From Brachyspira aalborgi (GTDB lineage: Bacteria > Spirochaetota > Brachyspiria > Brachyspirales > Brachyspiraceae): 64,000 nucleotides of DNA. The notes under the pieces are model-generated. The model ran no database searches, was not told where the DNA came from, and worked only from the letters and a program-made list of their open reading frames with translations. The stretch spans positions 1,488,001-1,552,000 of the forward strand of contig NZ_SAXU01000001.1 in the NCBI RefSeq assembly GCF_008016455.1. The letters are read 5' to 3'. A program made the position numbers and the translations under genes. This document shows positions 1 to 64,000 of the stretch, one piece after another (positions within the stretch are counted from its first letter, which is position 1; the number at the start of each line of letters is the position of its first letter).

Positions 1-603
1 AAATTATATATATTTATTTCATTAGGTTTATTATTAATAGTGAGCTTTTTAATTTCATCAAATTCATTACTATCTAATAATTGAGCATTATAAAATTGTA
101 CATTTTGAATAGAAGCTTTTGTATAACTTTGCGGTGTTTTATAAGCTTGAGGATTAATTTTTTCTAAAACTTCTCTGGTTCTTTTTGCTATGATTATTTT
201 AAGATTATCAATTTGAATATTAACATTATTTCTATCTTTTTCATTTCTATCTTCAAATATTTTCAGTTTAGCTATTTTTTCTTCTATTTTACTTTTTTTG
301 TTTTATAATATCTTTAATATTTTCGCCAGCATAAAAACTATTAAAATCGTATTTTTCATCATTGTCAATATATAAAACATTTCTTTTATATCTTTCATTG
401 TAAATATAAATTTTATATTTTTGTTGTGAGCAATTAAAGTTGTCTAATATATTATTATTAATACTTTGATATAAAAAATCAGCAAAAGAGCTTTTACCAT
501 GACCATTATAACCAAATATAAGGTTTATATTTTCAAAATTTATATCGCTTATATCCAAGTTGTCAAAACTTTTATAATTAATAAAATTTATAGATTTAAT
601 CAT
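1..603 (-). pseudogene. AAA_13-type ATPase (RloC/PrrC-like), frameshifted, truncated by window edge
   Basis: Start is the ATG at 603 (MIKSINF...), behind an AAGGGG ribosome-binding site. The N-terminus has the pattern of the AAA_13/RloC/PrrC ATPase half: YKSFDN, then a Walker A of form GYNGHGKSS near residue 38, then an IYNERY/FYAGENIK stretch. The frame stops at 289-291 just after an A7 run (T7 at 293-299 on the plus strand). With one A fewer, the reading frame stays open and coiled-coil-like (KIEEKIAKLK...) to the window edge. So this is a longer gene broken, or phase-switched, at a homopolymer. The C-terminal nuclease half, if any, lies outside the window. Its ATG overlaps the stop of the restriction-modification remnant upstream (ATGATTAA), suggesting former translational coupling. 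Family assignment is by motif only. Confidence 0.6.
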
Positions 604-872
604 TAGTTTCCCCTTCAATTATTCTAATCTCTTTATCCTCCAAATTATACAACCAATAAACTATTTTATCAATTTCTCCCTCAATTTTAGATACATCCTC
701 ATTTGAATTTTTACTTCTAACCTTCAAAATCTCATTAACATTATTTATAATTTTATCAACCAATTTTTTCTTTTATTATCAAAAAAAAGAACTCCCACTA
801 AACACTAAACTCCAACTCATAACCAATAATAAACTCTATCTCCTCCTCCGTCAAACCACAAAGTGGGCATGT
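596..872 (-). pseudogene. Remnants of two restriction-modification gene 3' ends (copy A)
   Basis: Read on the minus strand, about 790-872 encodes a tail containing YELEFSV and a stop. It is followed at 596-772 by a second tail containing KKLVDKIINNVNEILK and a stop. The second tail is nearly identical in nucleotides to the last 120 coding bases of the intact type IIG enzyme that ends at 7443. Neither tail has a start codon; an in-frame TAA precedes the second. The same two-tail arrangement recurs at 4580-4850. These are decayed or recombined 3' ends of modification-enzyme genes. Confidence 0.7.
657..867. repeat. Direct repeat copy A (about 210 bp)
   Basis: Nearly identical to 4635-4845 in the same orientation. 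About 120 bp of it (starting near 658) also matches 7499-7617 inside the intact restriction-modification gene. Copies A and B flank the two large minus-strand genes, about 3.98 kb apart, so recombination between them would delete or exchange both genes. Confidence 0.75.
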
Positions 873-888
873 ATGCTGATTTTTAATT

Positions 889-2823
889 TTATTTTTTATT
901 TAAATTTTGTTTTATAATTTTTAACATCGCTTCTTTATCTTTACATAATAAAGTCTTATCATATGGATGAAAAATTATATCATTATGATTAACTGACATA
1001 TTTTTATAAATAGACATATTTCCGATATTTAATTTGTATAAAACAGGAAGCCCATTAACATATTTTATTTTTTCATCAGATGGAGTATTAACTTTAACCA
1101 TTATTCTTAATTCCGTTTCAAAATTAAAATCTTTTCTTTTATCAAAAAAATCACATTCATTTTCATTATTTGATATATCATCTTTGTAATCTAAAGAACC
1201 TATATAGAGTTCAATATCTTCATTAGAATTTTTATCTAATATTGAAATTATACTATCTATAAAATATTCTATTTTTACTGTTAACCTAAATTTTGTCTTA
1301 TTACCATATAATTTCCACCATGCATAAGCGTTTTCTTTACCGACTGTATAGCTAAAACATGAAATATATAAATTTTTATCTATAGGATATTGATTTTCAA
1401 ATTCATCCTCAAATAAATAAGGGTGTGACATAGTTATTTGCTTATTTTTTATGTCTTCAATTAAATGTGAAAATTCTACTATTCTTGAAATAATGCCATC
1501 TTTTTTATTTATTTTTGAAAATATTTTTTCCTTTAATTCTTTTTTATTGTATTTTTTATTATAATCTTTTTTATTATCATATTTATCAATAATTAAATAT
1601 TTATTGTTCTTTTTTATTATCTTTATTGGTGCAAATAATTTATTTCTTTTATATTGAAGCCTTTTTTTAATATCTGAATCTAAATTGTTTATATTAATTA
1701 AATTGTCATATACTTTTTCGTCATATATTTTTTCTATATTTATAAACATATTAATAATTTCATCAATTATAATTCTTAATTCAAATTGTGGAGTATATAA
1801 AGTATTTACAGGATAATTTATTTTTGAAGGAAGATTAGGATATATTTTAGATATTGTATAAGTTAATACGGTTGCTTTTTCATTATCTATAATAATATTA
1901 TTAAATACATATAATAAATTTTCAATAGCCTTTCTATGATAATGATAACCATTCCATTTTTTTAAACAAAAATCTTCGAATATACTAATATCTTTATTTA
2001 TAAAAATTAAAAGTTCAATAATATTATTTTCTTTTATGTTAGCATCACTATAGGTATAATTATCTATTTTAAATTTTTCATTTAATTCTAAAATATAATT
2101 TAAAAATTCGTCAATATATTTATCGTCTATATTACTTGTAATATTTATTTTATCCCTTAATTTCAATAATTCGTTTTTAAAATTATTAACTCTATCTGTA
2201 TCTGTGTTAATATATTTTATTACTTTAATTTTATCTTTTCTTATATTATTTCTTATATCAAATATAATATTTAAAATAGTTTCATTATATTCATTTTTTA
2301 TTATAGTATCTTGCCAAATAGAAATTTGATTAAAATGCTCATATTCAATTTGGCTGCTTTCAGATAAAATTTTTAATATATCTTCTAAAATATTTAATTT
2401 TTCAGTAGTTTTTATTACAAGTTGAGATATATGTCCGACTTTACCAGCATTATCAAGCGTATTTTTAAAATATAAAATAATTAATTCTTTTATTTTATTT
2501 GTATATTTTTCTTTATTTGGCAGTATATTATAAATATTTATAATAGATAGAAAAAAATAATAATCATATTGGATTAAATATATGGATTTAGAAATATCTA
2601 TTTTTTCCAAACATATATTAAAAATATTTTCTATATTGTTAATATTATATCTTTTAAAAAATAGTGAAAAATCTTTTGATTCAAATTCCAAATTTGTATT
2701 TATAATTCCACTTTCATATAGCTTTCGAACTCCATTAAATATAAAAACTTTTTTAGGGTTATCGTCTACTAAAAACATATAATTAGTTTTTAACAATTCT
2801 AAAACAATATTATCATTTATCAA
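889..2823 (-). CDS. Large defence-island protein with DUF2971-like C-terminus
   Basis: A 644-residue, Lys/Asn/Ile-rich protein that I cannot name. The last ~200 residues resemble DUF2971-type domains seen in anti-phage contexts: an ISCFSYT stretch, then NAYAWWKLYGNK, later FNFETELRIM. The rest looks alpha-helical. The listed start is a TTG with no clear ribosome-binding site. The frame is open upstream to 3048 without ATG, GTG or TTG, and the translation there looks like genuine protein (for example NKVFGFDLKLNY). The gene therefore probably starts earlier or is joined to the gene at 3018-4544 by a -1 frameshift. It lies between direct repeats A and B. DUF2971 is a tentative assignment. Confidence 0.6.
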   Translation of the reverse strand: MINDNIVLELLKTNYMFLVDDNPKKVFIFNGVRKLYESGIINTNLEFESKDFSLFFKRYNINNIENIFNICLEKIDISKSIYLIQYDYYFFLSIINIYNILPNKEKYTNKIKELIILYFKNTLDNAGKVGHISQLVIKTTEKLNILEDILKILSESSQIEYEHFNQISIWQDTIIKNEYNETILNIIFDIRNNIRKDKIKVIKYINTDTDRVNNFKNELLKLRDKINITSNIDDKYIDEFLNYILELNEKFKIDNYTYSDANIKENNIIELLIFINKDISIFEDFCLKKWNGYHYHRKAIENLLYVFNNIIIDNEKATVLTYTISKIYPNLPSKINYPVNTLYTPQFELRIIIDEIINMFINIEKIYDEKVYDNLININNLDSDIKKRLQYKRNKLFAPIKIIKKNNKYLIIDKYDNKKDYNKKYNKKELKEKIFSKINKKDGIISRIVEFSHLIEDIKNKQITMSHPYLFEDEFENQYPIDKNLYISCFSYTVGKENAYAWWKLYGNKTKFRLTVKIEYFIDSIISILDKNSNEDIELYIGSLDYKDDISNNENECDFFDKRKDFNFETELRIMVKVNTPSDEKIKYVNGLPVLYKLNIGNMSIYKNMSVNHNDIIFHPYDKTLLCKDKEAMLKIIKQNLNKK

Positions 2824-3017
2824 ATAATTTAATTTTAGGTCAAAGCCAAAAACCTTATTAACATTCCATAGTATAAATTTAGGATAATATATTTTTAAAC
2901 TTTTAAAATAACTTTTTATTTTATTTTTTTCATTATTAGAAAAATTATAATCATATTTTTTTATAGATATTAAATAATTATAAAGATGAAATACATAACA
3001 TTTATTCCAATTATTGT

Positions 3018-4544
3018 CTATTTCGCTATAAATTTTATCAAATCTACTTCATTTTTAAAAATTGATAAATAATCCATAATATAACTTATTAAAAAAGGAT
3101 TTAATATTACAATATCGCTATTAACAAAATTATCTCTATCTTCATAAGAAAATCTATTAATATTACTAATTCCTTTATAAAAATCGATACTTTTAATTTT
3201 AGAGTTATCGTTAAAATATTCTTTTATCTTTTTTAAATCTTTTAATATTTTTTCTTTATTAAAAAAATATTTTATACAATTAATTTTCTCTTCTTCATTT
3301 AATGTTTTTATTTTGATTCTTTTTTCTTCAATGTTCTTTAATTCTTTTAATTCTTTTTTTATTTCTTTAGGAGCTATAGTATAAAGTGGGTCATTTTCAT
3401 TTATTATTAATTTTAGTCTAAATTTTTGAGCTTCTTCAGAACAGGAATTATAAATTTCTTCCGTATTAATATATTCTCTAAATATCTTTGAAGCCCATAA
3501 ATAATTTTTTTCATAAGTAAATTCATTTGTTTTACTTACTTTACATATATATTTCTTTAATATATTTAATAAATATTTACATTCTAATTTTATATCATGA
3601 TTTAGATTTATTATTAAATTTTCATCTAAATAATTATTATATAAATAACCAATATGTTTTATAAATAAATATTTTCTATCATCCGTATCTAAAAATCTAT
3701 CTATATTTATTTTTAGATTATTAACTCTATCTATTATAATAAATTGCAAAGCAAAATATTTAGTAATAGTATATATTTTAGAATTATTTGGGAAAAAATC
3801 ATAAAATATACTTTTTAAAAAATCTTCATCTTGTATTTTTTCTATTATTGTTAATATACCGTTATAATATATATAATCATATCCTTCAGAATTGGAAAGT
3901 TCATTTTCTATAAATAAATAAACTAAATCCTTATAATCTATTTTTATAATATCTTCTCTCATTAATAAATAATATATAGTATAGCAAATATCTTTTTTAT
4001 CCAATTTATCTGATAAAATGGATATTATAAAATTTATATGATTAATAATATCTCCCACTTTTATAAATTCTATAATATTAATTACTTTAATTGATTGAAT
4101 TATTTTTTTCTTATCAATATTCTTTTTTGATTTATTTAATATTTCAATTTTTTCAAATGATTTTTTAATATAATCAATAGTTTTATCTACGCCTAACTCG
4201 GTATAAATAGATACTATATAGTCAAATAAATCAAAAATATCTTGTTCTGTTATGCTTCTTTTATTAAAAATTAGTTCTATTTCTTTTTCTAACTTTTCTT
4301 TAATTTCTTTTTTTATATATAAAAAAGCATTGGATTTAATAAGTATATCATTTACATATGAAGTAAAATAAGGTAATATAAGCTCTTTTCTTTGCGCTAA
4401 AAAATAATCAAATAATTCTGTTTGTTCTTTTTTGTTAAAGTATCCTTTATTTAAATTATAAGCTTCTAAATAACATTTAATATGCGGGTATGTATCTTTT
4501 TGAAATTCTTCGTTATTAATAAATTGTCTTACTTTGTATTCCAT
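3018..4544 (-). CDS. Large helical protein of unknown function in defence island
   Basis: A 508-residue protein starting at the ATG at 4544 (MEYKVRQF...). A GAGG ribosome-binding site sits about 7 nt upstream; a TTG 12 nt earlier overlaps that site and is a worse start. No signal peptide, membrane segment or catalytic motif is visible. A Lys/Glu-rich helical stretch lies near residue 400. The stop at 3018-3020 lies inside the open -1 frame that leads into the next gene. One extra A in the A4 run (T4 at 3033-3036 on the plus strand) would fuse the two into one protein of roughly 1200 residues. The pair may therefore be one disrupted gene or a frameshift-coupled pair. Confidence 0.6.
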   Translation of the reverse strand: MEYKVRQFINNEEFQKDTYPHIKCYLEAYNLNKGYFNKKEQTELFDYFLAQRKELILPYFTSYVNDILIKSNAFLYIKKEIKEKLEKEIELIFNKRSITEQDIFDLFDYIVSIYTELGVDKTIDYIKKSFEKIEILNKSKKNIDKKKIIQSIKVINIIEFIKVGDIINHINFIISILSDKLDKKDICYTIYYLLMREDIIKIDYKDLVYLFIENELSNSEGYDYIYYNGILTIIEKIQDEDFLKSIFYDFFPNNSKIYTITKYFALQFIIIDRVNNLKINIDRFLDTDDRKYLFIKHIGYLYNNYLDENLIINLNHDIKLECKYLLNILKKYICKVSKTNEFTYEKNYLWASKIFREYINTEEIYNSCSEEAQKFRLKLIINENDPLYTIAPKEIKKELKELKNIEEKRIKIKTLNEEEKINCIKYFFNKEKILKDLKKIKEYFNDNSKIKSIDFYKGISNINRFSYEDRDNFVNSDIVILNPFLISYIMDYLSIFKNEVDLIKFIAK

Positions 4545-4579
4545 ATATAACCTCAATTAAAATATTATAAATTTATATT

Positions 4580-4860
4580 TTACTTCCCATTTTCAATTAT
4601 ATTTATTTCTTCTTCACTTAAATCATATAATTCGTAAACTATTTTATCAATTTCTCCCTCAATTTTAGACACATCCTCATTTGAATTTTTACTTCTAACC
4701 TTCAAAATCTCATTAACATTATTTATAATTTTATCAACCAATTTTTTATTTTATTATCAAAAAAGAACTCCTACTAAACCCTAAACTCCAACTCATAACC
4801 AATGATAAACTCCATCTCCTCCTCCGTCAAACCATAAAGCGGACAAATCAACCGACATAA
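4580..4860 (-). pseudogene. Remnants of two restriction-modification gene 3' ends (copy B)
   Basis: Same two-tail arrangement as 596-872. A tail containing CPLYGLTEEEMEF and ending YELEFRV plus TAG (stop at 4774-4776) is followed by a tail containing KKLVDKIINN and ending IIENGK plus TAA (4580-4582). LYGLTEEE-type endings are common at the C-termini of Eco57I/TaqI-like modification enzymes. No start codon. It accounts for most of the gap between the 512-residue-scale gene and the DUF4160 gene. Confidence 0.7.
4635..4845. repeat. Direct repeat copy B (about 210 bp)
   Basis: Pairs with copy A at 657-867 in direct orientation, offset 3978 bp. About 120 bp is shared almost exactly with 7499-7617. 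Such low divergence in non-functional DNA points to recent duplication or gene conversion. Confidence 0.75.
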
Positions 4861-4951
4861 TAATTTAATATTTATAAACTATTCCATTTTAAACTATTTA
4901 TAATTTTTTTTAATATGTTAAAATATATTTATCAATTTAGAGGATAGCAAA

Positions 4952-5206
4952 ATGCTCGTTATATCAAGATTTTATGGAATTATAATAAAAATGTATTTTC
5001 AGCAGAAAGAACATAATCCGCCGCATTTTCATGCAATATATGGAGAATATGTCGGCGTAGTGGATATTAACGAATTAAAAATTATAGAAGGCGATTTACC
5101 AAGCAAAGCGTCTTCTATGGTTTTGGAATGGGCGAAAAATAATCAAGCAGAATTATTAAATATATGGCAAACGCAAAATTTTAAACAATTAGAACCTTTG
5201 GAGTAG
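4952..5206 (+). CDS. DUF4160 family protein
   Basis: An 84-residue protein with the DUF4160 signature: a start like ISRFYGIIIKMY, then EHNPPHFHAIYG, then a hydrophobic-acidic strand ending in ALEW-like VLEWAKNN. A GAGGAT ribosome-binding site precedes the ATG. It is followed after 2 nt by a DUF2442 gene. These two families are commonly adjacent and have been proposed to form a toxin-antitoxin-like pair; the function is not established. These are the only plus-strand genes in the first 12 kb, so the pair looks like an independent cassette in the defence island. Confidence 0.85.
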   Translation: MLVISRFYGIIIKMYFQQKEHNPPHFHAIYGEYVGVVDINELKIIEGDLPSKASSMVLEWAKNNQAELLNIWQTQNFKQLEPLE

Positions 5207-5208
5207 CT

Positions 5209-5451
5209 ATGTCGTTTCATAAAATAAAAAATGTAGAAGCTTTAGACAATTTTACTTTACAAGTTTTATTTGAAAGCGGAGAAAAACGATTTTACGATTT
5301 AAATAAACTTATAGAAGTAAATAAAGATTTTGAAATATTGAAACGAGATAAAAATTTATTTAAATTGGTAAAAATCGATATTCAAGGTTATGGCATTTAT
5401 TGGAACGATTATTTAGATATATCTTGCAATGAAATTTATTATAATAATTGA
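5209..5451 (+). CDS. DUF2442 family protein
   Basis: An 80-residue protein with the DUF2442 layout: KIKNVEALDNFTLQVLFESGEKRFYDL at the start (a beta-hairpin followed by a loop), and GIYWNDYLDISCNEIY at the end, like the family's W..dlDl.p..ly ending. It starts 2 nt after the DUF4160 stop, with TTGGAG as ribosome-binding site inside the upstream gene, so the two are translationally coupled. Proposed partner in a toxin-antitoxin-like unit; activity unproven. Confidence 0.85.
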   Translation: MSFHKIKNVEALDNFTLQVLFESGEKRFYDLNKLIEVNKDFEILKRDKNLFKLVKIDIQGYGIYWNDYLDISCNEIYYNN

Positions 5452-5489
5452 AAAATAAAATATTTAATATATCTTTTTTATATAAAAAA

Positions 5490-5550
5490 ATTAGTCATTG
5501 CGAACCTTAACAAAGGCGTGGCAATACAAATTTAACGAAGCAATTTGTTA
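5490..5550. repeat. Dispersed GTCATTGCGA-type palindromic repeat
   Basis: GTCATTGCGA at 5494-5503 is followed by an imperfect inverted GGCGTGGCAAT. Related sequences lie at 15014-15112 and, inverted, at 35858-35945. It sits between convergent genes, where small palindromic dispersed elements often reside. Confidence 0.45.
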
Positions 5551-5552
5551 AT

Positions 5553-7244
5553 TTACTTATTTATATTCTGCAATTTATTTTTATAATCCTTTCTTATATC
5601 GTTAATAATATCAAAAATAGATTTAAAATTATCAAAATATTTTTTATTCTTTTCATTTAAAATATTATCTCTTTTTGTATTGTATCTTAATTTTTTTATA
5701 TATTTAGAAAATTCATTTTTACTTAAACCGTCATTATTTTCGTCTATTTTATAAATTATATGTTTTTTATGTTTTTCTTGGCATAATGACAAATTCTTAC
5801 CTTTTATTTTTTTATTTAATATTTTATTTGGAAAATAATATTCTATAGATAAATATTCTTTACCTATTAATTTTGGCAAAACAAAATAATATATATTTGG
5901 TTCAAAAAATACAAATTTACAATTTTCATTTTTAATATTTTTCTCAAATTCTTTTATTATATTTATCCTGTCTCTATCAAAAATAACTATAACGGGGTTT
6001 TTAGGATTTTTTATTTTAGACTTTTCTAATAAATATTTATATGGTTTTATATTATTTTTTTCTTTAAGTTCTTTTACAAAATTCATTAAAGTTTGGTCTC
6101 CCGTATTATTAATATTATTACTATCATGTTTAGTATAAGGTATTTTTGTTATTATTTGAAAATTTAATTTATAATATTCTTTAAAATGGCTATATGCCGA
6201 GCTTAAATAAACTTTATCCGTTTTACCTTCAGTTATAATAGTTATTTTTTGATTATTAATAATTTTATCAAAATAAAAAAACATATCTTTCATTTTTTTA
6301 GCTATATCTCTTTTATTATTTTCAAAATTCATTTTTCTTATTTGATATATAAAAGCAATTCTTCCTTCAATACAATTCCTTATTGATTGATAATCATCAG
6401 AATTTGGATTTTTAATTAAATTATATAACATAAGTCTTGTTTTTCTTATATAATTTCTCTTTACATTTACTTTTTTATTTACTATTAGACCAGTAACTTC
6501 TTGCCTTGAAGATTTATATTGCATGCGAACTTTATCAAAATTAATATCAAAATGATTATTATTTATCATTTTAATTATCTCGCTTCCTAATTTCCAATTC
6601 CCATCATCATCTTTATACGCTATAGCTATTGGAAAATTTTTTAAATTTGTGGATATTGTAATATCGTCAGCATATCTTGTATAATTAAATTTATATTTTT
6701 TTGATAATATAGATAAACCTTTATCTAAACTAATGGCAATTAAATTTGATATTATAGGAGAGCTTGGGCTACCTTGAGGCAATTGATTATTATAGCAAGA
6801 TATTTGAGCAATTAAAGTTGCAACCTCTTCGTTTAATTGAAAATTTTTATTTTTTATAAAAAATCCTCTCACTCTGCCAAAATTTATACTTGGGAAAAAA
6901 TCTTTTAAATCTATATTTAAAACATATCTTTTATTCTTGTGAAAGTTTGAATTTGTATATATAGATTTCTTTTTTAAAAATCCATGAGAAGCGTTTTTAT
7001 TTAGTTGTATTTCGTTATAGCATTCTTCTAAAACTTTTTTTAATTTCTTTTGAATTATTTTTAAATATTTATTTGGTGCTGATATATTTCTAAATTTACC
7101 ATTATTTTTAGGTATTTGAAATTCTGTATATAAATTATATTTTTTTACAAATAAAATATATGTTATTTTTTTTAATTTAATCCCTATAATTTTTGAAAGT
7201 CCAAATTTACTTTTACAATTTTTTAATTTATCTAATGTATCCAT
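5553..7244 (-). CDS. Retron reverse transcriptase fused to TOPRIM domain
   Basis: A 563-residue protein. Residues ~40-260 are a retron-type reverse transcriptase: IPKNNGKFRNISAPN (44-58), TNSNFH (an NAxxH-like motif, ~97), VLNIDLKDFFPSI (108-120), LPQGSPSSPIISN (155-167), the catalytic YADD (191-194) and the retron VTG motif (~240). Residues ~330-430 form a TOPRIM-like domain with ITEGKTD (~337) and VIVIFDRDR (~418), the acidic pair expected to bind metal. RT-TOPRIM fusions form a recognised retron class (type I-C as I recall it). The RT would copy the adjacent msd RNA into multicopy single-stranded DNA; the TOPRIM nuclease is the presumed anti-phage effector. The ATG at 7244 is only 10 nt from the end of the RNA's a2 arm. 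Confidence 0.9.
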   Translation of the reverse strand: MDTLDKLKNCKSKFGLSKIIGIKLKKITYILFVKKYNLYTEFQIPKNNGKFRNISAPNKYLKIIQKKLKKVLEECYNEIQLNKNASHGFLKKKSIYTNSNFHKNKRYVLNIDLKDFFPSINFGRVRGFFIKNKNFQLNEEVATLIAQISCYNNQLPQGSPSSPIISNLIAISLDKGLSILSKKYKFNYTRYADDITISTNLKNFPIAIAYKDDDGNWKLGSEIIKMINNNHFDINFDKVRMQYKSSRQEVTGLIVNKKVNVKRNYIRKTRLMLYNLIKNPNSDDYQSIRNCIEGRIAFIYQIRKMNFENNKRDIAKKMKDMFFYFDKIINNQKITIITEGKTDKVYLSSAYSHFKEYYKLNFQIITKIPYTKHDSNNINNTGDQTLMNFVKELKEKNNIKPYKYLLEKSKIKNPKNPVIVIFDRDRINIIKEFEKNIKNENCKFVFFEPNIYYFVLPKLIGKEYLSIEYYFPNKILNKKIKGKNLSLCQEKHKKHIIYKIDENNDGLSKNEFSKYIKKLRYNTKRDNILNEKNKKYFDNFKSIFDIINDIRKDYKNKLQNINK

Positions 7245-7253
7245 AAAAATAAA

Positions 7254-7391
7254 AGCTTACAGATACTCTTATGTAAGACATATACTGTGCACAGTATATG
7301 GAATAAAGAAAAAGCAGCATTTTTACTTAAACACTAACCCTATAATAAATCATCTCCTGCGAAATCAACAGGAAAAATCTATCTGTAAGCT
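7254..7391 (-). ncRNA. Retron msr-msd non-coding RNA
   Basis: Read on the minus strand this region begins and ends with perfect 12-nt inverted repeats, AGCTTACAGATA (7391-7380) and TATCTGTAAGCT (7265-7254). These are the a1/a2 arms typical of retron RNAs. Inside are a short msr-like hairpin (TCCTG...CAGGA) and then an msd-like part with a perfect 22-nt palindrome, CATATACTGTG followed by its reverse complement. The RNA lies immediately upstream of the RT, as in known retrons. Exact ends and the branching guanosine are not assigned. Confidence 0.85.
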
Positions 7392-7398
7392 AATATAA

Positions 7399-7427
7399 AA
7401 ATTATCATATTAGTTTAAAAAAGTCAA
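7399..7427 (-). promoter_or_regulatory. Promoter of the retron
   Basis: On the minus strand TTGACT (7427-7422), a 17-nt spacer, then an extended -10 TGATAATTT (hexamer 7404-7399). The predicted start is near 7392, the first base of the a1 arm, which supports the RNA boundary. Confidence 0.55.
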
Positions 7428-7442
7428 ATCTAAACTTTAGTA

Positions 7443-10400
7443 TTAATTCCCATTTTCAATAATATTTTTCTCCTCCTCACTCAAACCATACAACCAATAA
7501 ACTATTTTATCAATTTCTCCCTCAATTTTAGACACATCCTCATTTGAATTTTTACTTCTAACCTTCAAAATCTCATTAACATTATTTATAATTTTATCAA
7601 CCAATTTTTTATTTGTATTATCTATTTTTGGAATAGGTATTTTTTCAATATATATTTTACCGCCATAAGTTCCACTACCCAAAGTTGCAGAAGTTAATTT
7701 TATATATAACCTTGATAATTTAGAATTCAAAATTCCTATTAAGTATTTTATTGTATTTTTATTTTTACAATTTATCATAAACATACTATCTAAAACAAAA
7801 TAGCCTTTATCGTCATAACTGAAATATAATTCGCTTGAAATTCTATTCCACATAATTTTACCATAATATTCAACTTTTCCATTATTACTTTTATTTTTAT
7901 CAAATTCTTTATAATAAGTAGCAGCACATCTTTGTAAAGCATACCATTCGTATCTAATGCCCGTTTCATCTTTATTTCTATTTAAAAGTTTTTCTTTATA
8001 ATTTAATAAATGATTATAAATGGCTGTATATTTCTTTTTAAATTCTTTCTCTGCTTTTTGAGACGCTCCGACTATATTTTTGTCATTATGTAATGGGAAA
8101 TGCCAAGCTATGAATAGTAAATATTTATTTTGAAAATCATAACCATACCTTTTAATATCTTTTCCTCTTAAAATAGGTTTTATAATTTCTGCCGATTTTT
8201 TATCCTCTTTAATCAGTCTATTTTTAGTTTTCTCGTCAATAATAAATGCTTCGTTTAAACCCGTAGAAATTCCTCTATAAATATTTATATTCCAATCTTT
8301 TAAAACCTTATGTTTATTAATTTTCTCAAATATCGAACGCTCGACTTTATTCATAATAACCCATTCTTTACCCAAATTAGCCGTCACCACTTCAGATAAC
8401 AAAGCGGTTTTCTCTTCTGCGTCCCTGTTGTAAACCTCTTGTGTCCTAATTCTAATTAAATTCAAATATTCCAAATCGTCTTTATAATTTACGGCGTCAA
8501 ATAATCTTTCGCCTTCAATTTTATCTTGTAAAATCCTACCGTAAAAAATTATATTTACATCAACCGTTGCGCTTGAAAATCTACCAGCTCCCAAATCTAT
8601 AATCTTAAAAACATTTGCATTATTATAAAAATATTCTCTTGTGCTTGCTCCGTATCCTGCACGCATCCATTTATTAGAAGTTATCAAACTTGCTACTCCG
8701 TTTTTATCAAGTAAATTCAAACTCTTCTCATAAAATAATTGATAAATATCTCCCGTAGAAGCGAAAGATTTAAAGCCTGCATTTTTATAATTATCTTTTA
8801 TACTTTTACTCATTGTTTGTATTTGTATATAAGGCGGATTGCCAATAACAATATCAAAAAACTTTGTCCCAAATTGAATCTCGCTATCAAAAAAATCTGT
8901 CGATTTATTTTCAAAAGGATTCCAAGATAAAAATTTTTTCTTGTCATCCGAAGTCAAAAAATCACTCTCGTTTATTATTCTCGATTGAAGGCTATCAAAT
9001 TTATATTTTATTTTTTTCTTCTTATCCAAACTATCGGCGTTAAAATATTCCTCCGCAATATTCCGCATACTTTTAATAAATCCGTCCATAGTTTCGTCTT
9101 TCAATTCTTTTTGTTCTTTTTCTTTATGCTCTAAAGAAATTAAACTATTCGCAGAAATAAAATTAAATTCCAAATTCGGCAAAGCCTTAATTCCCAAATT
9201 CTCATGCCCGCTCTCTTTCTCCTCATCAACAATCAAAGATAAAAAAGCCCGAAGCCTGCTAATCTCTATCGCTATCGGTTGTATATCTACTCCATGTATC
9301 ATTCTCTGAAGCATATCTAATTTATAAGCGTAATTAAATTTATTCGCTTGATAAAGTTTTTTAAACTCTTCTCTCGCTTGCCCTTTAATATTCTTTAACA
9401 AAAACTCTTTATAAAATTCATGATTAGAATCAAGTTTATCGATTATATTAAAAACTCTATTCAATATTCCCATAGGAAAAGCTCCGCTCCCGCAGGCTAT
9501 ATCTAATATTTTCATTTCATGTATGGCGTTTAATATTTCGTTTCTCTCTTCGTTTGAAAAATCCGCCTCTTCATTTACGCTAAAAATATTATCTATCTTA
9601 TCCGCTTTAACATTTTGAGTTTTTTTGTATAAATAAAGTTTTATCGATTCGCAAACCATATAATCGACAATCTCTCTCGGCGTATAAAAACTTCCCGTTT
9701 CTTTTCTCGCGCTCGCGGAACTCTCGGGATTAATCTCCGCAAGCAAGTTTTCAAATATTCTCCCAAGCATTTCAGGGTCAATAGAAATTTCAATATCAAA
9801 TGGCGCGCTTTCATCTACAGTGAAATTATATTTTTCAAAAAATTCAAACAATTCTTTTATTATTTCATTATCGATAGTTTTTACTTTATAATCTTCTTCT
9901 TTCTTTAAAAATAATCCGCCGTTTAAAAATGGAATTTGTTTTTCGTATTTATTAATTATTTTACTTTCAATTTTTCTCTCTTCCATTTTTACATTTAATA
10001 TATTAAAAAATAATTCTTCCAAAACTTCTTTATAATAATTATCTTTCGTTTTCATTTCGCCAATATTTATAAAATCAAAAATTTCTTTCGGTATCAAATC
10101 TTTCTCTCTCAAAAACCAACAAAAAAGCGCCCTTCCTAAAAATCTTAAACTAAATTCTTTTGCTGAAAGCAAGCGGTCGCTAGATGCATTTTCTTCATTT
10201 TCAAAATTTTTCAAAACATCTTTATAAATCTTGTCAAAAGAAATTTTAATTCCTTTATAAAATTCTTTATTAACGGGTTCTACGCTAAAAGCTTCTTCAA
10301 TTTTCTTAACGCTTGAAAACGCTTCTTTATTTAATCTACTTTGCGCCGTTTTTACTTTCGCGCCTTCTCCAAGTAAATAAGTAAATCTTTTCGGGTCGCT

Positions 10401-10799
10401 CAAATCTTTTTTCACTTCATAATTTTCATTTACCTTTTTATCATATTTCACATAAGAAATTCTATAAGCTTTTTCATTTTCATTAGAATATAAAATAAAA
10501 AATATTCCTTTCCCAAAAGAATTTTTACCTCCGCTTTTTATAATATCCATGCATATTTTAGAAATTTTAACTCTGCTTCCCGTTTTAGTATTTTTTATTC
10601 TAATCTCATAAACTCCGATATCTTCATCGACATTTAAATTGCCAAGCCAAACAATCGCTTTATTATTTGAATCATCCAAACAATCAATATATTTTTCAAT
10701 TATGCTATTTTGATTAGGAATAGAACCGTATTCATACTTAAAATTATCTCCTAAATATTTAGTCCATTCTTCCCTGCTATATTCTTTATCAAATCTCAT
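7443..10799 (-). CDS. Type IIG restriction-modification enzyme, Eco57I-like
   Basis: A 1118-residue single-chain enzyme. SAM-binding motif I is ILDIACGSGAFPMGILN (~residue 453) and the adenine-N6 catalytic motif is NPPY in FDIVIGNPPYIQIQ (~675), both as in the Eco57I class. An N-terminal ~350-residue region would carry the nuclease, and a C-terminal region (~800-1118) resembles TaqI/type I specificity domains, with an LYGLSEEEKNIIE ending. It would both cut and methylate its site; the recognition sequence cannot be read off. The last 120 coding bases are duplicated at 657 and 4635, so the specificity end of the gene has recombined. Start is the ATG at 10799 (MRFDKEYS). Confidence 0.88.
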   Translation of the reverse strand: MRFDKEYSREEWTKYLGDNFKYEYGSIPNQNSIIEKYIDCLDDSNNKAIVWLGNLNVDEDIGVYEIRIKNTKTGSRVKISKICMDIIKSGGKNSFGKGIFFILYSNENEKAYRISYVKYDKKVNENYEVKKDLSDPKRFTYLLGEGAKVKTAQSRLNKEAFSSVKKIEEAFSVEPVNKEFYKGIKISFDKIYKDVLKNFENEENASSDRLLSAKEFSLRFLGRALFCWFLREKDLIPKEIFDFINIGEMKTKDNYYKEVLEELFFNILNVKMEERKIESKIINKYEKQIPFLNGGLFLKKEEDYKVKTIDNEIIKELFEFFEKYNFTVDESAPFDIEISIDPEMLGRIFENLLAEINPESSASARKETGSFYTPREIVDYMVCESIKLYLYKKTQNVKADKIDNIFSVNEEADFSNEERNEILNAIHEMKILDIACGSGAFPMGILNRVFNIIDKLDSNHEFYKEFLLKNIKGQAREEFKKLYQANKFNYAYKLDMLQRMIHGVDIQPIAIEISRLRAFLSLIVDEEKESGHENLGIKALPNLEFNFISANSLISLEHKEKEQKELKDETMDGFIKSMRNIAEEYFNADSLDKKKKIKYKFDSLQSRIINESDFLTSDDKKKFLSWNPFENKSTDFFDSEIQFGTKFFDIVIGNPPYIQIQTMSKSIKDNYKNAGFKSFASTGDIYQLFYEKSLNLLDKNGVASLITSNKWMRAGYGASTREYFYNNANVFKIIDLGAGRFSSATVDVNIIFYGRILQDKIEGERLFDAVNYKDDLEYLNLIRIRTQEVYNRDAEEKTALLSEVVTANLGKEWVIMNKVERSIFEKINKHKVLKDWNINIYRGISTGLNEAFIIDEKTKNRLIKEDKKSAEIIKPILRGKDIKRYGYDFQNKYLLFIAWHFPLHNDKNIVGASQKAEKEFKKKYTAIYNHLLNYKEKLLNRNKDETGIRYEWYALQRCAATYYKEFDKNKSNNGKVEYYGKIMWNRISSELYFSYDDKGYFVLDSMFMINCKNKNTIKYLIGILNSKLSRLYIKLTSATLGSGTYGGKIYIEKIPIPKIDNTNKKLVDKIINNVNEILKVRSKNSNEDVSKIEGEIDKIVYWLYGLSEEEKNIIENGN

Positions 10800-11043
10800 T
10801 TTCTCCCCGCAATTTATAATTTCTAAATTTATTAAAATTCATTCTAAAAATATTTTATAATTCCAAAATTCATTTCAAGAATATTATAACAAAATAATTC
10901 TATATTGTCAAAATGAAACCGTAATTGAGAGCTTTTGTAGAAATCGAAGAAATCCAATTTGAATTTTTACTTAATATTTCATATAATTATATAAACTAAA
11001 TTATATATAAACTCAAGCCCGTAATATTACTTATAAATTGCAT
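10800..11043. other. AT-rich intergenic region
   Basis: About 240 bases between the restriction-modification gene (transcribed leftward from 10799) and the terminator of the next minus-strand gene. I see no ORF, RNA or repeat; it presumably contains the promoter of the restriction-modification gene. Confidence 0.4.
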
Positions 11044-11079
11044 AAAAAAAGCGACAGCTAAAATTATAACCATCGCTTT
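11044..11079 (-). terminator. Rho-independent terminator
   Basis: On the minus strand AAAGCGA (11079-11073), an 18-nt loop, TCGCTTT (11054-11048), then a T run. It follows the outer-membrane protein gene. Confidence 0.7.
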
Positions 11080-11099
11080 ATAATTATTGATTAGTCTAA

Positions 11100-11822
11100 T
11101 TAATCGTTGACAAAATAAAAACTTATTTGTCCACCTATATCGAAAGAGCCTAAATTATTTTTGCTAAATCTTTCGTCTTTAATTTGAGGACCAAAATCGT
11201 ATCCAGCATATAAACCAATTCCTAAAGCGGTTTCATCGCTAAAGAAAAATAAATAATCGAAAGTCCCTTTAATATAAGGAACGAAAGGATTTTTAAATTT
11301 ATTTTTTATGGCGTTAAAATTATATGCCGTTTCAGAATCGAAAAATTGACTTTTCTCCTCGTTATAATTTTGAGTTTTTTCGCTTCCCGATACTAATAGT
11401 TTTATTCCTCCGCCTATTCCTATAAAGAATCGGGCGATATTGAATTTTGGCAATAAACCTATATTTATCGTATCAAAAGAATATTTTGTCGAAACCTCTT
11501 TATATTGAGAGCCTCCAAGTTTATTCTCTTTATAGGAATAAACATCTCTATGATAGCCTAAATCTAAAGCTATTGAAAAACCCATATAATCGTCAAAACC
11601 TTTATACATGCCTGGAGTTATAGAAAAACCGAATTCAAAAGCGGATTTGCCAGATAAAGTTCCGTTATTTTTATCGGCGTTTGCATTATGGATTTGGCTT
11701 TTTTGAGAAATCGAAGCTCCCAAAGGCAGAACAAAACCTATTCCAGGCTCAAAGTCTGAAGAAAATAAATTTGATAAACTAATCAAAAAGATTAAAAAAG
11801 ATATGCTTAATATTTTTTTCAT
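11100..11822 (-). CDS. Outer-membrane beta-barrel protein
   Basis: A 240-residue protein with a signal peptide (MKKILSISFLIFLISLSNLFS, cleavage near SS-DF). A GGAGG ribosome-binding site precedes the ATG at 11822. The rest alternates amphipathic beta-strands (GFSIALDLGYHRD, FFIGIGGGIKLL, ALGIGLYAGYDFGP) and ends in an aromatic-rich strand, QISFYFVND, like barrel proteins. It is paralogous to the out-of-frame gene at 36301-36998: both share PKFNI.., a KGTFDYLFFF/KVTFDYYLFF strand and a YDFGP/GDFGP..KD motif near the end. Likely surface-exposed; specific role unknown. Confidence 0.75.
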   Translation of the reverse strand: MKKILSISFLIFLISLSNLFSSDFEPGIGFVLPLGASISQKSQIHNANADKNNGTLSGKSAFEFGFSITPGMYKGFDDYMGFSIALDLGYHRDVYSYKENKLGGSQYKEVSTKYSFDTINIGLLPKFNIARFFIGIGGGIKLLVSGSEKTQNYNEEKSQFFDSETAYNFNAIKNKFKNPFVPYIKGTFDYLFFFSDETALGIGLYAGYDFGPQIKDERFSKNNLGSFDIGGQISFYFVND

Positions 11823-12037
11823 AAATTAAATCCTCCTTAAATAAAAAATATAATTAATATCTTATGAGAATATTTTACAATATTGTAAATAAAATGTCAA
11901 GTATAAGTAAATAATTTTTACTAAAAAATTAAGGCAATTTATCAAGCTATTTTTAAGCTATTTACGATTATAGATTTTTACAACGGAAAGACGCCAAATT
12001 CTTATTATTTTTTGTTATTAAAAAAGAACAAAATATT

Positions 12038-12066
12038 TTGACATAATTAAATAAATGTTATATAAT
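12038..12066 (+). promoter_or_regulatory. Consensus sigma70 promoter for alcohol dehydrogenase
   Basis: TTGACA (12038-12043), a 17-nt spacer and TATAAT (12061-12066): a perfect match to the vegetative consensus, so strong constitutive expression is expected. Confidence 0.8.
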
Positions 12067-12097
12067 GTTAAAAAATTATTCTAAAAAGGAGAAATAT

Positions 12098-13159
12098 ATG
12101 AAAGGTTATGCTATGTTAAAAATAGGAGAATCAGGTTGGATTGAAAAGGAAAAACCTGCCTGCGGACCTAAAGACGCTATTGTAAAACCTTTAGCCGTTG
12201 CAATATGCACTTCGGATGTTCACACATTATGGGAAGGAGCTATAGGCGAAAGACATAATATGATATTAGGACATGAAGCTTGCGGAGAAGTTGTTGAAGT
12301 TGGAAGTTTGGTGACGGACTTCAAAAAAGGAGATAAAGTATTGATTCCAGCTATTACTCCAGATTGGGATTCCGTTGAAGCTCAAGCGGGATATTCTATG
12401 CATTCTGGAGGTATGCTTGCAGGATGGAAATTCTCAAACTTCAAAGACGGAGTATTTGGAGAATTTTTCCATGTTAATGATGCAAACGGAAACTTGGCTT
12501 TGCTTCCTAAAAATATTGACCCTGTTGACGCTTGTATGCTTTCCGATATGGTTCCTACGGGATTTCATGGAGCTGAGCTTGCGGATGTTCAATACGGAGA
12601 TACGGTTTTAGTTATCGGCATAGGACCTGTAGGTTTAATGGGAGTTGCGGGCGCAAGTTTAAGAGGAGCTTCAAGAATACTCGCCGTTGGAACAAGAAAA
12701 AATTGTATAGAAGCCGCTAAAAAATACGGAGCGGAAGAGTTTATAAGCTATAAAAACGGACCTATCGACAAACAAGTTTTGGATATGACAAACGGAAAAG
12801 GAGTCGATAAAGTTATTATAGCTGGAGGCGAAGTCGACACTTTTGCCGAAGCCGTTAGAGCTTTAAAACCAGGCGGAAAAATCGGAAATGTAAACTATTT
12901 GGGAAAAGGCGATTATGTTCAAATCCCGAGAGTTGAATGGGGCGTTGGCATGGGACATAAAGCCATATTGGGCGGACTTATGCCAGGCGGAAGATTGAGA
13001 ATGGAAAAATTAGGCTCTTTGGTTTCTTCAGGAAAATTAAATGTTCATCATTTGGTTTCTCATGTATTTGACGGTTGGGATAATTTGGAAAAAGCTTTAT
13101 TTATGATGAGAGATAAACCTGCGGATTTAATCAAACCTGTCGTTAGAATAGAAAAATAA
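12098..13159 (+). CDS. adh: NADP-dependent secondary alcohol (isopropanol) dehydrogenase
   Basis: A 353-residue zinc-type medium-chain dehydrogenase, very close to the Thermoanaerobacter brockii / Clostridium beijerinckii secondary alcohol dehydrogenases. It starts MKGYAMLKIGESGWIEKEKP. Catalytic zinc ligands are visible: Cys37 in AICTSD, His59-Glu60 in GHEACGE, and Asp150 in SDMVPTGFH. The NADP-binding fold has GIGPVGLMGVAGA (~174-186) and an AVGTRKNC segment. It interconverts secondary alcohols or ethanol with ketones/aldehydes to recycle NADP(H) in fermentation. Start chosen at ATG 12098 behind AAAGGAG; the frame opens 33 nt earlier at an ATG overlapping the -10 box, which cannot be the start. 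Single-gene unit with its own promoter and terminator. Confidence 0.93.
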   Translation: MKGYAMLKIGESGWIEKEKPACGPKDAIVKPLAVAICTSDVHTLWEGAIGERHNMILGHEACGEVVEVGSLVTDFKKGDKVLIPAITPDWDSVEAQAGYSMHSGGMLAGWKFSNFKDGVFGEFFHVNDANGNLALLPKNIDPVDACMLSDMVPTGFHGAELADVQYGDTVLVIGIGPVGLMGVAGASLRGASRILAVGTRKNCIEAAKKYGAEEFISYKNGPIDKQVLDMTNGKGVDKVIIAGGEVDTFAEAVRALKPGGKIGNVNYLGKGDYVQIPRVEWGVGMGHKAILGGLMPGGRLRMEKLGSLVSSGKLNVHHLVSHVFDGWDNLEKALFMMRDKPADLIKPVVRIEK

Positions 13160-13192
13160 ATATTCAATATAATAATTAAACTCATAGTTTTG

Positions 13193-13223
13193 GGATGGGC
13201 ATAAAAAATGCCTATCCTTTTTT
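13193..13223 (+). terminator. Rho-independent terminator
   Basis: GGATGGGCAT (13193-13202) pairs with ATGCCTATCC (13208-13217), one wobble, followed by a T6 run. It ends the alcohol dehydrogenase transcript. Confidence 0.85.
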
Positions 13224-13360
13224 ATTAAAGAATATTTAATTTATAAAGAAAGATAAAAATAAAAAAATAAAGTTTTTTATAAAGGTAAGTAAAAATTTTC
13301 ATTTCTTCTTTATTCTCGTTAGAAAAAAAATAAAGAATGAATAAATTTGTCTTCTGCAAT

Positions 13361-13398
13361 AAAACAAAGGCACTCCCTCGATTTGAGAGAATGCCTTT
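13361..13398 (-). terminator. Rho-independent terminator
   Basis: On the minus strand GGCATTCTCTC, a short loop, then GAGGGAGTGCC followed by TTTGTTTT, just after the lipoprotein gene stop. Confidence 0.8.
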
Positions 13399-13443
13399 TA
13401 ATAGGTATATACGGAACTAATTTTTTATAGCTTATCTGCTTCC

Positions 13444-14571
13444 TTAATTCTTATGTCCTGGCATGAACATGTAGCACCACCAAGGAGTATTTCCGCTATC
13501 TGAAAATACTACATATCTCGTAAATTGTGGGAATGTAAACTCAGGTCTTTCGCCTAAATACAATTTTTCATTTAGCATTTTATTATACTTATCTTCGTTT
13601 CTGTCAGGTCCTTCCCACCAAACATAGTATGAATCGATTCCTGCAGCTCCTTTGATTCCTTCATTACCGCCTGGATTCATAACCAAAACTTCTAAAGCTC
13701 CTGCTGGGAACTGTCTCTGGAAGAATATATTTTCATAATAAGCTCCATTCCAGAATTTAGACAAAGTTATATCCGCTTCTATGAATGTATGAACTGCGTT
13801 TCTAGCGCTACCGCCTCTACCATATATTGAGTTAGCTTCATGTCCGCTTATAGCCATTTTATAAAGCGCTCCAACTGTATATTCTTTAGAAACTCCATAT
13901 TCATGCGTTACGCTATCGTTAAATCCATAATTCTTTTTAGTAACATATATGCGAGGAACTATAATCGCGCCTACAAATTTTTTGATTAATCTGTTATCTG
14001 GTTTGTAGTAAATATCGCCTTTAGAATCAAAATAGTAATAATCTTGTAAATTTCCATTTTCGTCTTTTGCTGGTAAACTTTTTTGGAAATCTTCTATTCC
14101 ATAAGGATTTCTACCATTTCTAATTGCGAAAACTTTACCGTCTTTTGCGCCCTCTCTATTAATTTGTCCGAGCCATAATTTATTTAATTTTGCAGTATCT
14201 CTATAATCTACATCAAATTCCCAAGCTCCTCCTTCAGTCCAAAGAACAGAAATTCTATACTTTGCGCCTGGTTTGTCTGGAAGTTGAGCTACCGTCTCAT
14301 TTGTAACATATTTAATTATGTATTCTTTCTCTCCCTGAACATACTGAGTAATAATCTCTTTTACAGGGGCAGCATTTGTATAACCTCTGATGGTTTCTTC
14401 CGTTGCAGTTACCGTGTCGGTTTTTACAAAGCCATTAGTCCATACCTTTCCAGTAGCTTCGTCAATCAAACCCGTCTCTCCGCTAAAATTGCTCATTGTG
14501 TTTGACTTACAAGCTATTGCCGTAGCTAAAACTACAATTAAAAATAAAAGTAAATAAACCGATTTTTTCAT
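13444..14571 (-). CDS. Lipoprotein of unknown function
   Basis: A 375-residue protein. Start chosen at the ATG at 14571 (MKKSVYLLLF); two ATGs just upstream overlap or precede the GGAGGA ribosome-binding site. The signal ends in a relaxed spirochaete-type lipobox, LATAIAC, so the mature protein should be a membrane-anchored lipoprotein. The body has many aromatic strands (EGGAWEFDVDYRD, VWWEGPDRNED, PWWCYMFMPGHKN) and no recognisable enzyme motif. Single gene with its own terminator. Confidence 0.7.
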   Translation of the reverse strand: MKKSVYLLLFLIVVLATAIACKSNTMSNFSGETGLIDEATGKVWTNGFVKTDTVTATEETIRGYTNAAPVKEIITQYVQGEKEYIIKYVTNETVAQLPDKPGAKYRISVLWTEGGAWEFDVDYRDTAKLNKLWLGQINREGAKDGKVFAIRNGRNPYGIEDFQKSLPAKDENGNLQDYYYFDSKGDIYYKPDNRLIKKFVGAIIVPRIYVTKKNYGFNDSVTHEYGVSKEYTVGALYKMAISGHEANSIYGRGGSARNAVHTFIEADITLSKFWNGAYYENIFFQRQFPAGALEVLVMNPGGNEGIKGAAGIDSYYVWWEGPDRNEDKYNKMLNEKLYLGERPEFTFPQFTRYVVFSDSGNTPWWCYMFMPGHKN

Positions 14572-14586
14572 TTGCATATCCTCCAT

Positions 14587-15142
14587 TTTTAATGAAATTT
14601 TTATTTACTGATGGATAAAGCTATAAAAATAATTTTATCTATCTACTAATAAGATAGTAAATTTTTATAAAAAGTCAAGAACTTTTTTTTGAATTTTAGA
14701 AATTTTTTTAATTTTTTCTATCATTTTTTTATATTACTTTTTACCTAAAATTATCAAAAAATCATAGTATAAAATTTGAAATAAAATTTAGTTTATGTTA
14801 TAATTAATGCAATTTACCAATGAAAAAATTCTTTTAAATAGAAATATAAGATTATAATTTAAAATAAAATTCTTATATTTAAGAAAATTCTAAAAAACTA
14901 ATTATTATAATTCTAAATAAAGTAAATTCCTAAAATTCAAAATTATAATGAAATCTCAAATTAAAATATTTTAAATAATGACAAATTTAAAAAATTCTAA
15001 AATTTAATCTATTGTCATTATGAGGTTATTTATAGCCGAAGTAATCTACTTTTAATAAAATTCATTTGTTAATTAAAACAAATTTTTAAAGTTAACTTTT
15101 TTAATTGTTATTTTAATTCTTGCATTAAATTTCATTTTATAT
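14587..15142. other. Intergenic region of about 550 bp, very AT-rich
   Basis: No ORF with coding character. It holds the promoter region of the lipoprotein gene at its left end and, at 15014-15112, a dispersed repeat described separately. Nothing else recognised. Confidence 0.5.
15014..15112 (+). repeat. Dispersed palindromic repeat, copy 2
   Basis: GTCATTATGAGG at 15014, then GAAGTAATCT, then an AT-rich near-palindrome (TTCATTTGTTAATTAAAAC...GTTAACTTTTTTAATT). The AT-rich part aligns with 35858-35900, and the GTCATT part with the complement of 35910-35943 and with 5494. Confidence 0.5.
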
Positions 15143-18100
15143 TTAATTATATATCACCTTTCTATATTTTTTAGGAATTCCAGGCAATATATAATCAAAT
15201 AAAGTATAACTTGCCATATATAAAGCGTTTTCGTCCGAAGGATTTATTGGACTAAAATCAATTTTATTATTTTTTATATATCTATAAGCGTTTATTATTC
15301 CTTTGTCAAAATTGCCATACAAATATTTCATTATCGTATAATAATCGCCTGAAGAATTAGCGGAATATGTAAACATTAATTTTGTATCGTTTCTTCCTCT
15401 CAAATATCTAAATATATCGATATTCGTGGCGGGAGACAAGAAAATATCTTTTTCGTCAAAAGGTTTGCTATTTGTCGATATTCCTATATAATGACTCGCC
15501 AAAATTTCTCTTTTTGAATTTGCAGAATTTATTTTTGCAGATTGAACGGCTAAAGATTCTAAAGAATTATAAAAATTATTTTTTGAATCCGTTTCTATTT
15601 TAATATCTATATTTCCAATATTTATAATATCTTCGGAAGAATATTTTAACTCTCTGATTTTTATAACATCCGCATTTTTAAAAGCTTCCAAATATGCAAA
15701 AGGAACGGTAAATAAATTAGCGTAAGAACCCGTAATATAAACCGTGCCTACTTTAGAAGCGTCTTTAATAATAGCGGAAGATAGCATTCCGTTTTCAATA
15801 GATTTTAAAGCTTTTATTCTATCTTGAGCTTTATTTATATTCGCAAAAGATTCTAAAAATCCGTTTAATTTTTCTCTGTCTATAAGCGCCGATTTTTTTA
15901 CTTCTCTGTCGCCTACTATATAACTATAAGCTATATATTTTGAGTTTTCGTAAGAATAAAATATAAACATCGTATTTGTATTTTCGTTTGAAAATATTTC
16001 ATTGGCAGTTTTTATATTATTTTCAAAATCGCTTTCAGGAACTCTTATTTTATTTAAAAGTCCGTAAATATAACTCGCGTTTGTTTTGTATAAAGAATAA
16101 AATTTTTCCGCAAAAGCCGATACTGTTTCGGTTTCAAAAATATATTGATTAGCGTAAATATAATTCATCGCGTTAAAAATATCGTTTTGATTTGTAGCCT
16201 TATTATCCGAAATAGTATTTGCAATATTTATAATATCGTTAGCGTTAGTCATAGTATTTAAAAAATTCGTTATATCGTTTGTAGACATTTTAGCGTATAG
16301 CAAATCGTATAAAACGGCAATCTCTAATATTTTATTTTTATATTCTCCGTCAACTCTGCTTGCAATATAATTTAAATATCTAACCGAATCGCTCGAATTA
16401 TTTTTTAAAGTTTTTTGAGCTTTAATAAATCTTGTTAAAGTTCTCGGAGTAAAATATTCGTCTATCAAATCGTAAGTATCGTTTGTGTATAAATACATAA
16501 AATGCAAAGCTCTATTTGCGCCTTTAATAGCTCCTTCCTCTCCCAATCTTCTATAAACGGGAAGCATAGCTTTCATAAACCTATAAGCGTTAGAATCTCC
16601 AATATTGCTATAAGACTGCGCTAAAAATTTATAGCCTTCTTCAGATAGAGTATAAGCCGTATTCGTATCTTTTGCAGAATATCTATCTTCTATTATTTTT
16701 GCATAATTAAGAATTCTTTCATTATCGCTTTGAGAATAACTTATAACATTTGAAATAATAGTCGTTGAAGGATTTTTTGAATTTGAATAAGAATTATATA
16801 ATCTCATTTTAAATTGATAAGCGACATTTGATAATAAAGTCATATCGTTGTCGGGTTTTCCGTAAACAGTAAATAAATTTCCGTCAAAACCTTTCATGCT
16901 ATTTTCTAAAGAATTTGTAACTATATTTCTTAAATAATTTGTATAAAATATTATTCTCGATTCTCTATTTGAATTTCCGACTACCAAAGCCATATTATTA
17001 ATTTCTTTTAAGAGATTTTTATTTTTATCAAAAGTTTCTTTATCGGAATAAACTATATAAAGATTTTTTTTCATTATATTTGAAATATCCGAATTATTAG
17101 CTCCCGTTATATCGACAATCAAAGGGACATAAGAATTGGTAATAATATCTTTTAATTCTATAAATTTAAATATTCTTCTTCTGTTTGTATTTGTAGAATA
17201 TTGCAAATTATTCGTATAATCGTTAGTTTTATAAGCGACATTATAAACTTTGAATTCGTTTGAATAACTAAAATCGGCGTTTGTAGAAATTATATTATTA
17301 GTAGCGCTTGAGATGCTATTTATATTTTTTTCAGCGTTTCTATTTATTTTAAGAAATGAAAGAAGCCCGCTATCTATATACGCGGTTTTTGGAGGAAGCA
17401 TATATTCCGTAGAATCGTATAATTCTCTAATAAAAATATTCGTATCGCTTATTTTAAGCGGACTATTTCCAATATGAGAGACATAATTTTTTGTTTTAAG
17501 ATTATCGTTAGTTTGCATATAGAAATAACTTTTATTATTTTCTCTAACAAATCTATATCCAAAATAAGTATCCCAAATAAAAGTTTCATCTTCTCGCATA
17601 GCTTTATCTATATCTTTAGGTTGAACATCGCATATAACGATATGTTCTATAGGCGTATTATCAAATTTTTCTATAGCTTGTTTTTCGTATTCCATAATTT
17701 CTTTTAAAGTAGCAGCTTCCGCTTTGCTATTATAAGGAGTAGAGACAGAATCTAAATATCTTCTATAAGAATAAAGAACATCGTCATAAAGTTTATAATA
17801 ATCTCTTAATAAATAATTATTCTCTCCTAAAGTATAGAGTCTTCCGTTTAAAAATTTTCTTCGCATTTCTATCGCGTCAAACATTGCAAGTATATTAAAG
17901 CTCGCATCGGGACGCTTATCTTCTAAAAATTCTATAACCTTATATTTTGCCTGTTCTAAAATAAAATTATTATCTTCAACGAAAGTTATCATAAATACGC
18001 TTTCTCTTAATCTTTTAAGAATTCTAAAAACATACTGAATAGGATAATCTAAACTATCGGGATAAATTTCTCTATATTTTGAACTAAAATCAATTAAAGT

Positions 18101-21100
18101 AGTTAATATCGCTATCTCTTCAACCGCGAAAGCCGAAACTTGAGCCTTTGAATAAGCCGACATATATTCTCTTGAAGCTTCTTCTATATAGCCTGCAAGC
18201 TCATAAGCTTTAGCCAAATTATATCTTATAATTATTTCAGTTTTTAAATCTACGGGAAAATTGGAATTGGAAGAAAGAATATATTTATATCTGTCAATCG
18301 CGTCTTTAAGCATATATAATCTTTGAACATTAATATCATGTCCGCTCATATCCAAAGGGTCGTCTTTCTTTTTTTTGAATCTCGAATTGTCCGCTTCGGC
18401 GGTTAATTTTAAAGCCATTATATATCTAAAAGCCGCTATATGCGAATATAATAATAATCTGTCTTTTGAGCTAACGGAATTATTAGTCGACAATACTTGC
18501 AAATTTTTAGTCGTGTCGAATAATTCTTTAAAAAATTCTTTCTTTATAGAAGTCAAATCGTTTTGAGATAAATATCTTAAATAAAGCGAAGATAAACTTA
18601 AATAATTTTTAGCGTCATTTTGAGCGTTTTCATAAGCCAAATTAGGATTATTTGCCAAAGCTTTAGAATCTAAAGTTTTTTTGTATTCGTCTATGGAAGC
18701 TCTGAAAGAATTTATAGAATTTGAAATAGAACCCTGCCTATAATATAAATATCCTTCGTTATTATAATAAGTTGCAAGCATTAAAGGTTTTATAGATTTT
18801 TTTGGAGTATCTTTCAAAATATAATTTTTATAAGAAGATAAAGCTTCTCTCGAATCGGAATATCTTCCCATTTTTTCGTATAATTCTTGATAAATAGAAT
18901 ATAACATTTGCTGTTTATCGACATTAAGAGGCTCGCCTGGTATATAACCTCCAAAAGCGGCTAAACCAAAATTTATTATATTAATATCCGTTCCGTAAAT
19001 TGTGGCGCTTAAATAATTCGGAGTATAAACCGAAGAGTCTAAACTGTCTATTTTTTCTTTAACATTATCGCAATATATCAAAGCGTTATTATAATCTTCA
19101 AGTTGCAAATAACATGCCGCAAGCAAAAGTTCGTTTAATTCGTTTTGATTTATATTTTCTTTAGTGAGTTTATCTCTTTCAAGCAAAGATTCTATAGCTT
19201 TTTTATAATCTTTCCGTTCTATAGCCGCTACCGAAGTATAACCGACTATTTTATAAATCGCTTCTTTATCGCCCAATTTTTCAAATAAATTTCGCGCCGT
19301 TTCGTATTCTTTATAAGCGTTTTCTATATCGTTATTCATCCATAAAGAATATCCGTAAAAGAAATGATACCAAGCTTTACTCTTATCGCTTCCGACAGTG
19401 TTTAATAATATTTCGGCTTCTTTATATTCTAAAGCCGCATCAGAATATCTGCCGTTCATTAAATAAGAGTTGGCAAGCATTATAGAAACCATATTTGGCT
19501 TTGTTTTAACTTTACTTTTTGCCATTATAAGAGAATCAATAATCTCGCTTTCTAAATTAACGCTTTGAAAAGATAATTTATTATATCCTACATATCTATC
19601 GTTATTAACATTATTATCTCTATAACTCGGCACAAGCTCTATAATGCTTTTATAAGTTTTATCTTCTTGATAAACTTGAATTTGCAACGCTTGAGCGAAA
19701 GTTAACATTTCGGCTTTTTTAATATAATAATCCGCATCATTGGGATAAAGAAATATTGCAAAATCCATATACGAAACCGCTTTATCTACTATCGTATTAA
19801 AAGATTTATTCAAATATAAATAAAATCCGTCCTCTCTCTGCTTTTCGCTTAAAACATATCTTTCTTTGCTATATTGTTTTGACATAGCTATTCCGTAATA
19901 TCTATTAGACAAATAATAATAAGCGTTTGCAAGTTCCGCATGAGCTTCATGGTCAGAATATCTTGTAGACAATAGATTTTTTTCTCTTTCGGTTATAGTT
20001 AGCTCAAGAGAATCTATATTATCGTATGCTCTTAATCCGCTTTCAATTAATCTTGACGAAGATGTAGTATCGTTCGGATTATAAATTAAAACTTCTTTAT
20101 AGTTATCGTAGGAGACAGAATATCGTCCTTCATTATAATATTTATCCGCTAAAGTTTTATAATAATTGGCAAGCAAATTTTTACAATCTTTCGCCTCGTA
20201 AGTGGAATCAAAATTTTTGCCTCCAGAATTCAAAGCGTTTTTAAGCAAAAGATAAGCGCCGTCATCGTTTTTTGCAATCAAAATTTTAGCGTTAGCGTAA
20301 TAACCCAAAGCCTTCATTATATCGTTATTCGATTCTAAATAAGGCTGAAATAAATTCGTGGCATCGTCATAATTTCTTGAAAGAATAAGTCCGTCCAAAT
20401 ACATTAATCTTGCCGCAACCGACAAAGGAAAATAAGGATGAGAATTTTCAATTATATATTCGTAAGAAAATTTTGAATCTTTCAAAAAATCTTTCGCTAT
20501 TTCCAATCTATCGGAAAATATTAAATCTTTTCTTACATAAGGAATTTTATACAAATCGTTTGTATATTCATAATTATTATTTTCAAGCGAACGACTATAT
20601 AATTTTGAAATTAAAATATATAAATCTTTATCGGTATTCAAATTAATTATATTTGTAAGAATATTTAAAGAAGTTTTATTGTCCGTTTGATTTTTAAATT
20701 TTTCATTAGCCGAAATAAATCCAGCCCAAGCTATATTATTTTCAATAGTTTGAGTATTATTCGATAAAAAATATTCATTTGTATAATTTTTTATATCAAG
20801 CCAATTAGTATTAAAAGCTCCGTCAATTTTATCGGCTAAAAAACCAAAAAGAGTTTCTTTATAATAGTTTATAAGAGTATTTTTTGAGTTTAAATAAATA
20901 TCGTTTTTTTCGTTTGTATAAGATTGAATCATTATATCGAAATAAGCTTTTGCGACATTATTTTCATCTTCTTTTAACGGAAAATATTCGGAAAATCTTT
21001 CAATAACCTCTTCTTTTTTATTATAAGGCAATTTTGTAAAAGTATCATACATAGTGTTAGCGTTATCGTCTTTTATAAAATATTCTTTTGTAGAACCCAT

Positions 21101-22072
21101 AGCGACTATGCTCGTTCCATCCGTATTAACCACATAAGCGCCAACCAAAGCGGAAGGATAAGCGACATTAAAATCTATTAATTGAGTGTCTTCCGAAAGC
21201 AAATAATATTGTTTTGAGCTTAAAGAATACGACATTAATCGTCTTTTATCGTAATAAGTTAAATTTCCGTCACCGTCAGAATCATTTTCTATTTCAAAAT
21301 ATATAATCGTATCGTTATTGTAAAAAGAAGGATTAAATTTTAAAGTTTTACTGTCGGTTAAAATCGTTATATTAGTTTTAGATTGCAAATCAAAAACCGC
21401 TAATTGAGAATAAGGCTCTCCAATTTTTGAAGTTATAAAAGCTATATATCTATCGTCAAATGAAAAAGCGGGAGAGTTCGCTTCCAAATCGGAAATTTTA
21501 TTTATATCTTTTCCATTAGGTTTCATTGTAAATAATTTTTTAGTTTTGCCGTCTCTGTCGGATATAAAGGCTATCATATTTCCATTATGCGATATCACGG
21601 GTTCGGTATCGTATCCTTTATAATCGGTAAGCCTAACTATCGACTGCTCCAAATCTTCCAATTTTTTTCTACTTTTTCTGACTTTAAAAATATTTACAAG
21701 TTTGTATAAATAAATATCTCCAAAGGCATCGTCTCTCGTTGAAGAAAAAACCAAATATTTAGATTTTGAATCTACCGAAACGGAAGAGTCGATTCCCGGA
21801 CTTCGAGTAAGTCTAAATCTTTCCAAATTATAAGAATCTACGGCGAATATATCGGTATTTCCAGCGTTTTCCCTCGAATAGTAAATCCAAGTTCCTTCTC
21901 TGTCGATTACCGAATCCAAAGCGGGATTATTTTCTCCCGAAGTGAGCGAATATTTTTTATACTCTCTTAAAAACGGACGACTGTCAAATATATAATCGGC
22001 GCTTCTTTGTTTAGTCGCGCAAGAAAAAACAAAAAATAAACTTAAAGAAAATAATATAAATTTTAATTTCAT
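15143..22072 (-). CDS. Giant lipoprotein: TolB-like propeller, TPR region, possible CHAT-like C-terminus
   Basis: A 2309-residue protein. The signal ends in a lipobox (FFVFSC-AT), so it is probably lipid-anchored facing the periplasm. Residues ~45-300 have TolB/PD40 beta-propeller repeats: GTWIYYSRENAGNTDIFAVD, KYLVFSSTRDDAFGDIYLY and MIAFISDRDGKTKKLF. Residues ~450-1350 are helical with many TPR-like units (YYNEGRYSVSYDNYKEVL, AWYHFFYGYSLWMNND). The last ~350 residues (VYITGSYANLFTVPFAYL, SHYIGISTNSKPF, LMFTYSANSSGDYY) resemble a CHAT caspase-like fold, but no catalytic His-Cys pair is clear, so it may be degenerate. It follows the STAS gene by 33 nt and is probably co-transcribed. A scaffold or surveillance role is possible; no function is assigned. 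Confidence 0.7.
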   Translation of the reverse strand: MKLKFILFSLSLFFVFSCATKQRSADYIFDSRPFLREYKKYSLTSGENNPALDSVIDREGTWIYYSRENAGNTDIFAVDSYNLERFRLTRSPGIDSSVSVDSKSKYLVFSSTRDDAFGDIYLYKLVNIFKVRKSRKKLEDLEQSIVRLTDYKGYDTEPVISHNGNMIAFISDRDGKTKKLFTMKPNGKDINKISDLEANSPAFSFDDRYIAFITSKIGEPYSQLAVFDLQSKTNITILTDSKTLKFNPSFYNNDTIIYFEIENDSDGDGNLTYYDKRRLMSYSLSSKQYYLLSEDTQLIDFNVAYPSALVGAYVVNTDGTSIVAMGSTKEYFIKDDNANTMYDTFTKLPYNKKEEVIERFSEYFPLKEDENNVAKAYFDIMIQSYTNEKNDIYLNSKNTLINYYKETLFGFLADKIDGAFNTNWLDIKNYTNEYFLSNNTQTIENNIAWAGFISANEKFKNQTDNKTSLNILTNIINLNTDKDLYILISKLYSRSLENNNYEYTNDLYKIPYVRKDLIFSDRLEIAKDFLKDSKFSYEYIIENSHPYFPLSVAARLMYLDGLILSRNYDDATNLFQPYLESNNDIMKALGYYANAKILIAKNDDGAYLLLKNALNSGGKNFDSTYEAKDCKNLLANYYKTLADKYYNEGRYSVSYDNYKEVLIYNPNDTTSSSRLIESGLRAYDNIDSLELTITEREKNLLSTRYSDHEAHAELANAYYYLSNRYYGIAMSKQYSKERYVLSEKQREDGFYLYLNKSFNTIVDKAVSYMDFAIFLYPNDADYYIKKAEMLTFAQALQIQVYQEDKTYKSIIELVPSYRDNNVNNDRYVGYNKLSFQSVNLESEIIDSLIMAKSKVKTKPNMVSIMLANSYLMNGRYSDAALEYKEAEILLNTVGSDKSKAWYHFFYGYSLWMNNDIENAYKEYETARNLFEKLGDKEAIYKIVGYTSVAAIERKDYKKAIESLLERDKLTKENINQNELNELLLAACYLQLEDYNNALIYCDNVKEKIDSLDSSVYTPNYLSATIYGTDINIINFGLAAFGGYIPGEPLNVDKQQMLYSIYQELYEKMGRYSDSREALSSYKNYILKDTPKKSIKPLMLATYYNNEGYLYYRQGSISNSINSFRASIDEYKKTLDSKALANNPNLAYENAQNDAKNYLSLSSLYLRYLSQNDLTSIKKEFFKELFDTTKNLQVLSTNNSVSSKDRLLLYSHIAAFRYIMALKLTAEADNSRFKKKKDDPLDMSGHDINVQRLYMLKDAIDRYKYILSSNSNFPVDLKTEIIIRYNLAKAYELAGYIEEASREYMSAYSKAQVSAFAVEEIAILTTLIDFSSKYREIYPDSLDYPIQYVFRILKRLRESVFMITFVEDNNFILEQAKYKVIEFLEDKRPDASFNILAMFDAIEMRRKFLNGRLYTLGENNYLLRDYYKLYDDVLYSYRRYLDSVSTPYNSKAEAATLKEIMEYEKQAIEKFDNTPIEHIVICDVQPKDIDKAMREDETFIWDTYFGYRFVRENNKSYFYMQTNDNLKTKNYVSHIGNSPLKISDTNIFIRELYDSTEYMLPPKTAYIDSGLLSFLKINRNAEKNINSISSATNNIISTNADFSYSNEFKVYNVAYKTNDYTNNLQYSTNTNRRRIFKFIELKDIITNSYVPLIVDITGANNSDISNIMKKNLYIVYSDKETFDKNKNLLKEINNMALVVGNSNRESRIIFYTNYLRNIVTNSLENSMKGFDGNLFTVYGKPDNDMTLLSNVAYQFKMRLYNSYSNSKNPSTTIISNVISYSQSDNERILNYAKIIEDRYSAKDTNTAYTLSEEGYKFLAQSYSNIGDSNAYRFMKAMLPVYRRLGEEGAIKGANRALHFMYLYTNDTYDLIDEYFTPRTLTRFIKAQKTLKNNSSDSVRYLNYIASRVDGEYKNKILEIAVLYDLLYAKMSTNDITNFLNTMTNANDIINIANTISDNKATNQNDIFNAMNYIYANQYIFETETVSAFAEKFYSLYKTNASYIYGLLNKIRVPESDFENNIKTANEIFSNENTNTMFIFYSYENSKYIAYSYIVGDREVKKSALIDREKLNGFLESFANINKAQDRIKALKSIENGMLSSAIIKDASKVGTVYITGSYANLFTVPFAYLEAFKNADVIKIRELKYSSEDIINIGNIDIKIETDSKNNFYNSLESLAVQSAKINSANSKREILASHYIGISTNSKPFDEKDIFLSPATNIDIFRYLRGRNDTKLMFTYSANSSGDYYTIMKYLYGNFDKGIINAYRYIKNNKIDFSPINPSDENALYMASYTLFDYILPGIPKKYRKVIYN

Positions 22073-22105
22073 AAAACAAATTTAAATTATTAAATAAAAT
22101 CAATA

Positions 22106-22438
22106 TTAAAACGATTCTAAAGCTTTATCAACAGAATCGTAAACTTCAAATAAATCTTCCAAATCCACAGTTCTTAATATTTTTTTAATGGTTTCTGGGA
22201 CATCGGCAAGAACTATTTTACCTTGTTTATCCTTTATTTTTCGCATAATGGCTATAAAAACTCTAATTCCGCTAGAACTTAAATATTCTACATTAGAGAT
22301 TTCTAAAATCAAATTAATTCCTCCAGAATCTACCAATTCCTCAAGCTCGGATTCTACAGTCATAGATAAACCTACATCCATTTTGCCCGATAAACTAACT
22401 ACTTTAGCTTTGCCTTTGTCTTCAATTTTCAAACTCAT
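22106..22438 (-). CDS. STAS-domain anti-sigma-factor antagonist
   Basis: A 110-residue single STAS domain of the SpoIIAA/RsbV type. It starts IEDKGKAKVVSLSGKMDV, and has the phosphorylatable serine in VEYLSSSGIRV (~residue 57) and the usual VLADVPETIKKILRTVDLEDLF end. Such proteins bind and sequester anti-sigma kinases when unphosphorylated; many spirochaete copies act in other partner-switching circuits. No kinase or sigma gene is adjacent. GGAGG ribosome-binding site. The 2309-residue lipoprotein gene follows on the same strand. Confidence 0.9.
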   Translation of the reverse strand: MSLKIEDKGKAKVVSLSGKMDVGLSMTVESELEELVDSGGINLILEISNVEYLSSSGIRVFIAIMRKIKDKQGKIVLADVPETIKKILRTVDLEDLFEVYDSVDKALESF

Positions 22439-22616
22439 ATTTTCCTCCTTAAAAATTTTTTCTTAAAATTATTATTAAATTATTATTAATCGTTAAATAT
22501 AATTATAACAAATATAAAAATTAAAGTCAATTAAAATAAACTTATTAAAATAATTTGCTTTATATTTTTTAAATATATTGTAAATTTATAATATTAAAAT
22601 TATTTAAGGAATACAA

Positions 22617-23273
22617 ATGACTTTAAACGATATATTTGCCGAATTTAAAAAATTAAAAAACGATAAAAAAGCGATTGAAATGTCCGCTTACATGAAAAAT
22701 CAATTTGCATTTTTAGGAATTTCCGCAAGCCCAAGAAAGGAAATTGAAAATAAAATTTTTAAATCCGTTTCTAAAGAAGATTTAGATTTTAAATTTACAG
22801 ACAAATGTTATAAAAATAAATATAGAGAATTTCAATATACGGCTATCGATTATCTTAATTTCAAAAAAGAATATTTGAATATATCGCATATTGAAATTTT
22901 GAAAAATTATATACTTACAAAATCTTGGTGGGATACTATCGACCATTTGGATAAAATAGTCGGAGATATTGCGTTGAGAGATAAAAAAGTAAACAAAATA
23001 TTATTGAATTGGAGTTTGGATGAAAATATTTGGATTAGGCGAGTAGCAATCAATCATCAGATTTTAAGAAAAGAAAAAACTAATATTGAACTGCTTGAGC
23101 AAATAATAATAAATAATTTCAATCAAAAAGAATTTTTTATAAATAAAGCGATTGGATGGAGTTTGAGAGATTATAGCAAAACAAATCCAAAATGGGTTAG
23201 AGATTTTATCAAAAGACATAAAAATTCTATGAATAATTTGAGTATAAGAGAGGCAAGTAAATATATATTATAA
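22617..23273 (+). CDS. DNA alkylation repair protein, AlkD family
   Basis: A 218-residue helical-repeat (HEAT-like) protein. AlkD features are visible: GISASPRKEIENK near residue 35, then SWWDTIDHLDKIVG (~103-116, the Trp-Trp-Asp of the DNA-binding/catalytic groove), WSLDENIWIRRVAI and INKAIGWSLRDYSKTNP. AlkD removes bulky or cationic alkylpurines such as N3- and N7-alkyl adducts. Single gene; AAGGAA precedes the ATG. Confidence 0.92.
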   Translation: MTLNDIFAEFKKLKNDKKAIEMSAYMKNQFAFLGISASPRKEIENKIFKSVSKEDLDFKFTDKCYKNKYREFQYTAIDYLNFKKEYLNISHIEILKNYILTKSWWDTIDHLDKIVGDIALRDKKVNKILLNWSLDENIWIRRVAINHQILRKEKTNIELLEQIIINNFNQKEFFINKAIGWSLRDYSKTNPKWVRDFIKRHKNSMNNLSIREASKYIL

Positions 23274-23368
23274 CAAATATAAAAATTAAAATTAATAATT
23301 AGCGGGAACTTTTTTAAATATTATTCGTCTAATATTATATAACAAAAATAAAAATTAAGGAGATAAAA

Positions 23369-23824
23369 ATGTTTAAAAAATTTTTAACCACAATTATTTT
23401 AAGTATGTTAGTAGTATCAAGCGTATTTGCTCAACCGCCAACTCCTCCATCGGAAAACGGTTATGCGCCAATGCCTCCGCCTCATAGACATAGAAAAATG
23501 CCTCGCGGCGATATTTACGGATTATGCAGAATGGCGGGAATATATTTAAGCGAACAGCAAATAAACGATATAAATGAAACTAATTACTATTATGAAAGCA
23601 AAATAAGAGAAGCCGAATACAGAAAGAGAGGAGTCGATTATAAATTTGAGTTTGAAAGAGAAAAAGCGGATATAGATTTAAAAATAATAAAAGATTTAAT
23701 TAATCAAAGAAAAGATATTGAAAAAGAAATTGACTATTTAAGAATAGAAAAAGAAGTTTCAATATTTAATGTATTAACGGCGGAACAAAAAGAGCAAATA
23801 AATAGAATAAGATACTATAGATAA
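23369..23824 (+). CDS. Small secreted Spy/CpxP-like protein
   Basis: A 151-residue protein with a signal peptide (MFKKFLTTIILSMLVVSSVFA-QP), a Pro-rich linker, then a long charged helix pair and an LTAEQKEQINRI ending. This is the LTxxQ hallmark of Spy/CpxP periplasmic chaperone/sensor proteins. Low similarity overall, so the family call is by motif and size. AAGGAG ribosome-binding site; own terminator. Confidence 0.65.
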   Translation: MFKKFLTTIILSMLVVSSVFAQPPTPPSENGYAPMPPPHRHRKMPRGDIYGLCRMAGIYLSEQQINDINETNYYYESKIREAEYRKRGVDYKFEFEREKADIDLKIIKDLINQRKDIEKEIDYLRIEKEVSIFNVLTAEQKEQINRIRYYR

Positions 23825-23850
23825 ACTTCTTAAAATAAATTTTTATGCAT

Positions 23851-23880
23851 AGGAATGGCATATTTGCCGTTCCTTTTTTA
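23851..23880 (+). terminator. Rho-independent terminator
   Basis: AGGAATGGCA (23851-23860), a TATT loop, TGCCGTTCCT (23865-23874), then T6. Confidence 0.85.
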
Positions 23881-23921
23881 TTTCTAATTTTATTTTTAAA
23901 AATAATTTTTTAATAAATATT

Positions 23922-25901
23922 TTAATTAACTATAGCGGTTTTATTTTTCTTTCTCGTAAATATTTGAATCAAAACTAAAATTATTATCGTAGCTAAACCG
24001 ATTATATCGGTAATTGAACCAGGATATATTAGTAGTAATCCAGCGGTTATGAATAATACTCTTTCAATCCAAAAACATTTTCTAAATACATATCCTTCCA
24101 AACAAGAAGCTACTCCGAACATTCCTATAATAGAGGTTATTATTATTTGTATAACTTCAACTAAATTTGTATCTAACATAAGCATAGCAGGATTAAATAT
24201 AAATATATAAGGAATTATAAAAGCTCCAATAGCCAATTTGCTCGCTTCAAGTCCCGTTTTAAAAGGGTCCGATTTAGCTATAGCAGCTCCCGCCATAGCA
24301 GCCAAAGCAACGGGAGGCGTTACATCTGCGATTATACCAAAATAAAATACAAACATATGCGCCGCTAAAGGTTTAAATCCTAAACTTATTATAGCTCCAG
24401 CGGCAATAGTTGAAGTTATCAAATAATTTGCAGTCGTAGGAACTCCCATGCCAAGTATTATTGAGCTAATCATAGTTAATATTAATAATAAAATAGAAAT
24501 TCCTCCCGATATTGAAACTAATCCCGCGCCGACTTTTAAGCCTAATCCCGTAAGAGTTATAACGCCTATTACTATTCCCGCCATAGCGCAGGCAATAGCA
24601 ACGCTTATTATATTTCTTGCAGCATTACAAACAACATCTACAATATCGTTAAATCCGAAGCTGATTTTTCTTTTTTGTAAAATATCAATAATATTGTTTA
24701 TTATAGCGACAAAAACCGCGGATATTATTCCCATCAATCCCGCGTATATTGCCGTTTTTCCAAGAATAAAAAATATTATTATAGTTAATAAAGGAATTAT
24801 TAAATAACCTCTTTTAAGAAGAAGTTCTCCGAATTTTGGAAGAGATTCTTTCGACAAACCTTTAAGTCCCGTCTTTTTTGCTTCAAGATGAACCATTATA
24901 AAAATTCCCGTAAAATATAAAATCGCGGGAATAATCGCCGCTTTTGCAACTTCCATATAAGGAATTCCTAAACTATCCGCCATTAAAAAACTTGCAGCTC
25001 CCATTATAGGAGGCATAATCTGTCCGCCCGTAGAAGCCGAAGCCTCGACTGCGCCTGCAAACTCCGAACGATAGCCAAGAGATTTCATCATTGGTATTGT
25101 AAAACTTCCCGTGCCAACCGTATTTGAAACCGAACTTCCCGAAACCGTTCCAAACATTGCGCTCGTTAAAACGGCAACTTTCGCGGGACCTCCGTCAAAA
25201 CCGCCCGCGATAGCGTTACAAATATCTATAAAAAATTGTCCTATTCCCGTTTTATCAAGCAAAGCTCCAAAAAATATAAATAAAAATATAAATGTCGCCG
25301 AAGCTCCTATTGGCGTTCCCATTATTCCTTCGGTATTATAAAATAAATGAGATACGAGTCTTTGATAAGAATAACCTCTATGATTTAAAAATCCCGGCGC
25401 ATAAGCCCCAAATAAAGCGTAAATTATAAATATTAAAGAAATTATTAAAATTGGAAGTCCGACTATTCTTCTGCAAGCTTCAAATAATATTAATATTCCG
25501 ACTATTCCCACAAAAATATCTAAAGTCGTATATATTCCCGCTCTTCTAACTAAAGATTCAAAATTAAAAACGATATAACTCCATGCAGCCGCTCCGACTA
25601 TAGCAAGTATAATATCATAAAATGGAAGTTTATCTTTTGGCATATCTTTTTTCATTGGAAATAATAAATAAGCAAGAAGCATTACAAAAGCCAAATGCGT
25701 AGCTCTCAAAACTTGCGCCGTTATTCTGCCCGAAAGTATAGAATATAATTGAAATAAACAAAATATAGCGGATATTATTATAATTAAATATTTTTTCCAA
25801 TCTTTATATCTTCTATATCTCGATTCGCTATCATATTTGCTCATATAATTATCTATTTCTTCCGCGCTTAAAATATGAATATGATGATTTTCTTTACTCA
25901 T
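23922..25901 (-). CDS. TRAP transporter permease, fused small and large subunits (TAXI type)
   Basis: A 659-residue polytopic membrane protein. An N-terminal hydrophilic ~45 residues, a DctQ-like part, and a DctM-like part with conserved stretches GTVSGSSVSNTVGTGSF (~255-271), GGQIMPPIMGAASFLM and ILGMGVPTTANYL. These belong to the 4TM/12TM fusion permeases that work with TAXI solute receptors, driving uptake of organic acids or amino acids with Na+ or H+. It overlaps the DUF1850 gene by 4 nt, and the receptor gene lies just upstream, forming a three-gene operon. Confidence 0.93.
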   Translation of the reverse strand: MSKENHHIHILSAEEIDNYMSKYDSESRYRRYKDWKKYLIIIISAIFCLFQLYSILSGRITAQVLRATHLAFVMLLAYLLFPMKKDMPKDKLPFYDIILAIVGAAAWSYIVFNFESLVRRAGIYTTLDIFVGIVGILILFEACRRIVGLPILIISLIFIIYALFGAYAPGFLNHRGYSYQRLVSHLFYNTEGIMGTPIGASATFIFLFIFFGALLDKTGIGQFFIDICNAIAGGFDGGPAKVAVLTSAMFGTVSGSSVSNTVGTGSFTIPMMKSLGYRSEFAGAVEASASTGGQIMPPIMGAASFLMADSLGIPYMEVAKAAIIPAILYFTGIFIMVHLEAKKTGLKGLSKESLPKFGELLLKRGYLIIPLLTIIIFFILGKTAIYAGLMGIISAVFVAIINNIIDILQKRKISFGFNDIVDVVCNAARNIISVAIACAMAGIVIGVITLTGLGLKVGAGLVSISGGISILLLILTMISSIILGMGVPTTANYLITSTIAAGAIISLGFKPLAAHMFVFYFGIIADVTPPVALAAMAGAAIAKSDPFKTGLEASKLAIGAFIIPYIFIFNPAMLMLDTNLVEVIQIIITSIIGMFGVASCLEGYVFRKCFWIERVLFITAGLLLIYPGSITDIIGLATIIILVLIQIFTRKKNKTAIVN

Positions 25902-26371
25902 TTGTCCTCCAATTTATTTAATATTAATAATTTTATATATTCAAATATAGATAAAATTTTATATTCTATCTTTATATTCTCTTGCGGTTTAAATATTTCT
26001 TTTAATTCTATTTTCTTTTCGTCAATTTCTATTTTATGATTGGCGATAGTTCCTACAAATAAATATAAATTATCAATTTTTCTATTAATATCGCTTATTT
26101 CAATATAATCTTCTGTTTCTCTAAATTTTTGTCTTTTTTCAGGTTCGGGAATTCCCGCTCCATAAGACATAAATCTTGTTTTTGAAAGAATAATATATTT
26201 ACTTTTAATAATATAATAATCTCTAACTCGTCCTCTATTCACGGAATGAGTATATGAAATTATAAACTCTTTCTTTTCTATATCAAATATTTTATTATTT
26301 ATCAATAATTTAGGAAATATTGGAATAAATAATATTATAATTAAGGCTAATAATACAATAATTTTTTTCAT
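25898..26371 (-). CDS. DUF1850 family protein, TRAP-associated
   Basis: A 157-residue protein with one N-terminal membrane segment. Its FIISYTHSVNRGRVRDYYII and FMSYGAGIPEPE stretches match DUF1850, a family regularly found between TAXI-TRAP receptor and permease genes. Here too it lies between them and overlaps the permease start by 4 nt. Probably a small envelope accessory of the transporter; function unproven. Confidence 0.85.
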   Translation of the reverse strand: MKKIIVLLALIIILFIPIFPKLLINNKIFDIEKKEFIISYTHSVNRGRVRDYYIIKSKYIILSKTRFMSYGAGIPEPEKRQKFRETEDYIEISDINRKIDNLYLFVGTIANHKIEIDEKKIELKEIFKPQENIKIEYKILSIFEYIKLLILNKLEDK

Positions 26372-26407
26372 AACTATATCATTAACCTAATTATATATAA
26401 ATTATTC

Positions 26408-27361
26408 TTATTTAACATAAATTCCTAATTCTTCATAATATTTCACAGCTCCCGAATGAAATGGAATGGAGATTCCTTTTGGAGCGTCATTTATATTAAG
26501 TTCTTTTCCTTTCGCATGAGCTGCGGATAAATTGGCTTGTTTATCGAATAATGTTTTTATCATATTATAAACATCTTCTTTAGGAATATTATTATTAACC
26601 GCTATAGTCGCTTTAACCGCTACGGCTTTAGTGTCTACATTTACTCCATTATAAGTATTTGACGGAATATTTACTTCTGTATAATATTTATATTGAGATG
26701 TTATTTCTCTTATTTGCATATCTCCTATAGGAACTAAAACTATATCGGTAGATAAAGATAATTCTTGCAAAGCCGCGTTAGGAATTCCCGCGACTATAAA
26801 GCAAGCGTCCAAAGTGCCGTTTTGAAGTCCATCGCTCGATTCTTTAAATGAAAGATTTGATTTTCTAATATCGTTAAAAGTTAAACCGTAAGATTCTAAT
26901 ATTTGTTTAGCGTTAAATTCCGTTCCGCTTCCCGCATCTCCAACAGAAATTCTCTTTCCCTTAAAATCCGCTATGCTTTTAATTCCGCTCGATTTTGTGG
27001 CGGCTATTTGAACGACTTCGGGATATAAAGTAAGTATAGCTGAAAAATTGCTTAAAACTTCTCCCTCAAACATATCCGTTCCGTTATATGCATAATCCAT
27101 AACATCGTTTTGAACAAATGCAAAATCCGCTTCGCCTCTATTTATCAATCTTAAATTTTCGGCTGAAGCTCCCGTAGATTGCGCGGTAACATTAACGCCT
27201 TCAATATTATTATTCCATAGATTTGCAATAACTCCTCCAAAAGAATAATAAGTTCCGCTCGTTCCTCCCGTTGCAAATATATAATTTTTATTCGCGCTTT
27301 TGCCACATCCAATTAAAAATAAAATAAATAATGAAATGTAAATAATTGTTAATCTTCTCAT
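26408..27361 (-). CDS. TAXI family TRAP transporter solute-binding lipoprotein
   Basis: A 317-residue receptor. A lipobox (FLIGC-GK) is followed by the TAXI signature YIFATGGTSGTYYSFGG. Later blocks GEADFAFVQNDV, GKRISVGDAGSGTEFNA and LDACFIVAGIPNAA are typical of the family. It delivers an unknown substrate (organic acid or amino acid) to the permease at 23922-25901. First gene of the operon. Confidence 0.93.
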   Translation of the reverse strand: MRRLTIIYISLFILFLIGCGKSANKNYIFATGGTSGTYYSFGGVIANLWNNNIEGVNVTAQSTGASAENLRLINRGEADFAFVQNDVMDYAYNGTDMFEGEVLSNFSAILTLYPEVVQIAATKSSGIKSIADFKGKRISVGDAGSGTEFNAKQILESYGLTFNDIRKSNLSFKESSDGLQNGTLDACFIVAGIPNAALQELSLSTDIVLVPIGDMQIREITSQYKYYTEVNIPSNTYNGVNVDTKAVAVKATIAVNNNIPKEDVYNMIKTLFDKQANLSAAHAKGKELNINDAPKGISIPFHSGAVKYYEELGIYVK

Positions 27362-27448
27362 AATTTTACCTCTTTTTATTTTATTAATTACTACATATAG
27401 TATATTTAATTAAATTTAAAGTCAATACTATATAATACTATATAATAA

Positions 27449-27487
27449 AAAAAACAAGAGAGATATTGTCTCCCTTGTTTTATTTTT
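27449..27487 (-). terminator. Rho-independent terminator
   Basis: On the minus strand AACAAGGGAGAC, a short loop, then TCTCTCTTGTT and a T run, following the chemoreceptor gene. Confidence 0.8.
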
Positions 27488-27508
27488 TATTAATTAATAT
27501 TTATCTTC

Positions 27509-29368
27509 TTACCTATCGCTGTTATTTTCTGGAAGTTGGAATATATGAATCGCGTCCATTAATTCTTTAGATTGAGAAAATAAAACATCCGCAGACGCCG
27601 TAGCCTCTTCAACCAAAGCGGCGTTTCTTTGAGTTGTAGTATCCATTTCTTCAATGGCAATTTTTATTTGGTCGATTCCGCTCTGTTGTTCAACCGCGCT
27701 ATGACTTATATTTTGCATCATTGTTGAAGCTTCGTCAATCTTATTTTGAATTTCAACAAATATAGTTTGAGATTCTCTTGCAGTTTCGGTGGCTTTGTCT
27801 ATTTTATTATAAACATTTTCAATCAAATCGGTTATGCTTTTTACCGAAGTTTGAGTCGTTTGAGCCAAATTTCTAACTTCAGAAGCTACAACGGCAAAAC
27901 CTTTTCCCTGTTCTCCCGCTCTTGCAGCCTCTACCGAAGCGTTAAGGGCGAGTATGTTGGTTTGAAAGGCTATATCTTCAATTATTTTAGTTATATCTTT
28001 AATTTTTGAACTTGCTTCATGAACTTCTTCTATATTTTTAGTAGTTTCGGATATTATATTTCCTGCATTTTCAATAGAATCTTTTGAATCCATTATCATT
28101 TTATTTCCGTTTACAGAATCGTTTGAAGATTGTCTTATATTATTAGAAATTTCATTCATAGACGCCGAAGTTTCTTCAATGCTTGCAGCCTGACTTTCCG
28201 TTCTACGAGACAAATCCGTATTTTGTTCGGCTAATTCTTTAGCGGCTGCGCTTATTTGATTTGCAGAATCTTCAACTTTATGTATAGTAGTTACCAATTT
28301 TTTTCTCATAGCTACAAAAGCGTTTGAAAGCTCTCCAAGTTCGTCTTTACGATGTATTTTTTGTTTAGTTGTTCTTAAATCTCCATCCGCTATCTCTTTA
28401 GATAATCCCGTTATCAATCCTAAAGGAGTAGTAATAGATTTTATAAATAAAGAAACTAAAATAGCCATTATTATTATAGAAACTAAAGATATAATTATTA
28501 TAGCTCTCACTACTCTTACATTATCTTTTTCTATCTCTTGTTTAGTCATAGATATTCCCAAAACCCAAGGACGATAAGTCAAAGTAGTATATGCGGCTAC
28601 TCTATCTTCTCCATTAAACACATAATTTATTATCCCTTTTTTGTCTTCAAAGGCTTTTGAAAAATCTTGCGGAAGAGTCGAATTTATACTTTCTATTTTA
28701 CTATGAATTTTTATCGTAAGAGTATCATCTGCGCAGAATAAAGCTCCTGTTTCTCCTATAACGAGTTGTTCTACGCGCTCTTTTATTAAATAACTCCAAT
28801 CGAGCATATAATATAAATAACCGATAACTCTATTATTTACTCTATCATGAACTTTAGATATTAATACTAAACTCCAACCTCCCGTAGTTAAAGAACGCGT
28901 TATATTATCGCCAAAAGCGGCGTCTCTATTGCCTTGCACTTTTTGTCTCAAATCGGGATGAATACTAAATACATTTTGTCCTATTAAAGACGCGTTGCTT
29001 GCATCGATTAAAACATTTCCGTTGATATCGGTTATGCCCATATTTATTGTATATTGATTGTCTCCATTAAAAACTCTCAACCTTGTCAATGCGGCGTCTC
29101 TAGTTTCTTCCGTTCTCATAGTTAAATAATTTCTAACAGGGTCCGATTTAACATATACTTTAGCGATATCTAATTGGTCCTCAAACCAAGTATCCATTAA
29201 GGATGCATATCCCATTACCGTATTGTCAAAACCCGTATAAGTAACTTTATTAATAGTATTCGTTACCATTACTTGAGTTACTACAACCAAAACCGCTATT
29301 GCCAAAACAAACAGTCCGATTATTATTAAAGGCATTCTTACTTTTAAACTTTGAAGTTTGTGTATCAT
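27509..29368 (-). CDS. Methyl-accepting chemotaxis protein
   Basis: A 619-residue chemoreceptor. Membrane segment ~13-33, periplasmic dCache-type sensor ~35-280, second membrane segment ~285-308, HAMP (~310-362), then the cytoplasmic signalling hairpin with the conserved tip [19 protein letters not shown] (~465) and methylation helices rich in Glu/Gln. It would relay an unidentified ligand signal to CheA/CheW and so to flagellar rotation. Monocistronic with a terminator. The C-terminus (PENNSDR) has no CheR-tethering pentapeptide. Confidence 0.95.
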
Positions 29369-29529
29369 TTTAAAATTTCCGTAAATTATTAATTATTACC
29401 AATCTTATTGTTTATTATTTTCGGAAAAAGAAATATATTTTTTATATTCCTAATATTCTTATAGAATAAAAAACTATAAAATTGTTTGCATATTATAAAC
29501 CTTTTTATATAAAAAGCAAATTTAATTTA

Positions 29530-29570
29530 TTGACTTTATTTTATAAAAAATATATTATTAATAATTATTA
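29530..29570 (+). promoter_or_regulatory. tpx promoter with palindromic operator candidate
   Basis: TTGACT (29530-29535), a 17-nt spacer, TATTAT (29553-29558). Immediately downstream is a perfect 12-bp palindrome TAATAATTATTA (29559-29570), overlapping the expected start and followed by TCATTA. It resembles Fur/PerR-type boxes, which would suit a peroxidase gene, but AT-rich palindromes arise easily here. Confidence 0.4.
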
Positions 29571-29618
29571 TCATTAAATAATATTATAAATTAATTTTTA
29601 ATTGTTGGAGGAAACAAA

Positions 29619-30116
29619 ATGAAAATAACATTTCAAGGCGGAGAAGTTCATTTAGAAGGAGCGGCATTAACCGAAGGCGCAAAAGCCCCTAATTTTTCGG
29701 GAGCAAAAACAGATTTAAGCGCCTGGTCTCTTTCGGATGCAGGTTCTACCGTAAAAATAATATCGTCAGTGCCTTCTTTAGACACGCCCGTATGCGATAT
29801 TCAAACTAAAAGATTTAATAAAGAAGCCGCTAATTTAGACGGCGTAACTGTTGTAACAGTTTCTTTAGATTTGCCTTTTGCTCAAGCGAGATGGTGCGCT
29901 GCTGCAAATGCCAATTCTCATATAGTTTTATCCGATTATGCAGAGAGAGATTTTGGCAAAAAATACGGAACTCTTATACAAGAATTAAAACTTTTAACAA
30001 GAGCCGTATTCGTATTGGATAAAGATAATGTTGTCCGATATGTTCAATATGTTCCTGAAATTACAAACGAGCCTGATTATGAAGCCGCTTTAAAAGCCGC
30101 TAAAGCTCTTTTATAA
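29619..30116 (+). CDS. tpx: Thiol peroxidase
   Basis: A 165-residue atypical 2-Cys peroxiredoxin of the Tpx family. The peroxidatic cysteine is in PSLDTPVCDIQT (~Cys60) and the resolving cysteine in FAQARWCAAA (~Cys94), the family's spacing. It reduces hydrogen and alkyl hydroperoxides with thioredoxin, important in a strict or aerotolerant anaerobe. Strong GGAGGA ribosome-binding site. Monocistronic. Confidence 0.96.
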   Translation: MKITFQGGEVHLEGAALTEGAKAPNFSGAKTDLSAWSLSDAGSTVKIISSVPSLDTPVCDIQTKRFNKEAANLDGVTVVTVSLDLPFAQARWCAAANANSHIVLSDYAERDFGKKYGTLIQELKLLTRAVFVLDKDNVVRYVQYVPEITNEPDYEAALKAAKALL

Positions 30117-30140
30117 TTTTAGAATTATTAAGAAAATTTA

Positions 30141-30171
30141 AGCATATCTCAATTAGAGGTATGCTTTTTTA
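30141..30171 (+). terminator. Rho-independent terminator
   Basis: AGCATATCTC (30141-30150), AATTA loop, GAGGTATGCT (30156-30165), then T6. Confidence 0.85.
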
Positions 30172-30260
30172 TTTTTAATAAATAAAAATAAGAAATAAAA
30201 ATTATATAAGAAATAAAAATTATAAATAAAAAAAATAATAATTTTAATAAAATAAGATAT

Positions 30261-30297
30261 AAAAAAAGCGAAGAGATTTACAACCTCTCCGCTTAAA
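30261..30297 (-). terminator. Rho-independent terminator
   Basis: On the minus strand AGCGGAGAG, a 9-nt loop, CTCTTCGCT, then a T run. It ends the thiolase-crotonase-dehydrogenase operon. Confidence 0.8.
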
Positions 30298-30316
30298 TTT
30301 TAATTACCCGCAATAA

Positions 30317-31156
30317 TTATTTTGAATAATCGTAAAATCCTTTTCCCGTTTTTTGTCCGAGCATTCCGCCTCTAACCATTTTTCTAAGCAATGCGCTTGG
30401 ACGATATTTTGGGTCGCCTGTCTCTCTTTGAAGAACTTCCATAATAGCCAAAACAATATCGAGTCCGATTAAGTCGCCTAAAGCCAAAGGTCCCATAGGA
30501 TGATTAGCTCCAAGTTTCATAGCGTTATCGATTCCTTCAACTGAAGCTACGCCCATAGAATATAAATCTATAGCTTCGTTAATCATAGGAACGAGAATTC
30601 TATTTACTACAAATCCCGCCGTTTCATTAACTTCAACGGGAGTTTTTCCTATCTCTTTAGAAATAGTTATTATTTTTTCGGCAATCTCTCTTGGAGTGTT
30701 GATGCCTGAAATAACTTCAACTAATTTCATAACGGGCGCTGGATTAAAGAAATGCATTCCTATAACGGGTCTGCCTATTCCCGCTCCAATTTCCGTGATA
30801 GATAGAGAAGAAGTGTTTGAAGAAAATACGCAATCGGGTTTGCAAATTTCATGCAATTCTTTAAATGTAGTTTTCTTTACTTCCATACTTTCAAAAGCCG
30901 CTTCTACTATTAAATCGCAATCTTTACAGATTTCTTTTAATCCTATAGAGATTTTTGAAACGATTTTATCCGCTTCGCTTTTCTCCATTTTTCCTTTTGC
31001 CACTCTACCGTCAAAACTTTTAACTATTCTTGCCTTTCCGTTAGCTGCGAATTCTTCTTTAATATCGCATAAGCAAACTTCATAGCCTTCGGTTGTTGCA
31101 AAAGCTTGAGCTATTCCAGAACCCATAGCTCCCGCTCCAATTACTCCTACTTTCAT
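30317..31156 (-). CDS. hbd: 3-hydroxybutyryl-CoA dehydrogenase
   Basis: A 279-residue soluble dehydrogenase. NAD-binding [14 protein letters not shown] at residues 7-20; [29 protein letters not shown] (catalytic His ~139) and the C-terminal [16 protein letters not shown] are all family blocks. It converts acetoacetyl-CoA to 3-hydroxybutyryl-CoA in butyrate-type C4 metabolism, or the reverse. Last gene of a three-gene operon with crotonase and thiolase; no butyryl-CoA dehydrogenase or EtfAB is in the window. Confidence 0.96.
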
Positions 31157-31181
31157 TTTTTTACTCCTTGATTAATATTTT

Positions 31182-31958
31182 TTATTTATTTACAAATTTT
31201 TCAACTTTTCTTTTTTCTAAAAAAGCCGTCATACCTTCAATTTGGTCATCCGTTTCAAAACAGTTGCCAAATAATCTCTCTTCTATTTCTATAGCCTTAT
31301 CCATATTAACTTGCAAGCCTTCGTTAATGGCTTTTTTGCAATTACGAACCGCTATAGGCGCCGCGCTTGCTATAGATTTTGCCAATTTTTCCGCATTAGC
31401 CATAAGTTCGGCTTGAGGATAAACCGCATTAACGAGTCCTATTCTTAAAGCTTCGTCAGATTTTATATTTTTACCAGAATATATAAGCTGTTTTGCCATG
31501 CCTATTCCTACTATTCTAGGAAGTCTTTGAGTGCCTCCAAATCCTGGCGTTATTCCAAGTCCGACTTCAGGTTGTCCAAATACCGCATTATCGGAACAAA
31601 TACGAATATCGCAACTCATAGCAATTTCACATCCTCCGCCCAAAGCGAAACCGTTTATAGCGGCTATCACAGGAATAGGAAAAGTTTCTATTTTACGAAA
31701 TACTTTATTTCCTCTTGTTCCAAAATCTTCGCCTTCAAGCTTGCTTAATTTACTCATTTCGGATATATCGGCTCCAGCAACGAATGATTTATCGCCCGCT
31801 CCCGTCAATATTAAACATCTTATAGTTTTAATATCTACGGTATCGAATGTTCTATTCAATTCGTCTAATACTTGAGAGTTTAAAGCGTTTAGAGCTTTCT
31901 CTCTATTAATTGTAATATAGCCAATCATGTCCTTTTCTTCATATTTAACGAATTCCAT
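31182..31958 (-). CDS. crt: Enoyl-CoA hydratase (crotonase)
   Basis: A 258-residue crotonase-fold enzyme. Oxyanion-hole segments are AGADISEMSKL and NGFALGGGCEIAMSCDIR. Both catalytic glutamates of hydratases are present (GGGCE ~115 and GQPEVGLG ~135), so it should hydrate crotonyl-CoA. GGAGG ribosome-binding site. It lies between thiolase and hbd on the same strand, giving the order of acetyl-CoA to crotonyl-CoA conversion. Confidence 0.95.
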   Translation of the reverse strand: MEFVKYEEKDMIGYITINREKALNALNSQVLDELNRTFDTVDIKTIRCLILTGAGDKSFVAGADISEMSKLSKLEGEDFGTRGNKVFRKIETFPIPVIAAINGFALGGGCEIAMSCDIRICSDNAVFGQPEVGLGITPGFGGTQRLPRIVGIGMAKQLIYSGKNIKSDEALRIGLVNAVYPQAELMANAEKLAKSIASAAPIAVRNCKKAINEGLQVNMDKAIEIEERLFGNCFETDDQIEGMTAFLEKRKVEKFVNK

Positions 31959-32030
31959 CTCTCCTCCGTTTTTTAATAAATTATAAATAGGCTTAAATTT
32001 TATAATCTAAACCTGTTTTATATTCTGATT

Positions 32031-33218
32031 CTATTCTCTTTCTACGATAACAGAACAACCCATACCTCCGCCTATACATAAAGTGGCAAGTCCTCTCTTT
32101 AAGCCTTTAGCTTCCAATTCATGAAGTAAAGTTACGAGTATTCTGCATCCAGAAGCTCCAACAGGGTGTCCTAAAGCTATAGCGCCGCCGTTAGGATTAA
32201 GTTGTTTTTCAACATCTATACCCAAATCTTTACCAACCGCAACCGATTGAGCTGCAAAAGCTTCGTTAGCTTCTATAATATCAAAATCTTTAATCGTTAA
32301 TCCCGTTTTAGCCATAACTTTTTTAGTTGAAGCGACAGGTCCAATTCCCATAATTCTTGGCGCAACTCCTCCCAAACCGCCAGCAATATAAGTAGCCATA
32401 GGTTTAACGCCTAATTCTTTTGCTTTCTCTTCGCTCATAACAACCATAGCCGCAGCTCCATCGTTTATACTTGAAGAATTTCCAGCGGTTACTTTTCCTC
32501 CGTCTGGTTTGAAAGCTGGTTTTAATTTAGATAAAGATTCCGCAGTTACTCCCGCTCTTGGTCCTTCATCTTTATCGAATACTGTATCGCCTTTTTTATT
32601 TTTTATAGTTACGGGAACTATCTCTTTTTTGAACGCTCCCGATTCTATGGCTTTTACGGCTTTTTGTTGAGAGTTTGCAGCGAATTCGTCTAACTCTTCT
32701 CTAGTTAATTTCCAATCATCGCAAATATTTTCTGCCGTTATACCCATATGATAATTATCAAATGCATCCGTAAGAGCGTCATGAACCATAGTGTCTATTA
32801 AAGAACCGTTTCCTAATCTATAACCATATCTTCCGTTTTTCAAAGCGTAAGGCGCTAAAGACATATTTTCAGTTCCTCCAGCGACTACTATATCGGCGTT
32901 TCCTGAGGCTATCATATTTGCTGCAAGATTAATTGCATCCAAACCAGAACCGCAAACTACATTGATTGTCATAGCTGGCACGCTTTCTGGCAAACCAGCT
33001 TTTATTGAGCATTGACGAGCGACATTTTGCCCTTGAGATGCTTGTATAACGCAACCCATATAAACCATATCAACTTTATCGGCTGGGACATTTGCTCTTT
33101 TCAAAGCTTCTTTAATAACTACCGCTCCTAATTCGGCGGCTGGAACGGTGCTTAATGAACCGCCCATACTTCCTATTGCAGTGCGACAAGCTCCTGCTAA
33201 TACTATTTTTTTTGACAT
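32031..33218 (-). CDS. thlA: Acetyl-CoA C-acetyltransferase (thiolase)
   Basis: A 395-residue thiolase. Active-site Cys in [11 protein letters not shown] (~Cys88); C-terminal His in [17 protein letters not shown] and Cys in [14 protein letters not shown] complete the catalytic set of biosynthetic acetoacetyl-CoA thiolases. It condenses two acetyl-CoA. First gene of the operon (GGAG 9 nt before the ATG). It is divergent from the 3-hydroxybutyrate dehydrogenase transcript. Confidence 0.96.
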
Positions 33219-33451
33219 ATTGAAATCTCCAAGAATTGTAATTTTTCACATCGTATTTACGATATGATTATCTATAGTATAATACATTTTTTTATCAAAT
33301 TCAAGTGTTTATATTAAAAAAATTCAAATATTTATTATAAATTATTTAATAATATTTTTGATAATTTTATATTTTATTATGAAATTATAACTCTTATTTA
33401 TAAAATTCTGAAAATATATTTAATTTTTTTGTGATTTTTATTATATTTTAT

Positions 33452-33480
33452 TTGACAAATAATATTTTTTGTATTATACT
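33452..33480 (+). promoter_or_regulatory. Promoter of array-containing leader and 3-hydroxybutyrate dehydrogenase
   Basis: TTGACA (33452-33457), a 17-nt spacer, TATACT (33475-33480). Only six bases (33481-33486) separate the -10 box from the ATG at 33487, so the transcript should begin at or next to that ATG. Confidence 0.75.
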
Positions 33481-33486
33481 AATAAT

Positions 33487-33762
33487 ATGATTAATCTAAT
33501 TTATACTATCATGAACGCAACGCAACGCAACGCAACGCAACGCAACGCAACGCAACGCATTAGCGAAAATTTATTTAAAATTATTTTTTCACGCTCTCAA
33601 TTACGCGTCTTTTATAATATTAATTTATTCAAAAAATATCATTATATTTTTTATAAAAATTTAAATTTTTGGAGGAACAATTATGAGTTTAAAAGGAAAA
33701 GTTGCTTTAGTAACAGGTTCGGCAAGCGGTTTAGGAAAAGCTTCCGTGCAAAGATTATCTAA
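33487..33762 (+). CDS. Near-leaderless leader ORF through AACGC array
   Basis: ATG at 33487 lies 6 nt after the -10 box, so initiation would be leaderless; there is no ribosome-binding site. It encodes MINLIYTIM, then (NATQR)x3 from the pentamer array, then 67 more codons ending at 33762, i.e. 80 nt inside the dehydrogenase gene in another frame. With one more unit (n=1 mod 3) the ORF would instead stop at 33662-33664, 18 nt before the dehydrogenase ATG. With n=2 mod 3 it stops at once (TAG 33561). It is probably a regulatory leader peptide rather than a functional protein. Whether it is translated is not known. Confidence 0.45.
   Translation: MINLIYTIMNATQRNATQRNATQRISENLFKIIFSRSQLRVFYNINLFKKYHYIFYKNLNFWRNNYEFKRKSCFSNRFGKRFRKSFRAKII
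33514..33558 (+). repeat. Pentanucleotide array AACGC x9
   Basis: Nine exact tandem AACGC (GCAAC) units in the 5' leader of the 3-hydroxybutyrate dehydrogenase transcript, about +28 to +72 from the predicted start. No stop in any frame within the array. Confidence 0.97.
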
Positions 33763-34465
33763 AGACGGAGCGGCGGTAGTCGTAGCAGACTTGAATCTTG
33801 AAGGCGCTAAACAAGTAGCCGAAGAGATTAATTCAAGCGGAGGAAAGGCAATTGCCATTTCAATGGATGTTACGAGCGAAGAGGATGTAAATAACGGTTT
33901 CAAAAAGACTATAACCGATTTAGGCGGAATCGATATAGTTTTTTCAAATGCTGGTATTCAAATAGTTCATCCTATAGAAGAATTCCCTTTTGCAGAATGG
34001 AAAAAAATGATGGCTATTCATGCGGACGGAGCTTTTTTAACGGCAAAAGCGGCGTTTACTGAAATGAAAAAGTCAGGCAAAGGCGGACAAATTTTATTTA
34101 TGGGTTCGGCTCATTCTCATTTAGCTTCGCCTTTCAAATCGCCTTATTGTTTTGCAAAACATGGGCTTTTGGGACTTGCAAGAGTTTTGGCAAAAGAGGG
34201 CGGCGAATTTAATATTCACACTTATGTAATATGTCCTGGATTTGTTAGAACTCCTTTAGTTGAAAAACAAATACCCGAACAAGCTAAAATAAAGGGAATT
34301 ACCGAAGAAGAAGTTATAAGCACAATCATGTTAAAAGATACGGTTGATAAAAAATTTACGACTTTAGAAGAAGTCGCTAATTTGGTTTCTTTCTTCGCAC
34401 ATGATGAAGCTGGAGTTATGACTGGACAATCATTATTGGTAAGTCATGGCTGGGGAATGTGTTAA
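33683..34465 (+). CDS. bdhA: 3-hydroxybutyrate dehydrogenase (SDR family)
   Basis: A 260-residue short-chain dehydrogenase close to bacterial D-3-hydroxybutyrate dehydrogenases. Cofactor motif TGSASGLGKA (~11-20), NAGIQ (~90), catalytic Ser in GSAHSH and Tyr-x3-Lys in YCFAKHG (~155-159), and CPGFVRTPLVEKQIPEQA, a substrate-lid block typical of this enzyme. It interconverts 3-hydroxybutyrate and acetoacetate with NAD. GGAGGA ribosome-binding site at 33671. It is followed by a GntP permease, suggesting uptake and oxidation of external 3-hydroxybutyrate. The leader contains the AACGC array. Confidence 0.92.
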   Translation: MSLKGKVALVTGSASGLGKASVQRLSKDGAAVVVADLNLEGAKQVAEEINSSGGKAIAISMDVTSEEDVNNGFKKTITDLGGIDIVFSNAGIQIVHPIEEFPFAEWKKMMAIHADGAFLTAKAAFTEMKKSGKGGQILFMGSAHSHLASPFKSPYCFAKHGLLGLARVLAKEGGEFNIHTYVICPGFVRTPLVEKQIPEQAKIKGITEEEVISTIMLKDTVDKKFTTLEEVANLVSFFAHDEAGVMTGQSLLVSHGWGMC

Positions 34466-34483
34466 ATGTAAAGGAGGTAAATA

Positions 34484-35782
34484 ATGTTAGGTATTTTACT
34501 CGGTTTAATATGTCTAGCGTTTCTTACATATAAAGGAATGTCTATTCTATGGGTTGCGCCCGTTTCGGCTTTAGTAGTGGCGGCGTTTGGCGGAATGAAT
34601 TTGCTTGACGCGTTTACGGGAGATTTTATGAAAGCTTTTGGCGGATACGCTACAAGTTGGTTTCCTATGTTTATGCTTGGAGCAATATTCGGAAAAGTTA
34701 TGGAGGTTACGGGAGCTGCGGAAAGTATAGCGCATTTTCTCGCTAAAAAAATAGGTTATAAAAGAGCAATAATAGCGGTTGTCGTTATATGCGGAGTTTT
34801 AACTTATGGCGGAGTGTCTTTATTCGTTGTAGTATTCGTTATGTATCCTATGGGACTCGCTTTATTTAGAGAGGCTAATCTTCCAAGAAAAATGCTTCCT
34901 GGCTCAATAGCTTTAGGCGCTTTCGCTTTTACAATGACGGCGTTTCCTGGAACTCCTCAACTTACAAATGTTATACCCGCGACTTATTTCGGAACAGGTC
35001 CTATGAGCGCTCCCGTAATCGGTATAATATGCGGTATCTTAATGTTTATATTAGGAATATTATGGCTTCAATATAGAACTAAAAAATTGCAAGCTGCGGG
35101 AGAAGTTTTTGACGAACCCGAAGGCGAGACTACGGCGGGAGTTTCAAATCCTGAAGATTTGCCAAAATGGTATCTTGCCATAATACCGCCGCTACTAATT
35201 ATAATTTTATTCAATGCGGTAAAATTAAATATAGTTGTCGCTTTGCTTGTCGGAGTTTTAGCTGGCATAATAATATTTATAAGAAGATTAAAAACTTTCG
35301 GCAATGTAATAAAAACATTAAATGACGGCGCGTCTGGCTCTATGCTTGCGATTCTTAATACGGCTGCTGGAGTAGGTTTTGGAGGAGTAATAAAAGCGGT
35401 TCCTGGTTTTGAACAATTAAAAACTTTGGTAACGGGAATAGACGCTTCGCCTTTAATATCGGAAGCTATAGCGATTAATGTTTTGGCGGGAGCTACAGGT
35501 TCTTCTTCTGGCGGAGTTTCAATAGTTTTGGAAGCTTTAGGTCCGCAATTTATAGAATTGGCTAAACAAAGCGGAATAGCTTTAGAGGTTTTCTCAAGAG
35601 TGGCTTCAATATCGGCTGGCGGTTTGGATACTCTCCCTCAATGCGGCGCCGTGTTGACGGTTCTTGCCGTAACAAAATTAACGCATAAAGATTCTTATAT
35701 TGATATATTTATGTGTTGCACGGTAATTCCTATATCGGCTACTATACTCGCTATAATATTAGGAACACTCGGCATTGTATAA
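34484..35782 (+). CDS. GntP family permease, likely 3-hydroxybutyrate or related hydroxyacid
   Basis: A 432-residue membrane protein with about 12 hydrophobic segments. GntP blocks are visible: FMLGAIFGKVMEVTGAAESIA (~63-83), GAFAFTMTAFPGTPQ (~144-158), and GATGSSSGGVSIVLEALGP late in the protein. Family members carry gluconate, glycerate, lactate or beta-hydroxybutyrate. Its place 18 nt after the dehydrogenase points to a C4 hydroxyacid substrate (inference). AAGGAGG ribosome-binding site. Confidence 0.9.
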   Translation: MLGILLGLICLAFLTYKGMSILWVAPVSALVVAAFGGMNLLDAFTGDFMKAFGGYATSWFPMFMLGAIFGKVMEVTGAAESIAHFLAKKIGYKRAIIAVVVICGVLTYGGVSLFVVVFVMYPMGLALFREANLPRKMLPGSIALGAFAFTMTAFPGTPQLTNVIPATYFGTGPMSAPVIGIICGILMFILGILWLQYRTKKLQAAGEVFDEPEGETTAGVSNPEDLPKWYLAIIPPLLIIILFNAVKLNIVVALLVGVLAGIIIFIRRLKTFGNVIKTLNDGASGSMLAILNTAAGVGFGGVIKAVPGFEQLKTLVTGIDASPLISEAIAINVLAGATGSSSGGVSIVLEALGPQFIELAKQSGIALEVFSRVASISAGGLDTLPQCGAVLTVLAVTKLTHKDSYIDIFMCCTVIPISATILAIILGTLGIV

Positions 35783-35805
35783 TAAAATTTTTTTGATAAA
35801 TAAAA

Positions 35806-35842
35806 AAGCGGTAGAGATTTATTTTCTATCGCTTAATTTTTT
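35806..35842 (+). terminator. Rho-independent terminator
   Basis: AAGCGGTAGA, short loop, TCTATCGCTT, then a T-rich tail, after the GntP gene. Confidence 0.75.
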
Positions 35843-36041
35843 ATAATTAATATAGAATTCATTTATTAATTAAAGTAAATTTTTAAAATTAACTTTCTTT
35901 AATCTGGATTGCCATGCCTTCTTACGAAGGCTCGCAATGACGGTATTTTTTGCAATTAAAAATTTTGTTTTAACTTCTAACATATTTTTTAATTAATGTT
36001 AAAATTATTCCATAAATTAAAAAATATTTAAATTAATTATA
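35843..36041. other. AT-rich intergenic region with dispersed repeat
   Basis: Between the GntP terminator and the tandem promoters of the next gene. No ORF; contains dispersed repeat copy 3. Confidence 0.5.
35858..35945 (-). repeat. Dispersed palindromic repeat, copy 3 (inverted)
   Basis: An AT-rich near-palindrome (35858-35903) is followed by GGATTGCCATGCC...CTCGCAATGACGG; its complement reads GTCATTGCGAG as in copy 1 at 5494. The AT-rich arm aligns with 15060-15105. Confidence 0.5.
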
Positions 36042-36254
36042 TTGACTTTATTTTAAAAGATTGTATTATAATTAATAAACATTTAAATTATTTTGTTGAC
36101 AAAAATTTTAAATGTTGTAAAATATTATTTAATTAATTAAAATAAATAGTTGACAAATTTTTTTAAAATTATAAAATATTATTAAATTAAATTAATCAAT
36201 ATTGAAAAAAATTTAAAATAAACTATTGACTAATTTTTTTAAATGTTGTATAAT
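36042..36254 (+). promoter_or_regulatory. Four tandem sigma70-type promoters upstream of phase-variable OMP gene
   Basis: Four -35/-10 pairs in direct orientation: TTGACT 36042 with TATTAT 36064 (16-nt spacer); TTGACA 36096 with TAAAAT 36118 (16); TTGACA 36150 with TAAAAT 36172 (16); TTGACT 36226 with TATAAT 36249 (17). The surrounding sequence is repetitive, so they look like duplicated promoter units. Only the last lies close to the gene. Confidence 0.65.
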
Positions 36255-36300
36255 TTAATTGTAAAAGTATTTGCCGAGAAATCGGTGAGGAAAGTTTGAT

Positions 36301-36998
36301 ATGAAAATTACGATAAATAACAATACTGTAAATTTGTTAAGCAAAGCAAAGCAAAGCAAAGCTTAAGCAAAGATGCTAAAGATGTGTATCAGAAAGGGGG
36401 GTTAAGCGCCGATGCGGATGTCAGCGCGCAAATCGGTTATATGTTCCAAGTCAAAGAAGGCTTCGGAATAAGCGTTTTGGGTGAATTAGGTTATAGCTGG
36501 GATATTTACAGTATGGGCTATGGCGATACAACGGTATCAGGTGTTAGTGGTAGCTATATCGCTAAAGACGGGGTTGATTTTATTCAATACTATCATAGCT
36601 TCAAAATTGGATTATTGCCTAAATTCAATATTGGTTTAGGAGGAAGACATGGACTTGCTATAGGAATTGGCGGAGGAGTTAAAATCCCTCTTGCTGGAAA
36701 ACAGTCGCTTACTGTTACGACAGCAGGCAATAATCATGCAACAAGCGAAGACGCTAAAACACAAACCGATATTGCCCTTAAAAGAAAAGACATAACCGAT
36801 ATGTTCTCGCCTTCAGTTATCGGATACATGAAAGTGACTTTCGATTATTATTTGTTCTTCACGGATAATATCGGCATGAATTTCGGTTTATATTTGGCTG
36901 GAGATTTTGGTCCGAAGCTTAAAGATACAAAGGTTAAGATAAACGACTCTTTTGACATCGGGCTTCAATTAGGATTTAGATTTGGTCCGAAAGCTTAA
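36301..36998 (+). CDS. Outer-membrane beta-barrel protein, currently out of frame at GCAAA array
   Basis: The ATG at 36301 follows a good ribosome-binding site (GGTGAGGAAAG) but hits a TAA at 36364 directly after the array. The main open frame (36384-36998 from a GTG) encodes ~204 residues of barrel protein: QIGYMFQVKEGFGISVLGELGYSWD, LPKFNIGLGG, KVTFDYYLFFTDNIGMN, LAGDFGPKLKD, LQLGFRFGPKA. It is paralogous to the protein at 11100-11822. Removing one pentamer (or adding two) joins the ATG in frame: ...LLSKAKQSLSKDAKDVYQKGG. Even then no signal peptide is visible, so the N-terminus may be rearranged or export unusual. Has its own terminator. Confidence 0.7.
36341..36362 (+). repeat. Pentanucleotide array GCAAA x4 (plus partial unit)
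   Basis: Four exact GCAAA units plus GC, inside the first 20 codons of the outer-membrane protein gene; the flanks on both sides carry TTAAGCAAAG. The present count causes an immediate stop; 3 or 6 units would be in frame. Confidence 0.95.
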
Positions 36999-37045
36999 AA
37001 ATCTTTTTCAAAATTTTTCATATAAATTCTAAAACACTTGATTTG

Positions 37046-37080
37046 CGGTTTATACTTAATTGTATAAACCGTTTTTTTTA
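37046..37080 (+). terminator. Rho-independent terminator
   Basis: CGGTTTATAC (37046-37055) pairs perfectly with GTATAAACCG (37062-37071), then a T8 run. Confidence 0.9.
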
Positions 37081-37190
37081 TTTAATAAAGTAATTTATTA
37101 AAAGTGTATTATTCGGCAAAGGCGGTTTTTAGTTTTGGTTAAAGCTATTGTAATGACTAATTTTTGATAAAATAAAAAATATAAAAAACT

Positions 37191-38126
37191 CTAAAAAGGA
37201 TTAATCAAATTCTTATTTTTAATAAAATTAATCGGAGTTAAAATTATATAAGAAATTAAAAAATTGAATAAAGAAATAATACATGAAAATATTAAAAGCG
37301 AAGAATAAATATTTAAATTCTGATTTATAAATAATAATATATATTCTGGTATTTTAATATTAAATAATATTTTTATAATTAAAAGTAAAGTATTAAATAT
37401 TAAAGATAAAGCAAATATAAAAAGCATTCCTTTCCAAGCATGCGAAATGTCGGCGGGGCTTAATTCCATATGCGAGGCAATAGAAATTGAAAGATAAATA
37501 AAAATCCAAAATCCGATATTCTTAAAAGATTGATTTGATAGAATATTTTTAATAATATTTTTAAATATATTCGCTATTGAAATAAATATATTTGAAATTC
37601 CGCTATAAATCATATTTAATATTCCCGCCGATTTGTCATAATCGATATTAATCGAAAAAATATTTTCTTTAAGTTCGGGCGCTAATAATAAAAAAAGAAA
37701 ATAAACTATTAAAGCGCCAATTATAATAGGTCCAACGCCAATAAAAAAATTTCCTATTTGTTGATACCAGCTTCTTGAATCGTAGCTATGAAGAACATAA
37801 CCTATAGTTTCCGATTTCGTGGTAAATAATTTTATATCGTTTATTTTATGATTAAATATAATACAAAATAATGCATGCGATAATTCATGAATCGGAGTTC
37901 CAATCCAGCCTGTTATATAAAGTTCGGTTTTTGCGCCTAAAGTTTTTGCAAATATTCTTCTTGTCATTGAAGAGAGAACATATAAAATAAAACCGAAAAT
38001 TATTATATTTCCAAATAATCTAAATAAATCTATAAAAGTTTTTGAGAAAATAATCGCTATAAAATAAATTATATCTTTAAAAGTTTGCATAAACATTTTT
38101 ATTTTATCGGAATTAAAATAAATCAT
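37191..38126 (-). CDS. Membrane protein with HExxH metalloprotease-like motif
   Basis: A 311-residue protein with about six hydrophobic segments. GTPIHELSHALFCIIF (~residue 78-93) contains HELSH, an HExxH zinc motif set within a hydrophobic segment, as in M50-type or DUF3267-like intramembrane proteins; a clear second zinc ligand is not assigned. It could be a site-2-protease-like enzyme or a non-peptidase relative. The start has no strong ribosome-binding site, and ATGs at codons 11 and 13 are alternatives. Monocistronic; no partner gene hints at a substrate. Confidence 0.6.
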   Translation of the reverse strand: MIYFNSDKIKMFMQTFKDIIYFIAIIFSKTFIDLFRLFGNIIIFGFILYVLSSMTRRIFAKTLGAKTELYITGWIGTPIHELSHALFCIIFNHKINDIKLFTTKSETIGYVLHSYDSRSWYQQIGNFFIGVGPIIIGALIVYFLFLLLAPELKENIFSINIDYDKSAGILNMIYSGISNIFISIANIFKNIIKNILSNQSFKNIGFWIFIYLSISIASHMELSPADISHAWKGMLFIFALSLIFNTLLLIIKILFNIKIPEYILLFINQNLNIYSSLLIFSCIISLFNFLISYIILTPINFIKNKNLINPF

Positions 38127-38242
38127 AATAATTGAAATAAAATAAAAATTTTTTATTATAATTTTTATTAATTACTACTTGAAGTAATTTTAATTATAAT
38201 GTATAATTAAAAGATTAAAAATTAAATTTAAGGAGTTGCTAT

Positions 38243-39643
38243 ATGCATAACAAAAATGATAATCAAAAAAGAGAAAAACTTTCAAGCAGGTTAGGTTTTT
38301 TATTAGTCTCGGCGGGATGCGCTATAGGACTTGGCAATATATGGCGATTTCCTTATATAACGGGAAAATATGGAGGCGCTGCTTTCGTTATAATTTATTT
38401 AATATCTTTACTTATATTAGGGCTTCCAATATTAATAATGGAGTTTAGCATCGGTAGAGGAGGACAAAGCGATATTGCAGGCTCTTATAAGGTTTTGGAA
38501 AAAGAAGGACATAAATGGCATATAATCGGTTATATTCAAATGTTAGGTTGTTTAATTTTAATGATGTTTTACACAAGCGTTACAGGTTGGAGCATAACCT
38601 ACGCTTATTATATGCTTACGGGAGCTACTGAAGGACTTAAGCCTGAAGAGATAGGGCAATTTTTTGGTTCTATGCTTTCAAATCCTAAAATTATGGTTTT
38701 AAGTTTATTTATAGCCGTTTTTTTAGGAAGTTTAATTTGTTTTAAGGGACTTCAAAAAGGCGTTGAAAAAACTACAAAAATAATGATGTCGTCTCTATTT
38801 ATAATGATGCTTATATTGATAATAAGAGCTATAACTTTGCCTGGCGCCGTTGAAGGAATAAAATTTTATTTGCTTCCCGATTTGGGAAAAATATTTAACG
38901 AAGGCGGAATAAAAAATTTTTTGGAAGTAGTTTATGCGGCTATGGGACAATCTTTTTTTACTTTAGGAATAGGAGTTGGAAGTATGACTATTTTCGGAAG
39001 CTATATCGGAAAAGAAAAATCGATTACAAACGAATCTATAATAATAGTTATATTAGACACTTTAGTCGCATTATCGGCGGGCTTAATAATATTTCCCGCT
39101 TGTTTTGCTTTCGGAGTAAATCCAGGCGAAGGAGCGGGTTTAGCGTTCGTTACTTTACCTAATATTTTTAACTTAATGCCTTTGCCAAGATTATGGGGAA
39201 CTTTATTTTTTATATTTTTATCAGCAGCGGCGTTGACTACTGTAGTCGCGGTTTTTGAAAATTTAATCGCTTTCACTATGTCGGAGTTTAAAATAAAAAG
39301 AACTTACGCTTCCGTTATAGTTGGAATAGTAGCGTTTATGTTGGCATTAACTACAGCTTTAGGTTTTAATGTTTTATCTTTTATTCAACCTATGGGAGAA
39401 GGAACAAGTTTTTTAGATTTATACGATTTTATAGTGAGTTATAATTTGGTAGAATTAGGCGGAATCTATATAATTATATTCTGCGTTTCAAAATATGGTT
39501 GGGGATGGGATAATTTTATTAACGAAGTCGATTCAGGTGAGGGAATAAAATTTCCAAAATCATCAAGAATATATGTGACTTATATTTTGCCTTTAATTTT
39601 ATTTGCAATATTTATTGTAAATTATATAAATAAATTCTCATAA
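38243..39643 (+). CDS. Neurotransmitter:sodium symporter family transporter
   Basis: A 466-residue NSS (LeuT-fold) transporter with about 12 membrane segments. The family signature SAGCAIGLGNIWRFPYITGKYGG (~23-45) holds the Na+ and substrate sites; later blocks include GQSFFTLGIGVGSM and FLSAAALTTVVAVFEN. Bacterial members take up amino acids such as tryptophan, tyrosine or leucine with Na+. AAGGAG ribosome-binding site. Monocistronic with terminator. Confidence 0.95.
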   Translation: MHNKNDNQKREKLSSRLGFLLVSAGCAIGLGNIWRFPYITGKYGGAAFVIIYLISLLILGLPILIMEFSIGRGGQSDIAGSYKVLEKEGHKWHIIGYIQMLGCLILMMFYTSVTGWSITYAYYMLTGATEGLKPEEIGQFFGSMLSNPKIMVLSLFIAVFLGSLICFKGLQKGVEKTTKIMMSSLFIMMLILIIRAITLPGAVEGIKFYLLPDLGKIFNEGGIKNFLEVVYAAMGQSFFTLGIGVGSMTIFGSYIGKEKSITNESIIIVILDTLVALSAGLIIFPACFAFGVNPGEGAGLAFVTLPNIFNLMPLPRLWGTLFFIFLSAAALTTVVAVFENLIAFTMSEFKIKRTYASVIVGIVAFMLALTTALGFNVLSFIQPMGEGTSFLDLYDFIVSYNLVELGGIYIIIFCVSKYGWGWDNFINEVDSGEGIKFPKSSRIYVTYILPLILFAIFIVNYINKFS

Positions 39644-39678
39644 ATATATTTTCTTATTTAATTTTTAATTAATATTTT

Positions 39679-39720
39679 AAGGACGGCATTAATTTAATTT
39701 TTGTCGTCCTTTAATATTTT
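39679..39720. terminator. Bidirectional terminator between convergent genes
   Basis: AAGGACGGCA (39679-39688) pairs with TGTCGTCCTT (39702-39711), followed by a T-rich tail. It serves the symporter gene and could serve the convergent gene at 39726. Confidence 0.75.
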
Positions 39721-39725
39721 TGTAA

Positions 39726-40427
39726 TTATTGCGATAAACTATACCAATCGTTATAATTTTTATCCACAGCGGATAAGAATACATCGATAACAGATTTTAT
39801 AGCTTTATCGTCTACAAAAATAACATATTCGTAGCCTTTATAAAATATATTTATAGAATCATCCCTTAAACATTTATAATTGCATGCGCTAGAATCAAAA
39901 TAGGTTTTAAATGTTTTAAGATTATTAAAAGTAGAAGATTCATTTCTTAAAATAATTTTTTTAGGCTCTCCATAATAATCGGGCAACTTTCCCGACTCTC
40001 TTGTATCGTTATAAAAAATATTTTGTCTTAAACCCGAAACCTTATATAAATATAAATCTTCTACTCCAACTCTATCTTGAGAGTAAAATCTTGTTTGCAA
40101 CAATATTTTTGGATTATCTTTACTCGTATTAAAATAACTTATGCCTTTAAGTTCAACCGATATAAATATTTTTCCATGCGGAGTATCCGTTGTGTATATA
40201 AATGCAAAAACCATTTTTGGCAAATATGTAATTCGATTATTTTCCCATATTATATTTAAACTCTCTTCTTTTTGAGTAGAATATAAAAATTGAGCTTCTT
40301 TAAAATTTAAAGCTTCATCTCCAAAACAATTTATATTAATCGCTAATAATAAAATTAAAATCGTTATTGTTAGTTTAATTATTTTTTGTTTTGAACTTAA
40401 AAATCTATTGTCTATTTTATTATTCAT
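39726..40427 (-). CDS. Secreted protein of unknown function
   Basis: A 233-residue protein. A hydrophobic stretch at ~17-35 (KLTITILILLLAININCFG) after a charged N-terminus acts as a signal peptide, with a possible lipobox-like ININC. The body is beta-rich and Asn/Lys-rich (GKIFISVELKGISYF, GYEYVIFVDDKAIKSVID), with a lone CNYKC motif. No family recognised. AAGGAA precedes the ATG at 40427. The gene lies downstream of the minus-strand promoter at 40722-40750 and the GCAAA array, so its expression may depend on array length. Confidence 0.6.
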   Translation of the reverse strand: MNNKIDNRFLSSKQKIIKLTITILILLLAININCFGDEALNFKEAQFLYSTQKEESLNIIWENNRITYLPKMVFAFIYTTDTPHGKIFISVELKGISYFNTSKDNPKILLQTRFYSQDRVGVEDLYLYKVSGLRQNIFYNDTRESGKLPDYYGEPKKIILRNESSTFNNLKTFKTYFDSSACNYKCLRDDSINIFYKGYEYVIFVDDKAIKSVIDVFLSAVDKNYNDWYSLSQ

Positions 40428-40544
40428 TTTAATTTCCTTAATTTATTTTTTATATTAAACGATATAATTTATATAAAATATTTTTTAAAATTATTGATAA
40501 ACTTAAATAAAAAATATTTATATTTATGCAATTACAAAATGCGA

Positions 40545-40715
40545 CTAAAGAATTAACCATATTAAAAAACTGCGATAAATAAAATTTGGAATAGTTATTA
40601 AAAAAATACAATTCACACTTTGCTTTGCTTTGCTTTGCTTTGCTTTGCTTTGCTTTGCTTTGCTTTGCTTAACAAAATTATAGTATGTCAACTTACAGTG
40701 AATATTTTCAATCAT
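40545..40715 (-). CDS. Near-leaderless leader ORF through GCAAA array
   Basis: ATG at 40715 lies 6 nt after a -10 box, the same geometry as at 33487. It reads MIENIHCKLTYYNFVK, then (QSKAK)x3, then 24 more codons to the TAG at 40545-40547, 117 nt upstream of the secreted-protein gene. If the array held a multiple of three units, the frame would stay open for 54 further codons to a TAA at 40450-40452, 22 nt before the ATG at 40427. With n=2 mod 3 it stops just after the array. Too short for standard callers. Likely a regulatory leader; translation unproven. Confidence 0.4.
   Translation of the reverse strand: MIENIHCKLTYYNFVKQSKAKQSKAKQSKAKQSVNCIFLITIPNFIYRSFLIWLIL
40618..40670 (-). repeat. 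Pentanucleotide array GCAAA x10 (minus strand)
   Basis: Ten exact CTTTG units on the plus strand (40618-40667) plus CTT, i.e. GCAAA on the minus strand. On the minus strand it is preceded by ACTATAATTTTGTTAAGC, nearly the same sequence that precedes the array at 36341. Confidence 0.97.
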
Positions 40716-40721
40716 AATTAT

Positions 40722-40750
40722 ATTTTAGCATACCTTTTTATTTCTGTCAA
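40722..40750 (-). promoter_or_regulatory. Promoter for array leader and secreted-protein gene
   Basis: On the minus strand TTGACA (40750-40745), a 17-nt spacer, and extended -10 TGCTAAAAT (hexamer 40727-40722). It points leftward into the array and the gene at 39726-40427. The ATG at 40715 lies at the expected transcription start. Confidence 0.7.
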
Positions 40751-40773
40751 TAGTTTATTTTACTTTAACTATA

Positions 40774-40816
40774 TTGATTTGTTTTATATATTCGTATATA
40801 ATTATATTATAATATA
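40774..40816 (+). promoter_or_regulatory. arsR promoter and candidate operator
   Basis: TTGATT (40774-40779), a 17-nt spacer, TATAAT (40797-40802). A perfect 14-bp palindrome TATATTATAATATA (40803-40816) covers the expected start, where an ArsR/SmtB repressor would bind. The operator call is tentative in such AT-rich DNA. Confidence 0.5.
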
Positions 40817-40846
40817 GTTATATATAAAAAATAAAAGGTTGATATT

Positions 40847-41251
40847 ATGAAAAAAAATATTGTAGAAAAAAAAGAAGTTATTAATTCTAAAAATAAAAAT
40901 GCGTTAATCGAAGACGATTGCGAAGTTAATATTAATAACGGAAATATAGCTTCTCTAATTCCAAAACTTCCAAATGACGAAGAATTTACAATTCTTGCGG
41001 ATTTTTTCTCCGTGTTTTCGGATTCTACAAGACTAAAAATAATATCTGCCTTAAGCGAAAAAGAATTATGCGTGCATGAATTATCTTCTTTGCTAAAAAT
41101 GAAACAGCCTTCCATATCTCAACATTTAAAAACTTTATGGCAGGCTAAAGTCGTTAAAAAAAGAAAAGTCGGGCTTCATGTATTTTACAGACTCGATGAC
41201 GAACATATAGAAAAAATTTATACTTGGGGGTATGAGCATGTTAAAGAATAA
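40847..41251 (+). CDS. ArsR/SmtB-family metal-sensing repressor
   Basis: A 134-residue winged-helix repressor. Core: FSVFSDSTRLKIISALSEKELCVHELSSLLKMKQPSISQHL (~58-98) with recognition helix QPSISQHLKTL. The metal-sensing helix reads ELCVHEL, where CadC-type sensors have ELCVCDL, so a Cys-x-His pair may bind Zn, Cd or Pb. It overlaps the metal exporter gene by 20 nt and presumably represses that operon until metal binds. Long Lys/Glu-rich N-terminal extension. Confidence 0.92.
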   Translation: MKKNIVEKKEVINSKNKNALIEDDCEVNINNGNIASLIPKLPNDEEFTILADFFSVFSDSTRLKIISALSEKELCVHELSSLLKMKQPSISQHLKTLWQAKVVKKRKVGLHVFYRLDDEHIEKIYTWGYEHVKE

Positions 41252-43184
41252 AGAAAAATTTTTATTTATATTGGAAATGATACTTGGAGCTATAGTATTG
41301 TTTTTGATATACTCTATACATGACAAGATTCATGGAATTACGGAATATATAATATTTTTTATTCCATATTTAATTTTAGGAAGAGAAGTATTTAAAAACG
41401 CCGCTATTGATTTTATTAAAGGAAAATTTATGCGCGAAAGTTTTCTTATGAGCGTTGCCACAATCGGAGCTATTATACTTCATGAATTTCCCGAAGCTTT
41501 AGCCGTTTTAATGTTTTATAGAGTCGGAGATTATTTTGAAGATATGGCGGTTAATAAATCGAAAAGAACAATATCCGCTTTAATGTCGATTCGTCCCGAT
41601 TCTGCAAATATAATAAGAGAGAACGGAAATATAGAAAAAGTAGATATATCTCAGATTCGCATTAACGACAATATAATAATCAATCCATTTGAAAAAGTGC
41701 CTTTGGATTCCATAATTTACGAAGGCGAAAGTTGGATTGATACAAAAGCATTAACGGGCGAAAGCATGCCGAAAGCGGTTAAAATAGGAGATGAAGTTTT
41801 GGCGGGAACTATAAACGGAGACGCTTCTATAAAAGCAAAAGTTATAAGAGAATATGCAGAATCTTCCATAGCTAAAATATTAAAATTAGTTCAAGATTCG
41901 CAAAATAGAAAGGCAAATATTGAACAGTTAATAAGCAGATTTTCGGGAGTTTATACTCCGATTGTAGTATTCGGCGCAATAGCATTAACTATTATTCCGA
42001 CTTTAATTTACGGAGTAGACACTTTCAATAATTGGTTTAATCGTTCGCTTACGCTTTTGGTAGTTTCTTGTCCTTGCGCGTTTATGGTTGGAATTCCATT
42101 AACTTATTTTTCTTCGATTGGCAGAGCTTCAAAATTAGGAATAATGGTAAAAGGCGGAATATTTTTAGATTTACTTTCAAAAGTTCAAACTGTAGTTTTC
42201 GATAAAACGGGAACTCTTACGAAAGGCGAATTTTCTATAAAAGAAATTTTTAATAGCGGACTTAACGATAACGAGACGCTTTTAAAATATTCAGCTTATG
42301 CCGAGTCGGGTTCTTCGCATCCAATAGCGATATCGATAGTAGAATATTATAAAAAGAACGGAGGAATCATAGAAGATAATTTAATTTCGAGTCATAAAGA
42401 TATTAGCGGAAAAGGAGCGATGGCTACCGTTGAAAATAAAAATATTATAATCGGCGGAAAAGAATTATTAAAACAAAATGATATAGATATTCCTGAAAAT
42501 TATAATAAAAATATTAATGTTCATATAGCGATAGACGGAAAATATGCGGGCGGATTTTTTATTGACGATAGCGTAAAAGAAGATTCTAAAGAAGCTATAA
42601 TATCGTTAAATAAAATGAATATAAAAACTGGTTTAATAAGCGGAGATAATATCGACAGAGTTGAAAATTTTGCTAAAGAAATGAATATATCGGTTTATAA
42701 AGGCGGATGTTTGCCTGACGATAAAGTTAATTCTTTGGAAGAGATGATGAAAGGCTCAAAAGCTTCAATATTTGTAGGAGACGGAATAAATGACGCTCCT
42801 TCTTTGGCAAGAGCCGATATTGGAATAGCGATGGGCGGACTCGGTTCTGACGCCGCCATTGAAAACGCCGATGTCGTTATAATGGACGATAAGCCTTCAA
42901 AAGTCGCCACAGTAATTAAACTTGCTAAAAAGAATCATTTGGTTGTAATTCAAAATATTGCGCTTGCTTTGATTATAAAATTTGCCGCTATAACTTTAGG
43001 AGCTTTGGGACTTACTTCAATGTGGCTTGCGATTTTTGCCGACACGGGAGTTACTGTTATAGTCGTTCTTAACGCTTTAAGACTCTTATATCCTTTAGGC
43101 GAAAAAGCGGAAGATTTGCCTGAATTAAAAGAAGGTTGCGATATAAAGATAACAAATTGCGATTGCGAATGCAAAAATCATTGA
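41232..43184 (+). CDS. P1B-type heavy-metal exporting ATPase (Zn/Cd/Pb type)
   Basis: A 650-residue P-type ATPase. Transmembrane CPC metal motif in VVSCPCAFMVGIPLTYF (~280), phosphorylation site DKTGTLTKG (~325), actuator LTGESMPK (~176), hinge GDGINDAPSLARADIG. The ZntA/CadA class exports Zn, Cd or Pb. There is no N-terminal metal-binding domain; instead the C-terminus is Cys-rich (CDIKITNCDCECKNH). The start overlaps the end of arsR, giving translational coupling; an ATG two codons later is also possible. Confidence 0.94.
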   Translation: MSMLKNKEKFLFILEMILGAIVLFLIYSIHDKIHGITEYIIFFIPYLILGREVFKNAAIDFIKGKFMRESFLMSVATIGAIILHEFPEALAVLMFYRVGDYFEDMAVNKSKRTISALMSIRPDSANIIRENGNIEKVDISQIRINDNIIINPFEKVPLDSIIYEGESWIDTKALTGESMPKAVKIGDEVLAGTINGDASIKAKVIREYAESSIAKILKLVQDSQNRKANIEQLISRFSGVYTPIVVFGAIALTIIPTLIYGVDTFNNWFNRSLTLLVVSCPCAFMVGIPLTYFSSIGRASKLGIMVKGGIFLDLLSKVQTVVFDKTGTLTKGEFSIKEIFNSGLNDNETLLKYSAYAESGSSHPIAISIVEYYKKNGGIIEDNLISSHKDISGKGAMATVENKNIIIGGKELLKQNDIDIPENYNKNINVHIAIDGKYAGGFFIDDSVKEDSKEAIISLNKMNIKTGLISGDNIDRVENFAKEMNISVYKGGCLPDDKVNSLEEMMKGSKASIFVGDGINDAPSLARADIGIAMGGLGSDAAIENADVVIMDDKPSKVATVIKLAKKNHLVVIQNIALALIIKFAAITLGALGLTSMWLAIFADTGVTVIVVLNALRLLYPLGEKAEDLPELKEGCDIKITNCDCECKNH

Positions 43185-43216
43185 ATAAATTTAAATAGAA
43201 TTTAAGTAAAGTAAAA

Positions 43217-43250
43217 AGAATAGGCGTAAAAATTGCGTCTATTCTTATTC
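43217..43250 (+). terminator. Rho-independent terminator
   Basis: AAGAATAGGCG, short loop, GCGTCTATTCTT, after the metal ATPase gene. Confidence 0.7.
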
Positions 43251-43447
43251 TATTAATCGAACGCCTACGACAAAAATTTTATTCTCTTTTAATATCAAAA
43301 AGAATTAATTTTAATTAAGCGATTGCCAAAACTCATATCTTAAAAATTAAATTTTTATGCAATAACAGACTTTATACTTATTTGTTTTTTTAATTATTAT
43401 AAATTATAATATTACGAATAAAACATAAACAAAAAGGTTTTTATTAA

Positions 43448-44293
43448 ATGAAAAAAATATTTTTTATAATTATTTTATTTTCAATATTTGGATGCAATGA
43501 AAATAAAAATTCTTCAGATAAATTGCAAGTTTATGCGAGCATATATCCGATTTACGATTTCGTTAAAAAAATAGGCGGCGAAAAAATAGAAGTTTATAAT
43601 ATGACTTCGGCGGGAGCAGAGCCTCATGATTTTGAAATAACTTCAAAAGATATGGCTAATCTTTCAAAAGCCGATTTATTTATTTACAATGGCGGCGGAA
43701 TGGAACATTGGATTGACGCTATTAAAGACGCTTTGAAAGATTTAAAATATATTGACTCTTCAAGCAATATTGATAATCAAAATAATTTGGACCCTCATTT
43801 TTGGTTATCGCCGAAAAATGCAAAAATTCAAATTGAAAATATAAAAAACGGTTTAATTGAAATCGACTCTGACAATAAAAATTATTATCAATCAAATTAT
43901 AATTTATATGCAAATCGTTTGGACGAACTTGATAATAAAATTAAAATTTCTTTGTCAAATATAAAAAATAGAAATTTGATTATAACGCATCCAGCATTTG
44001 GACATTTTTGTAAAGAATATTCTTTAAATCAAATTGCAATTGCAAGAGACGAAGCCGACCCTAAAGCTATGGCGGATATTATAACATTTATAAAAAATAA
44101 TAATGTGAAAGCAATATTTTACGAAGAATTTTCAAGTTCTAAATTAGTAGATTCTATAGCGAAAGAAACGAAAGCAAAAATATTAACTTTAAATCCTATA
44201 GAATCTTTAAGCAAAGAAAATATTGAAGCGGGCGAAGATTATTTTTCTATTATGGAAAAAAATCTTATTGCTTTACTTGACGGACTTAATTAA
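43448..44293 (+). CDS. Zn/Mn-type ABC transporter solute-binding lipoprotein
   Basis: A 281-residue cluster A-I metal receptor. Lipobox SIFGC; metal ligands visible in AGAEPHDFE (His ~58), DPHFWLSP (His ~117) and ITHPAFGHF (His ~181), with the acidic fourth ligand likely in the C-terminal domain (YEEFSSS region). No His-rich loop, unlike many ZnuA proteins, so Zn or Mn cannot be decided. First gene of a three-gene import operon whose neighbours touch end to start. Confidence 0.92.
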   Translation: MKKIFFIIILFSIFGCNENKNSSDKLQVYASIYPIYDFVKKIGGEKIEVYNMTSAGAEPHDFEITSKDMANLSKADLFIYNGGGMEHWIDAIKDALKDLKYIDSSSNIDNQNNLDPHFWLSPKNAKIQIENIKNGLIEIDSDNKNYYQSNYNLYANRLDELDNKIKISLSNIKNRNLIITHPAFGHFCKEYSLNQIAIARDEADPKAMADIITFIKNNNVKAIFYEEFSSSKLVDSIAKETKAKILTLNPIESLSKENIEAGEDYFSIMEKNLIALLDGLN

Positions 44294-45016
44294 ATGAATA
44301 AAGTTATAGAATTTGATAAAGTTTATTTCGGTTATAATTCTGAACATATTTTAAAAAATATAAGTTTTTTTGTAAACGAAGGCGATTTTGTTTCAATAAT
44401 CGGCTCAAATGGAGCGGGCAAAAGCACAATATTAAAACTTATGATTGGAGAGATAAATCAATCTAAAGGAAATATAAAAATATACAAAGAAGATATAAAA
44501 AAATTTAACAATTGGCATTATATCGGATATTTAGAGCAAAATGCATATTATAAAATTTTAAACTTTCCCGCAACGGTTTACGAAGTAATTATGTCGAATT
44601 TATTTTTTGATATTGGACTTTTTAAATTTCCAAATAAAAATCATCGCGCTAAAGTTATTGAAACGCTTAAACTTTTTGACATGGAAAAATATTCAAATAG
44701 AATGATTTCAAAACTTTCGGGAGGACAAATTCAAAGAGTATTTTTAGCTAGAACTTTAGTAGCCAATCCGAAAATTCTTATTTTAGACGAACCTACGAAC
44801 GGAGTCGATTCTGAAACTATAGATATAATATATAATATTTTAAGAGATTTAAATCAAAATAAAAATATTTCAATAATAATGGTGACGCATGATATTGAAA
44901 GAGTTTCAAAAATATCAAATAGAATATTCTGTTTTGAAGAAGGAAATTTAATGGAACTTAATAAAGAAGAACTTGAGATTGAATTATCTCATAAACATAA
45001 ACATCCGCATTTATAA
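44294..45016 (+). CDS. Metal ABC transporter ATP-binding protein
   Basis: A 240-residue ABC ATPase. Walker A GSNGAGKST (~38-46), signature LSGGQIQRV (~140), Walker B ILILDEPTNG (~160) and switch His in MVTHD. The C-terminus ends in LSHKHKHPHL, a His-rich tail that may bind metal and that suits a zinc/manganese importer. Starts immediately after the receptor gene stop. Confidence 0.94.
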   Translation: MNKVIEFDKVYFGYNSEHILKNISFFVNEGDFVSIIGSNGAGKSTILKLMIGEINQSKGNIKIYKEDIKKFNNWHYIGYLEQNAYYKILNFPATVYEVIMSNLFFDIGLFKFPNKNHRAKVIETLKLFDMEKYSNRMISKLSGGQIQRVFLARTLVANPKILILDEPTNGVDSETIDIIYNILRDLNQNKNISIIMVTHDIERVSKISNRIFCFEEGNLMELNKEELEIELSHKHKHPHL

Positions 45017-45026
45017 GGAATTTAAA

Positions 45027-45827
45027 ATGGAAATATTTCAATTTGATTTTATGAGAAGAGCTTTTTTAGTCGGAATAATTTTAGCTATAATAATTCCATG
45101 CATAGGAGTTATTATAGTTTTAAAAAGGCTTTCAATGATTGGAGATGCAATATCGCATACTTCTCTTGCAGGAATAACTTTCGGGCTTGTCTTTAATATA
45201 AATCCAATTTTAGCTTCTGTAATTTTTTGTATTATAGCCGCCTTATCGATAGAATACATAAGAAAAAAAATTTCAAAATACGGAGAGATGTCAATAGCGA
45301 TAATAATGTCTTTAAGCGTGTCTGTGGCGGGTTTATTATCGGGCTTTGTTTCAAATAACGCCAATTTTAATAGTTTTTTATTTGGAAGTATTGTGGCTAT
45401 AAGCGATTTTGAATTAAAATTAATTATTATAATCGGTTTAATTTCAATTCTGATTTTTATTTTATTATACAAAGAAATTTTTTATATAACATTTAATGAA
45501 AAGCTTGCAAGATTATCGGGCGTTCCCGTAAGAAGAATAAATTTTATTTTTACTATTTTAACGGCGATTACAATTTCAATATCCGCTCGAACTGTCGGCG
45601 CTTTAATTGTCTCTTCAATGATTGTTCTTCCCGTAGCCTTCTCTTTACAAATAGCTGGAAGTTATAAACAAACAATAATATTTTCGGTAATATTTAATTT
45701 ATTATGGACGATTGTAGGAATATTTTTTTCTTATTATTTTGGATTAAAGCCAGGAGCTACGATAGTTTTAATAAGTCTAATTAGCGTTTTATTAGGCGCT
45801 ATAAGAAGTAAAATAATAATGAAGTAA
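45027..45827 (+). CDS. Metal ABC transporter permease
   Basis: A 266-residue permease of the ZnuB/TroC family with about eight membrane segments. MIGDAISHTSLAGITFGL (~38-55) and the SARTVGALIVSSMIVLPVAFS block are typical. Start chosen at ATG 45027 (MEIFQFDFMRRA) behind AAGGA; an upstream ATG overlaps the ATPase gene out of frame and lacks a ribosome-binding site. Works with the receptor and ATPase directly upstream. Confidence 0.93.
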   Translation: MEIFQFDFMRRAFLVGIILAIIIPCIGVIIVLKRLSMIGDAISHTSLAGITFGLVFNINPILASVIFCIIAALSIEYIRKKISKYGEMSIAIIMSLSVSVAGLLSGFVSNNANFNSFLFGSIVAISDFELKLIIIIGLISILIFILLYKEIFYITFNEKLARLSGVPVRRINFIFTILTAITISISARTVGALIVSSMIVLPVAFSLQIAGSYKQTIIFSVIFNLLWTIVGIFFSYYFGLKPGATIVLISLISVLLGAIRSKIIMK

Positions 45828-45935
45828 AATCCGTTATCATTTGAATAATAATTATTTCAATATAAAAAAATGAAAAATTTATATATTAAATCAAAAATTA
45901 AATTAAAATAAATAAAAATTTAATAAAAAAAATAG

Positions 45936-45963
45936 TTGACTTTTTAAAAAAATTTGTTATCTT
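45936..45963 (+). promoter_or_regulatory. Promoter of first tandem lipoprotein gene
   Basis: TTGACT (45936-45941), a 16-nt spacer, TATCTT (45958-45963). The same promoter and leader recur at 46586-46613. Confidence 0.6.
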
Positions 45964-46020
45964 AAGTATAGAAAATAAATAAAAAAATGTTTGGATGTAA
46001 ATCCGACAAGGAGAGTTATT

Positions 46021-46482
46021 ATGACTAAAGCAAAACAAAACAAAAGTATCTTATATCTATTAGCAATTGCCCTTATGGTAGCAATAATGTCAGTGGCTTG
46101 TAAAAATAAACCTACGCAAGCTGCGTCTTTTTCAGAAGCTGAAAATGAAATAGTTGACCCTACGCCAACTCCTGACGAAGGATTAAAACCAATTTCTGGC
46201 TTGACAATCGACCCTAAAGGAGATTTAAGACAATTCTACGGCTTTACTTTCGTAAATAAAGACGGCGGAATCGCTAAAGTAGGATATGAACCAAAAGTTC
46301 AATATTATATGGAATTTGAAGGCGGCGCAAGATTCTATCAAGGCGCAGGTCCTGCTTGTAAAGGCGGAAGCTATGTATTGTTTGCTGACAAAAATAGAGC
46401 CGATGTTAAATTATTCGCAAACGGTTATGTAAATGTAACTATAAACGGTAAAACGGTTCAATATGCTTTACAAAGCAAATAA
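46021..46482 (+). CDS. Small lipoprotein, tandem paralogue 1
   Basis: A 153-residue protein. Start chosen at ATG 46021 (MTKAKQNKSILYLL) behind AAGGAGAG. Lipobox region ...MSVACKNKPTQ marks a lipid-anchored protein. Mature part: TPTPDEGLKPISG linker, then strands ending VQYALQSK with a single cysteine in GPACKGGSY. About half of the residues match the next gene, including the N-terminus and the last 40 residues. Function unknown. Confidence 0.75.
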   Translation: MTKAKQNKSILYLLAIALMVAIMSVACKNKPTQAASFSEAENEIVDPTPTPDEGLKPISGLTIDPKGDLRQFYGFTFVNKDGGIAKVGYEPKVQYYMEFEGGARFYQGAGPACKGGSYVLFADKNRADVKLFANGYVNVTINGKTVQYALQSK

Positions 46483-46522
46483 AATAAGAAAGTAAAAGTA
46501 TAAAAAATAGATAATAAGATTT

Positions 46523-46556
46523 AAGCCTGTCGTTCTTTAAGCGGCGGGCTTTATTA
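46523..46556 (+). terminator. Rho-independent terminator
   Basis: AAGCCTGTCG, short loop, GCGGCGGGCTT, then T-rich tail; mirrored by the terminator at 47205. Confidence 0.75.
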
Positions 46557-46585
46557 TTTTATATAATAAAAATTAAAAAAAATAG

Positions 46586-46613
46586 TTGACTTTTTAAAAA
46601 TAATTCCTATCTT
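46586..46613 (+). promoter_or_regulatory. Promoter of second tandem lipoprotein gene
   Basis: TTGACT (46586-46591), a 16-nt spacer, TATCTT (46608-46613), duplicated from the unit upstream together with the leader. Confidence 0.6.
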
Positions 46614-46667
46614 AAATATAGAAAATAAATAAAAATGTTTGGATTAAATCCAATGAGGAGAGTTATT

Positions 46668-47168
46668 ATGATTAAAACAAGACAAAACAAAAGCATTTTA
46701 TATCTATTAGCAGTTGCCCTTATGGTTGCGATAATGTCAATAGCATGTAAAAACAAACCTACGCAAGCTGTCTCTTTTTCAGAAGTTGAAGATTCAACTA
46801 TAGTAGTTGTTCCTACGCCGACTCCTGAAGAAGGATTAAAACCAATTTCTGGAATAACGATAAATGCAAATGAAAATTTATCTCAATTTGAAAATTATAC
46901 TTTCATAAACGAAAACGGCGAAATAGCGACAATAAAATACGACACTATATATTATGTCATTAATAATAAACATAGCATTAATAAAATAAATTGGCGTATA
47001 GAATTGCCTGACGGTTCTAAATTAATTCAAGGACAAGGAGATGGATGTAGAGGAAATAGCTACGCATTCCGTGAAGGAGTAAAGGCAGATGTTAAATTTT
47101 CAGCAGACGGTTATATGTATGTAATAAAAGACGGTTCTACGGTTAAATACGCTTTAAATAGCAAATAA
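46668..47168 (+). CDS. Small lipoprotein, tandem paralogue 2
   Basis: A 166-residue paralogue of the preceding gene, starting at ATG 46668 (MIKTRQNKSILYLL) behind GAGGAGAG. Lipobox MSIACKNKPTQ; linker PTPTPEEGLKPISG; C-terminus VKYALNSK. The central part has diverged and is longer. A complete promoter-gene-terminator unit was duplicated, so both are probably expressed. Function unknown. Confidence 0.75.
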   Translation: MIKTRQNKSILYLLAVALMVAIMSIACKNKPTQAVSFSEVEDSTIVVVPTPTPEEGLKPISGITINANENLSQFENYTFINENGEIATIKYDTIYYVINNKHSINKINWRIELPDGSKLIQGQGDGCRGNSYAFREGVKADVKFSADGYMYVIKDGSTVKYALNSK

Positions 47169-47204
47169 AAGAAAGTAAAAGTATAAAGTAGATAATAAGA
47201 TTTG

Positions 47205-47238
47205 AGCCTGTCGTTCTTTTGGACGGCAGGCTTTTTTA
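47205..47238 (+). terminator. Rho-independent terminator
   Basis: AGCCTGTCGT (47205-47214), 8-nt loop, ACGGCAGGCT (47223-47232), T6. Confidence 0.8.
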
Positions 47239-48372
47239 TTATTTTAATTTTCTGTTTGTATCGTAATCGCCTCTCGCTCCCGTGAGGATATAACCTATTT
47301 TATCAATGCTTTTTTTTAGAAGTTCCACGCCTTCAGCCGATTCCGTTCCCGTAGAAATTTTATTATTATAAAGCAAATATTTTTTTCTCACATTCATTGG
47401 AGAGAGATTCGGCATAACAACATTAGCGCCATGCAATATTCCAAGTTCGCGTCCGCCTTCTTTTATAGTGCCAAGCGCCGTTGTCGCGGGAATTAATGAC
47501 AATGGAAATATTAAACGAAGAATACTTATAAGAATTAAAGTTAATTCCATCTCTCCTATTTTTTCGTTTGCAAAAGGCGTGTCTTTATGCGGTAAAAAAG
47601 GACCGATTCCTATCATTTCAGGTTTTATTTCTTGCATAAATATCAAATCGCTTGCAATATTTTCTAATTTTTGAAAAGGGCTTCCTACCATAATTCCCGT
47701 TCCCGTTTGGAATCCGAGATTTTTTAAAAATCTTAAACATTCTTTTCTATTATCTAAACTCATATATTTAGGATGCAATTTTGAATAATGTTCGTTTTCT
47801 GAAGTTTCATGCCTTAAAAGAAATCTATTCGCTCCGTTATTTTTTAATTCTTTATAATATTCTTCATTTTTTTCGCCTATTGATAAAGTTAAAGCGCAAT
47901 CGGGAAATTCTTTTTTTATCGCTCTGACAATATTCGACATTCTCTCTATATTAAAAAAATTATCCTCGCCTCCTTGCAAAACAAAAGTTCTAAAACCAAT
48001 ATCGTATCCGATTTTACAACATTCTAAAATTTCTTTTTTATTTAATCGATATCTTTCGGCGTTTTTATTGCTCTTTCTTATTCCGCAATAAATACAATCG
48101 TTTTTGCAATAATTTGTAAACTCTACAAGCCCGCGCATAAAAATATATTTTCCAAAAATTTTATCCGCTTTATCTCTCGCTTTAATTCTCAAATATTTTT
48201 TTAATTCTTTTATTTCCAATTTTTCTTTTTTACCAAGTTTCTTTTTATTTAAATCGTTATCGTATTCAAAAGAAGATAAAAGAGTTAAAGCGTCTTTATA
48301 AGAAATTTTTTCTTTTTTCTCGATTTTATCTATTATTTTTTTTGCTTTGTTAATGTCAATAATATTATTCAT
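47239..48372 (-). CDS. hydE: [FeFe]-hydrogenase H-cluster maturase HydE (radical SAM)
   Basis: A 377-residue radical SAM enzyme. Cluster-binding CKNDCIYCG (CxxxCxxC, ~90-98) follows LVEFTNY; the family blocks TFVLQGGED and GIMVGSPFQKLENIASDL are present. HydE acts with HydF and HydG to build the di-iron subsite of the H-cluster. It overlaps the hydF stop/start by 1 nt and ends the hydG-hydF-hydE order. Confidence 0.93.
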   Translation of the reverse strand: MNNIIDINKAKKIIDKIEKKEKISYKDALTLLSSFEYDNDLNKKKLGKKEKLEIKELKKYLRIKARDKADKIFGKYIFMRGLVEFTNYCKNDCIYCGIRKSNKNAERYRLNKKEILECCKIGYDIGFRTFVLQGGEDNFFNIERMSNIVRAIKKEFPDCALTLSIGEKNEEYYKELKNNGANRFLLRHETSENEHYSKLHPKYMSLDNRKECLRFLKNLGFQTGTGIMVGSPFQKLENIASDLIFMQEIKPEMIGIGPFLPHKDTPFANEKIGEMELTLILISILRLIFPLSLIPATTALGTIKEGGRELGILHGANVVMPNLSPMNVRKKYLLYNNKISTGTESAEGVELLKKSIDKIGYILTGARGDYDTNRKLK

Positions 48373-49556
48373 TAAATATAATTAACTCCGTTTATTTTAG
48401 CTATTGCCATTCCGTAATTTGTTATAGGTTTATTCTGTCTTTCGCATAATCTTATTCTGTTTAATATATGCTTTCTCGTTCCCATACATCCGCCGCAATG
48501 AATAATTAAATCGTATTTTGACAAATCGCTTGGAAAATCTTCTCCCGTAGTATAATCAATATCAAACGCGAAACCGAATTTATTTTTAAGCATATTTGGA
48601 ATTTTTACTCTTCCTATATCGCCTTCTAAAGGAATATGAGCGCAACTTTCTGCAATAAGTATTTTACTTTCTTTATTAAGATTATCTATAAAATCCGCTC
48701 CTTTTTTGTATATTTTTTCATCTCCTTTATATCTAGCGAATAAAACCGAAAAAGATGTTAAAGCGCTTTCTTTAGGTTTTAATTTTTCAACTTCTTTAAA
48801 AACTTGAGAATCCGTTATTATAACTTTCGGAGGCTTATTTAAACTTTTTAATGCATTTTCAAATTTATCAAAAGTAGCTCCAATAACTATAGCTTTATTG
48901 TCAAGTATATCTCTTATAGTTTGAACTTGAGGCAAAATTAATCTTCCTTTTGGCGCTTGTATATCTTGAGGCATTACAAGTAAAACTATATCGTCTTCTT
49001 TAATTATATGTCCGACTATGCTTATTTCATCTTCTTTTGAGATATTATTTTTTATAGTTTCAATTAGAATGTCTATATTTATTTTTTTATTTACGCTTAT
49101 GGAAACGCAATCAATATCGAAAATTTCTTTTATATTTTGTTCTACTATTTTATAATTTTGATTTAAATCAATTTTATTTATAACGGCAATAATCGGAATT
49201 CCAAATTCGGATAATTGATTTTTCCATTTTAATTCTAAAATATAATCGTTATTTTTAATATTACAATCAAAAACAAGTAGAGCGATATCGGTTTTTTCTG
49301 CAATTTTTTTTGTTTTTTCAATTCTTAATAAACCTAAATCTCCATTGTCGTCAAATCCCGCCGTGTCTACTATAACGCATGCTCCAATTTTATTTATTTC
49401 AATAGCTTTTTTCACAGGGTCCGTTGTAGTTCCCGCTTTATCTGAAACTATAGCGACATTTTGATTTGCAATAGCGTTTATTATGCTAGATTTTCCCGCG
49501 TTTGTTCGTCCAAAAATCGCTATATGAGTTCTATTTGAATTTGGAGTATCGTTCAT
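48372..49556 (-). CDS. hydF: [FeFe]-hydrogenase maturation GTPase HydF
   Basis: A 394-residue scaffold GTPase. P-loop GRTNAGKSS (~15-23), switch DTAGFDD, NKID specificity motif; C-terminal cluster-binding residues visible in ESCAHIP (Cys-x-His) and HCGGCMGTR (CxxC). HydF carries the 2Fe precursor made by HydE and HydG to the hydrogenase. Same operon as hydE and hydG. Confidence 0.95.
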   Translation of the reverse strand: MNDTPNSNRTHIAIFGRTNAGKSSIINAIANQNVAIVSDKAGTTTDPVKKAIEINKIGACVIVDTAGFDDNGDLGLLRIEKTKKIAEKTDIALLVFDCNIKNNDYILELKWKNQLSEFGIPIIAVINKIDLNQNYKIVEQNIKEIFDIDCVSISVNKKINIDILIETIKNNISKEDEISIVGHIIKEDDIVLLVMPQDIQAPKGRLILPQVQTIRDILDNKAIVIGATFDKFENALKSLNKPPKVIITDSQVFKEVEKLKPKESALTSFSVLFARYKGDEKIYKKGADFIDNLNKESKILIAESCAHIPLEGDIGRVKIPNMLKNKFGFAFDIDYTTGEDFPSDLSKYDLIIHCGGCMGTRKHILNRIRLCERQNKPITNYGMAIAKINGVNYI

Positions 49557-49589
49557 TTTATCCTCAATTTTTAATTTTTTATTCTTAAA

Positions 49590-50999
49590 TTAAAATTTAA
49601 AATCTCTCTTTCCTTCTTTTATTTCGTCTAACGCGCTCACGAGTTTATTTTTTACTTTTTCATTTGGAATTTTATCTATTTCATTAATCATTACTCTGTC
49701 AATTTCTTTTTCGGTATTGTTTGACGCATAATCGTTTGAATATTCTTTTAATGTTATTATAGCATTAGCCTGACAAAAATTTTTTATCTGCCCGCTTTTT
49801 GCAAAACTCATAAATCTATCTCCCGTTCTTCCTTCTCTATAACATGCAGTGCAGAAACTTGGCAGATAATCTATTTTGCATAACCATTTTATTATATCGT
49901 CAAGCGAGCGCGTGTCGTTAACTTCAAACTGTTTTGAGTTTTCCTCTTCTTCCTCTACATATCCGCCAACGCTTGTCCTTGAGCCTCCGCTTATTTGCGA
50001 AACTCCGACTTCCAAAACTTCCTCACGAGATTTTTGACTCTCTCTTGTAGAAACTATTATTCCCGTATAAGGCACGGCTATTCTTAAAACCGCGACTATT
50101 TTTTTAAATAAATCGTCTTTTATAGCGTTAGGAAAAGAATTAACATCCACATCGTCCGCTGGTCTTATTCTTGGAACGCTTATAGTATGAGGTCCGCAAC
50201 CGAAAGTATCTTCCAAATGTTTCGCATGATAAAGCATCGCCGTGAAATCGTATTTATAATTATAGAGTCCAAATAAAACTCCAATTCCAACATCGTCAAT
50301 TCCGCCTTCCATAGCTCTATCCATCGCTTCGGTATGATATTCGTAATCGCTTTTAGGTCCGCTCGGATGAAGTTTTTGATAAGTAGGTTTATGATAAGTT
50401 TCTTGAAATAATACATAAGTGCCAATTCCCGCGTCTTTTAATTTCGTATAATTTTCTACGGTTGTAGCCGCAATATTTACATTTACTCTTCGTATCGCTC
50501 CGTTTTTATGTTTTATTCCGTAAATTGTTTTTATAGATTCTAATAAATAATCCATGCTCGCATATTCTGGGTCTTCTCCCGTTTCTAAAGCAAGCCTTTT
50601 ATGTCCCATATCTTGCAATGCCATAACTTCCGCTTTTATTTCTTCTTGAGTTAATTTTTTTCTCGCTATATTTTTATTTTTTGAATGATAAGGACAATAT
50701 ACGCAACCGTTAATACAATAATTTGACAAATATAAAGGAGCGAATAAAACTATTCTTCTTCCGTATATTTCAAGTTTTATTTTTTTGGCAATTTCGTATA
50801 TTTCATTTTCTACATTTTTATCAGAACATAATAATAACGCTAAAGCTTCGTCAGGCTCAAGTCCTTTCATTTCTTTTGATTTATTCAATATTTTTTGAAT
50901 ATCGTAATTTCCGTTTTCAACTTCAAATATTGTTTCTAAAATTTTTTCGTCATTAATAAATTCGTTTGCATTTTTAGATTTTGAATTAAATTTATACAT
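49590..50999 (-). CDS. hydG: [FeFe]-hydrogenase maturase HydG (tyrosine lyase, radical SAM)
   Basis: A 469-residue enzyme. SAM cluster motif CINGCVYCPY (CxxxCxxC, ~92-101); GHKRLALETGEDPEYA; and the C-terminal second cluster motif CTACYREGRTGDRFM (~395), which distinguishes HydG from ThiH. It cleaves tyrosine to give the CO and cyanide ligands of the H-cluster. Second gene of the maturase operon. Confidence 0.96.
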   Translation of the reverse strand: MYKFNSKSKNANEFINDEKILETIFEVENGNYDIQKILNKSKEMKGLEPDEALALLLCSDKNVENEIYEIAKKIKLEIYGRRIVLFAPLYLSNYCINGCVYCPYHSKNKNIARKKLTQEEIKAEVMALQDMGHKRLALETGEDPEYASMDYLLESIKTIYGIKHKNGAIRRVNVNIAATTVENYTKLKDAGIGTYVLFQETYHKPTYQKLHPSGPKSDYEYHTEAMDRAMEGGIDDVGIGVLFGLYNYKYDFTAMLYHAKHLEDTFGCGPHTISVPRIRPADDVDVNSFPNAIKDDLFKKIVAVLRIAVPYTGIIVSTRESQKSREEVLEVGVSQISGGSRTSVGGYVEEEEENSKQFEVNDTRSLDDIIKWLCKIDYLPSFCTACYREGRTGDRFMSFAKSGQIKNFCQANAIITLKEYSNDYASNNTEKEIDRVMINEIDKIPNEKVKNKLVSALDEIKEGKRDFKF

Positions 51000-51040
51000 A
51001 ATAACCTCTCAAATAAAAAACTGTTTAAAAAAATTTTTGC

Positions 51041-51286
51041 TTATTTATTGGAGTAGAGAGCTTTTGCAGAAACTCCTTCCAACATACCAAGCTTACCCGT
51101 TAAACTATTAATTTTATCCGAAGGAGCATTTAAAACGACACTTATTATATTTATATTTTTTTCTCTGTAAGGAATTCCCATCCTTCCTATTATAAAATCG
51201 CCATTTTCATGCAAGATTTCATTAACCTTTGAAACTATATTTTTATTTTCAATGATTATTCCTATAACGGCAATTCTATTTTCCAT
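51041..51286 (-). CDS. TM1266-like putative iron-only hydrogenase system regulator
   Basis: An 81-residue ACT-like (ferredoxin-fold) protein: IAVIGIIIENKNIVSKVNEIL, then GRMGIPYREKNINIISVVLNAP and GKLGMLEGVSAKALYS, matching the small family found next to hydE/F/G. The role is presumed regulatory and is not proved. First gene of the minus-strand maturase operon. Confidence 0.85.
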   Translation of the reverse strand: MENRIAVIGIIIENKNIVSKVNEILHENGDFIIGRMGIPYREKNINIISVVLNAPSDKINSLTGKLGMLEGVSAKALYSNK

Positions 51287-51421
51287 AAATCAAACTAAAT
51301 ATTATATAATAGTTATAAAATCCTTTATGATAAACTTAATAGTTGTTCATTTAGGTATTATAAATTATATAATAAATCTTTTATTTTGTAAATAGTTTAT
51401 TAATTTTTTTTTAAAAAGCGC

Positions 51422-51450
51422 TTGATTTCGTAATTATTTTATACTATACT
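51422..51450 (+). promoter_or_regulatory. Promoter of hydrogenase structural operon
   Basis: TTGATT (51422-51427), a 17-nt spacer, TATACT (51445-51450), upstream of the NuoE-like gene (GGAGG ribosome-binding site at 51475). It lies in the ~200-bp divergent region shared with the maturase operon. Confidence 0.6.
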
Positions 51451-51485
51451 ATATATAGTTTAATTAAAATTTATGGAGGTATAGA

Positions 51486-51980
51486 ATGAGCGAAAACGCC
51501 GCTTTTTTAACCGAAGAGCCAATTAGCGATTGTATCAAAAAATTAGTCGAAGAATGGGAAAACATTGAAGGTAATCTTATAATGATTTTTCATGGCATTC
51601 AAAAGCATTACGGATATGTTCCTAGAAATGTAGCTAAATATGTATCGGAAGCTATAGATGTTCCGCTTACAAGAATATATGAAATATTAACTTTCTATAA
51701 CTATTTTACAATGGAACCGCCTGCTGAAAATCACATATCGGTTTGTATGGGAACTGCTTGCTATTTAAATGGAGCAAAAGATTTGATTGACGAAGTAAAA
51801 TCAAAACTTTCTTTAAAAGGCGAACAGCAATATTCCGAAGACAGAAAATATAAATTGGAAGAAGTTAGATGCATAGGTTGTTGCGGTTTATCTCCCGTTA
51901 TTACTTTTAACGGCGAAGTTAAGGGAAGGGTAAAGCCTGAAGAAATTTCAAAACTTATAGAAGATAATAATAATAAATAA
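51486..51980 (+). CDS. hndA: NADH-linked [FeFe]-hydrogenase, NuoE-like [2Fe-2S] subunit
   Basis: A 164-residue thioredoxin-fold ferredoxin. Cluster ligands: CMGTACYLNGA (C-x4-C, ~88) and RCIGCCGLSPV (C-x3-C pattern, ~125). The N-terminal helices (GIQKHYGYVPRNV) match NuoE/HydC. It passes electrons between the flavin subunit and the hydrogenase subunit. First of three co-directional genes. Confidence 0.93.
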   Translation: MSENAAFLTEEPISDCIKKLVEEWENIEGNLIMIFHGIQKHYGYVPRNVAKYVSEAIDVPLTRIYEILTFYNYFTMEPPAENHISVCMGTACYLNGAKDLIDEVKSKLSLKGEQQYSEDRKYKLEEVRCIGCCGLSPVITFNGEVKGRVKPEEISKLIEDNNNK

Positions 51981-51992
51981 TGGGAGTAAATT

Positions 51993-53672
51993 ATGATAGA
52001 AAAATTAGATAGAAAAAAATTAGAAGAACATAGAATAAGCACTGAAAAAGAAATAGAGATAAGAAAAGGAATAGAAACATCCGAAGACGACAGATATCAT
52101 ATATTGGTATGCGGAGGAACGGCTTGCGAATCGAATAAAAGCGAAGAGATTGTAAAATTGTTAAAAGAGCATGCAGAAAAAAATGGAATCGGCGATAAAG
52201 TTTTGGTTATAAAAACGGGATGTTTCGGTTTTTGTAGTCAAGGTCCCGTAGTTAAAATAATTCCTGGAAGAGTATTTTATACGCATGTTCAACCCGAAGA
52301 TGCAAAAGATATAATAGAGCAGCATGTAATACAGAAAAAACTTGTATTAAGAATATTATATAAAGAGCAGAGAGAACATAGAGATTTTACTAAAGAGATT
52401 AATTTCTATGAAAAACAAAAAAGAATAGTCTTAAAAAATTGCGGAATGATAGACCCTGAAAATATTGACGAATATATAGGAAATGACGGCTATAAAGCGC
52501 TTTCAAAAGTTTTATTCGAGATGCAACCTAAAGATGTTATTAAACAATTAGAAATATCGGGTTTGAGAGGAAGAGGAGGCGCTGGATTTCCAACTTGGAA
52601 AAAATGGAGTTTTGCAAGCGAAGTTGAAGCCAAACAAAAATATATAGTATGCAATGCCGATGAAGGAGACCCAGGCGCTTATATGGATAGGAGCATTCTT
52701 GAAGGCGACCCTCATGCGGTTATAGAAGCTATGATTATAGGCGGATACGCTATAGGAGCTAGCAAAGGATATATGTATATAAGAGCGGAATACGGACTTG
52801 CAGTTGAAAGAGTAAAAATAGCTTTAAAACAGGCTTATGATTACGGACTACTTGGAAAAAATATTTTAGGAGCTAATTTCTCTTTCGATTTGGATATAAG
52901 ACTCGGAGCTGGCGCTTTCGTATGCGGCGAGGAAACGGCGCTTTTAGCATCAATAGAAGGAAGCAGAGGAACTCCAAGACCGCGTCCGCCTTTTCCTGTA
53001 AATAAAGGATTATTCGATTCTCCTACGGTAATAAATAATGTCGAAACTTTTGCAAATATTACATCTATAATAAATAATGGCGGCGAATGGTTTGCCTCAA
53101 TAGGGACTGAAAATTCAAAAGGAACAAAAGTATTTGCATTAACGGGTAATGTAAATGTATCTGGTTTGGTTGAAGTGCCTATGGGAACTACTATTAGAGA
53201 GATAATTTACGATATAGGAGGCGGAGTTCCTAACGATAAATTTGCTAAAGGAGTTCAAACGGGCGGACCTTCTGGCGGGATATTGCCTGAAGAATTATTT
53301 GGAACGCATATAGATTTTGATAATTTGGTTCAATTAGGCTCAATGATGGGTTCGGGCGGTATGATAGTTATAGACGAAGATAGGAATATGGTTGATTTTG
53401 CCAAATTCTATTTAGGTTTTTGCGTTGATGAAAGTTGCGGTAAATGTGTTCCTTGTAGAATAGGCGGCATGCAAATGCTAAAATTACTTGAAAAATTCAC
53501 AAAAAGAAGAGCGAAAGAAGACGATATAGAAAAGTTAAAAGAAATAGCTTTAACTATGAAAAAGGCTTCGCTTTGCGCACTTGGAACTACGGCTGCAAAT
53601 CCCGTTTTATCGACTTTAAAACATTTTGAAAACGAATATAAAGCGGGAATATTTGTTAGAAACACTAATTAA
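51993..53672 (+). CDS. hndC: NADH-linked [FeFe]-hydrogenase, NuoF-like flavoprotein subunit
   Basis: A 559-residue protein. N-terminal thioredoxin-like [2Fe-2S] domain (CGGTACES and GCFGFCSQGP); NADH/FMN domain with GLRGRGGAGFPTW (~190-202) and CNADEGDPGAYMDRS; SLBB segment; and C-terminal [4Fe-4S] motif ESCGKCVPCRIGGMQ. It oxidises or reduces NAD(H) in an electron-bifurcating complex. There is no extra C-terminal 2[4Fe-4S] ferredoxin domain, unlike the Thermotoga HydB. Confidence 0.93.
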   Translation: MIEKLDRKKLEEHRISTEKEIEIRKGIETSEDDRYHILVCGGTACESNKSEEIVKLLKEHAEKNGIGDKVLVIKTGCFGFCSQGPVVKIIPGRVFYTHVQPEDAKDIIEQHVIQKKLVLRILYKEQREHRDFTKEINFYEKQKRIVLKNCGMIDPENIDEYIGNDGYKALSKVLFEMQPKDVIKQLEISGLRGRGGAGFPTWKKWSFASEVEAKQKYIVCNADEGDPGAYMDRSILEGDPHAVIEAMIIGGYAIGASKGYMYIRAEYGLAVERVKIALKQAYDYGLLGKNILGANFSFDLDIRLGAGAFVCGEETALLASIEGSRGTPRPRPPFPVNKGLFDSPTVINNVETFANITSIINNGGEWFASIGTENSKGTKVFALTGNVNVSGLVEVPMGTTIREIIYDIGGGVPNDKFAKGVQTGGPSGGILPEELFGTHIDFDNLVQLGSMMGSGGMIVIDEDRNMVDFAKFYLGFCVDESCGKCVPCRIGGMQMLKLLEKFTKRRAKEDDIEKLKEIALTMKKASLCALGTTAANPVLSTLKHFENEYKAGIFVRNTN

Positions 53673-53700
53673 AATAAAATTTAAATTTAAGGATAAAATT

Positions 53701-55449
53701 ATGATTAAAATAAAAATAAACGGAAAAAATTTAGAAGTTGAAGATAATATTACGATATTAAAAGCGGCTAAAAAAGTGGGAATAAAAATTCCAACTCTAT
53801 GTTATCATCCCGATATTCATCCAACTTCGGCTTGCGGTATTTGTATGGTTAAACTTGCAAATATGGGCAATAAATATGTTAGAGCATGTTCTATGCTTGT
53901 TGAAGAAGGAATGGATATTATAACTCATGACGCCGAAATAAATATGGTTAGAAAAGGAGTTTTGGAACTTGTTTTATCCGCTCATCCTAACGATTGTTTA
54001 AATTGCATAAGAAACGGAAACTGCGAACTTCAAACCGCAGCCGCCGATTTTGGAGTTAGAAATTCAAAATTCGACAATATAAAACAGAATCATCCGAGAG
54101 ACGAAACAGCAGGAAGCATAGTGCTTAATCCTGAAAAATGTATAAAATGCGGAAGATGTGTAGTCGTTTGTCAAGAAATGCAAAAAGTTCATGCATTAGG
54201 TTTTGTAAATAGAGGATTTGACACTTATTTTGCGCCCGTTGGAGTTTCGCTTAAAGATTCTACTTGCGTTGATTGTGGACAATGCGCCACTCACTGCCCT
54301 GTAGCCGCAATATACGAAAAAGTCGACACTAAAGAAGTTATGGACGCTTTGGATAATCCCGATATTTATGTTACGGTTCAAATGGCGCCTTCGGTTAGAG
54401 TGGCTTTGGGAGAATATTTCGGACTTAAAGCGGGAGATAATATTACGGGAAAAATATACGCCGCTATGCGTTTATTAGGATTCGATGCAATATTCGATAC
54501 AAATTTTGGAGCGGATATGACTATAGTAGAAGAAGCTAACGAGTTTGTTAAAAGATTTACCGAAAGCAACGGCACGGCTGTAATGACTACTTCATGCTGT
54601 CCCGCTTGGGTAAAATATATAGAAGAATATTATCCCGATTTGCTTGATAATGTTTCAACTTCAAAATCTCCTCATATGATGCTAGCGCCTATGGTTAAAA
54701 CATATTATGCGGAAAAAATGAAATTAAATCCTGCAAAAATATATAATGTTTCAATAATGCCTTGCACCGCTAAAAAGAATGAAATCAGAAAAAACGATAC
54801 AATGAAATCAAGCGGATATAACGATGTAGATGTCGTTATAACTACAAGAGAGTTTGCGAGAATGATAAAACGATACGGAATAGATTTAGCGGGAATACAA
54901 GAGGAAAAAGCGGACAGCATACTTGGAGAATATAGCGGAGCGGGAACGATTTTCGGAGCTACAGGCGGAGTTATGGAGGCGGCTTTAAGAACGGCTTATA
55001 ATGTTATAGCGGGTTCTAATCTTGAAAATGTAGAATTTAACGATGTGAGAGGATTAAAAAATGTTAAAAAAGCTACAGTAAAGATTTTAGATAAGGATGT
55101 TAAAATAGCCGTAGTAAACGGACTTCATAATGTCGACCCTGTTATGCAAGAGATAAGAAAGGCAAAAGAAAAAGGCGAAAATCCTCCTTATAATTTTGTA
55201 GAGGTTATGGCTTGTCCAGGCGGATGCGTTGGTGGAGGCGGACAACCTTACGGAACTACCAACGAGGTAAGAGTAGATAGAGCTAAAGGATTATACACGG
55301 AAGATAAAAAAGTCGTTAAACATAGATGTTCGCATGATAACGAGCATATAAAAATACTTTATAAAGACTTCTTGGGAGAACCTTTAGGAGAAAAACCGCA
55401 TCATTATTTGCATACCGAATATAAGAAAGCGGAAAAATATACAAAATAA
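53701..55449 (+). CDS. hydA: NADH-linked [FeFe]-hydrogenase catalytic subunit
   Basis: A 582-residue group-A hydrogenase; start at ATG 53701 behind AAGGA. N-terminal [2Fe-2S] (CYHPDIHPTSACGICM), His-ligated [4Fe-4S] (HPNDCLNCIRNGNC), two [4Fe-4S] (CIKCGRCVVVCQ and CVDCGQCATHCPV). H-cluster motifs: TTSCCPAWVKY (~296), MPCTAKKNE (~350) and MACPGGCVGGGGQP (~505). With the NuoE- and NuoF-like subunits it produces or consumes H2 coupled to NADH, probably with ferredoxin. Divergent maturase genes supply its H-cluster. Confidence 0.96.
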   Translation: MIKIKINGKNLEVEDNITILKAAKKVGIKIPTLCYHPDIHPTSACGICMVKLANMGNKYVRACSMLVEEGMDIITHDAEINMVRKGVLELVLSAHPNDCLNCIRNGNCELQTAAADFGVRNSKFDNIKQNHPRDETAGSIVLNPEKCIKCGRCVVVCQEMQKVHALGFVNRGFDTYFAPVGVSLKDSTCVDCGQCATHCPVAAIYEKVDTKEVMDALDNPDIYVTVQMAPSVRVALGEYFGLKAGDNITGKIYAAMRLLGFDAIFDTNFGADMTIVEEANEFVKRFTESNGTAVMTTSCCPAWVKYIEEYYPDLLDNVSTSKSPHMMLAPMVKTYYAEKMKLNPAKIYNVSIMPCTAKKNEIRKNDTMKSSGYNDVDVVITTREFARMIKRYGIDLAGIQEEKADSILGEYSGAGTIFGATGGVMEAALRTAYNVIAGSNLENVEFNDVRGLKNVKKATVKILDKDVKIAVVNGLHNVDPVMQEIRKAKEKGENPPYNFVEVMACPGGCVGGGGQPYGTTNEVRVDRAKGLYTEDKKVVKHRCSHDNEHIKILYKDFLGEPLGEKPHHYLHTEYKKAEKYTK

Positions 55450-55478
55450 AAATAAAGTAAAATAACGAAGAAAATTAT

Positions 55479-55520
55479 AAAGCGTATCCGTCAGGCAAAA
55501 ATGATTGATACGCTTTTTTA
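55479..55520 (+). terminator. Rho-independent terminator
   Basis: AAAGCGTATC (55479-55488) pairs perfectly with GATACGCTTT (55507-55516), followed by T run. Confidence 0.88.
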
Positions 55521-55644
55521 TTTAATCGATATATTAGATTAATAAATCGCTTATTTATATAATAATTTTTTCAAATATTTTTATCGATTATAAATTTTTA
55601 ATAAATAATATATAATTAATAAAAAATTATTTAGAGGCTAAATT

Positions 55645-56658
55645 ATGAATAAAGATTTAATTAAAGAAATAAAAATAACGGATATAGAAAATATAAAAAT
55701 TGGAAACGCCGAAAACGAAAAAGCGGGAACGGGTTGCACTGTTATAATTTGCGAAAATGGAGCTATAACGGGATTAGACATTAGAGGCGGAGGACCGGCT
55801 TCAAGAGAAAGCGAACTTACAAAACCTTTTGCTTCTGCAGAAGTTATTCATGCAGTTTTATTAAGCGGAGGAAGCGCGTTCGGACTTGATGCGGCGGGCG
55901 GAGTAATGAAATATTTAGAAGAGAGGAATATTGGTTTCGATGTCGGCGTCACAAAAGTTCCTTTGGTTTGCGCTTCTTGTATATTCGATTTAAGAGTGGG
56001 AGATTATAAAATTCGTCCCGATGCTAAAATGTCTTATAAAGCTTGCATTAACGCAGAAAAAAATAATCCTCAAATGGGAAATTTTGGAGCGGGAGCGGGA
56101 GCGACAGTAGGCAAAATATTAGGATTAGATTATGCAATGAAATCGGGACTCGGTTTTTACGCTTTGCAAATGGGAAATTTAAAAGTCGGCGCTATAGTTT
56201 CGGTTAATGCTTTTGGCGATATTTTTGATTATGAAAGCGGAAAAATGATAGCGGGGCTTCTTGATATTGATAAAAAAAGATTTAGAAATTCCGAAGAAGA
56301 GCTAATAAAAATAGCCGAAGATAAAAATCTTTCTTTTGATATAGAAAAAAATAATTCTATAACAAACACTACTATAGGAGCGATTATAACAAACGCTAAA
56401 TTTACAAAATCTCAAATGGGAAAAATTGCATCGATGTCGCATAACGGATTTGCAAGGACAATAAAACCCGTTCATACGACTTTAGACGGAGATAGTATTT
56501 ATGCAATGTCGGTTGGAAATGTAAATGCAAATTTGGACGCGGTCGGAAGTATATCAGCAATCGTTATGGGAAAAGCTATAAACTCGGCTATAGTAAATAC
56601 AAAATCCGCTTATGGTTTTAAGGCTTATAATGAATTGATAAACTTTAACGCTGTTTAA
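55645..56658 (+). CDS. P1-family (S58, DmpA-like) peptidase
   Basis: A 337-residue protein of the DmpA/P1 family (N-terminal nucleophile hydrolases). Conserved GTGCTVIICENGA, GGGPASRESE, LLSGGSAFGLDAAGGVM and GNFGAGAGATVGK. The self-cleavage site with the nucleophile Thr is in SITNTTIGAII (~244). Family members act as aminopeptidases or amidases on small peptides; the substrate is unknown. Monocistronic; the neighbours are unrelated. Confidence 0.9.
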   Translation: MNKDLIKEIKITDIENIKIGNAENEKAGTGCTVIICENGAITGLDIRGGGPASRESELTKPFASAEVIHAVLLSGGSAFGLDAAGGVMKYLEERNIGFDVGVTKVPLVCASCIFDLRVGDYKIRPDAKMSYKACINAEKNNPQMGNFGAGAGATVGKILGLDYAMKSGLGFYALQMGNLKVGAIVSVNAFGDIFDYESGKMIAGLLDIDKKRFRNSEEELIKIAEDKNLSFDIEKNNSITNTTIGAIITNAKFTKSQMGKIASMSHNGFARTIKPVHTTLDGDSIYAMSVGNVNANLDAVGSISAIVMGKAINSAIVNTKSAYGFKAYNELINFNAV

Positions 56659-56693
56659 TTATATAATCTTCAATAACCTAATTTTAATTACTT

Positions 56694-57638
56694 TTATTTA
56701 TACAATTTTACCGAAACTCTTTTAGTTTCATCTTCAAGCCATTTAACAAAAGATTCTCTCATACGAATTTCGCCAAGATAATTTTTAACTCTCGTTCTTA
56801 TGCTGTCCATATCTTTTTCTATAGAAATTATTTTTATGATATAGAAACCTTTTCCGACTAATTCTCTAACCGTGCTAACCGTTCCAACTTGATAGCCGCG
56901 CTTTACTAAATTAAGTCCAGCGTTAATTTGAGCGGGCAAAGATTTTTTCCCTTCGTCATATAAAAGATTATAACCTAAATCTCCGCCGCTATTTTTTGTG
57001 GCGTTATCTTCGCTATATTTTTTTGCAAGTTCGGAAAAATCGCCTCCTCTTGCAGCCAAACCTCTAACCGTATTTGCAATTTGTTGTTTTTCGCCTTTTT
57101 CCGTAAAAGTCGTAGCTTTAAAAAATATCCAAGAAAGTTTTACTAAAGTGTCGACTTCAAATATAGATTTGTCTTTACTATTATTATAAAATTCGTCCGC
57201 TTCGCTATCGCTTATATCGGAATTATTAACTACAAGCCCGCTTAAATTTTCCATAGCGATTTGCTTTTTTATTGAGTTTCTATATTCTTCGTAGGAAATT
57301 CCTTCCGCTCTTAATTGTTTTGAAAATTGTTCTAATGTCATATTATATTGTTTTGCAATGCTGTCTAATCTTCTGCTTACATCGTTTTCTTCTATCGTAT
57401 AATTATATTCTTGAAGTTTCAAATACATTATTCTCTCTTCAACCAAATCTTTATAAACCAAATCGTCATTAATATTTTGTCCAATCGATTTTGCTTGCAA
57501 AGTTAAAAAAGTTCTTCTGCTTATAAAATCTTCGTAAGTAATAGGCATAGAACCGACAATTCCGACTATACTATTAACAACATCGCCGAATAAAATATTA
57601 TTAAATATAAAAAATGATAATATCAAAATTCTTTTCAT
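56694..57638 (-). CDS. Periplasmic peptidyl-prolyl isomerase / SurA-like chaperone
   Basis: A 314-residue protein with a signal peptide (MKRILILSFFIFNNILFG-DV). SurA-type N-terminal helices (EEDVSRRLDSIAKQYNMTLEQF) and a parvulin (PpiC) domain at ~165-270: FSELAKKYSEDNATKNSGGDLGY and GYQVGTVSTVRELVGKGFYIIKI. Probably assists outer-membrane protein folding, as SurA does. Convergent with the peptidase gene. Confidence 0.88.
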   Translation of the reverse strand: MKRILILSFFIFNNILFGDVVNSIVGIVGSMPITYEDFISRRTFLTLQAKSIGQNINDDLVYKDLVEERIMYLKLQEYNYTIEENDVSRRLDSIAKQYNMTLEQFSKQLRAEGISYEEYRNSIKKQIAMENLSGLVVNNSDISDSEADEFYNNSKDKSIFEVDTLVKLSWIFFKATTFTEKGEKQQIANTVRGLAARGGDFSELAKKYSEDNATKNSGGDLGYNLLYDEGKKSLPAQINAGLNLVKRGYQVGTVSTVRELVGKGFYIIKIISIEKDMDSIRTRVKNYLGEIRMRESFVKWLEDETKRVSVKLYK

Positions 57639-57741
57639 TAAATTTCAATTCCTTAAAATATTATTAATTATTAAAACCGTTTATAAAGAATAACATTAAA
57701 ATAATTTATATGCAACCGATTATATAATATATTTTTTGAAA

Positions 57742-58503
57742 TTATAAATCAATATTATGATTTTTTATAAAAATTAAATCGCAATTATTATCCATAAGTT
57801 TTTTATAACCTTTTGAATTCATTAATTCTAAAATTTCATTATAATTTTCATTATATTCTACCGTTATTAAACCGAAAGAATATTTATCAAAATCGATACT
57901 TCTTAATACATCCAACTCGCCGCCTTCTATATCTAAAGACATAAAATCTATATGATTAATATTTTTATAATTTGACATAAGCTCTTCAAATGTTATAGTA
58001 TCAACTTCGATATATTCCATATTATTATCGCTTTCTCTTTCAATTCTTTCTTTATGTCCTGAAGTATTATGAGTATCCAAAACATCCAATACTCCGACTG
58101 TGGAAGTTAAAAATTTTGCTTTTCCAATATTTTTAGAACTCACGGCGCAATTATACAAATCGCATTTTCTATTTTTCTTAAGCGCTTCAAAAGTTTTTGG
58201 ACTTGCTTCAACGCAAAAACCGTCCCAGCCTAATTTTTCAAATATATATGTATTGCTTAAATTTATTCCGTCATAAGCGCCAATATCTATATAAAAACCG
58301 TTCTTTTTATTTTTCAAACATAAATATGCTATAATATCTTGTCCGAATTGTCCTTTAAAATCTAAACCGTAAGTATTAGACATTATTTGCAAATTTAATA
58401 ATAATGAGTTTTTTTCTTTAGATTTTAATAACTTTCTAATATTGTTTCTTAATTGTCTAAACGGTATCCACCAAACTATTCTGTCTATAATATTTGAATT
58501 CAT
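57742..58503 (-). CDS. FkbM-family SAM-dependent methyltransferase
   Basis: A 253-residue protein. SAM motif GFYIDIGAYDGINLSNTYIFEKLGWDG (~70-96), CVEASPKTFEALKKN, and the C-terminal FMSLDIEGGELDVLRSIDF block are FkbM hallmarks. Such enzymes methylate sugars or polysaccharides, so a cell-surface glycan target is plausible. AAGGAG ribosome-binding site at 58516-58511 sits directly after the stop of the upstream leader ORF. The leader carries the 26-unit array. Confidence 0.9.
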   Translation of the reverse strand: MNSNIIDRIVWWIPFRQLRNNIRKLLKSKEKNSLLLNLQIMSNTYGLDFKGQFGQDIIAYLCLKNKKNGFYIDIGAYDGINLSNTYIFEKLGWDGFCVEASPKTFEALKKNRKCDLYNCAVSSKNIGKAKFLTSTVGVLDVLDTHNTSGHKERIERESDNNMEYIEVDTITFEELMSNYKNINHIDFMSLDIEGGELDVLRSIDFDKYSFGLITVEYNENYNEILELMNSKGYKKLMDNNCDLIFIKNHNIDL

Positions 58504-58516
58504 TATTGAACTCCTT

Positions 58517-58852
58517 TTATAAATTTTTTTTATTTATGATTAAATTAAAATTAAGACTAAATTTAAATTGCTGCCTAAATATTTTCATATTTAATAAATG
58601 CATTATTAAATATGAATTTAAAAAATCATAAGAAAATGATTTAATATAATATTGATTTTTTGATAAATTGAATAAAAAGTTTAAATTATTCGCAAGGCAA
58701 GGCAAGGCAAGGCAAGGCAAGGCAAGGCAAGGCAAGGCAAGGCAAGGCAAGGCAAGGCAAGGCAAGGCAAGGCAAGGCAAGGCAAGGCAAGGCAAGGCAA
58801 GGCAAGGCAAGGCAAGGCAAGCGTCAAAAATATAGTATAAATCGTTATTCAT
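58517..58852 (-). CDS. Near-leaderless leader ORF through 26-unit pentamer array
   Basis: ATG at 58852 is 9 nt after a -10 TATAAT, so the mRNA would be almost leaderless. It reads MNNDLYYIFDA, then (CLALP) repeats from the array, then 57 further codons to the TAA at 58517-58519. That stop directly abuts the ribosome-binding site of the FkbM gene (13 nt from its ATG). The other two frames stop within 11 nt after the array (TAA in both). At 26 units, translation would reach the FkbM start region; at other counts mod 3 it would not. The Cys/Leu/Pro peptide itself is unlikely to be a functional protein. Confidence 0.45.
   Translation of the reverse strand: MNNDLYYIFDACLALPCLALPCLALPCLALPCLALPCLALPCLALPCLALPCLANNLNFLFNLSKNQYYIKSFSYDFLNSYLIMHLLNMKIFRQQFKFSLNFNLIINKKNL
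58692..58821 (-). repeat. Pentanucleotide array of 26 units (GCAAG plus strand, CTTGC minus strand)
   Basis: 26 exact tandem units, 130 bp, in the 5' leader of the FkbM methyltransferase transcript. It is the longest of four related arrays and the one most likely to vary in length. Confidence 0.97.
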
Positions 58853-58861
58853 AATGGTATT

Positions 58862-58889
58862 ATTATAACATTAATTAAATTTTTGTCAA
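58862..58889 (-). promoter_or_regulatory. Promoter of array leader and FkbM gene
   Basis: On the minus strand TTGACA (58889-58884), a 16-nt spacer, TATAAT (58867-58862): near-perfect consensus, directed into the array and FkbM. Confidence 0.75.
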
Positions 58890-58907
58890 ATAATTAAATC
58901 TCAATGA

Positions 58908-58935
58908 TTGCATTTTTTTATAAAAGATATAAAAT
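58908..58935 (+). promoter_or_regulatory. Possible promoter of MATE gene
   Basis: TTGCAT (58908-58913), a 16-nt spacer, TAAAAT (58930-58935), 38 nt before the MATE ATG, divergent from the FkbM promoter. Confidence 0.45.
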
Positions 58936-58972
58936 ATTTTTCACTTTTTGATTTTATAAGGACTTCTTAAAA

Positions 58973-60349
58973 ATGGATAATAATTCTAAAATGATGGAAC
59001 TTACAAGCGGAAATGTTAATAAAGGATTAATAAAATTAGTAATTCCTATGATTTTGGCAAATCTTTTGAATATAGCCTATAATATAGTAGACACTATTTG
59101 GATTGGACAAATGGTTGGAAAGAGCGGACTTGGAGCGATAGCCGTTAGTTTTCCTATAATATTAATATTGCTTGCCATAGCTTCGGGCATTACGGTTGCG
59201 GGAAATATTTTAATCGGACAATATTTCGGAGCTAACGATAACGATTCGGTTTTGTATATTTCAAGAGTAGCGACAACTATAAGCGTAATATCGGCAATAG
59301 CTTTGTCTTTAATCGGTTATATATTTGCGCCGCCTTTAATGAAATTTTTAAACGCGTCCGAAAGCATAATGGAATATTCGGTTAGTTATTTTAGAATTAG
59401 TATGATTGGTTTTCCTTTTATGTTTTATTATTTTTTAGTAGCGGCTTTATTAAGAGGAATAGGAGACACGATTCGTCCTTTAATATTTTTGGCTATAGCT
59501 TCAATATTGAATATAATATTGGACCCTTTAATGATAGCTGGAATAGGACCTTTTCCAAAAATGGGATTAGACGGCGCAGCTTATGCGACTGTATTTTCTC
59601 AATTTATTTCCGTAATAATTAGCATGATATATTTAAAAATGAAAAATAGCATAGTGAGAGCGAATCCTTTAAGAATAGTTTTTAATTTGAAAATAACTAA
59701 ATTAATGTTAAAAATAGGAATGCCTTTTGCGGCTATGCAATTAATCGTTTCGATAAGTTGGCTTTTCTTAAATAGATTAATAAACTCTTATGGAGAATCC
59801 GCATCCGCTTCTATTGCAGTTTCTATGCGAGTAGATTCTTTATCTTTTTTGCCTTTAATGGCTTTATCTGCTGCAATCGCTACAATGGTGGCTCAAAATA
59901 TCGGAGCGGATAGAATGGATAGAATAAAATCTATATATAAATCGGGATGCATAATTGGAATATGCATTTCGTCTTTTATGGCTTTATTTTCCGTTATGTT
60001 TCCAAAATTAATAGTTAGAATGTTTACAAGCGATATGAGTATTTTTGAATATACGAGAGATTATATATATATCGTTATGCCATCGATTATTTTTCTTTCG
60101 GTTATGTTCGCTACAAACGGAGTGATTAACGGAGCGGGAAAAACTTTTACTCTTATGCTTTTCAGTTTTATATCTCTTATTATTATAAGAGTTCCTTTGG
60201 CTTATTTTTTATCTTCTAAAATCGGCATTGTAGGAATATGGACATCTATGGGAATAGTTAATTTTATTAGTATGAGTTTAAGTTTGACTTATTATTTTTC
60301 TAATAAATGGAAAAAGAATGCAAATATAGCTTCACAATCCGCGGTATAA
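58973..60349 (+). CDS. MATE-family multidrug/cation efflux transporter
   Basis: A 458-residue protein with 12 membrane segments. It starts NVNKGLIKLVIPMILANLLNIAYNIVDTIWIGQ, with family blocks LRGIGDTIRPLIFL (~161) and MVAQNIGADRMDRIKS (~300). Exports drugs or organic cations using Na+ or H+. AAGGA ribosome-binding site. Convergent with folA; the two stops are nearly adjacent. Confidence 0.94.
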   Translation: MDNNSKMMELTSGNVNKGLIKLVIPMILANLLNIAYNIVDTIWIGQMVGKSGLGAIAVSFPIILILLAIASGITVAGNILIGQYFGANDNDSVLYISRVATTISVISAIALSLIGYIFAPPLMKFLNASESIMEYSVSYFRISMIGFPFMFYYFLVAALLRGIGDTIRPLIFLAIASILNIILDPLMIAGIGPFPKMGLDGAAYATVFSQFISVIISMIYLKMKNSIVRANPLRIVFNLKITKLMLKIGMPFAAMQLIVSISWLFLNRLINSYGESASASIAVSMRVDSLSFLPLMALSAAIATMVAQNIGADRMDRIKSIYKSGCIIGICISSFMALFSVMFPKLIVRMFTSDMSIFEYTRDYIYIVMPSIIFLSVMFATNGVINGAGKTFTLMLFSFISLIIIRVPLAYFLSSKIGIVGIWTSMGIVNFISMSLSLTYYFSNKWKKNANIASQSAV

Positions 60350-60350
60350 A

Positions 60351-60854
60351 TTATATAATTCTTGTATATTTGCAAATACTTATATTTATAGAATTATATT
60401 CAAAATTTTTTAATTCTTCTTTTGCAAAAATATTTTTATCTACATTTGGGAAAAATCTATCGCAATTATAATTTTTGTTTATATGCGTTAAATAAATTAT
60501 ATCCGCATAATCAATCGCTTTTTTATAAATCGACTCGCCGCCAATAATAAAAATTTGTTTTTGTTTTTCAAATAATAATTTTGATAAAGTATTTTCAAAA
60601 GAAGATTCATAAGAAAGATTATTATATTTGTTTAAATATTCTTCGTTTATTTTTGAAGATATAACTATATTTTTTCTATTTGGCAAAGTTTTATTTTTAA
60701 GAGATTCAAAAGTAATTCTTCCCATAATAACGGGAAAGCCGAGTGTCGTTTTTTTAAAAAATTCCATATCTTCTTTAATATGTCCCCAAGGCATTATTCC
60801 GTTTAAGCCTATTCCATTTTTTGAATCAACCGCCGCAATTAGTGAGACAATCAT
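60351..60854 (-). CDS. folA: Dihydrofolate reductase
   Basis: A 167-residue enzyme. VSLIAAVDSKNGIGLNGIMPWGHIKEDMEFFKK contains the substrate acid (Asp ~29); VIMGRITFESL and the NADPH segment FIIGGESIYKKAID follow. It regenerates tetrahydrofolate used by thymidylate synthase. It is separated from thyA, its usual operon partner, by the restriction-modification pair. Confidence 0.95.
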   Translation of the reverse strand: MIVSLIAAVDSKNGIGLNGIMPWGHIKEDMEFFKKTTLGFPVIMGRITFESLKNKTLPNRKNIVISSKINEEYLNKYNNLSYESSFENTLSKLLFEKQKQIFIIGGESIYKKAIDYADIIYLTHINKNYNCDRFFPNVDKNIFAKEELKNFEYNSINISICKYTRII

Positions 60855-60945
60855 AATTTACATGTCCTTAAATTTAGAAAAATATTCGTCTATTTCTTCT
60901 CTCATTTCTATTCCAACTTCTTCAAAACATAAAAGTATATCGTTA

Positions 60946-61641
60946 TTAAGAATTTTCTCCGCCGATAAAATCCCAAAACTCTTCGGCAACTTTTAATTCT
61001 TTATCTAAATCAAGCATTCCTGCAAGCGTCCATCTTTCGTAAGGTTGTGGAGCGTAAGGATTATAAGGTATAGCTATCAAAGAATATACTTTTGAGTTAT
61101 AATTTTTATAAAGAGTAACCGCCGTCCATTCCAATAAAGTTCTTTTATAATTTTGAAATTCGCCTTTATTCGGTTTTGCAGTTTTTAAATCTATTAAGTA
61201 TATATTGTTATCAAAATCTTCCAAATAAATATCTACTCTTGTAGGTTTTATCTCTTTTGTTTCGCCTTCCCTACAAACTTTTTTAATCGTATTTATTTCT
61301 TTATTTTTATCTGGTTTTGCTTTTGCCGACACTAAATTACTCATTATATCGGTTATAACTCTTTGAGCTTCGGAAGTTATTATATTTTCAGGTTTAACTT
61401 GTTTGTCTACTTTTTTAAATCTTTTTTTTCCAATTTCAATTACTAAATTCTCAAATATAGCAGTTCCAAAATTTGTATTAAGGGAATGAATAAAAGAAAA
61501 TAAAGCCATTCTATCTTTCCCGAGCAGTCTTGTATGAAAAGGCATAGAATTAGTTTCTGGTTTATAATTTTTAAATTTATCTCTCAAAGTATTAAATAAT
61601 TTCTCTTTTATATTATTTTTTTGAATTTTGTTTAATGACAT
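60946..61641 (-). CDS. TdeIII-family type II restriction endonuclease
   Basis: A 231-residue endonuclease resembling TdeIII of Treponema denticola (GGNCC-type specificity in that enzyme, from memory). It starts NKIQKNNIKEKLFNTL, with SMPFHTRLLGKDRMALFSFIHSL. The PD-(D/E)xK catalytic core is visible as RVDIYLED...IYLIDLKTAKPN (Asp, then Asp-Leu-Lys, ~150-173), and it ends YNPYAPQPYERWTLAGMLD. It starts 2 nt after the methyltransferase stop. Cleavage specificity here is inferred only. Confidence 0.88.
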   Translation of the reverse strand: MSLNKIQKNNIKEKLFNTLRDKFKNYKPETNSMPFHTRLLGKDRMALFSFIHSLNTNFGTAIFENLVIEIGKKRFKKVDKQVKPENIITSEAQRVITDIMSNLVSAKAKPDKNKEINTIKKVCREGETKEIKPTRVDIYLEDFDNNIYLIDLKTAKPNKGEFQNYKRTLLEWTAVTLYKNYNSKVYSLIAIPYNPYAPQPYERWTLAGMLDLDKELKVAEEFWDFIGGENS

Positions 61642-61642
61642 T

Positions 61643-63226
61643 TTATAATTCCTTTAAGTGAAATATTATTTCCGAATATGCGGATTTATCTTTTTCGACT
61701 CTATTTAAAACAGGACGCTTAAATCTATTTACTATTTTCATTCCCGATAATTCGGCTATTTTAGGATACAAATCGTATTTATCATTTGCCACAATAAAAA
61801 TATTATAATTATCTTTCATATATTTTTTAGAATTATTTAAAACTTTTGCAATATCTTCAATATAAGATTGTTTAGCGATAGAACTTTGCCCTTTAGATAA
61901 AGAGCCAATTTCCAAATTATCATTTCTATTAATTTTAAATAAATCGTAAGCGTAAGCATGTTGCTCATGATAATCGATAAGTCCTATATAAGGCGGGCTT
62001 GTAAATATACCGCTTATTTTTTGTTTTTTTAGTAATTTATAAAAATTTTTATTTTCGGATAAACTTTTTATATTATCAAAAATATTCATGTTTCTTGCAT
62101 CTCCCGTAATGCATATTTGATAAGTGTCGGTTCTTAATTCTTTAAATTTCTTTAATCTTTTAATCGTGTCGCTCGAATAAACTTTTAACCATTTGTTTAT
62201 AGAAAATAATGGCTTGCATATTTTATAATGTTTTCTGCAATAATATGTTGAATTTATAGGTTTTAATAAAGTTCCCAAATCCGAATGCGTAGTCGCTCTG
62301 CAAGAACGCATTGTTCTGCTTAAAATTATTCTAACAATATTTTTAATTTTTTCGTCTTTTATATCGTTTATTAAATCGGATACAAATTCAAGTTCGCTTA
62401 TAATATTTGGAATATACCATTTATAAAGAAAAGTGCCATTTTTTTTATTATGCAAATTTATTTTATATTTTTTTATTAAATCGTTATAAACGCTTAAAAA
62501 TTCTTTCTCTCTTTCTTTGCCGTAAATATTATGATTTAATTTTTTATCTCTTACATTTTTTTTATATTCTATATTTGGAAAATTAATTTCGTTAAAAATA
62601 TTTAATCTATCGTTAAGCTCGTTTTCAAATTCAAAAATTTTATACGATAAAATATATTTTTTTAATTTTGAAGTAATATCTTTTAAAATCAATTCTAATT
62701 TTTCTAAATCTACATTTTCTATTTTGCAATTTGCAATCATTGTATTAAAATGCGAAATATCAATTCCAATAGCGTTTATATTTAATTCGTTAGCTTGCAC
62801 TAAAGTAGTTCCGCTTCCGCAAAAAGGGTCAAGTATAATATCGTTTTTATTAAAATAAATTTCTTTTTTAAAATTGTCAGTTTTAGAATTAAGAAAATAA
62901 TCTACAAGCTGCGGAATAAATTTCCCTTTATAAGGATGAAGTCTATGAACATGTTTAGTCGTGTCAATTTCTCTTAAATTGTCAAATGACAAATGCCAAT
63001 TTAAATCGTTCCCAAGTTTTTCTTTCCAATTTTTTTCTATTTTATTTTTATCGTAATATTTTTTTAATTCCGATTTTGAAATATAAATTATTCCTTCGTT
63101 AATAATTTTATTTATTATAGAATACTGCAAAAGATAATTAATATTTGACGGCGAAACCGATTTATTCATATAATTTGAAGCCCATTGACTAGCTTCGTTT
63201 AAGGTTATTAAATCCGATTTATTCAT
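61643..63226 (-). CDS. Site-specific DNA methyltransferase partner of TdeIII-type enzyme
   Basis: A 527-residue methyltransferase. An N-terminal helix-turn-helix-like region (~5-60, NEASQWASNYMNKSVSPSNI) precedes the catalytic domain. SAM motif ILDPFCGSGTTLVQANE (~110-126) comes before the catalytic TSPPY in IFTSPPYIGLIDYHEQH (~416), i.e. circular-permuted order relative to other types. TSPPY suggests N4-cytosine methylation. It would protect host DNA from the adjacent endonuclease. Lies 26 nt after thyA. Confidence 0.9.
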   Translation of the reverse strand: MNKSDLITLNEASQWASNYMNKSVSPSNINYLLQYSIINKIINEGIIYISKSELKKYYDKNKIEKNWKEKLGNDLNWHLSFDNLREIDTTKHVHRLHPYKGKFIPQLVDYFLNSKTDNFKKEIYFNKNDIILDPFCGSGTTLVQANELNINAIGIDISHFNTMIANCKIENVDLEKLELILKDITSKLKKYILSYKIFEFENELNDRLNIFNEINFPNIEYKKNVRDKKLNHNIYGKEREKEFLSVYNDLIKKYKINLHNKKNGTFLYKWYIPNIISELEFVSDLINDIKDEKIKNIVRIILSRTMRSCRATTHSDLGTLLKPINSTYYCRKHYKICKPLFSINKWLKVYSSDTIKRLKKFKELRTDTYQICITGDARNMNIFDNIKSLSENKNFYKLLKKQKISGIFTSPPYIGLIDYHEQHAYAYDLFKINRNDNLEIGSLSKGQSSIAKQSYIEDIAKVLNNSKKYMKDNYNIFIVANDKYDLYPKIAELSGMKIVNRFKRPVLNRVEKDKSAYSEIIFHLKEL

Positions 63227-63251
63227 AACAAATATACAATATTATAAATTA

Positions 63252-64000
63252 TCAAACTGCAACTTCTCCTTTAATCGCGGGATAAAATTTATAATTTTCA
63301 AGTTTAAAATCTTCGTAAATATGACTAAAAATATTTGGCGCTTCGTTTATAAACAGTTCCGTCTCTTGCGGATAAGGTTCTCTTGTAAGTTGAGTTTTAA
63401 CCTGCTCTATATGATTATTATAAATATGCGCGTCCCCGAAAGTCATAATTAATTCGGAAGGATAAAGTCCGCTATGCATAGCAAGAAGTTTTGTAAGTAT
63501 AGCGTAAGAGCTAATATTAAAAGGAACTCCCAAAAATAAATCGGCAGAGCGTTGATATAAATGAGTTATTATTCCGCCTTTTGAATTAACCGAAAATTGA
63601 CACATCATGTGACAAGGAGGAAGATGCATTTTATCAATTTCGCCGACATTCCAAGCGTTTAAAATTATTCTTCTGCTTGTAGGATTATTTCTTAAAGAGT
63701 TTATAATATTTGAAATTTGGTCTATTTTATTTCCTTCTTTTGTCTCCCAAGCTCGCCATTGTTTGCCGTAAACGGGACCAAGCTCGCCCATATCGTCAGC
63801 CCATTCATCCCAAATATGAACATTATTTTCAAGCAAATATTTTATATTAGTAGAACCTTGCAAAAACCAAAGCAATTCTACAATAACGCCTTTCATAAAA
63901 ACTTTTTTAGTCGTTATTATAGGTATTTTATTTCCGTCAAATTTAAATCTTAATTGCGGAGCGAATATTCTTTTCGTGCCGACTCCCGTTCTGTCTAAAG
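63252..64000 (-). CDS. thyA: Thymidylate synthase, 5' end beyond window
   Basis: The open frame continues past 63896 to the window edge with typical thymidylate synthase sequence (LDRTGVGTKRIFAPQLRF, IPIITTKKVF), so the internal ATG at 63896 is not the start. Active-site Cys in LPPCHMMCQF; folate/dUMP blocks LWFLQGSTN, RRIILNAWNVGEIDKM, FGDAHIYNNHIEQV, C-terminus IKGEVAV. Makes dTMP from dUMP with methylene-tetrahydrofolate. Only the first ~20 residues are missing. Confidence 0.95.
   Translation of the reverse strand, partial: LDRTGVGTKRIFAPQLRFKFDGNKIPIITTKKVFMKGVIVELLWFLQGSTNIKYLLENNVHIWDEWADDMGELGPVYGKQWRAWETKEGNKIDQISNIINSLRNNPTSRRIILNAWNVGEIDKMHLPPCHMMCQFSVNSKGGIITHLYQRSADLFLGVPFNISSYAILTKLLAMHSGLYPSELIMTFGDAHIYNNHIEQVKTQLTREPYPQETELFINEAPNIFSHIYEDFKLENYKFYPAIKGEVAV

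What the first reader, a model, noticed from the sequence alone, without database searches (positions are those of the whole stretch)
33452..58889. Four GCAA-type pentanucleotide arrays form a common leader-ORF architecture: a possible copy-number translational switch
Arrays AACGC x9 (33514), GCAAA x4 (36341), GCAAA x10 minus strand (40618) and GCAAG x26 (58692) are the only tandem pentamers I see, and all contain GCAA. Each lies on the transcript between a sigma70-type promoter and a gene. In three, an ATG sits 6-9 nt after the -10 box, giving a nearly leaderless ORF through the array. A 5-nt repeat is stop-free in all frames, so translation always reaches the far end, where the unit count mod 3 decides the frame. 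One frame then stays open and ends 18, 22 or 13 nt before the downstream start codon; at least one other frame stops at once. In the fourth the ORF is the gene itself. A run of 54-57 stop-free codons after the array in such AT-rich DNA suggests selection. I know of no described system with this layout.
Basis: partly seen in the sequence, partly recalled or inferred. Interest (0 to 1): 0.93.

Follow-up and report, generated by a model that had tools for sequence, protein, structure and literature searches.

The report
Repeat-counting leader ORFs in Brachyspira aalborgi
In a human gut spirochaete, dozens of genes sit behind a short upstream reading frame that contains a run of 5- or 7-base repeats, so that the number of repeats probably decides whether ribosomes reach the gene and switch it on: a large, apparently undescribed set of on/off switches.

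Summary
Observation confirmed, and it holds far beyond the window. The genome matches Brachyspira aalborgi 513A(T) exactly in size and contig number. The four pentamer arrays are real. Genome-wide there are 24 GCAAN and 5 GAACA arrays, with others in a sample. All 21 exact repeats of period 2-15 found in 464 kb have period 5 or 7, with diverse units, so GCAA is not the common feature. The layout is: promoter, ATG, array, then one frame open for about 20-70 codons that ends at, overlaps or fuses with the downstream start. It holds for 32 of 36 scorable loci against 3.3 expected from shuffles, including 8 exact ATGA stop-start overlaps against 0.5 expected. It recurs in relatives with diverged leader sequence or another repeat unit, so what is kept appears to be the open frame and its end point. 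Best reading: phase variation by slipped-strand change of unit count, acting on a translationally coupled leader ORF rather than on the gene itself. Switching, transcription starts and expression are not shown here; only 4-5 of 36 loci have the leader ATG in the coupled frame in this assembly. Known principle; a layout not found in ten literature searches.

The parts
33452..33480 (+). sigma70-like promoter TTGACA-17-TATACT of the SDR leader
33487..33762 (+). leader ORF in its present frame: ATG 33487, through the array, stop TAA 33760-33762, inside the SDR and out of its frame; a change of unit count can move it to a frame ending at 33664 (18 nt before the SDR) or to one that stops at once
33514..33559 (+). 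(AACGC)9.2 array
33683..34465 (+). downstream gene: short-chain dehydrogenase (adh_short), followed by a GntP-like permease (34484-35782)
36226..36254 (+). promoter TTGACT-17-TATAAT of the cassette-type leader
36273..36294 (+). hairpin CCGA-GAAA-TCGG and Shine-Dalgarno GAGGAAAG before the leader ATG; shared with about a dozen other loci
36301..36366 (+). leader ORF from ATG 36301, now stopping at TAA 36364 (OFF)
36339..36362 (+). (AAGCA)4.8 array
36363..36998 (+). outer-membrane protein fragment without signal-peptide region; aligns from residue 43 of paralog L062, 70% identical
40722..40750 (-). promoter TTGACA-17-TAAAAT
40450..40715 (-). leader region: ATG 40715-40713; present frame stops at 40547-40545 (OFF); the open frame stops at 40452-40450, 22 nt before the gene
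40618..40670 (-). (AAGCA)10.6 array
39726..40427 (-). downstream gene, 233 aa, no Pfam match
58862..58889 (-). promoter TTGACA-16-TATAAT (12 of 12)
58517..58852 (-). leader ORF, 111 aa, ATG 58852 to TAA 58519-58517, 13 nt before the gene (ON)
58692..58821 (-). (CTTGC)26 array (GCAAG on the + strand)
57742..58503 (-). downstream gene: FkbM-type methyltransferase

Best explanation
These are phase-variable (contingency) loci that act through a translationally coupled leader ORF. A promoter drives an mRNA that begins with a short ORF crossing an array of 5- or 7-nt units. Because neither unit length is a multiple of 3, slipped-strand gain or loss of units shifts the frame beyond the array. In one frame the ribosome passes through about 20-70 further sense codons and terminates at, just before or across the start codon of the real gene (often ATGA), or runs in frame into it, so the gene is translated. 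In at least one other frame it usually stops within about 30 nt of the array and the gene is left uncoupled, presumably low or off through lost reinitiation, RNA structure around the start region, or Rho polarity. Shown by sequence: arrays, leader ORFs, frame ends, recurrence in relatives, variation of unit number between near-identical cassettes. Inferred: transcription start, translation of the leader, direction of the effect (ON = coupled), and switching in a population.
For: Layout in 32 of 36 own-genome loci with a separable downstream start (10 in-frame fusions, 8 ATGA, 4 overlaps of 5-11 nt, 10 ending up to 25 nt before) against 3.3 expected when the array-to-SD stretch is shuffled with dinucleotides kept; ATGA 8 against 0.46. 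Longest open frame P<=0.05 in 17 of 19 loci; exceptions 33514 (0.12) and L068 (0.84). SDR ortholog in G006: coding DNA 91% identical, leader 134 of 209 aligned columns with large gaps, a different open-frame peptide, yet its leader ends in ATGA with the SDR start and its ATG is in that frame. OMP homologue in another species (G031, 43-49% protein identity): (GCACACA)11 array, open frame of 69 codons ending in ATGA, the other two frames closed at 1 and 9 nt; G021 has the same leader end with 2.7 units. GT61 ortholog in G006 (95% identical): array, and overlap of 11 nt in both. OMP leaders carry GCAAA, GCAAC, ACAGT or GCACACA. Unit numbers 4.8-19.8 behind cassettes 93-97% identical to the window's. 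In 8 of 8 cassette paralogs with the same array boundary the distance from array to a shared motif is a multiple of 3, with five different lengths (120-168 nt). In 5 sampled arrays where one strand holds stop codons and a downstream gene gives the orientation, the transcribed strand is the stop-free one.
Against: No expression, TSS, ribosome or within-population data. One assembly per species, so unit variation within a species is not seen. Only 4 of 36 loci (5 with a second ATG at L066) have the leader ATG in the coupled frame, below the 12 expected at random; this may be selection for OFF in culture, or a sign that the start or the ON frame is misassigned at some loci. 4 of 36 loci lack the layout (L068, L132 846, L127, L129 2149) and 5 of 41 arrays were not scored. 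Many loci are paralogous cassettes, so counts are not independent, and downstream starts were chosen by me, partly with the frame end in view. Many downstream genes have good SD sequences and might be translated without coupling. Leader ATG is not visible in G031 because the contig ends in the array. GT61 has the same unit number in both species. Two of the seven arrays with a stop-bearing strand (L132 16244, L129 2149) have no SD start within 320 nt on either strand, and L122 and L129 11003 have gene starts on both sides.
Confidence: 0.78

Rival explanations
1. Ordinary intragenic phase variation: the leader plus array is simply the 5' end of the gene, and the product carries an N-terminal extension in the ON frame.
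For: 10 of 36 loci have the open frame fused in frame with the downstream start; L058, L125 and G006 L077 have the array directly inside a gene with a lipoprotein-like signal; other Brachyspira have a heptamer array inside a gene (L036, L044).
Against: 22 of 36 loci end at another frame's start codon or just before it, so the gene product cannot include the leader. In 9 of the 10 fused loci the internal ATG has its own AAGGAG or longer SD, most before a lipoprotein-like signal.
Confidence: 0.12
2. The arrays are spacers or DNA/RNA elements that tune promoter strength, mRNA stability or RNA structure by length, without translation (as with repeats in a 5' UTR or promoter).
For: Some leaders carry a conserved hairpin element with compensatory changes, so the region may also have an RNA role; arrays lie downstream of promoters, in the 5' leader.
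Against: A non-translated spacer has no reason to keep one stop-free frame that ends on the start codon, to use only periods 5 and 7, or to keep length differences of multiples of 3 (8 of 8 paralogs; the raw nucleotide alignment of 12 paralogs also has gaps of 1, 2, 13 and 37 nt, the 37 with a compensating 1, the 2 and 13 at L061, which I judge not alignable there).
Confidence: 0.07
3. Leader translation in the open frame represses the gene (ribosomes occlude its start region), so that the stopped frames are ON.
For: 28 of 36 loci are now in stopped frames, 29 with L121 4267, and would then be expressed; three loci have frames that run past the start out of frame (33514 by 77 nt, L129 2149 by 116, G006 L075 by 14).
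Against: ATGA and short overlaps are the usual signature of positive coupling (established knowledge, recalled); exact overlap is not needed for occlusion.
Confidence: 0.1
4. Relics or chance: microsatellites in AT-rich intergenic DNA with fortuitous open frames.
For: No functional data; 33514 alone is not significant (P 0.12); a few arrays break the layout.
Against: 32 of 36 against 3.3 expected; recurrence in other species.
Confidence: 0.03

Closest known systems
Simple-sequence-repeat phase variation (contingency loci) of Neisseria, Haemophilus, Campylobacter, Moraxella
   Same: Slippage-prone repeats whose unit length is not a multiple of 3, placed so that unit number sets a reading frame; among the genes are lipoprotein-like proteins, outer-membrane proteins and a glycosyltransferase.
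   Different: In the described cases I recall (opa CTCTT, mod AGTC, sclB CAAAA; recalled, not tested) the array lies in the gene itself; others lie in promoters or UTRs. Here most arrays lie in a separate leader ORF, and only periods 5 and 7 occur in the sample.
Translational coupling by overlapping stop and start codons (ATGA)
   Same: 8 own loci plus G006 L072, L075, L111 and the OMP leaders of G031, G021 and G002 show exact ATGA overlap; others overlap by 5-11 nt or end within 25 nt.
   Different: Coupled upstream genes normally encode proteins of their own (recalled); here the upstream ORF seems to be a device without a clearly conserved peptide and contains a mutable array.
Leader-peptide attenuation (trp-type)
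   Same: Short 5' ORF whose translation state decides downstream expression.
   Different: No terminator-like site in the three window leaders scanned; control by unit number, not by a metabolite.
H. pylori tlpB/hp0102 G-repeat leader (PMC8295292, seen in search listings with the start of the abstract only)
   Same: Variable repeat in an mRNA leader sets downstream gene expression.
   Different: Works through an sRNA that targets the repeat, not through reading frame.

Membership tests
SSR-mediated phase-variable (contingency) locus | Pure short tandem array with unit length not divisible by 3 | tested here: met
   All 21 exact repeats of period 2-15 in 464 kb are period 5 (16) or 7 (5); two of the 21 are short low-complexity runs
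SSR-mediated phase-variable (contingency) locus | Array placed where unit number decides gene expression by frame | tested here: met
   Position: 32 of 36 loci against 3.3 expected; the effect on expression itself was not testable
SSR-mediated phase-variable (contingency) locus | Unit number varies faster than flanks | tested here: met
   Paralogous cassettes 93-97% identical to the window's with 4.8-19.8 units; against: the GT61 ortholog has 10.6 units in both species
SSR-mediated phase-variable (contingency) locus | Reversible switching within a clone | not testable with these tools
   No reads or further isolates of this species were available to me
Translational coupling | Upstream stop at or overlapping downstream start | tested here: met
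   8 ATGA, 4 overlaps, 10 within 25 nt, of 36; 10 more fused in frame
Translational coupling | Downstream translation depends on upstream translation | not testable with these tools
   Predicted SD-region accessibility is mixed, 5-62% unpaired over 26 leaders folded
trp-type attenuation | Intrinsic terminator in the leader | tested here: not met
   0 terminator-like sites in the three window leaders scanned
Rfam families | Hairpin element before the SD matches a known family | tested here: not met
   7 loci searched, 5 with the hairpin; the 4 matches (2 tRNA, 1 plastid element over a tRNA, 1 weak sRNA) lie elsewhere

The most novel reading that the evidence does not exclude
Brachyspira has a genus-wide, so far undescribed phase-variation system in which the mutable element is a dedicated leader ORF, selected to be stop-free and to terminate on the next gene's start codon rather than for any peptide. 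B. aalborgi has expanded it to the order of a hundred loci with diverse 5- and 7-nt units; the 400 kb sample holds 15 arrays after dropping two low-complexity runs, which scales to about 94 per genome. Units are replaced over evolution while the coupling geometry is kept.
Probability: 0.6. Interest if true: 0.86.

Novelty: new variant of a known kind. Interest (0 to 1): 0.8.

Why it matters
If right, a densely colonising human gut spirochaete has a very large set of on/off switches, covering lipoprotein-like and outer-membrane proteins, a glycosyltransferase, a methyltransferase, GTPases and, in G006, a nuclease-like gene. It would be a portable way to make any gene phase-variable: place a repeat-bearing leader ORF in front of it without touching the protein. 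It also offers a natural test of how much coupling, RNA structure and Rho contribute when a leader ORF shifts frame. Such switches are easy to miss, because they lie in short leader ORFs outside the gene they would control.

Tried and rejected
GCAA as the defining feature: rejected. GAACA (5 loci), ACAGT and nine further units occur; of those nine, seven have the layout at one or more loci, AAGAG is intragenic (L125) and AACCTTC (L127) fails it. Leader peptide as a functional protein: no sign of protein-level conservation in two pairs of homologous leaders (17 non-synonymous to 2 synonymous codon differences; 10 to 4), but numbers are small and the first pair is unreliable beyond about 31 codons. 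Intrinsic terminator: none found in three leaders. SD masking as a general mechanism: mixed predictions. The hairpin as the switch itself: absent from several array leaders, and in 7 of 8 further places viewed it has no long array nearby, some of them cut by contig ends. Within-species length variation: could not be tested.

Mended during checking: I first took the gene behind G006 L076 for an ortholog of the FkbM gene. Only its leader and first 26 residues match (62%); the rest is a different protein, DUF1796. It is therefore used only as a homologous leader with 5 instead of 26 units. In one search the start of L053 was set at +482 instead of +153 (found).

Rows dropped: of 41 own-genome arrays (24 GCAAN, 5 GAACA, 12 others from the sample), 5 were left out of the 36-locus test: window 36341, L058 and L125 (array inside the gene), L064 first array (run of N after it), L132 16244 (no start found). 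Two arrays found later in L204 are not in the count. None of the 12 G006 loci with arrays is in it: L072, L075, L111 end in ATGA, L076 and L074 overlap by 5 and 11 nt, L110 by 11, L112 by 38-44; L077 is intragenic, L078 runs in frame into a long ORF, L113 gave no gene start, L073 and L109 end at a contig end.

None listed a paper on repeat-based phase variation in Brachyspira or on a repeat-bearing coupled leader ORF; only open-licence PMC papers are covered, and long listings were capped. PMC6779451 was read in section 8 and in found passages; its Table 3 counts 'repeat regions', and neither 'repeat' nor 'phase' occurs otherwise in a relevant sense. PMC3711429 and PMC11868660 were searched for terms only.
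Full report
Identity. The genome holding the window has 2,504,147 bases in 8 contigs, exactly the figures for Brachyspira aalborgi 513A(T) in Table 3 of PMC6779451 (section 8 read). Naming the strain is an inference from that match. G006, a fragmented genome of the same genus, is the only other of 13 Brachyspira genomes searched that has five GCAAN units in a row; the other 11 have none.

The observation. Array 58692 belongs to the minus-strand FkbM methyltransferase, not to the divergent MATE gene at 58973.

How far it extends. GCAAN arrays: 24 in the genome (18 GCAAA of 21 nt or more; one shorter at 2355995; five with GCAAC or GCAAG). A promoter-leader cassette (promoter, CCGA-GAAA-TCGG hairpin, GAGGAAAG, ATG...TTTGTT, array) occurs at 15 places, 86-100% identical to the window's; 13 of them have arrays of 4.8-19.8 units, L090 has an interrupted one and L091 about one unit. 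A further locus found through its promoter match (L105) carries GAACA units, which led to five GAACA arrays. In an evenly spaced 400 kb sample plus the window (464 kb), all 21 exact repeats of period 2-15 (at least 3.4 copies, at least 17 nt; homopolymers apart) are period 5 (16) or 7 (5); two are short low-complexity runs (AAAAC, AAATAAT). In 453 kb of other Brachyspira there are 4 such repeats, again only period 5 or 7, three of them probably the same gene in three species and two cut by contig ends. Scaling 15 sample arrays gives about 94 in the genome; this is an extrapolation.

The layout test. For 36 own-genome arrays with a separable downstream start I asked whether, in any phase, the frame after the array fuses in frame with that start, overlaps it by 1-11 nt, or ends up to 25 nt before it. 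It does in 32 (10 fused, 8 ATGA, 4 overlaps, 10 near). With the array-to-SD stretch shuffled (dinucleotides kept, 500 times each, last 18 nt and gene unchanged) the expected sum is 3.3, and 0.46 for ATGA. Start positions were chosen by me from ORFs with an SD or with a start close to the frame end, which favours hits somewhat; at short leaders chance is high (L140 0.58, L069 0.46, L122 0.40). Paralogous cassettes inflate the count, but the ATGA cases outside the cassette family (L067, L071, L129 11003, L137 8883, L122, L121 4267) and the near or overlapping cases at 40618, 58692, L069, L119 and L140 have other sequences. Counter-examples: L068 (3.8 units), L132 846, L127 and L129 2149.

Comparisons between species. 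(a) SDR: the ortholog in G006 is 91% identical in DNA, while the leaders align at 134 of 209 columns with large gaps; G006 has 3.8 GCAAC units, its leader ATG is in the open frame and that frame ends in ATGA with the SDR start. In the other 24 genus genomes the best SDR match is 36% identical, so among these 26 the gene is confined to the two. (b) GT61 glycosyltransferase: 95% identical proteins, 10.6 units in both, stopped in both, overlap of 11 nt in both, no SD found by the script. (c) Outer-membrane protein: leaders with GCAAA (L062), GCAAC (L066) and ACAGT (L204) here; in G031, whose protein is 43-49% identical, (GCACACA)11 with a 69-codon open frame ending in ATGA; G021 the same end with 2.7 units; G002 the same end with the contig cut. 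In G031 the contig ends in the array, so its leader ATG is not seen. (d) The leader of 58692 has a homologue in G006 (L076) with 5 instead of 26 units, in the stopped frame, its open frame ending 5 nt past the first base of the start; but the gene behind it is different (only the first 26 residues match; DUF1796), so leaders also travel between genes. (e) G026: (ATCAA)44 in a leader whose ATG frame has its stop 24 nt before a start codon of what looks like a broken gene (distance read from the printed sequence). (f) In-gene heptamers in L036 and L044 show that intragenic arrays also exist in the genus.

What is selected. In 8 of 8 cassette paralogs with the same array boundary the distance from the array end to a shared motif is a multiple of 3, with five different lengths of 120-168 nt; L059 and L070 have another boundary and cannot be compared. 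L063 has a 1-nt loss near the end, which turns fusion into ATGA overlap. In two pairs of homologous leaders codon differences are mostly non-synonymous and spread over the three positions (17 to 2; 10 to 4); this is weak evidence, because numbers are small and part of the first alignment is unreliable. Together with the SDR case it suggests that openness and end point are kept rather than the peptide. Seven sampled arrays have stop codons on one strand only. In five of these a downstream gene gives the orientation (L129 11003 and L122 by ATGA, though both have a gene start on the other side too; L121 14098, L119, L127 by the only gene) and the transcribed strand is the stop-free one; the other two (L132 16244, L129 2149) were oriented only by ATG and promoter.

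States. In this assembly the leader ATG is in the coupled frame at 4 of 36 loci (58692, L064 second array, L119, L143), or 5 with a second ATG at L066; two run past the start (33514, L129 2149); 28 are stopped, 29 with L121 4267, whose ATG lies 75 nt upstream. One third ON would be expected at random. This may reflect selection in culture or misassigned frames.

RNA element. Thirteen aligned leaders share a two-helix element shortly before the SD; 11 pairs, 100% of cells paired, all five inner pairs with changes on both sides (3 of 500 shuffles as high), sliding controls at 31-44%; one measure, the number of further pair types, does not exceed the shuffles (457 of 500 as high). A model of it matches 15 places here and 12 of 26 genus genomes at E up to 0.001; in several of the eight further places viewed it precedes OMP or lipoprotein-like genes, with a long array in one of them. 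Its role is unknown; in the coupled frame ribosomes would unfold it.

Genes downstream. Lipoprotein-like proteins (signal sequences judged by eye), OMP beta-barrels (PF13505 in L066), Glyco_transf_61, FkbM methyltransferase, SDR, ABC transporter ATPase, dynamin- and septin-like GTPases, radical SAM/SPASM, TM2 and zinc-finger proteins; a SpoIID protein (L068) and a methyltransferase (L127) follow arrays that fail the layout test; in G006 a PD-(D/E)XK nuclease-like protein.

Verdict. Repeat-number phase variation is known; a repeat-bearing, translationally coupled leader ORF used at dozens of loci was not found in the ten searches of open-licence papers.

Noticed in passing
L006:1674-1724, L111:3285-3335 and 11 more (alignment A1): Conserved two-helix RNA element before the SD of lipoprotein-like and OMP genes, with compensatory changes in all five inner pairs; matches in 12 of 26 Brachyspira genomes; no Rfam match at it in the loci searched.
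   Followed up: partly
36015-36254: Promoter-like segment (TTGACA...TATAAT) repeated with a period of about 54-55 nt upstream of the cassette; promoter-only matches lie at 17 further places in the genome.
   Followed up: no
L119-L138 (400 kb sample): Four G or C runs of at least 8 nt in the B. aalborgi sample and none in 453 kb of other Brachyspira: possible further slippage sites.
   Followed up: no
L155 (G026) 10695-10915: (TTGAT)44 array in another Brachyspira species, before a start codon whose ORF is interrupted by an early stop.
   Followed up: partly
L110, L112, L113, L078 (G006): Leader open frames in G006 contain an extra dispersed segment (peptides with FAKN...) that keeps the frame open.
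   Followed up: no
L091 (G000:C1:1971278-1971399): Cassette leader with only about one repeat unit before an OMP gene, perhaps a switch fixed in one state.
   Followed up: no
L076 (G006) and window 58501-58852: Homologous leader and first 26 codons in front of two unrelated genes (FkbM methyltransferase here, DUF1796 protein in G006): leaders seem to move between genes.
   Followed up: partly
L204 5798-5861: A further (CACTC)12.8 array found beside the ACAGT array; its surroundings were not examined.
   Followed up: no

Follow-up and report, generated by a model that had tools for sequence, protein, structure and literature searches.

A pentanucleotide array in a leader reading frame as a candidate phase-variable switch of a 3-hydroxybutyrate dehydrogenase operon in Brachyspira aalborgi

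How could a short tandem repeat between a promoter and a metabolic gene affect the expression of that gene, and is such an arrangement confined to a single operon? The question is raised by a 3-hydroxybutyrate dehydrogenase operon in the window, by which we mean the whole stretch of 64,000 nucleotides analysed here, taken from a Brachyspira aalborgi genome of 2.50 Mb in 8 contigs. On the forward strand, a sigma-70-type promoter (TTGACA-17-TATACT, 33452–33480, 11/12 match) precedes a leader and the dehydrogenase operon, and the leader ATG at 33487 lies six bases 3′ of the −10 element. Between this strong promoter and the dehydrogenase gene, within the leader ORF, there is a perfect AACGC array of 9.2 units and 46 nt (33514–33559, 100% matches) with no stop in any frame; chance is not the source of a perfect pentamer array of this length.

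With the present nine units, the leader ORF (33487–33762, beginning MINLIYTIMNATQR...) ends 80 nt inside the dehydrogenase gene, out of frame with it. The exit frame that we predict to be coupled (33560–33664, beginning LAKIYLKLFFHALNYASF...) needs 7, 10 or 13 units and closes at a TAA (33662–33664) 18 nt ahead of the dehydrogenase ATG at 33683, and with 8 or 11 units a TAG is met directly after the array (33561–33563). The dehydrogenase (33683–34465; NF009931 and NF009093 above cut-off, TIGR01963 just below) has a ribosome-binding site, GGAGG (33671–33675), and is followed by a GntP-family permease as the second gene of the operon (34484–35782) and by a terminator-like hairpin at the operon end (35806–35834). 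Promoter, start codon, array, gene identity and the fate of the leader frame at 7 or 10, at 8 or 11 and at the present nine units had all been put forward in the original prediction, and all were recovered where it had placed them. It had also treated the locus as isolated, which does not hold: the locus is a member of a large family, and many of the other members precede lipoprotein, membrane-protein or glycan-type genes.

We propose that the AACGC array acts as a phase-variable frame switch in a translated leader ORF, gating the gene behind it, and would put the probability of this reading at roughly 70%. Frame control through the leader appears well supported by two kinds of sequence comparison, namely the recurrence of the architecture throughout the genome and the ortholog in B. 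catarrhinii. Both strengthen the control by unit number that the original prediction had envisaged. Its three expression states fare less well. The class usually has one frame that reaches the gene and two that stop early; the overrunning third frame of the window locus is unusual, being otherwise found only at genome position 1,610,967.

The recurrence became apparent in 864 kb of sampled stretches from the genome of the window, surveyed for perfect arrays of at least 3.6 units. These stretches contain 28 pentamer and 4 heptamer arrays. The only other arrays are two of AT-rich hexamers and one of the AT dinucleotide, tri- and tetramers being absent. Several different units occur (AACGC, AAGCA, CTTGC, ACAGT, CACTC, CAGCT, GTCAACC and others). 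The statement that only pentamers occur, which described the first 464 kb, was overturned by the heptamers once 864 kb had been covered. By extrapolation, the whole genome would hold roughly 80–100 arrays, a figure drawn from a density that is slightly biased because the window and two further stretches of the sample had been chosen for their AACGC arrays. Most arrays have a promoter with a match of at least 11/12 within 180 nt on one strand, the corresponding figure for a random position being 2.7% per strand. Among the 38 promoter-bearing loci, eight have a leader ATG at +5 to +10 after the −10 element, and a ribosome-binding site is present at 20 others.

Four arrays lie in the 64-kb window. 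Beyond the dehydrogenase leader, a second leader on the forward strand starts at ATG 36301 (MKITINNNTV...), carries 4.8 units of AAGCA (36339–36362) and runs into an ORF without a signal peptide. The remaining two are on the reverse strand. One starts at ATG 40715 with an array of 10.6 AAGCA units (40618–40670) and is presently out of frame; its coupled frame stops 22 nt before the ATG of a secreted-protein gene (39726–40427). The other starts at ATG 58852, carries 26 units of CTTGC (58692–58821) and is presently in frame, its coupled frame stopping 13 nt before an FkbM methyltransferase gene (57742–58503).

We followed the three exit frames of every array with a clear downstream gene (ATG plus ribosome-binding site, ORF of at least 100 aa). 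At 30 of the 31 loci at least one exit frame ends between −30 and +20 nt from the gene ATG or is fused in frame with the gene, as against 4.9 loci expected from dinucleotide shuffles of the same 31 leaders. Many loci in the sample are paralogs of one another and hence not independent; for this reason we also counted one locus per unit family, with the result of 14 of 15 against 3.4 by shuffle (P about 1e-13). Among gene upstream regions of the sample that have no array, 19–29% possess such a frame. The gene-reaching frame is usually single per locus, the remaining frames mostly stopping early, and stop-start overlaps of the ATGA type occur at seven loci (0.8 expected from shuffles). The window locus taken alone is not significant, since 18% of shuffles perform equally well. 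Its coupled frame ends 18 nt before the ATG and not on it, and its present frame is likewise open and passes the dehydrogenase start. At present, seven loci of the family are in frame and 22 are not, a split that does not depart from a random one-third distribution (P = 0.33). Stop-free repeat units were also considered as proof of translation and were discarded, the count (16/17 vs. 14.5 expected) not being significant.

The dehydrogenase gene was found in two of 26 Brachyspira genomes, that of the window and one carrying a B. catarrhinii Z12 contig, and the two proteins have 95% amino-acid identity. The B. catarrhinii locus retains the promoter, the leader ATG and the AACGC unit, the latter in 3.8 copies (9.2 in the window), and its leader ORF of 90 codons ends in an ATGA on the dehydrogenase start. 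The other two exit frames meet stops 177 and 184 nt before that start. This layout is the arrangement predicted for an ON state, and the local register of the B. catarrhinii leader matches the frame that the window would enter with 7, 10 or 13 units. The leader-family profile does not single out this frame in the window, which makes its assignment as the coupled frame a weak one.

Homologous leaders occur at more than 20 loci and are nearly always stop-free, and 18 of 24 leader indels are multiples of three. Synonymous changes in the leaders number 21, with 21.0 in simulations, which gives no support to selection on the sequence of the leader peptide. Since the peptide is neutral while the open frame is kept, the act of translation, rather than its product, seems to matter; what the leaders conserve is probably the open frame and hence their being translated. 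Palindromic inserts in B. catarrhinii leaders stay in frame, and 345–360 nt remain open. Unit number is the variable part: two near-identical paralogs carry 8.4 and 5.4 units between flanks that are identical at 120/120 and 198/200 positions.

According to the proposed mechanism, the promoter at 33452 would give a transcript beginning at or beside the leader ATG at 33487, ribosomes translating the leader would cross the stop-free array, and the number of units would set one of three exit frames. In the ON frame, translation would continue as far as the start of the downstream gene or stop just short of it, allowing termination-reinitiation and/or sparing the leader polarity or premature termination; termination-reinitiation would be the simplest reading of the ATGA overlaps and near-start stops. 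The usual off frames would stop right after the array and leave approximately 100–200 nt of leader untranslated. Slipped-strand gain or loss of units may move a locus between these states, which is supported by the near-identical paralogs in which unit number is the main difference. In the window, 7, 10 or 13 units are predicted to turn expression of the dehydrogenase and the permease ON, and 8 or 11 units, by the rule of the class, to turn it OFF. The present nine units appear to place the locus outside the predicted coupled frame, in a state that overruns the dehydrogenase start and whose expression level is uncertain.

The alternative that weighs most on this interpretation concerns transcription. 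Between the array and the gene, 20 of 31 loci have terminator-like hairpins (a stem followed by a T-rich tail), a proportion far above that in shuffles, and because these hairpins are so strongly enriched in the other leaders, relief of premature termination is a real alternative or addition to coupling. It is quite possible, although short of probable, that ribosomes in the long frame melt a premature terminator, as at pil1 of Streptococcus gallolyticus, whose layout agrees with that found here (PMC3894217), and that coupling at the start codon is incidental. However, many of these hairpins have no strong T-run, and the exit frames end at the start codon, not at the hairpins. At the window locus, moreover, no premature terminator hairpin was found between array and gene, and the leader RNA folds no better than its shuffles (z +0.84). 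An Rfam search gave no match.

It is unlikely that length rather than frame is what counts, with the unit number gradually altering 5′ leader spacing, mRNA stability or structure. The arrays are located in transcribed 5′ leaders, and length-dependent repeats in 5′ leaders exist in other bacteria, but such a model predicts neither an exit frame kept open up to the gene start nor leader indels in multiples of three, and no unit of a size divisible by three with the G or C content of the other units was found in the 864 kb. The homology of the leader peptides, recognisable across many loci, would suit a switch whose target is not the downstream gene but the leader's own product, a functional small protein made in a phase-variable manner. 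With a neutral substitution pattern, and with fusions and variable ends that follow the start of whichever gene comes next, we consider this very unlikely. Perfect repeats also expand readily, and one may ask whether the arrays are neutral microsatellites in AT-rich intergenic DNA with no regulatory role; promoter association, unit sizes and open exit frames are all so far from chance that this can be given hardly any credence.

The preferred reading, a frame switch within a translated leader, has features of several known systems. In classical coding-sequence contingency loci, such as those with pentamers in Neisseria and tetramers in Haemophilus, units not divisible by three toggle the reading frame. 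The window locus likewise has a perfect array, its unit length is no multiple of three, and the number of units shifts the frame. Unit number was seen to differ between species (9.2 vs. 3.8 at this locus) and between near-identical paralogs. In contrast to the classical loci, the Brachyspira array is in a separate upstream frame, and the start and ribosome-binding site of the gene are intact. The likeness to coupled gene pairs with ATGA overlaps is that an upstream stop overlaps or adjoins the downstream start, exactly so in B. catarrhinii and at seven loci of the B. aalborgi genome; at the window locus the stop lies 18 nt before the ATG, and this only with 7, 10 or 13 units. Here, however, the upstream frame is a leader whose peptide is unconstrained and whose frame the repeat would make unstable.

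The pilus loci pil1 and pil3 of S. gallolyticus show attenuation-like phase variation through GCAGA repeats in a leader peptide, and relief of premature termination has been demonstrated there (PMC3894217). There as in Brachyspira, the leader ORF that follows the promoter and precedes the gene contains a pentamer array, the unit number would set the frame and the reach of the ribosomes, and one class of frames stops early. In S. gallolyticus there are two such loci, both for pili, and the terminator hairpin is strong, whereas the B. aalborgi genome has dozens of loci, with exit frames that stop at or close to the start of the gene or continue into it in frame; the window locus has the array in its leader ORF and lacks a premature intrinsic terminator.

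In the open literature searched, leader-ORF repeat switching is documented for two pilus loci of one Streptococcus, and no report of repeat-based phase variation in Brachyspira was found. S. gallolyticus provides the precedent for the principle, a leader ORF that contains a pentamer array; for the scale, the endings at start codons and the use throughout a lineage, that literature has no description. In Brachyspira, leader-ORF switching looks like a standard control element that is used dozens of times. The broader proposal, that the lineage of the window genome and B. catarrhinii has some 80–100 independent phase-variable leader ORFs across the genome, with translational coupling controlled by slippage, is in our judgement evenly balanced. 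Its putative targets would include lipoproteins, membrane proteins, glycan enzymes and at least one catabolic operon. If true, such a set would create very large combinatorial diversity within a population, and the switches would offer an explanation for the surface diversification of intestinal spirochaetes. The window locus suggests that a carbon-use operon, here for 3-hydroxybutyrate, may be controlled in this way too.

Arrays are much rarer in other Brachyspira, where 800 kb yielded 7, most of them tetramers. Three tetramer loci of these genomes share the leader layout: AAAC x39 (L165, 9739–9895), AAGC x21.5 (L178, 14518–14603) and AAGC x27 (L178, 16086–16194), with exit frames that end at +4, −1 and −9 of the downstream ATG, respectively. 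No array is present in the 5′ region of a similar dehydrogenase gene on a contig labelled Helicobacter (L020).

Some minor observations concern the leaders and their surroundings. By eye, a hairpin inside the translated leader stays in place, approximately 35–70 nt ahead of the gene start, while its paired bases change (CAAGGA/TCCTTG, CAGAGA/TCTCTG, ATCGGG/CCCGAT), and its register moves by one base between sub-families; it was seen at G000 651847, 709675, 1207466, 1945563 and 2334974 and at about 880–925 of L009. The MKITINNNTV leader, together with its promoter and array, is present in 12 copies in the genome with at most three mismatches (window 36226–36362 and 11 others; L131–L142). It precedes several unrelated gene families, is absent from 25 other Brachyspira genomes and looks like a spreading cassette. 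Just 5′ of its promoter in the window is a tandem repeat of 54–55 bp (36015–36220), each copy of which has a promoter-like site (TTGACA/TTGACT-16-TATTAT/TAAAAT). The ORF behind its AAGCA array (36339–36998) resembles an outer-membrane protein by eye and has no Pfam or NCBIfam match; it has neither a signal peptide nor an ATG of its own, and its reading frame extends back into the array without a stop, which gives the impression that the start of the gene has been lost.

A palindromic element (ggattgccatgcc...ggctcgcaatgacg) lies 3′ of the permease at 35903–35942 of the window, and peptides resembling its translation are found as in-frame inserts, with no added stops, in B. catarrhinii leader ORFs (L184, L189, L197). 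Finally, elsewhere in the genome of the window (L124, 14577–14605), a lipoprotein-like gene has a CAACT array directly after its start codon, within the signal peptide, an arrangement of the classical coding-sequence type of repeat switch.

What the first reader, a model, noticed from the sequence alone, without database searches (positions are those of the whole stretch)
58501..58889. 26-unit pentamer array whose leader ORF ends on the FkbM ribosome-binding site
Near-consensus promoter, ATG 58852, (CLALP) repeats, and a 57-codon open tail ending TAA immediately followed by AAGGAG and the FkbM ATG. The other two frames hit TAA within 11 nt of the array. This is the clearest case of a frame-gated translational coupling device, on the longest and so most mutable array. 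The gene controlled may modify surface glycans.
Basis: partly seen in the sequence, partly recalled or inferred. Interest (0 to 1): 0.82.

Follow-up and report, generated by a model that had tools for sequence, protein, structure and literature searches.

The report
Repeat-length switch before a glycan gene
A stretch of 26 five-letter DNA repeats sits inside a tiny gene just upstream of a probable sugar-modifying enzyme gene in an intestinal spirochaete, and losing or gaining one repeat should decide whether ribosomes reach the enzyme gene; the same layout, with different repeat words, recurs at dozens of surface-related genes across the whole genus.

Summary
A 12/12 consensus promoter, leader ATG 58852, 26.0 perfect CTTGC units, a 57-codon open tail and a TAA ending directly before AAGGAG and the FkbM ATG are all present; the other two frames stop 6 and 11 nt after the array.

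It is not an isolated case. The genome has about 22 GCAAN arrays, and B. catarrhinii has 10. In 25 of 26 complete loci from the two genomes one tail frame is open to the next gene (2.5 expected by shuffling; 8 of 34 array-free genes). FkbM/'WWIP'-type genes in at least 13 other Brachyspira genomes carry the same layout with other units: 63 distinct arrays in a genus-wide sample, periods 4, 5 or 7, never a multiple of 3. One homologous array varies (10, 9, 4 or 0-1 units) among eight B. hyodysenteriae strains.

Many other species have an intrinsic terminator between array and gene, as in the proven Streptococcus gallolyticus pil1 switch. The window locus has none, so leader-to-gene translational coupling, or Rho polarity, is the likelier output.

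Frame gating is well supported by comparison. The output mechanism, and any switching at this locus, are untested. I rate it a new variant of a known kind.

The parts
58884..58889 (-). -35 hexamer TTGACA of the leader promoter
   Evidence: 12 of 12 matches with the -10, spacer 16, extended TG
58862..58867 (-). -10 hexamer TATAAT; ends 9 nt before the leader ATG, so a leaderless leader mRNA is inferred
   Evidence: same spacing at L066, L086, L088
58517..58852 (-). Leader ORF, 111 aa in the present (predicted ON) frame, contains the array, stops 13 nt before the FkbM ATG
58692..58821 (-). Array of 26.0 perfect pentamers (CTTGC sense, GCAAG on + strand), stop-free in all frames, encodes (CLALP)n
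58681..58688 (-). Two TAA stops (58688-58686 and 58683-58681) that close the two OFF frames 6 and 11 nt after the array
58517..58691 (-). Tail: 57 codons open only in the ON frame (8 and 9 stops in the other two frames)
58584..58616 (-). A/T-rich hairpin in the tail (dG about -11), no T-run, so not a recognisable intrinsic terminator; not found at L088
58511..58516 (-). Shine-Dalgarno AAGGAG of FkbM, directly after the leader stop
   Evidence: predicted about 48% unpaired
57742..58503 (-). FkbM-family methyltransferase, 253 aa, with N-terminal IVWWIPFRQLRNNIR segment
   Evidence: homologous starts M..KIIDxIVWWIPxKKLR in other species
33514..33559 (+). Sister array AACGC x9.2 in a leader before an SDR dehydrogenase / GntP-like permease operon (gene start 33683); predicted ON; orthologue in B. 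catarrhinii has 3.8 units
   Evidence: L085
40618..40670 (-). Sister array AGCAA x10.6 in a leader before gene 39726-40427; open tail ends 22 nt before that start; predicted OFF
36339..36362 (+). Short array x4.8 of the same cassette family ahead of a probably 5'-truncated outer-membrane-protein-like gene

Best explanation
This is a slipped-strand phase-variation switch built into a leader ORF. One promoter drives leader and FkbM. Ribosomes start at ATG 58852 and translate the stop-free pentamer array. If n mod 3 = 2 (23, 26, 29) they continue through the tail and stop at TAA 58517, on top of the FkbM Shine-Dalgarno, and feed FkbM translation by coupling or re-initiation (ON; the sequenced state). 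In the other two frames they stop within 11 nt of the array, leaving about 165 nt of untranslated RNA before the start, so FkbM expression should fall (OFF). Gain or loss of one 5-nt unit flips the state. Shown by sequence: the anatomy, its recurrence, non-multiple-of-3 units, frame-specific absence of stops, and variable array lengths in paralogues, orthologues and B. hyodysenteriae strains. Inferred: slippage at this locus, the size of the ON/OFF difference, coupling as the output step, and FkbM acting on surface glycans.
For: Anatomy. Recurrence: about 22 GCAAN arrays in the genome and 10 in B. catarrhinii Z12; 25 of 26 complete loci have one tail frame open to within 22 nt of, or through, the next start, 2.5 expected from shuffles, 8 of 34 in array-free 5' regions (Fisher p 7e-9, or 3e-4 on about 10 independent tail families). 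Stops per codon 0.003 (ON) against 0.105/0.131. The tail frame survives many length differences between loci, while dN/dS of 0.63 is no lower than a shifted control (0.66), so openness rather than peptide sequence seems kept. Genus: WWIP/FkbM-type genes in many species have arrays of different units with the same plan; 63 distinct arrays have periods 4, 5 or 7 only. Orthologues L192 (CAAGC x8.4) and L208 (ATACT x6.2) keep array position and tail end with a different unit. Length changes with near-identical flanks: G009 paralogues 10.8, 11.8, 13.8; B. hyodysenteriae 10, 10, 10, 10, 9, 9, 4, about 1. Predicted ON about 19 of 66, near 1/3.
Against: No expression data. The FkbM SD is only weakly structured in the model, so basal FkbM translation in the OFF state may be substantial. 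No second strain of this species was available, so length variation at this array is unproven. The leader may be leaderless and poorly translated. Many GCAAN loci share ancestry, so the counts are not independent. 8 of 34 ordinary 5' regions also show an open frame.
Confidence: 0.72

Rival explanations
1. Frame gating works through transcription rather than re-initiation: in the OFF frames the 165-nt untranslated tail lets Rho (or RNases) stop or destroy the transcript before FkbM (polarity).
For: A rho gene scores far above cut-off. Class A loci (e.g. L067-L070, L072, L077) have the ON frame running in frame through the downstream start, which looks less like stop-start coupling. Tails in this clade are long (mostly 150-200 nt) where other species with terminators have about 90 nt.
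Against: The tail is not C-rich over G (14 C, 12 G); no direct test; the leader stop lies exactly at the SD here, and as ATGA overlaps at several other loci, which is the coupling signature.
Confidence: 0.35
2. The locus is a strict pil1-type attenuator: leader translation melts an intrinsic terminator in the tail.
For: Proven for Streptococcus gallolyticus pil1 with GCAGA repeats (PMC3894217). About 18 array loci in other Brachyspira have a terminator (dG -12 to -27, T-run) between array and gene, with most OFF stops 20-85 nt before it and the ON stop in or past it; 0 of 20 array-free WWIP genes do.
Against: At the window locus no terminator-like site is found; the only strong hairpin (dG about -11, 76-108 nt after the array) is nearly all A/T, lacks a T-run and was not found at L088. 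None of the 26 GCAAN tails shows a terminator-grade hairpin.
Confidence: 0.12
3. The array is a neutral or merely spacing repeat; the open leader is a chance ORF in A/T-rich DNA.
For: A/T-rich tails can be open by chance (p about 0.014 for this tail alone; 8 of 34 controls). SSRs can act through promoter spacing in other bacteria.
Against: The array is downstream of the promoter; 25 of 26 loci share the plan; no period is a multiple of 3; stops are excluded from one frame only.
Confidence: 0.05
4. Classical in-ORF phase variation: the array region encodes the N-terminus of the FkbM protein or of a functional leader peptide.
For: Some relatives do carry arrays inside the ORF (L012, L183 and lipoproteins L071, L089).
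Against: At this locus no array length fuses leader and FkbM: the ON leader stops before ATG 58503 in another frame, and homologues start at the same M..KIIDxIVWWIP position with their own SD.
Confidence: 0.04

Closest known systems
Streptococcus gallolyticus pil1/pil3 leader-peptide phase variation with attenuation (Danne et al. 2014, PMC3894217)
   Same: Pentamer array (GCAGA) inside a short leader ORF between promoter and gene; unit gain/loss changes the leader stop position; longer leader = ON; length differs among strains; surface genes.
   Different: pil1 needs a stem-loop terminator between array and gene, which the window locus lacks; pil1 leader has an SD, here the leader is probably leaderless; pil1/pil3 are two loci in one species, here a genus-wide set with changing units and many targets.
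Classical SSR phase variation inside a coding sequence (e.g. Haemophilus mod and lic genes, Neisseria opa; general knowledge)
   Same: Stop-free arrays of non-triplet units, slipped-strand logic, surface and glycan genes.
   Different: Array lies in a separate leader ORF; the gene's own frame never changes.
Translational coupling of adjacent cistrons (stop-start overlap; general knowledge, definition as in PMC3711429)
   Same: Leader stop adjoins or overlaps the downstream SD/ATG (window -13; ATGA overlaps at L075, L078, L079, L082, L085).
   Different: Upstream cistron is a dispensable repeat leader whose frame is mutable.
Brachyspira VNTR typing loci (MLVA schemes cited in PMC3751851 and PMC8116685)
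   Same: Known that tandem repeats vary among Brachyspira strains.
   Different: Used as typing markers; no role in gene switching found in the held papers.

Membership tests
pil1-type SSR leader attenuator (S. gallolyticus) | Promoter followed by a short leader ORF that contains the repeat array | tested here: met
pil1-type SSR leader attenuator (S. gallolyticus) | Unit length not a multiple of 3, so that unit changes move the leader stop | tested here: met
   5-nt unit; stops at +6, +11 or +175
pil1-type SSR leader attenuator (S. gallolyticus) | Intrinsic terminator between array and first gene | tested here: not met
   0 terminator-like sites in window 57700-59100; met in about 18 loci of other Brachyspira genomes
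pil1-type SSR leader attenuator (S. gallolyticus) | Array length varies among isolates and correlates with expression | not testable with these tools
   No second strain of this species and no expression data; length variation seen at a B. hyodysenteriae plasmid array
Translational coupling | Upstream stop within re-initiation distance of downstream start | tested here: met
   TAA ends 13 nt before ATG, abutting the SD
Translational coupling | Downstream start poorly used unless upstream ORF is translated (for example hidden SD) | tested here: inconclusive
   SD about 48% unpaired; mean 0.41 over GCAAN loci, 0.47 over other array loci, 0.58 in array-free WWIP genes
Classical in-ORF SSR phase variation | Array lies in the coding frame of the regulated protein | tested here: not met
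   Leader and FkbM frames differ and are separated by stops for every n
FkbM family methyltransferase | Match above curated cut-offs | tested here: met
   PF05050 81.2 bits vs 22.7; TIGR01444 50.5 vs 37.7

The most novel reading that the evidence does not exclude
Brachyspira as a genus runs a large stochastic switchboard: leader ORFs with interchangeable non-triplet repeat arrays gate dozens of glycan, lipoprotein and outer-membrane genes. Two output modules occur: ribosome-melted terminators in many other species, and terminator-free stop-start coupling or polarity in the clade of the window genome. Repeat units are replaced over evolution while the gating geometry is kept.
Probability: 0.55. 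Interest if true: 0.82.

Novelty: new variant of a known kind. Interest (0 to 1): 0.7.

Why it matters
SSR-in-leader switching has one proven precedent that I could find, two pilus loci in S. gallolyticus. A genus-wide set in intestinal spirochaetes would make it a general strategy, would predict which surface glycans and lipoproteins vary from cell to cell in a gut-colonising genus with no phase-variation mechanism in the held literature, and would offer natural replicates (swapped units, with and without terminators) to separate coupling from attenuation. It also warns that assemblies and annotations in this genus record one random ON/OFF state and miss the leaders.

Tried and rejected
My first impression that arrays were limited to this genome and B. 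catarrhinii (2 of 26 for GCAAN) was wrong: other species use other units. Fusion of leader and FkbM: rejected for all n. Tail as a conserved functional peptide: dN/dS 0.63 in frame against 0.91 and 0.66 in shifted readings, so no clear amino-acid constraint. SD hiding as general coupling mechanism: weak trend only. Tail hairpin of the window as intrinsic terminator: no T-run. Shared genomic position: in all other genus genomes FkbM was not found beside the SurA-like gene, so the locus is genome-specific in place. Viral contigs hold no such cassettes. Genome-contig scan hit only B. catarrhinii Z12 and may leave out near-own records, so the species of the window could not be named; size and GC resemble B. 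aalborgi (PMC6779451), unproven. B. hyodysenteriae plasmid arrays were read only as about 3.5-kb stretches. The array there sits at the 3' end of a fucosyltransferase ORF, so it shows length change, not leader gating.

Full report
WHAT IS THERE. All details of the finding check out. On the minus strand a 12-of-12 sigma-70 promoter (TTGACA 58889, TATAAT ending 58862) lies 9 nt before ATG 58852, so the leader mRNA is probably leaderless (inference). The leader enters 26.0 perfect CTTGC units (58692-58821), leaves with 57 open codons, and stops at TAA 58517, directly before AAGGAG; the FkbM ATG is 58503. TAA codons close the other two frames 6 and 11 nt after the array. No terminator-like site and no second promoter-like site on this strand lies between array and gene. 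The gene product matches FkbM methyltransferase models.

THE GENOME. The window is part of a 2.50-Mb Brachyspira genome. Pattern searches find about 22 arrays of at least four GCAAN units. The draft genome G006, whose contigs match B. catarrhinii Z12, has ten. Their flanks are one dispersed family: short leader ORF, DNA motif ATACTRTA before the array, pentamers, tail, gene with its own SD. Targets include lipoproteins, outer-membrane-like proteins, an ABC transporter ATPase, an SDR/GntP operon, a glycosyltransferase-61 protein and FkbM.

THE TEST. In each complete locus I asked whether one of three frames stays open from the array to the next start. It does in 25 of 26; dinucleotide shuffles expect 2.5, and 8 of 34 array-free 5' regions do (Fisher p 7e-9; 3e-4 if tails are collapsed to about ten families). 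The ON frame has 0.003 stops per codon, the others 0.105 and 0.131. Where it ends varies: in frame through the internal start (class A lipoproteins), as ATGA or TAATG overlap, or a few nt before the SD as here. The tails are not under clear amino-acid constraint. So what is kept is an open path for ribosomes up to the next gene.

THE GENUS. Homologues of the FkbM N-terminus (WWIP segment) in other Brachyspira genomes have arrays upstream with other units: CAAGC, CCAAG, ACAGC, ACAAC, AACAC, AGTCA, AAGTC, GACAA, TCAAA, ACAATCA, AAGC and more. Among 63 distinct arrays in these stretches the periods are 4, 5 or 7; none is 3, 6, 9 or 12. About 37 of 45 leader-type loci have the open frame ending near the start, against 10 of 34 controls. 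The orthologues L192 (window genome, CAAGC) and L208 (B. catarrhinii, ATACT) keep array position (80 and 81 nt before start) and tail end (88 and 89) with different units.

A SECOND OUTPUT MODULE. In about 18 loci of other species a strong intrinsic terminator lies between array and gene (tool-confirmed for L159 and L262; fold z-scores about -5). Most OFF stops fall 20-85 nt before it (in a few loci the second-longest frame also enters it); the ON stop falls inside or past it in most. Only one WWIP gene scored as array-free has one (L174), and its contig begins inside an apparent array. This matches the proven pil1 switch of S. gallolyticus: GCAGA repeats in a leader whose translation melts a terminator (PMC3894217). 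None of the 26 GCAAN tails has such a terminator; the window hairpin lacks a T-run.

VARIATION. Array length differs with near-identical flanks: three tandem paralogues in G009 carry 13.8, 11.8 and 10.8 units; an AGACC array at one site on plasmids of eight B. hyodysenteriae strains has 10, 10, 10, 10, 9, 9 (one mutated), 4 and about 1 units with 99.6-100% identical upstream flanks. That array is at the 3' end of a fucosyltransferase ORF, so it shows mutability, not gating. Predicted states are about 19 ON of 66, as for random frames (p 0.51). The window's own array could not be compared within its species.

MECHANISM AND VERDICT. Frame gating of FkbM by a leader ORF: well supported by comparison (0.72), not by experiment. 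Output: stop-start coupling is my first choice for this locus because the stop abuts the SD and there is no terminator; Rho polarity is a serious rival (rho present; 165 nt untranslated when OFF). It works like the pil1 switch but fails one defining feature, the terminator, so I do not file it as a member. New: the terminator-free form, the genus-wide spread and the swapping of units. I found no earlier report in the held literature; subscription papers are largely missing there.

Noticed in passing
L067-L077, L078; G000 C1 (15 places): TTTGCCGAGAAATCGGTGAGGAAAGTTTGATATG, a GNRA-like hairpin (CCGA-GAAA-TCGG) right before the leader SD, occurs 15 times in this genome and in no other genus genome at up to 3 mismatches.
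   Followed up: partly
L127 (G000 C1:1971328) and L128 (G000 C1:1835529): Cassettes with the array collapsed to 1.8 units or interrupted; in L127 the tail is still open into the outer-membrane-protein gene.
   Followed up: partly
L143:2000-2050: CTCAT x10.2 array in a leader overlapping (ATGA) a gene that looks like a YidC/Oxa1-type membrane protein.
   Followed up: no
L132/L144 (G000 C1:2004284-2004460): CTCAT array interrupted by a run of N (assembly gap or masked stretch) upstream of a second WWIP gene, leader ending in an ATGA overlap.
   Followed up: partly
L071, L089: Arrays encode the basic n-region (SKAKQ) of lipoprotein signal peptides directly: classical in-ORF version next to leader versions.
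   Followed up: partly
L130:2932-2978, L186 near 779: GCAGA arrays (the same unit as S. gallolyticus pil1) at the 3' ends of ORFs, both followed by the same short tail VMFEYAYRKTA*; the WWIP-like segment also occurs at C-termini of such ORFs.
   Followed up: no
L264-L271 (B. hyodysenteriae plasmids): AGACC array at the 3' end of an alpha-1,2-fucosyltransferase ORF varies between strains (10, 9, 4, about 1 units).
   Followed up: yes
L087, L090: Long insertions (about 140-160 nt) inside leader tails that keep the open frame.
   Followed up: no
60946-63226: TdeIII-like restriction endonuclease next to a DNA methylase gene, near the FkbM locus.
   Followed up: no
36339-36998: Array cassette joined to an outer-membrane-protein-like gene that seems to lack its signal peptide; probably a remnant.
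   Followed up: no
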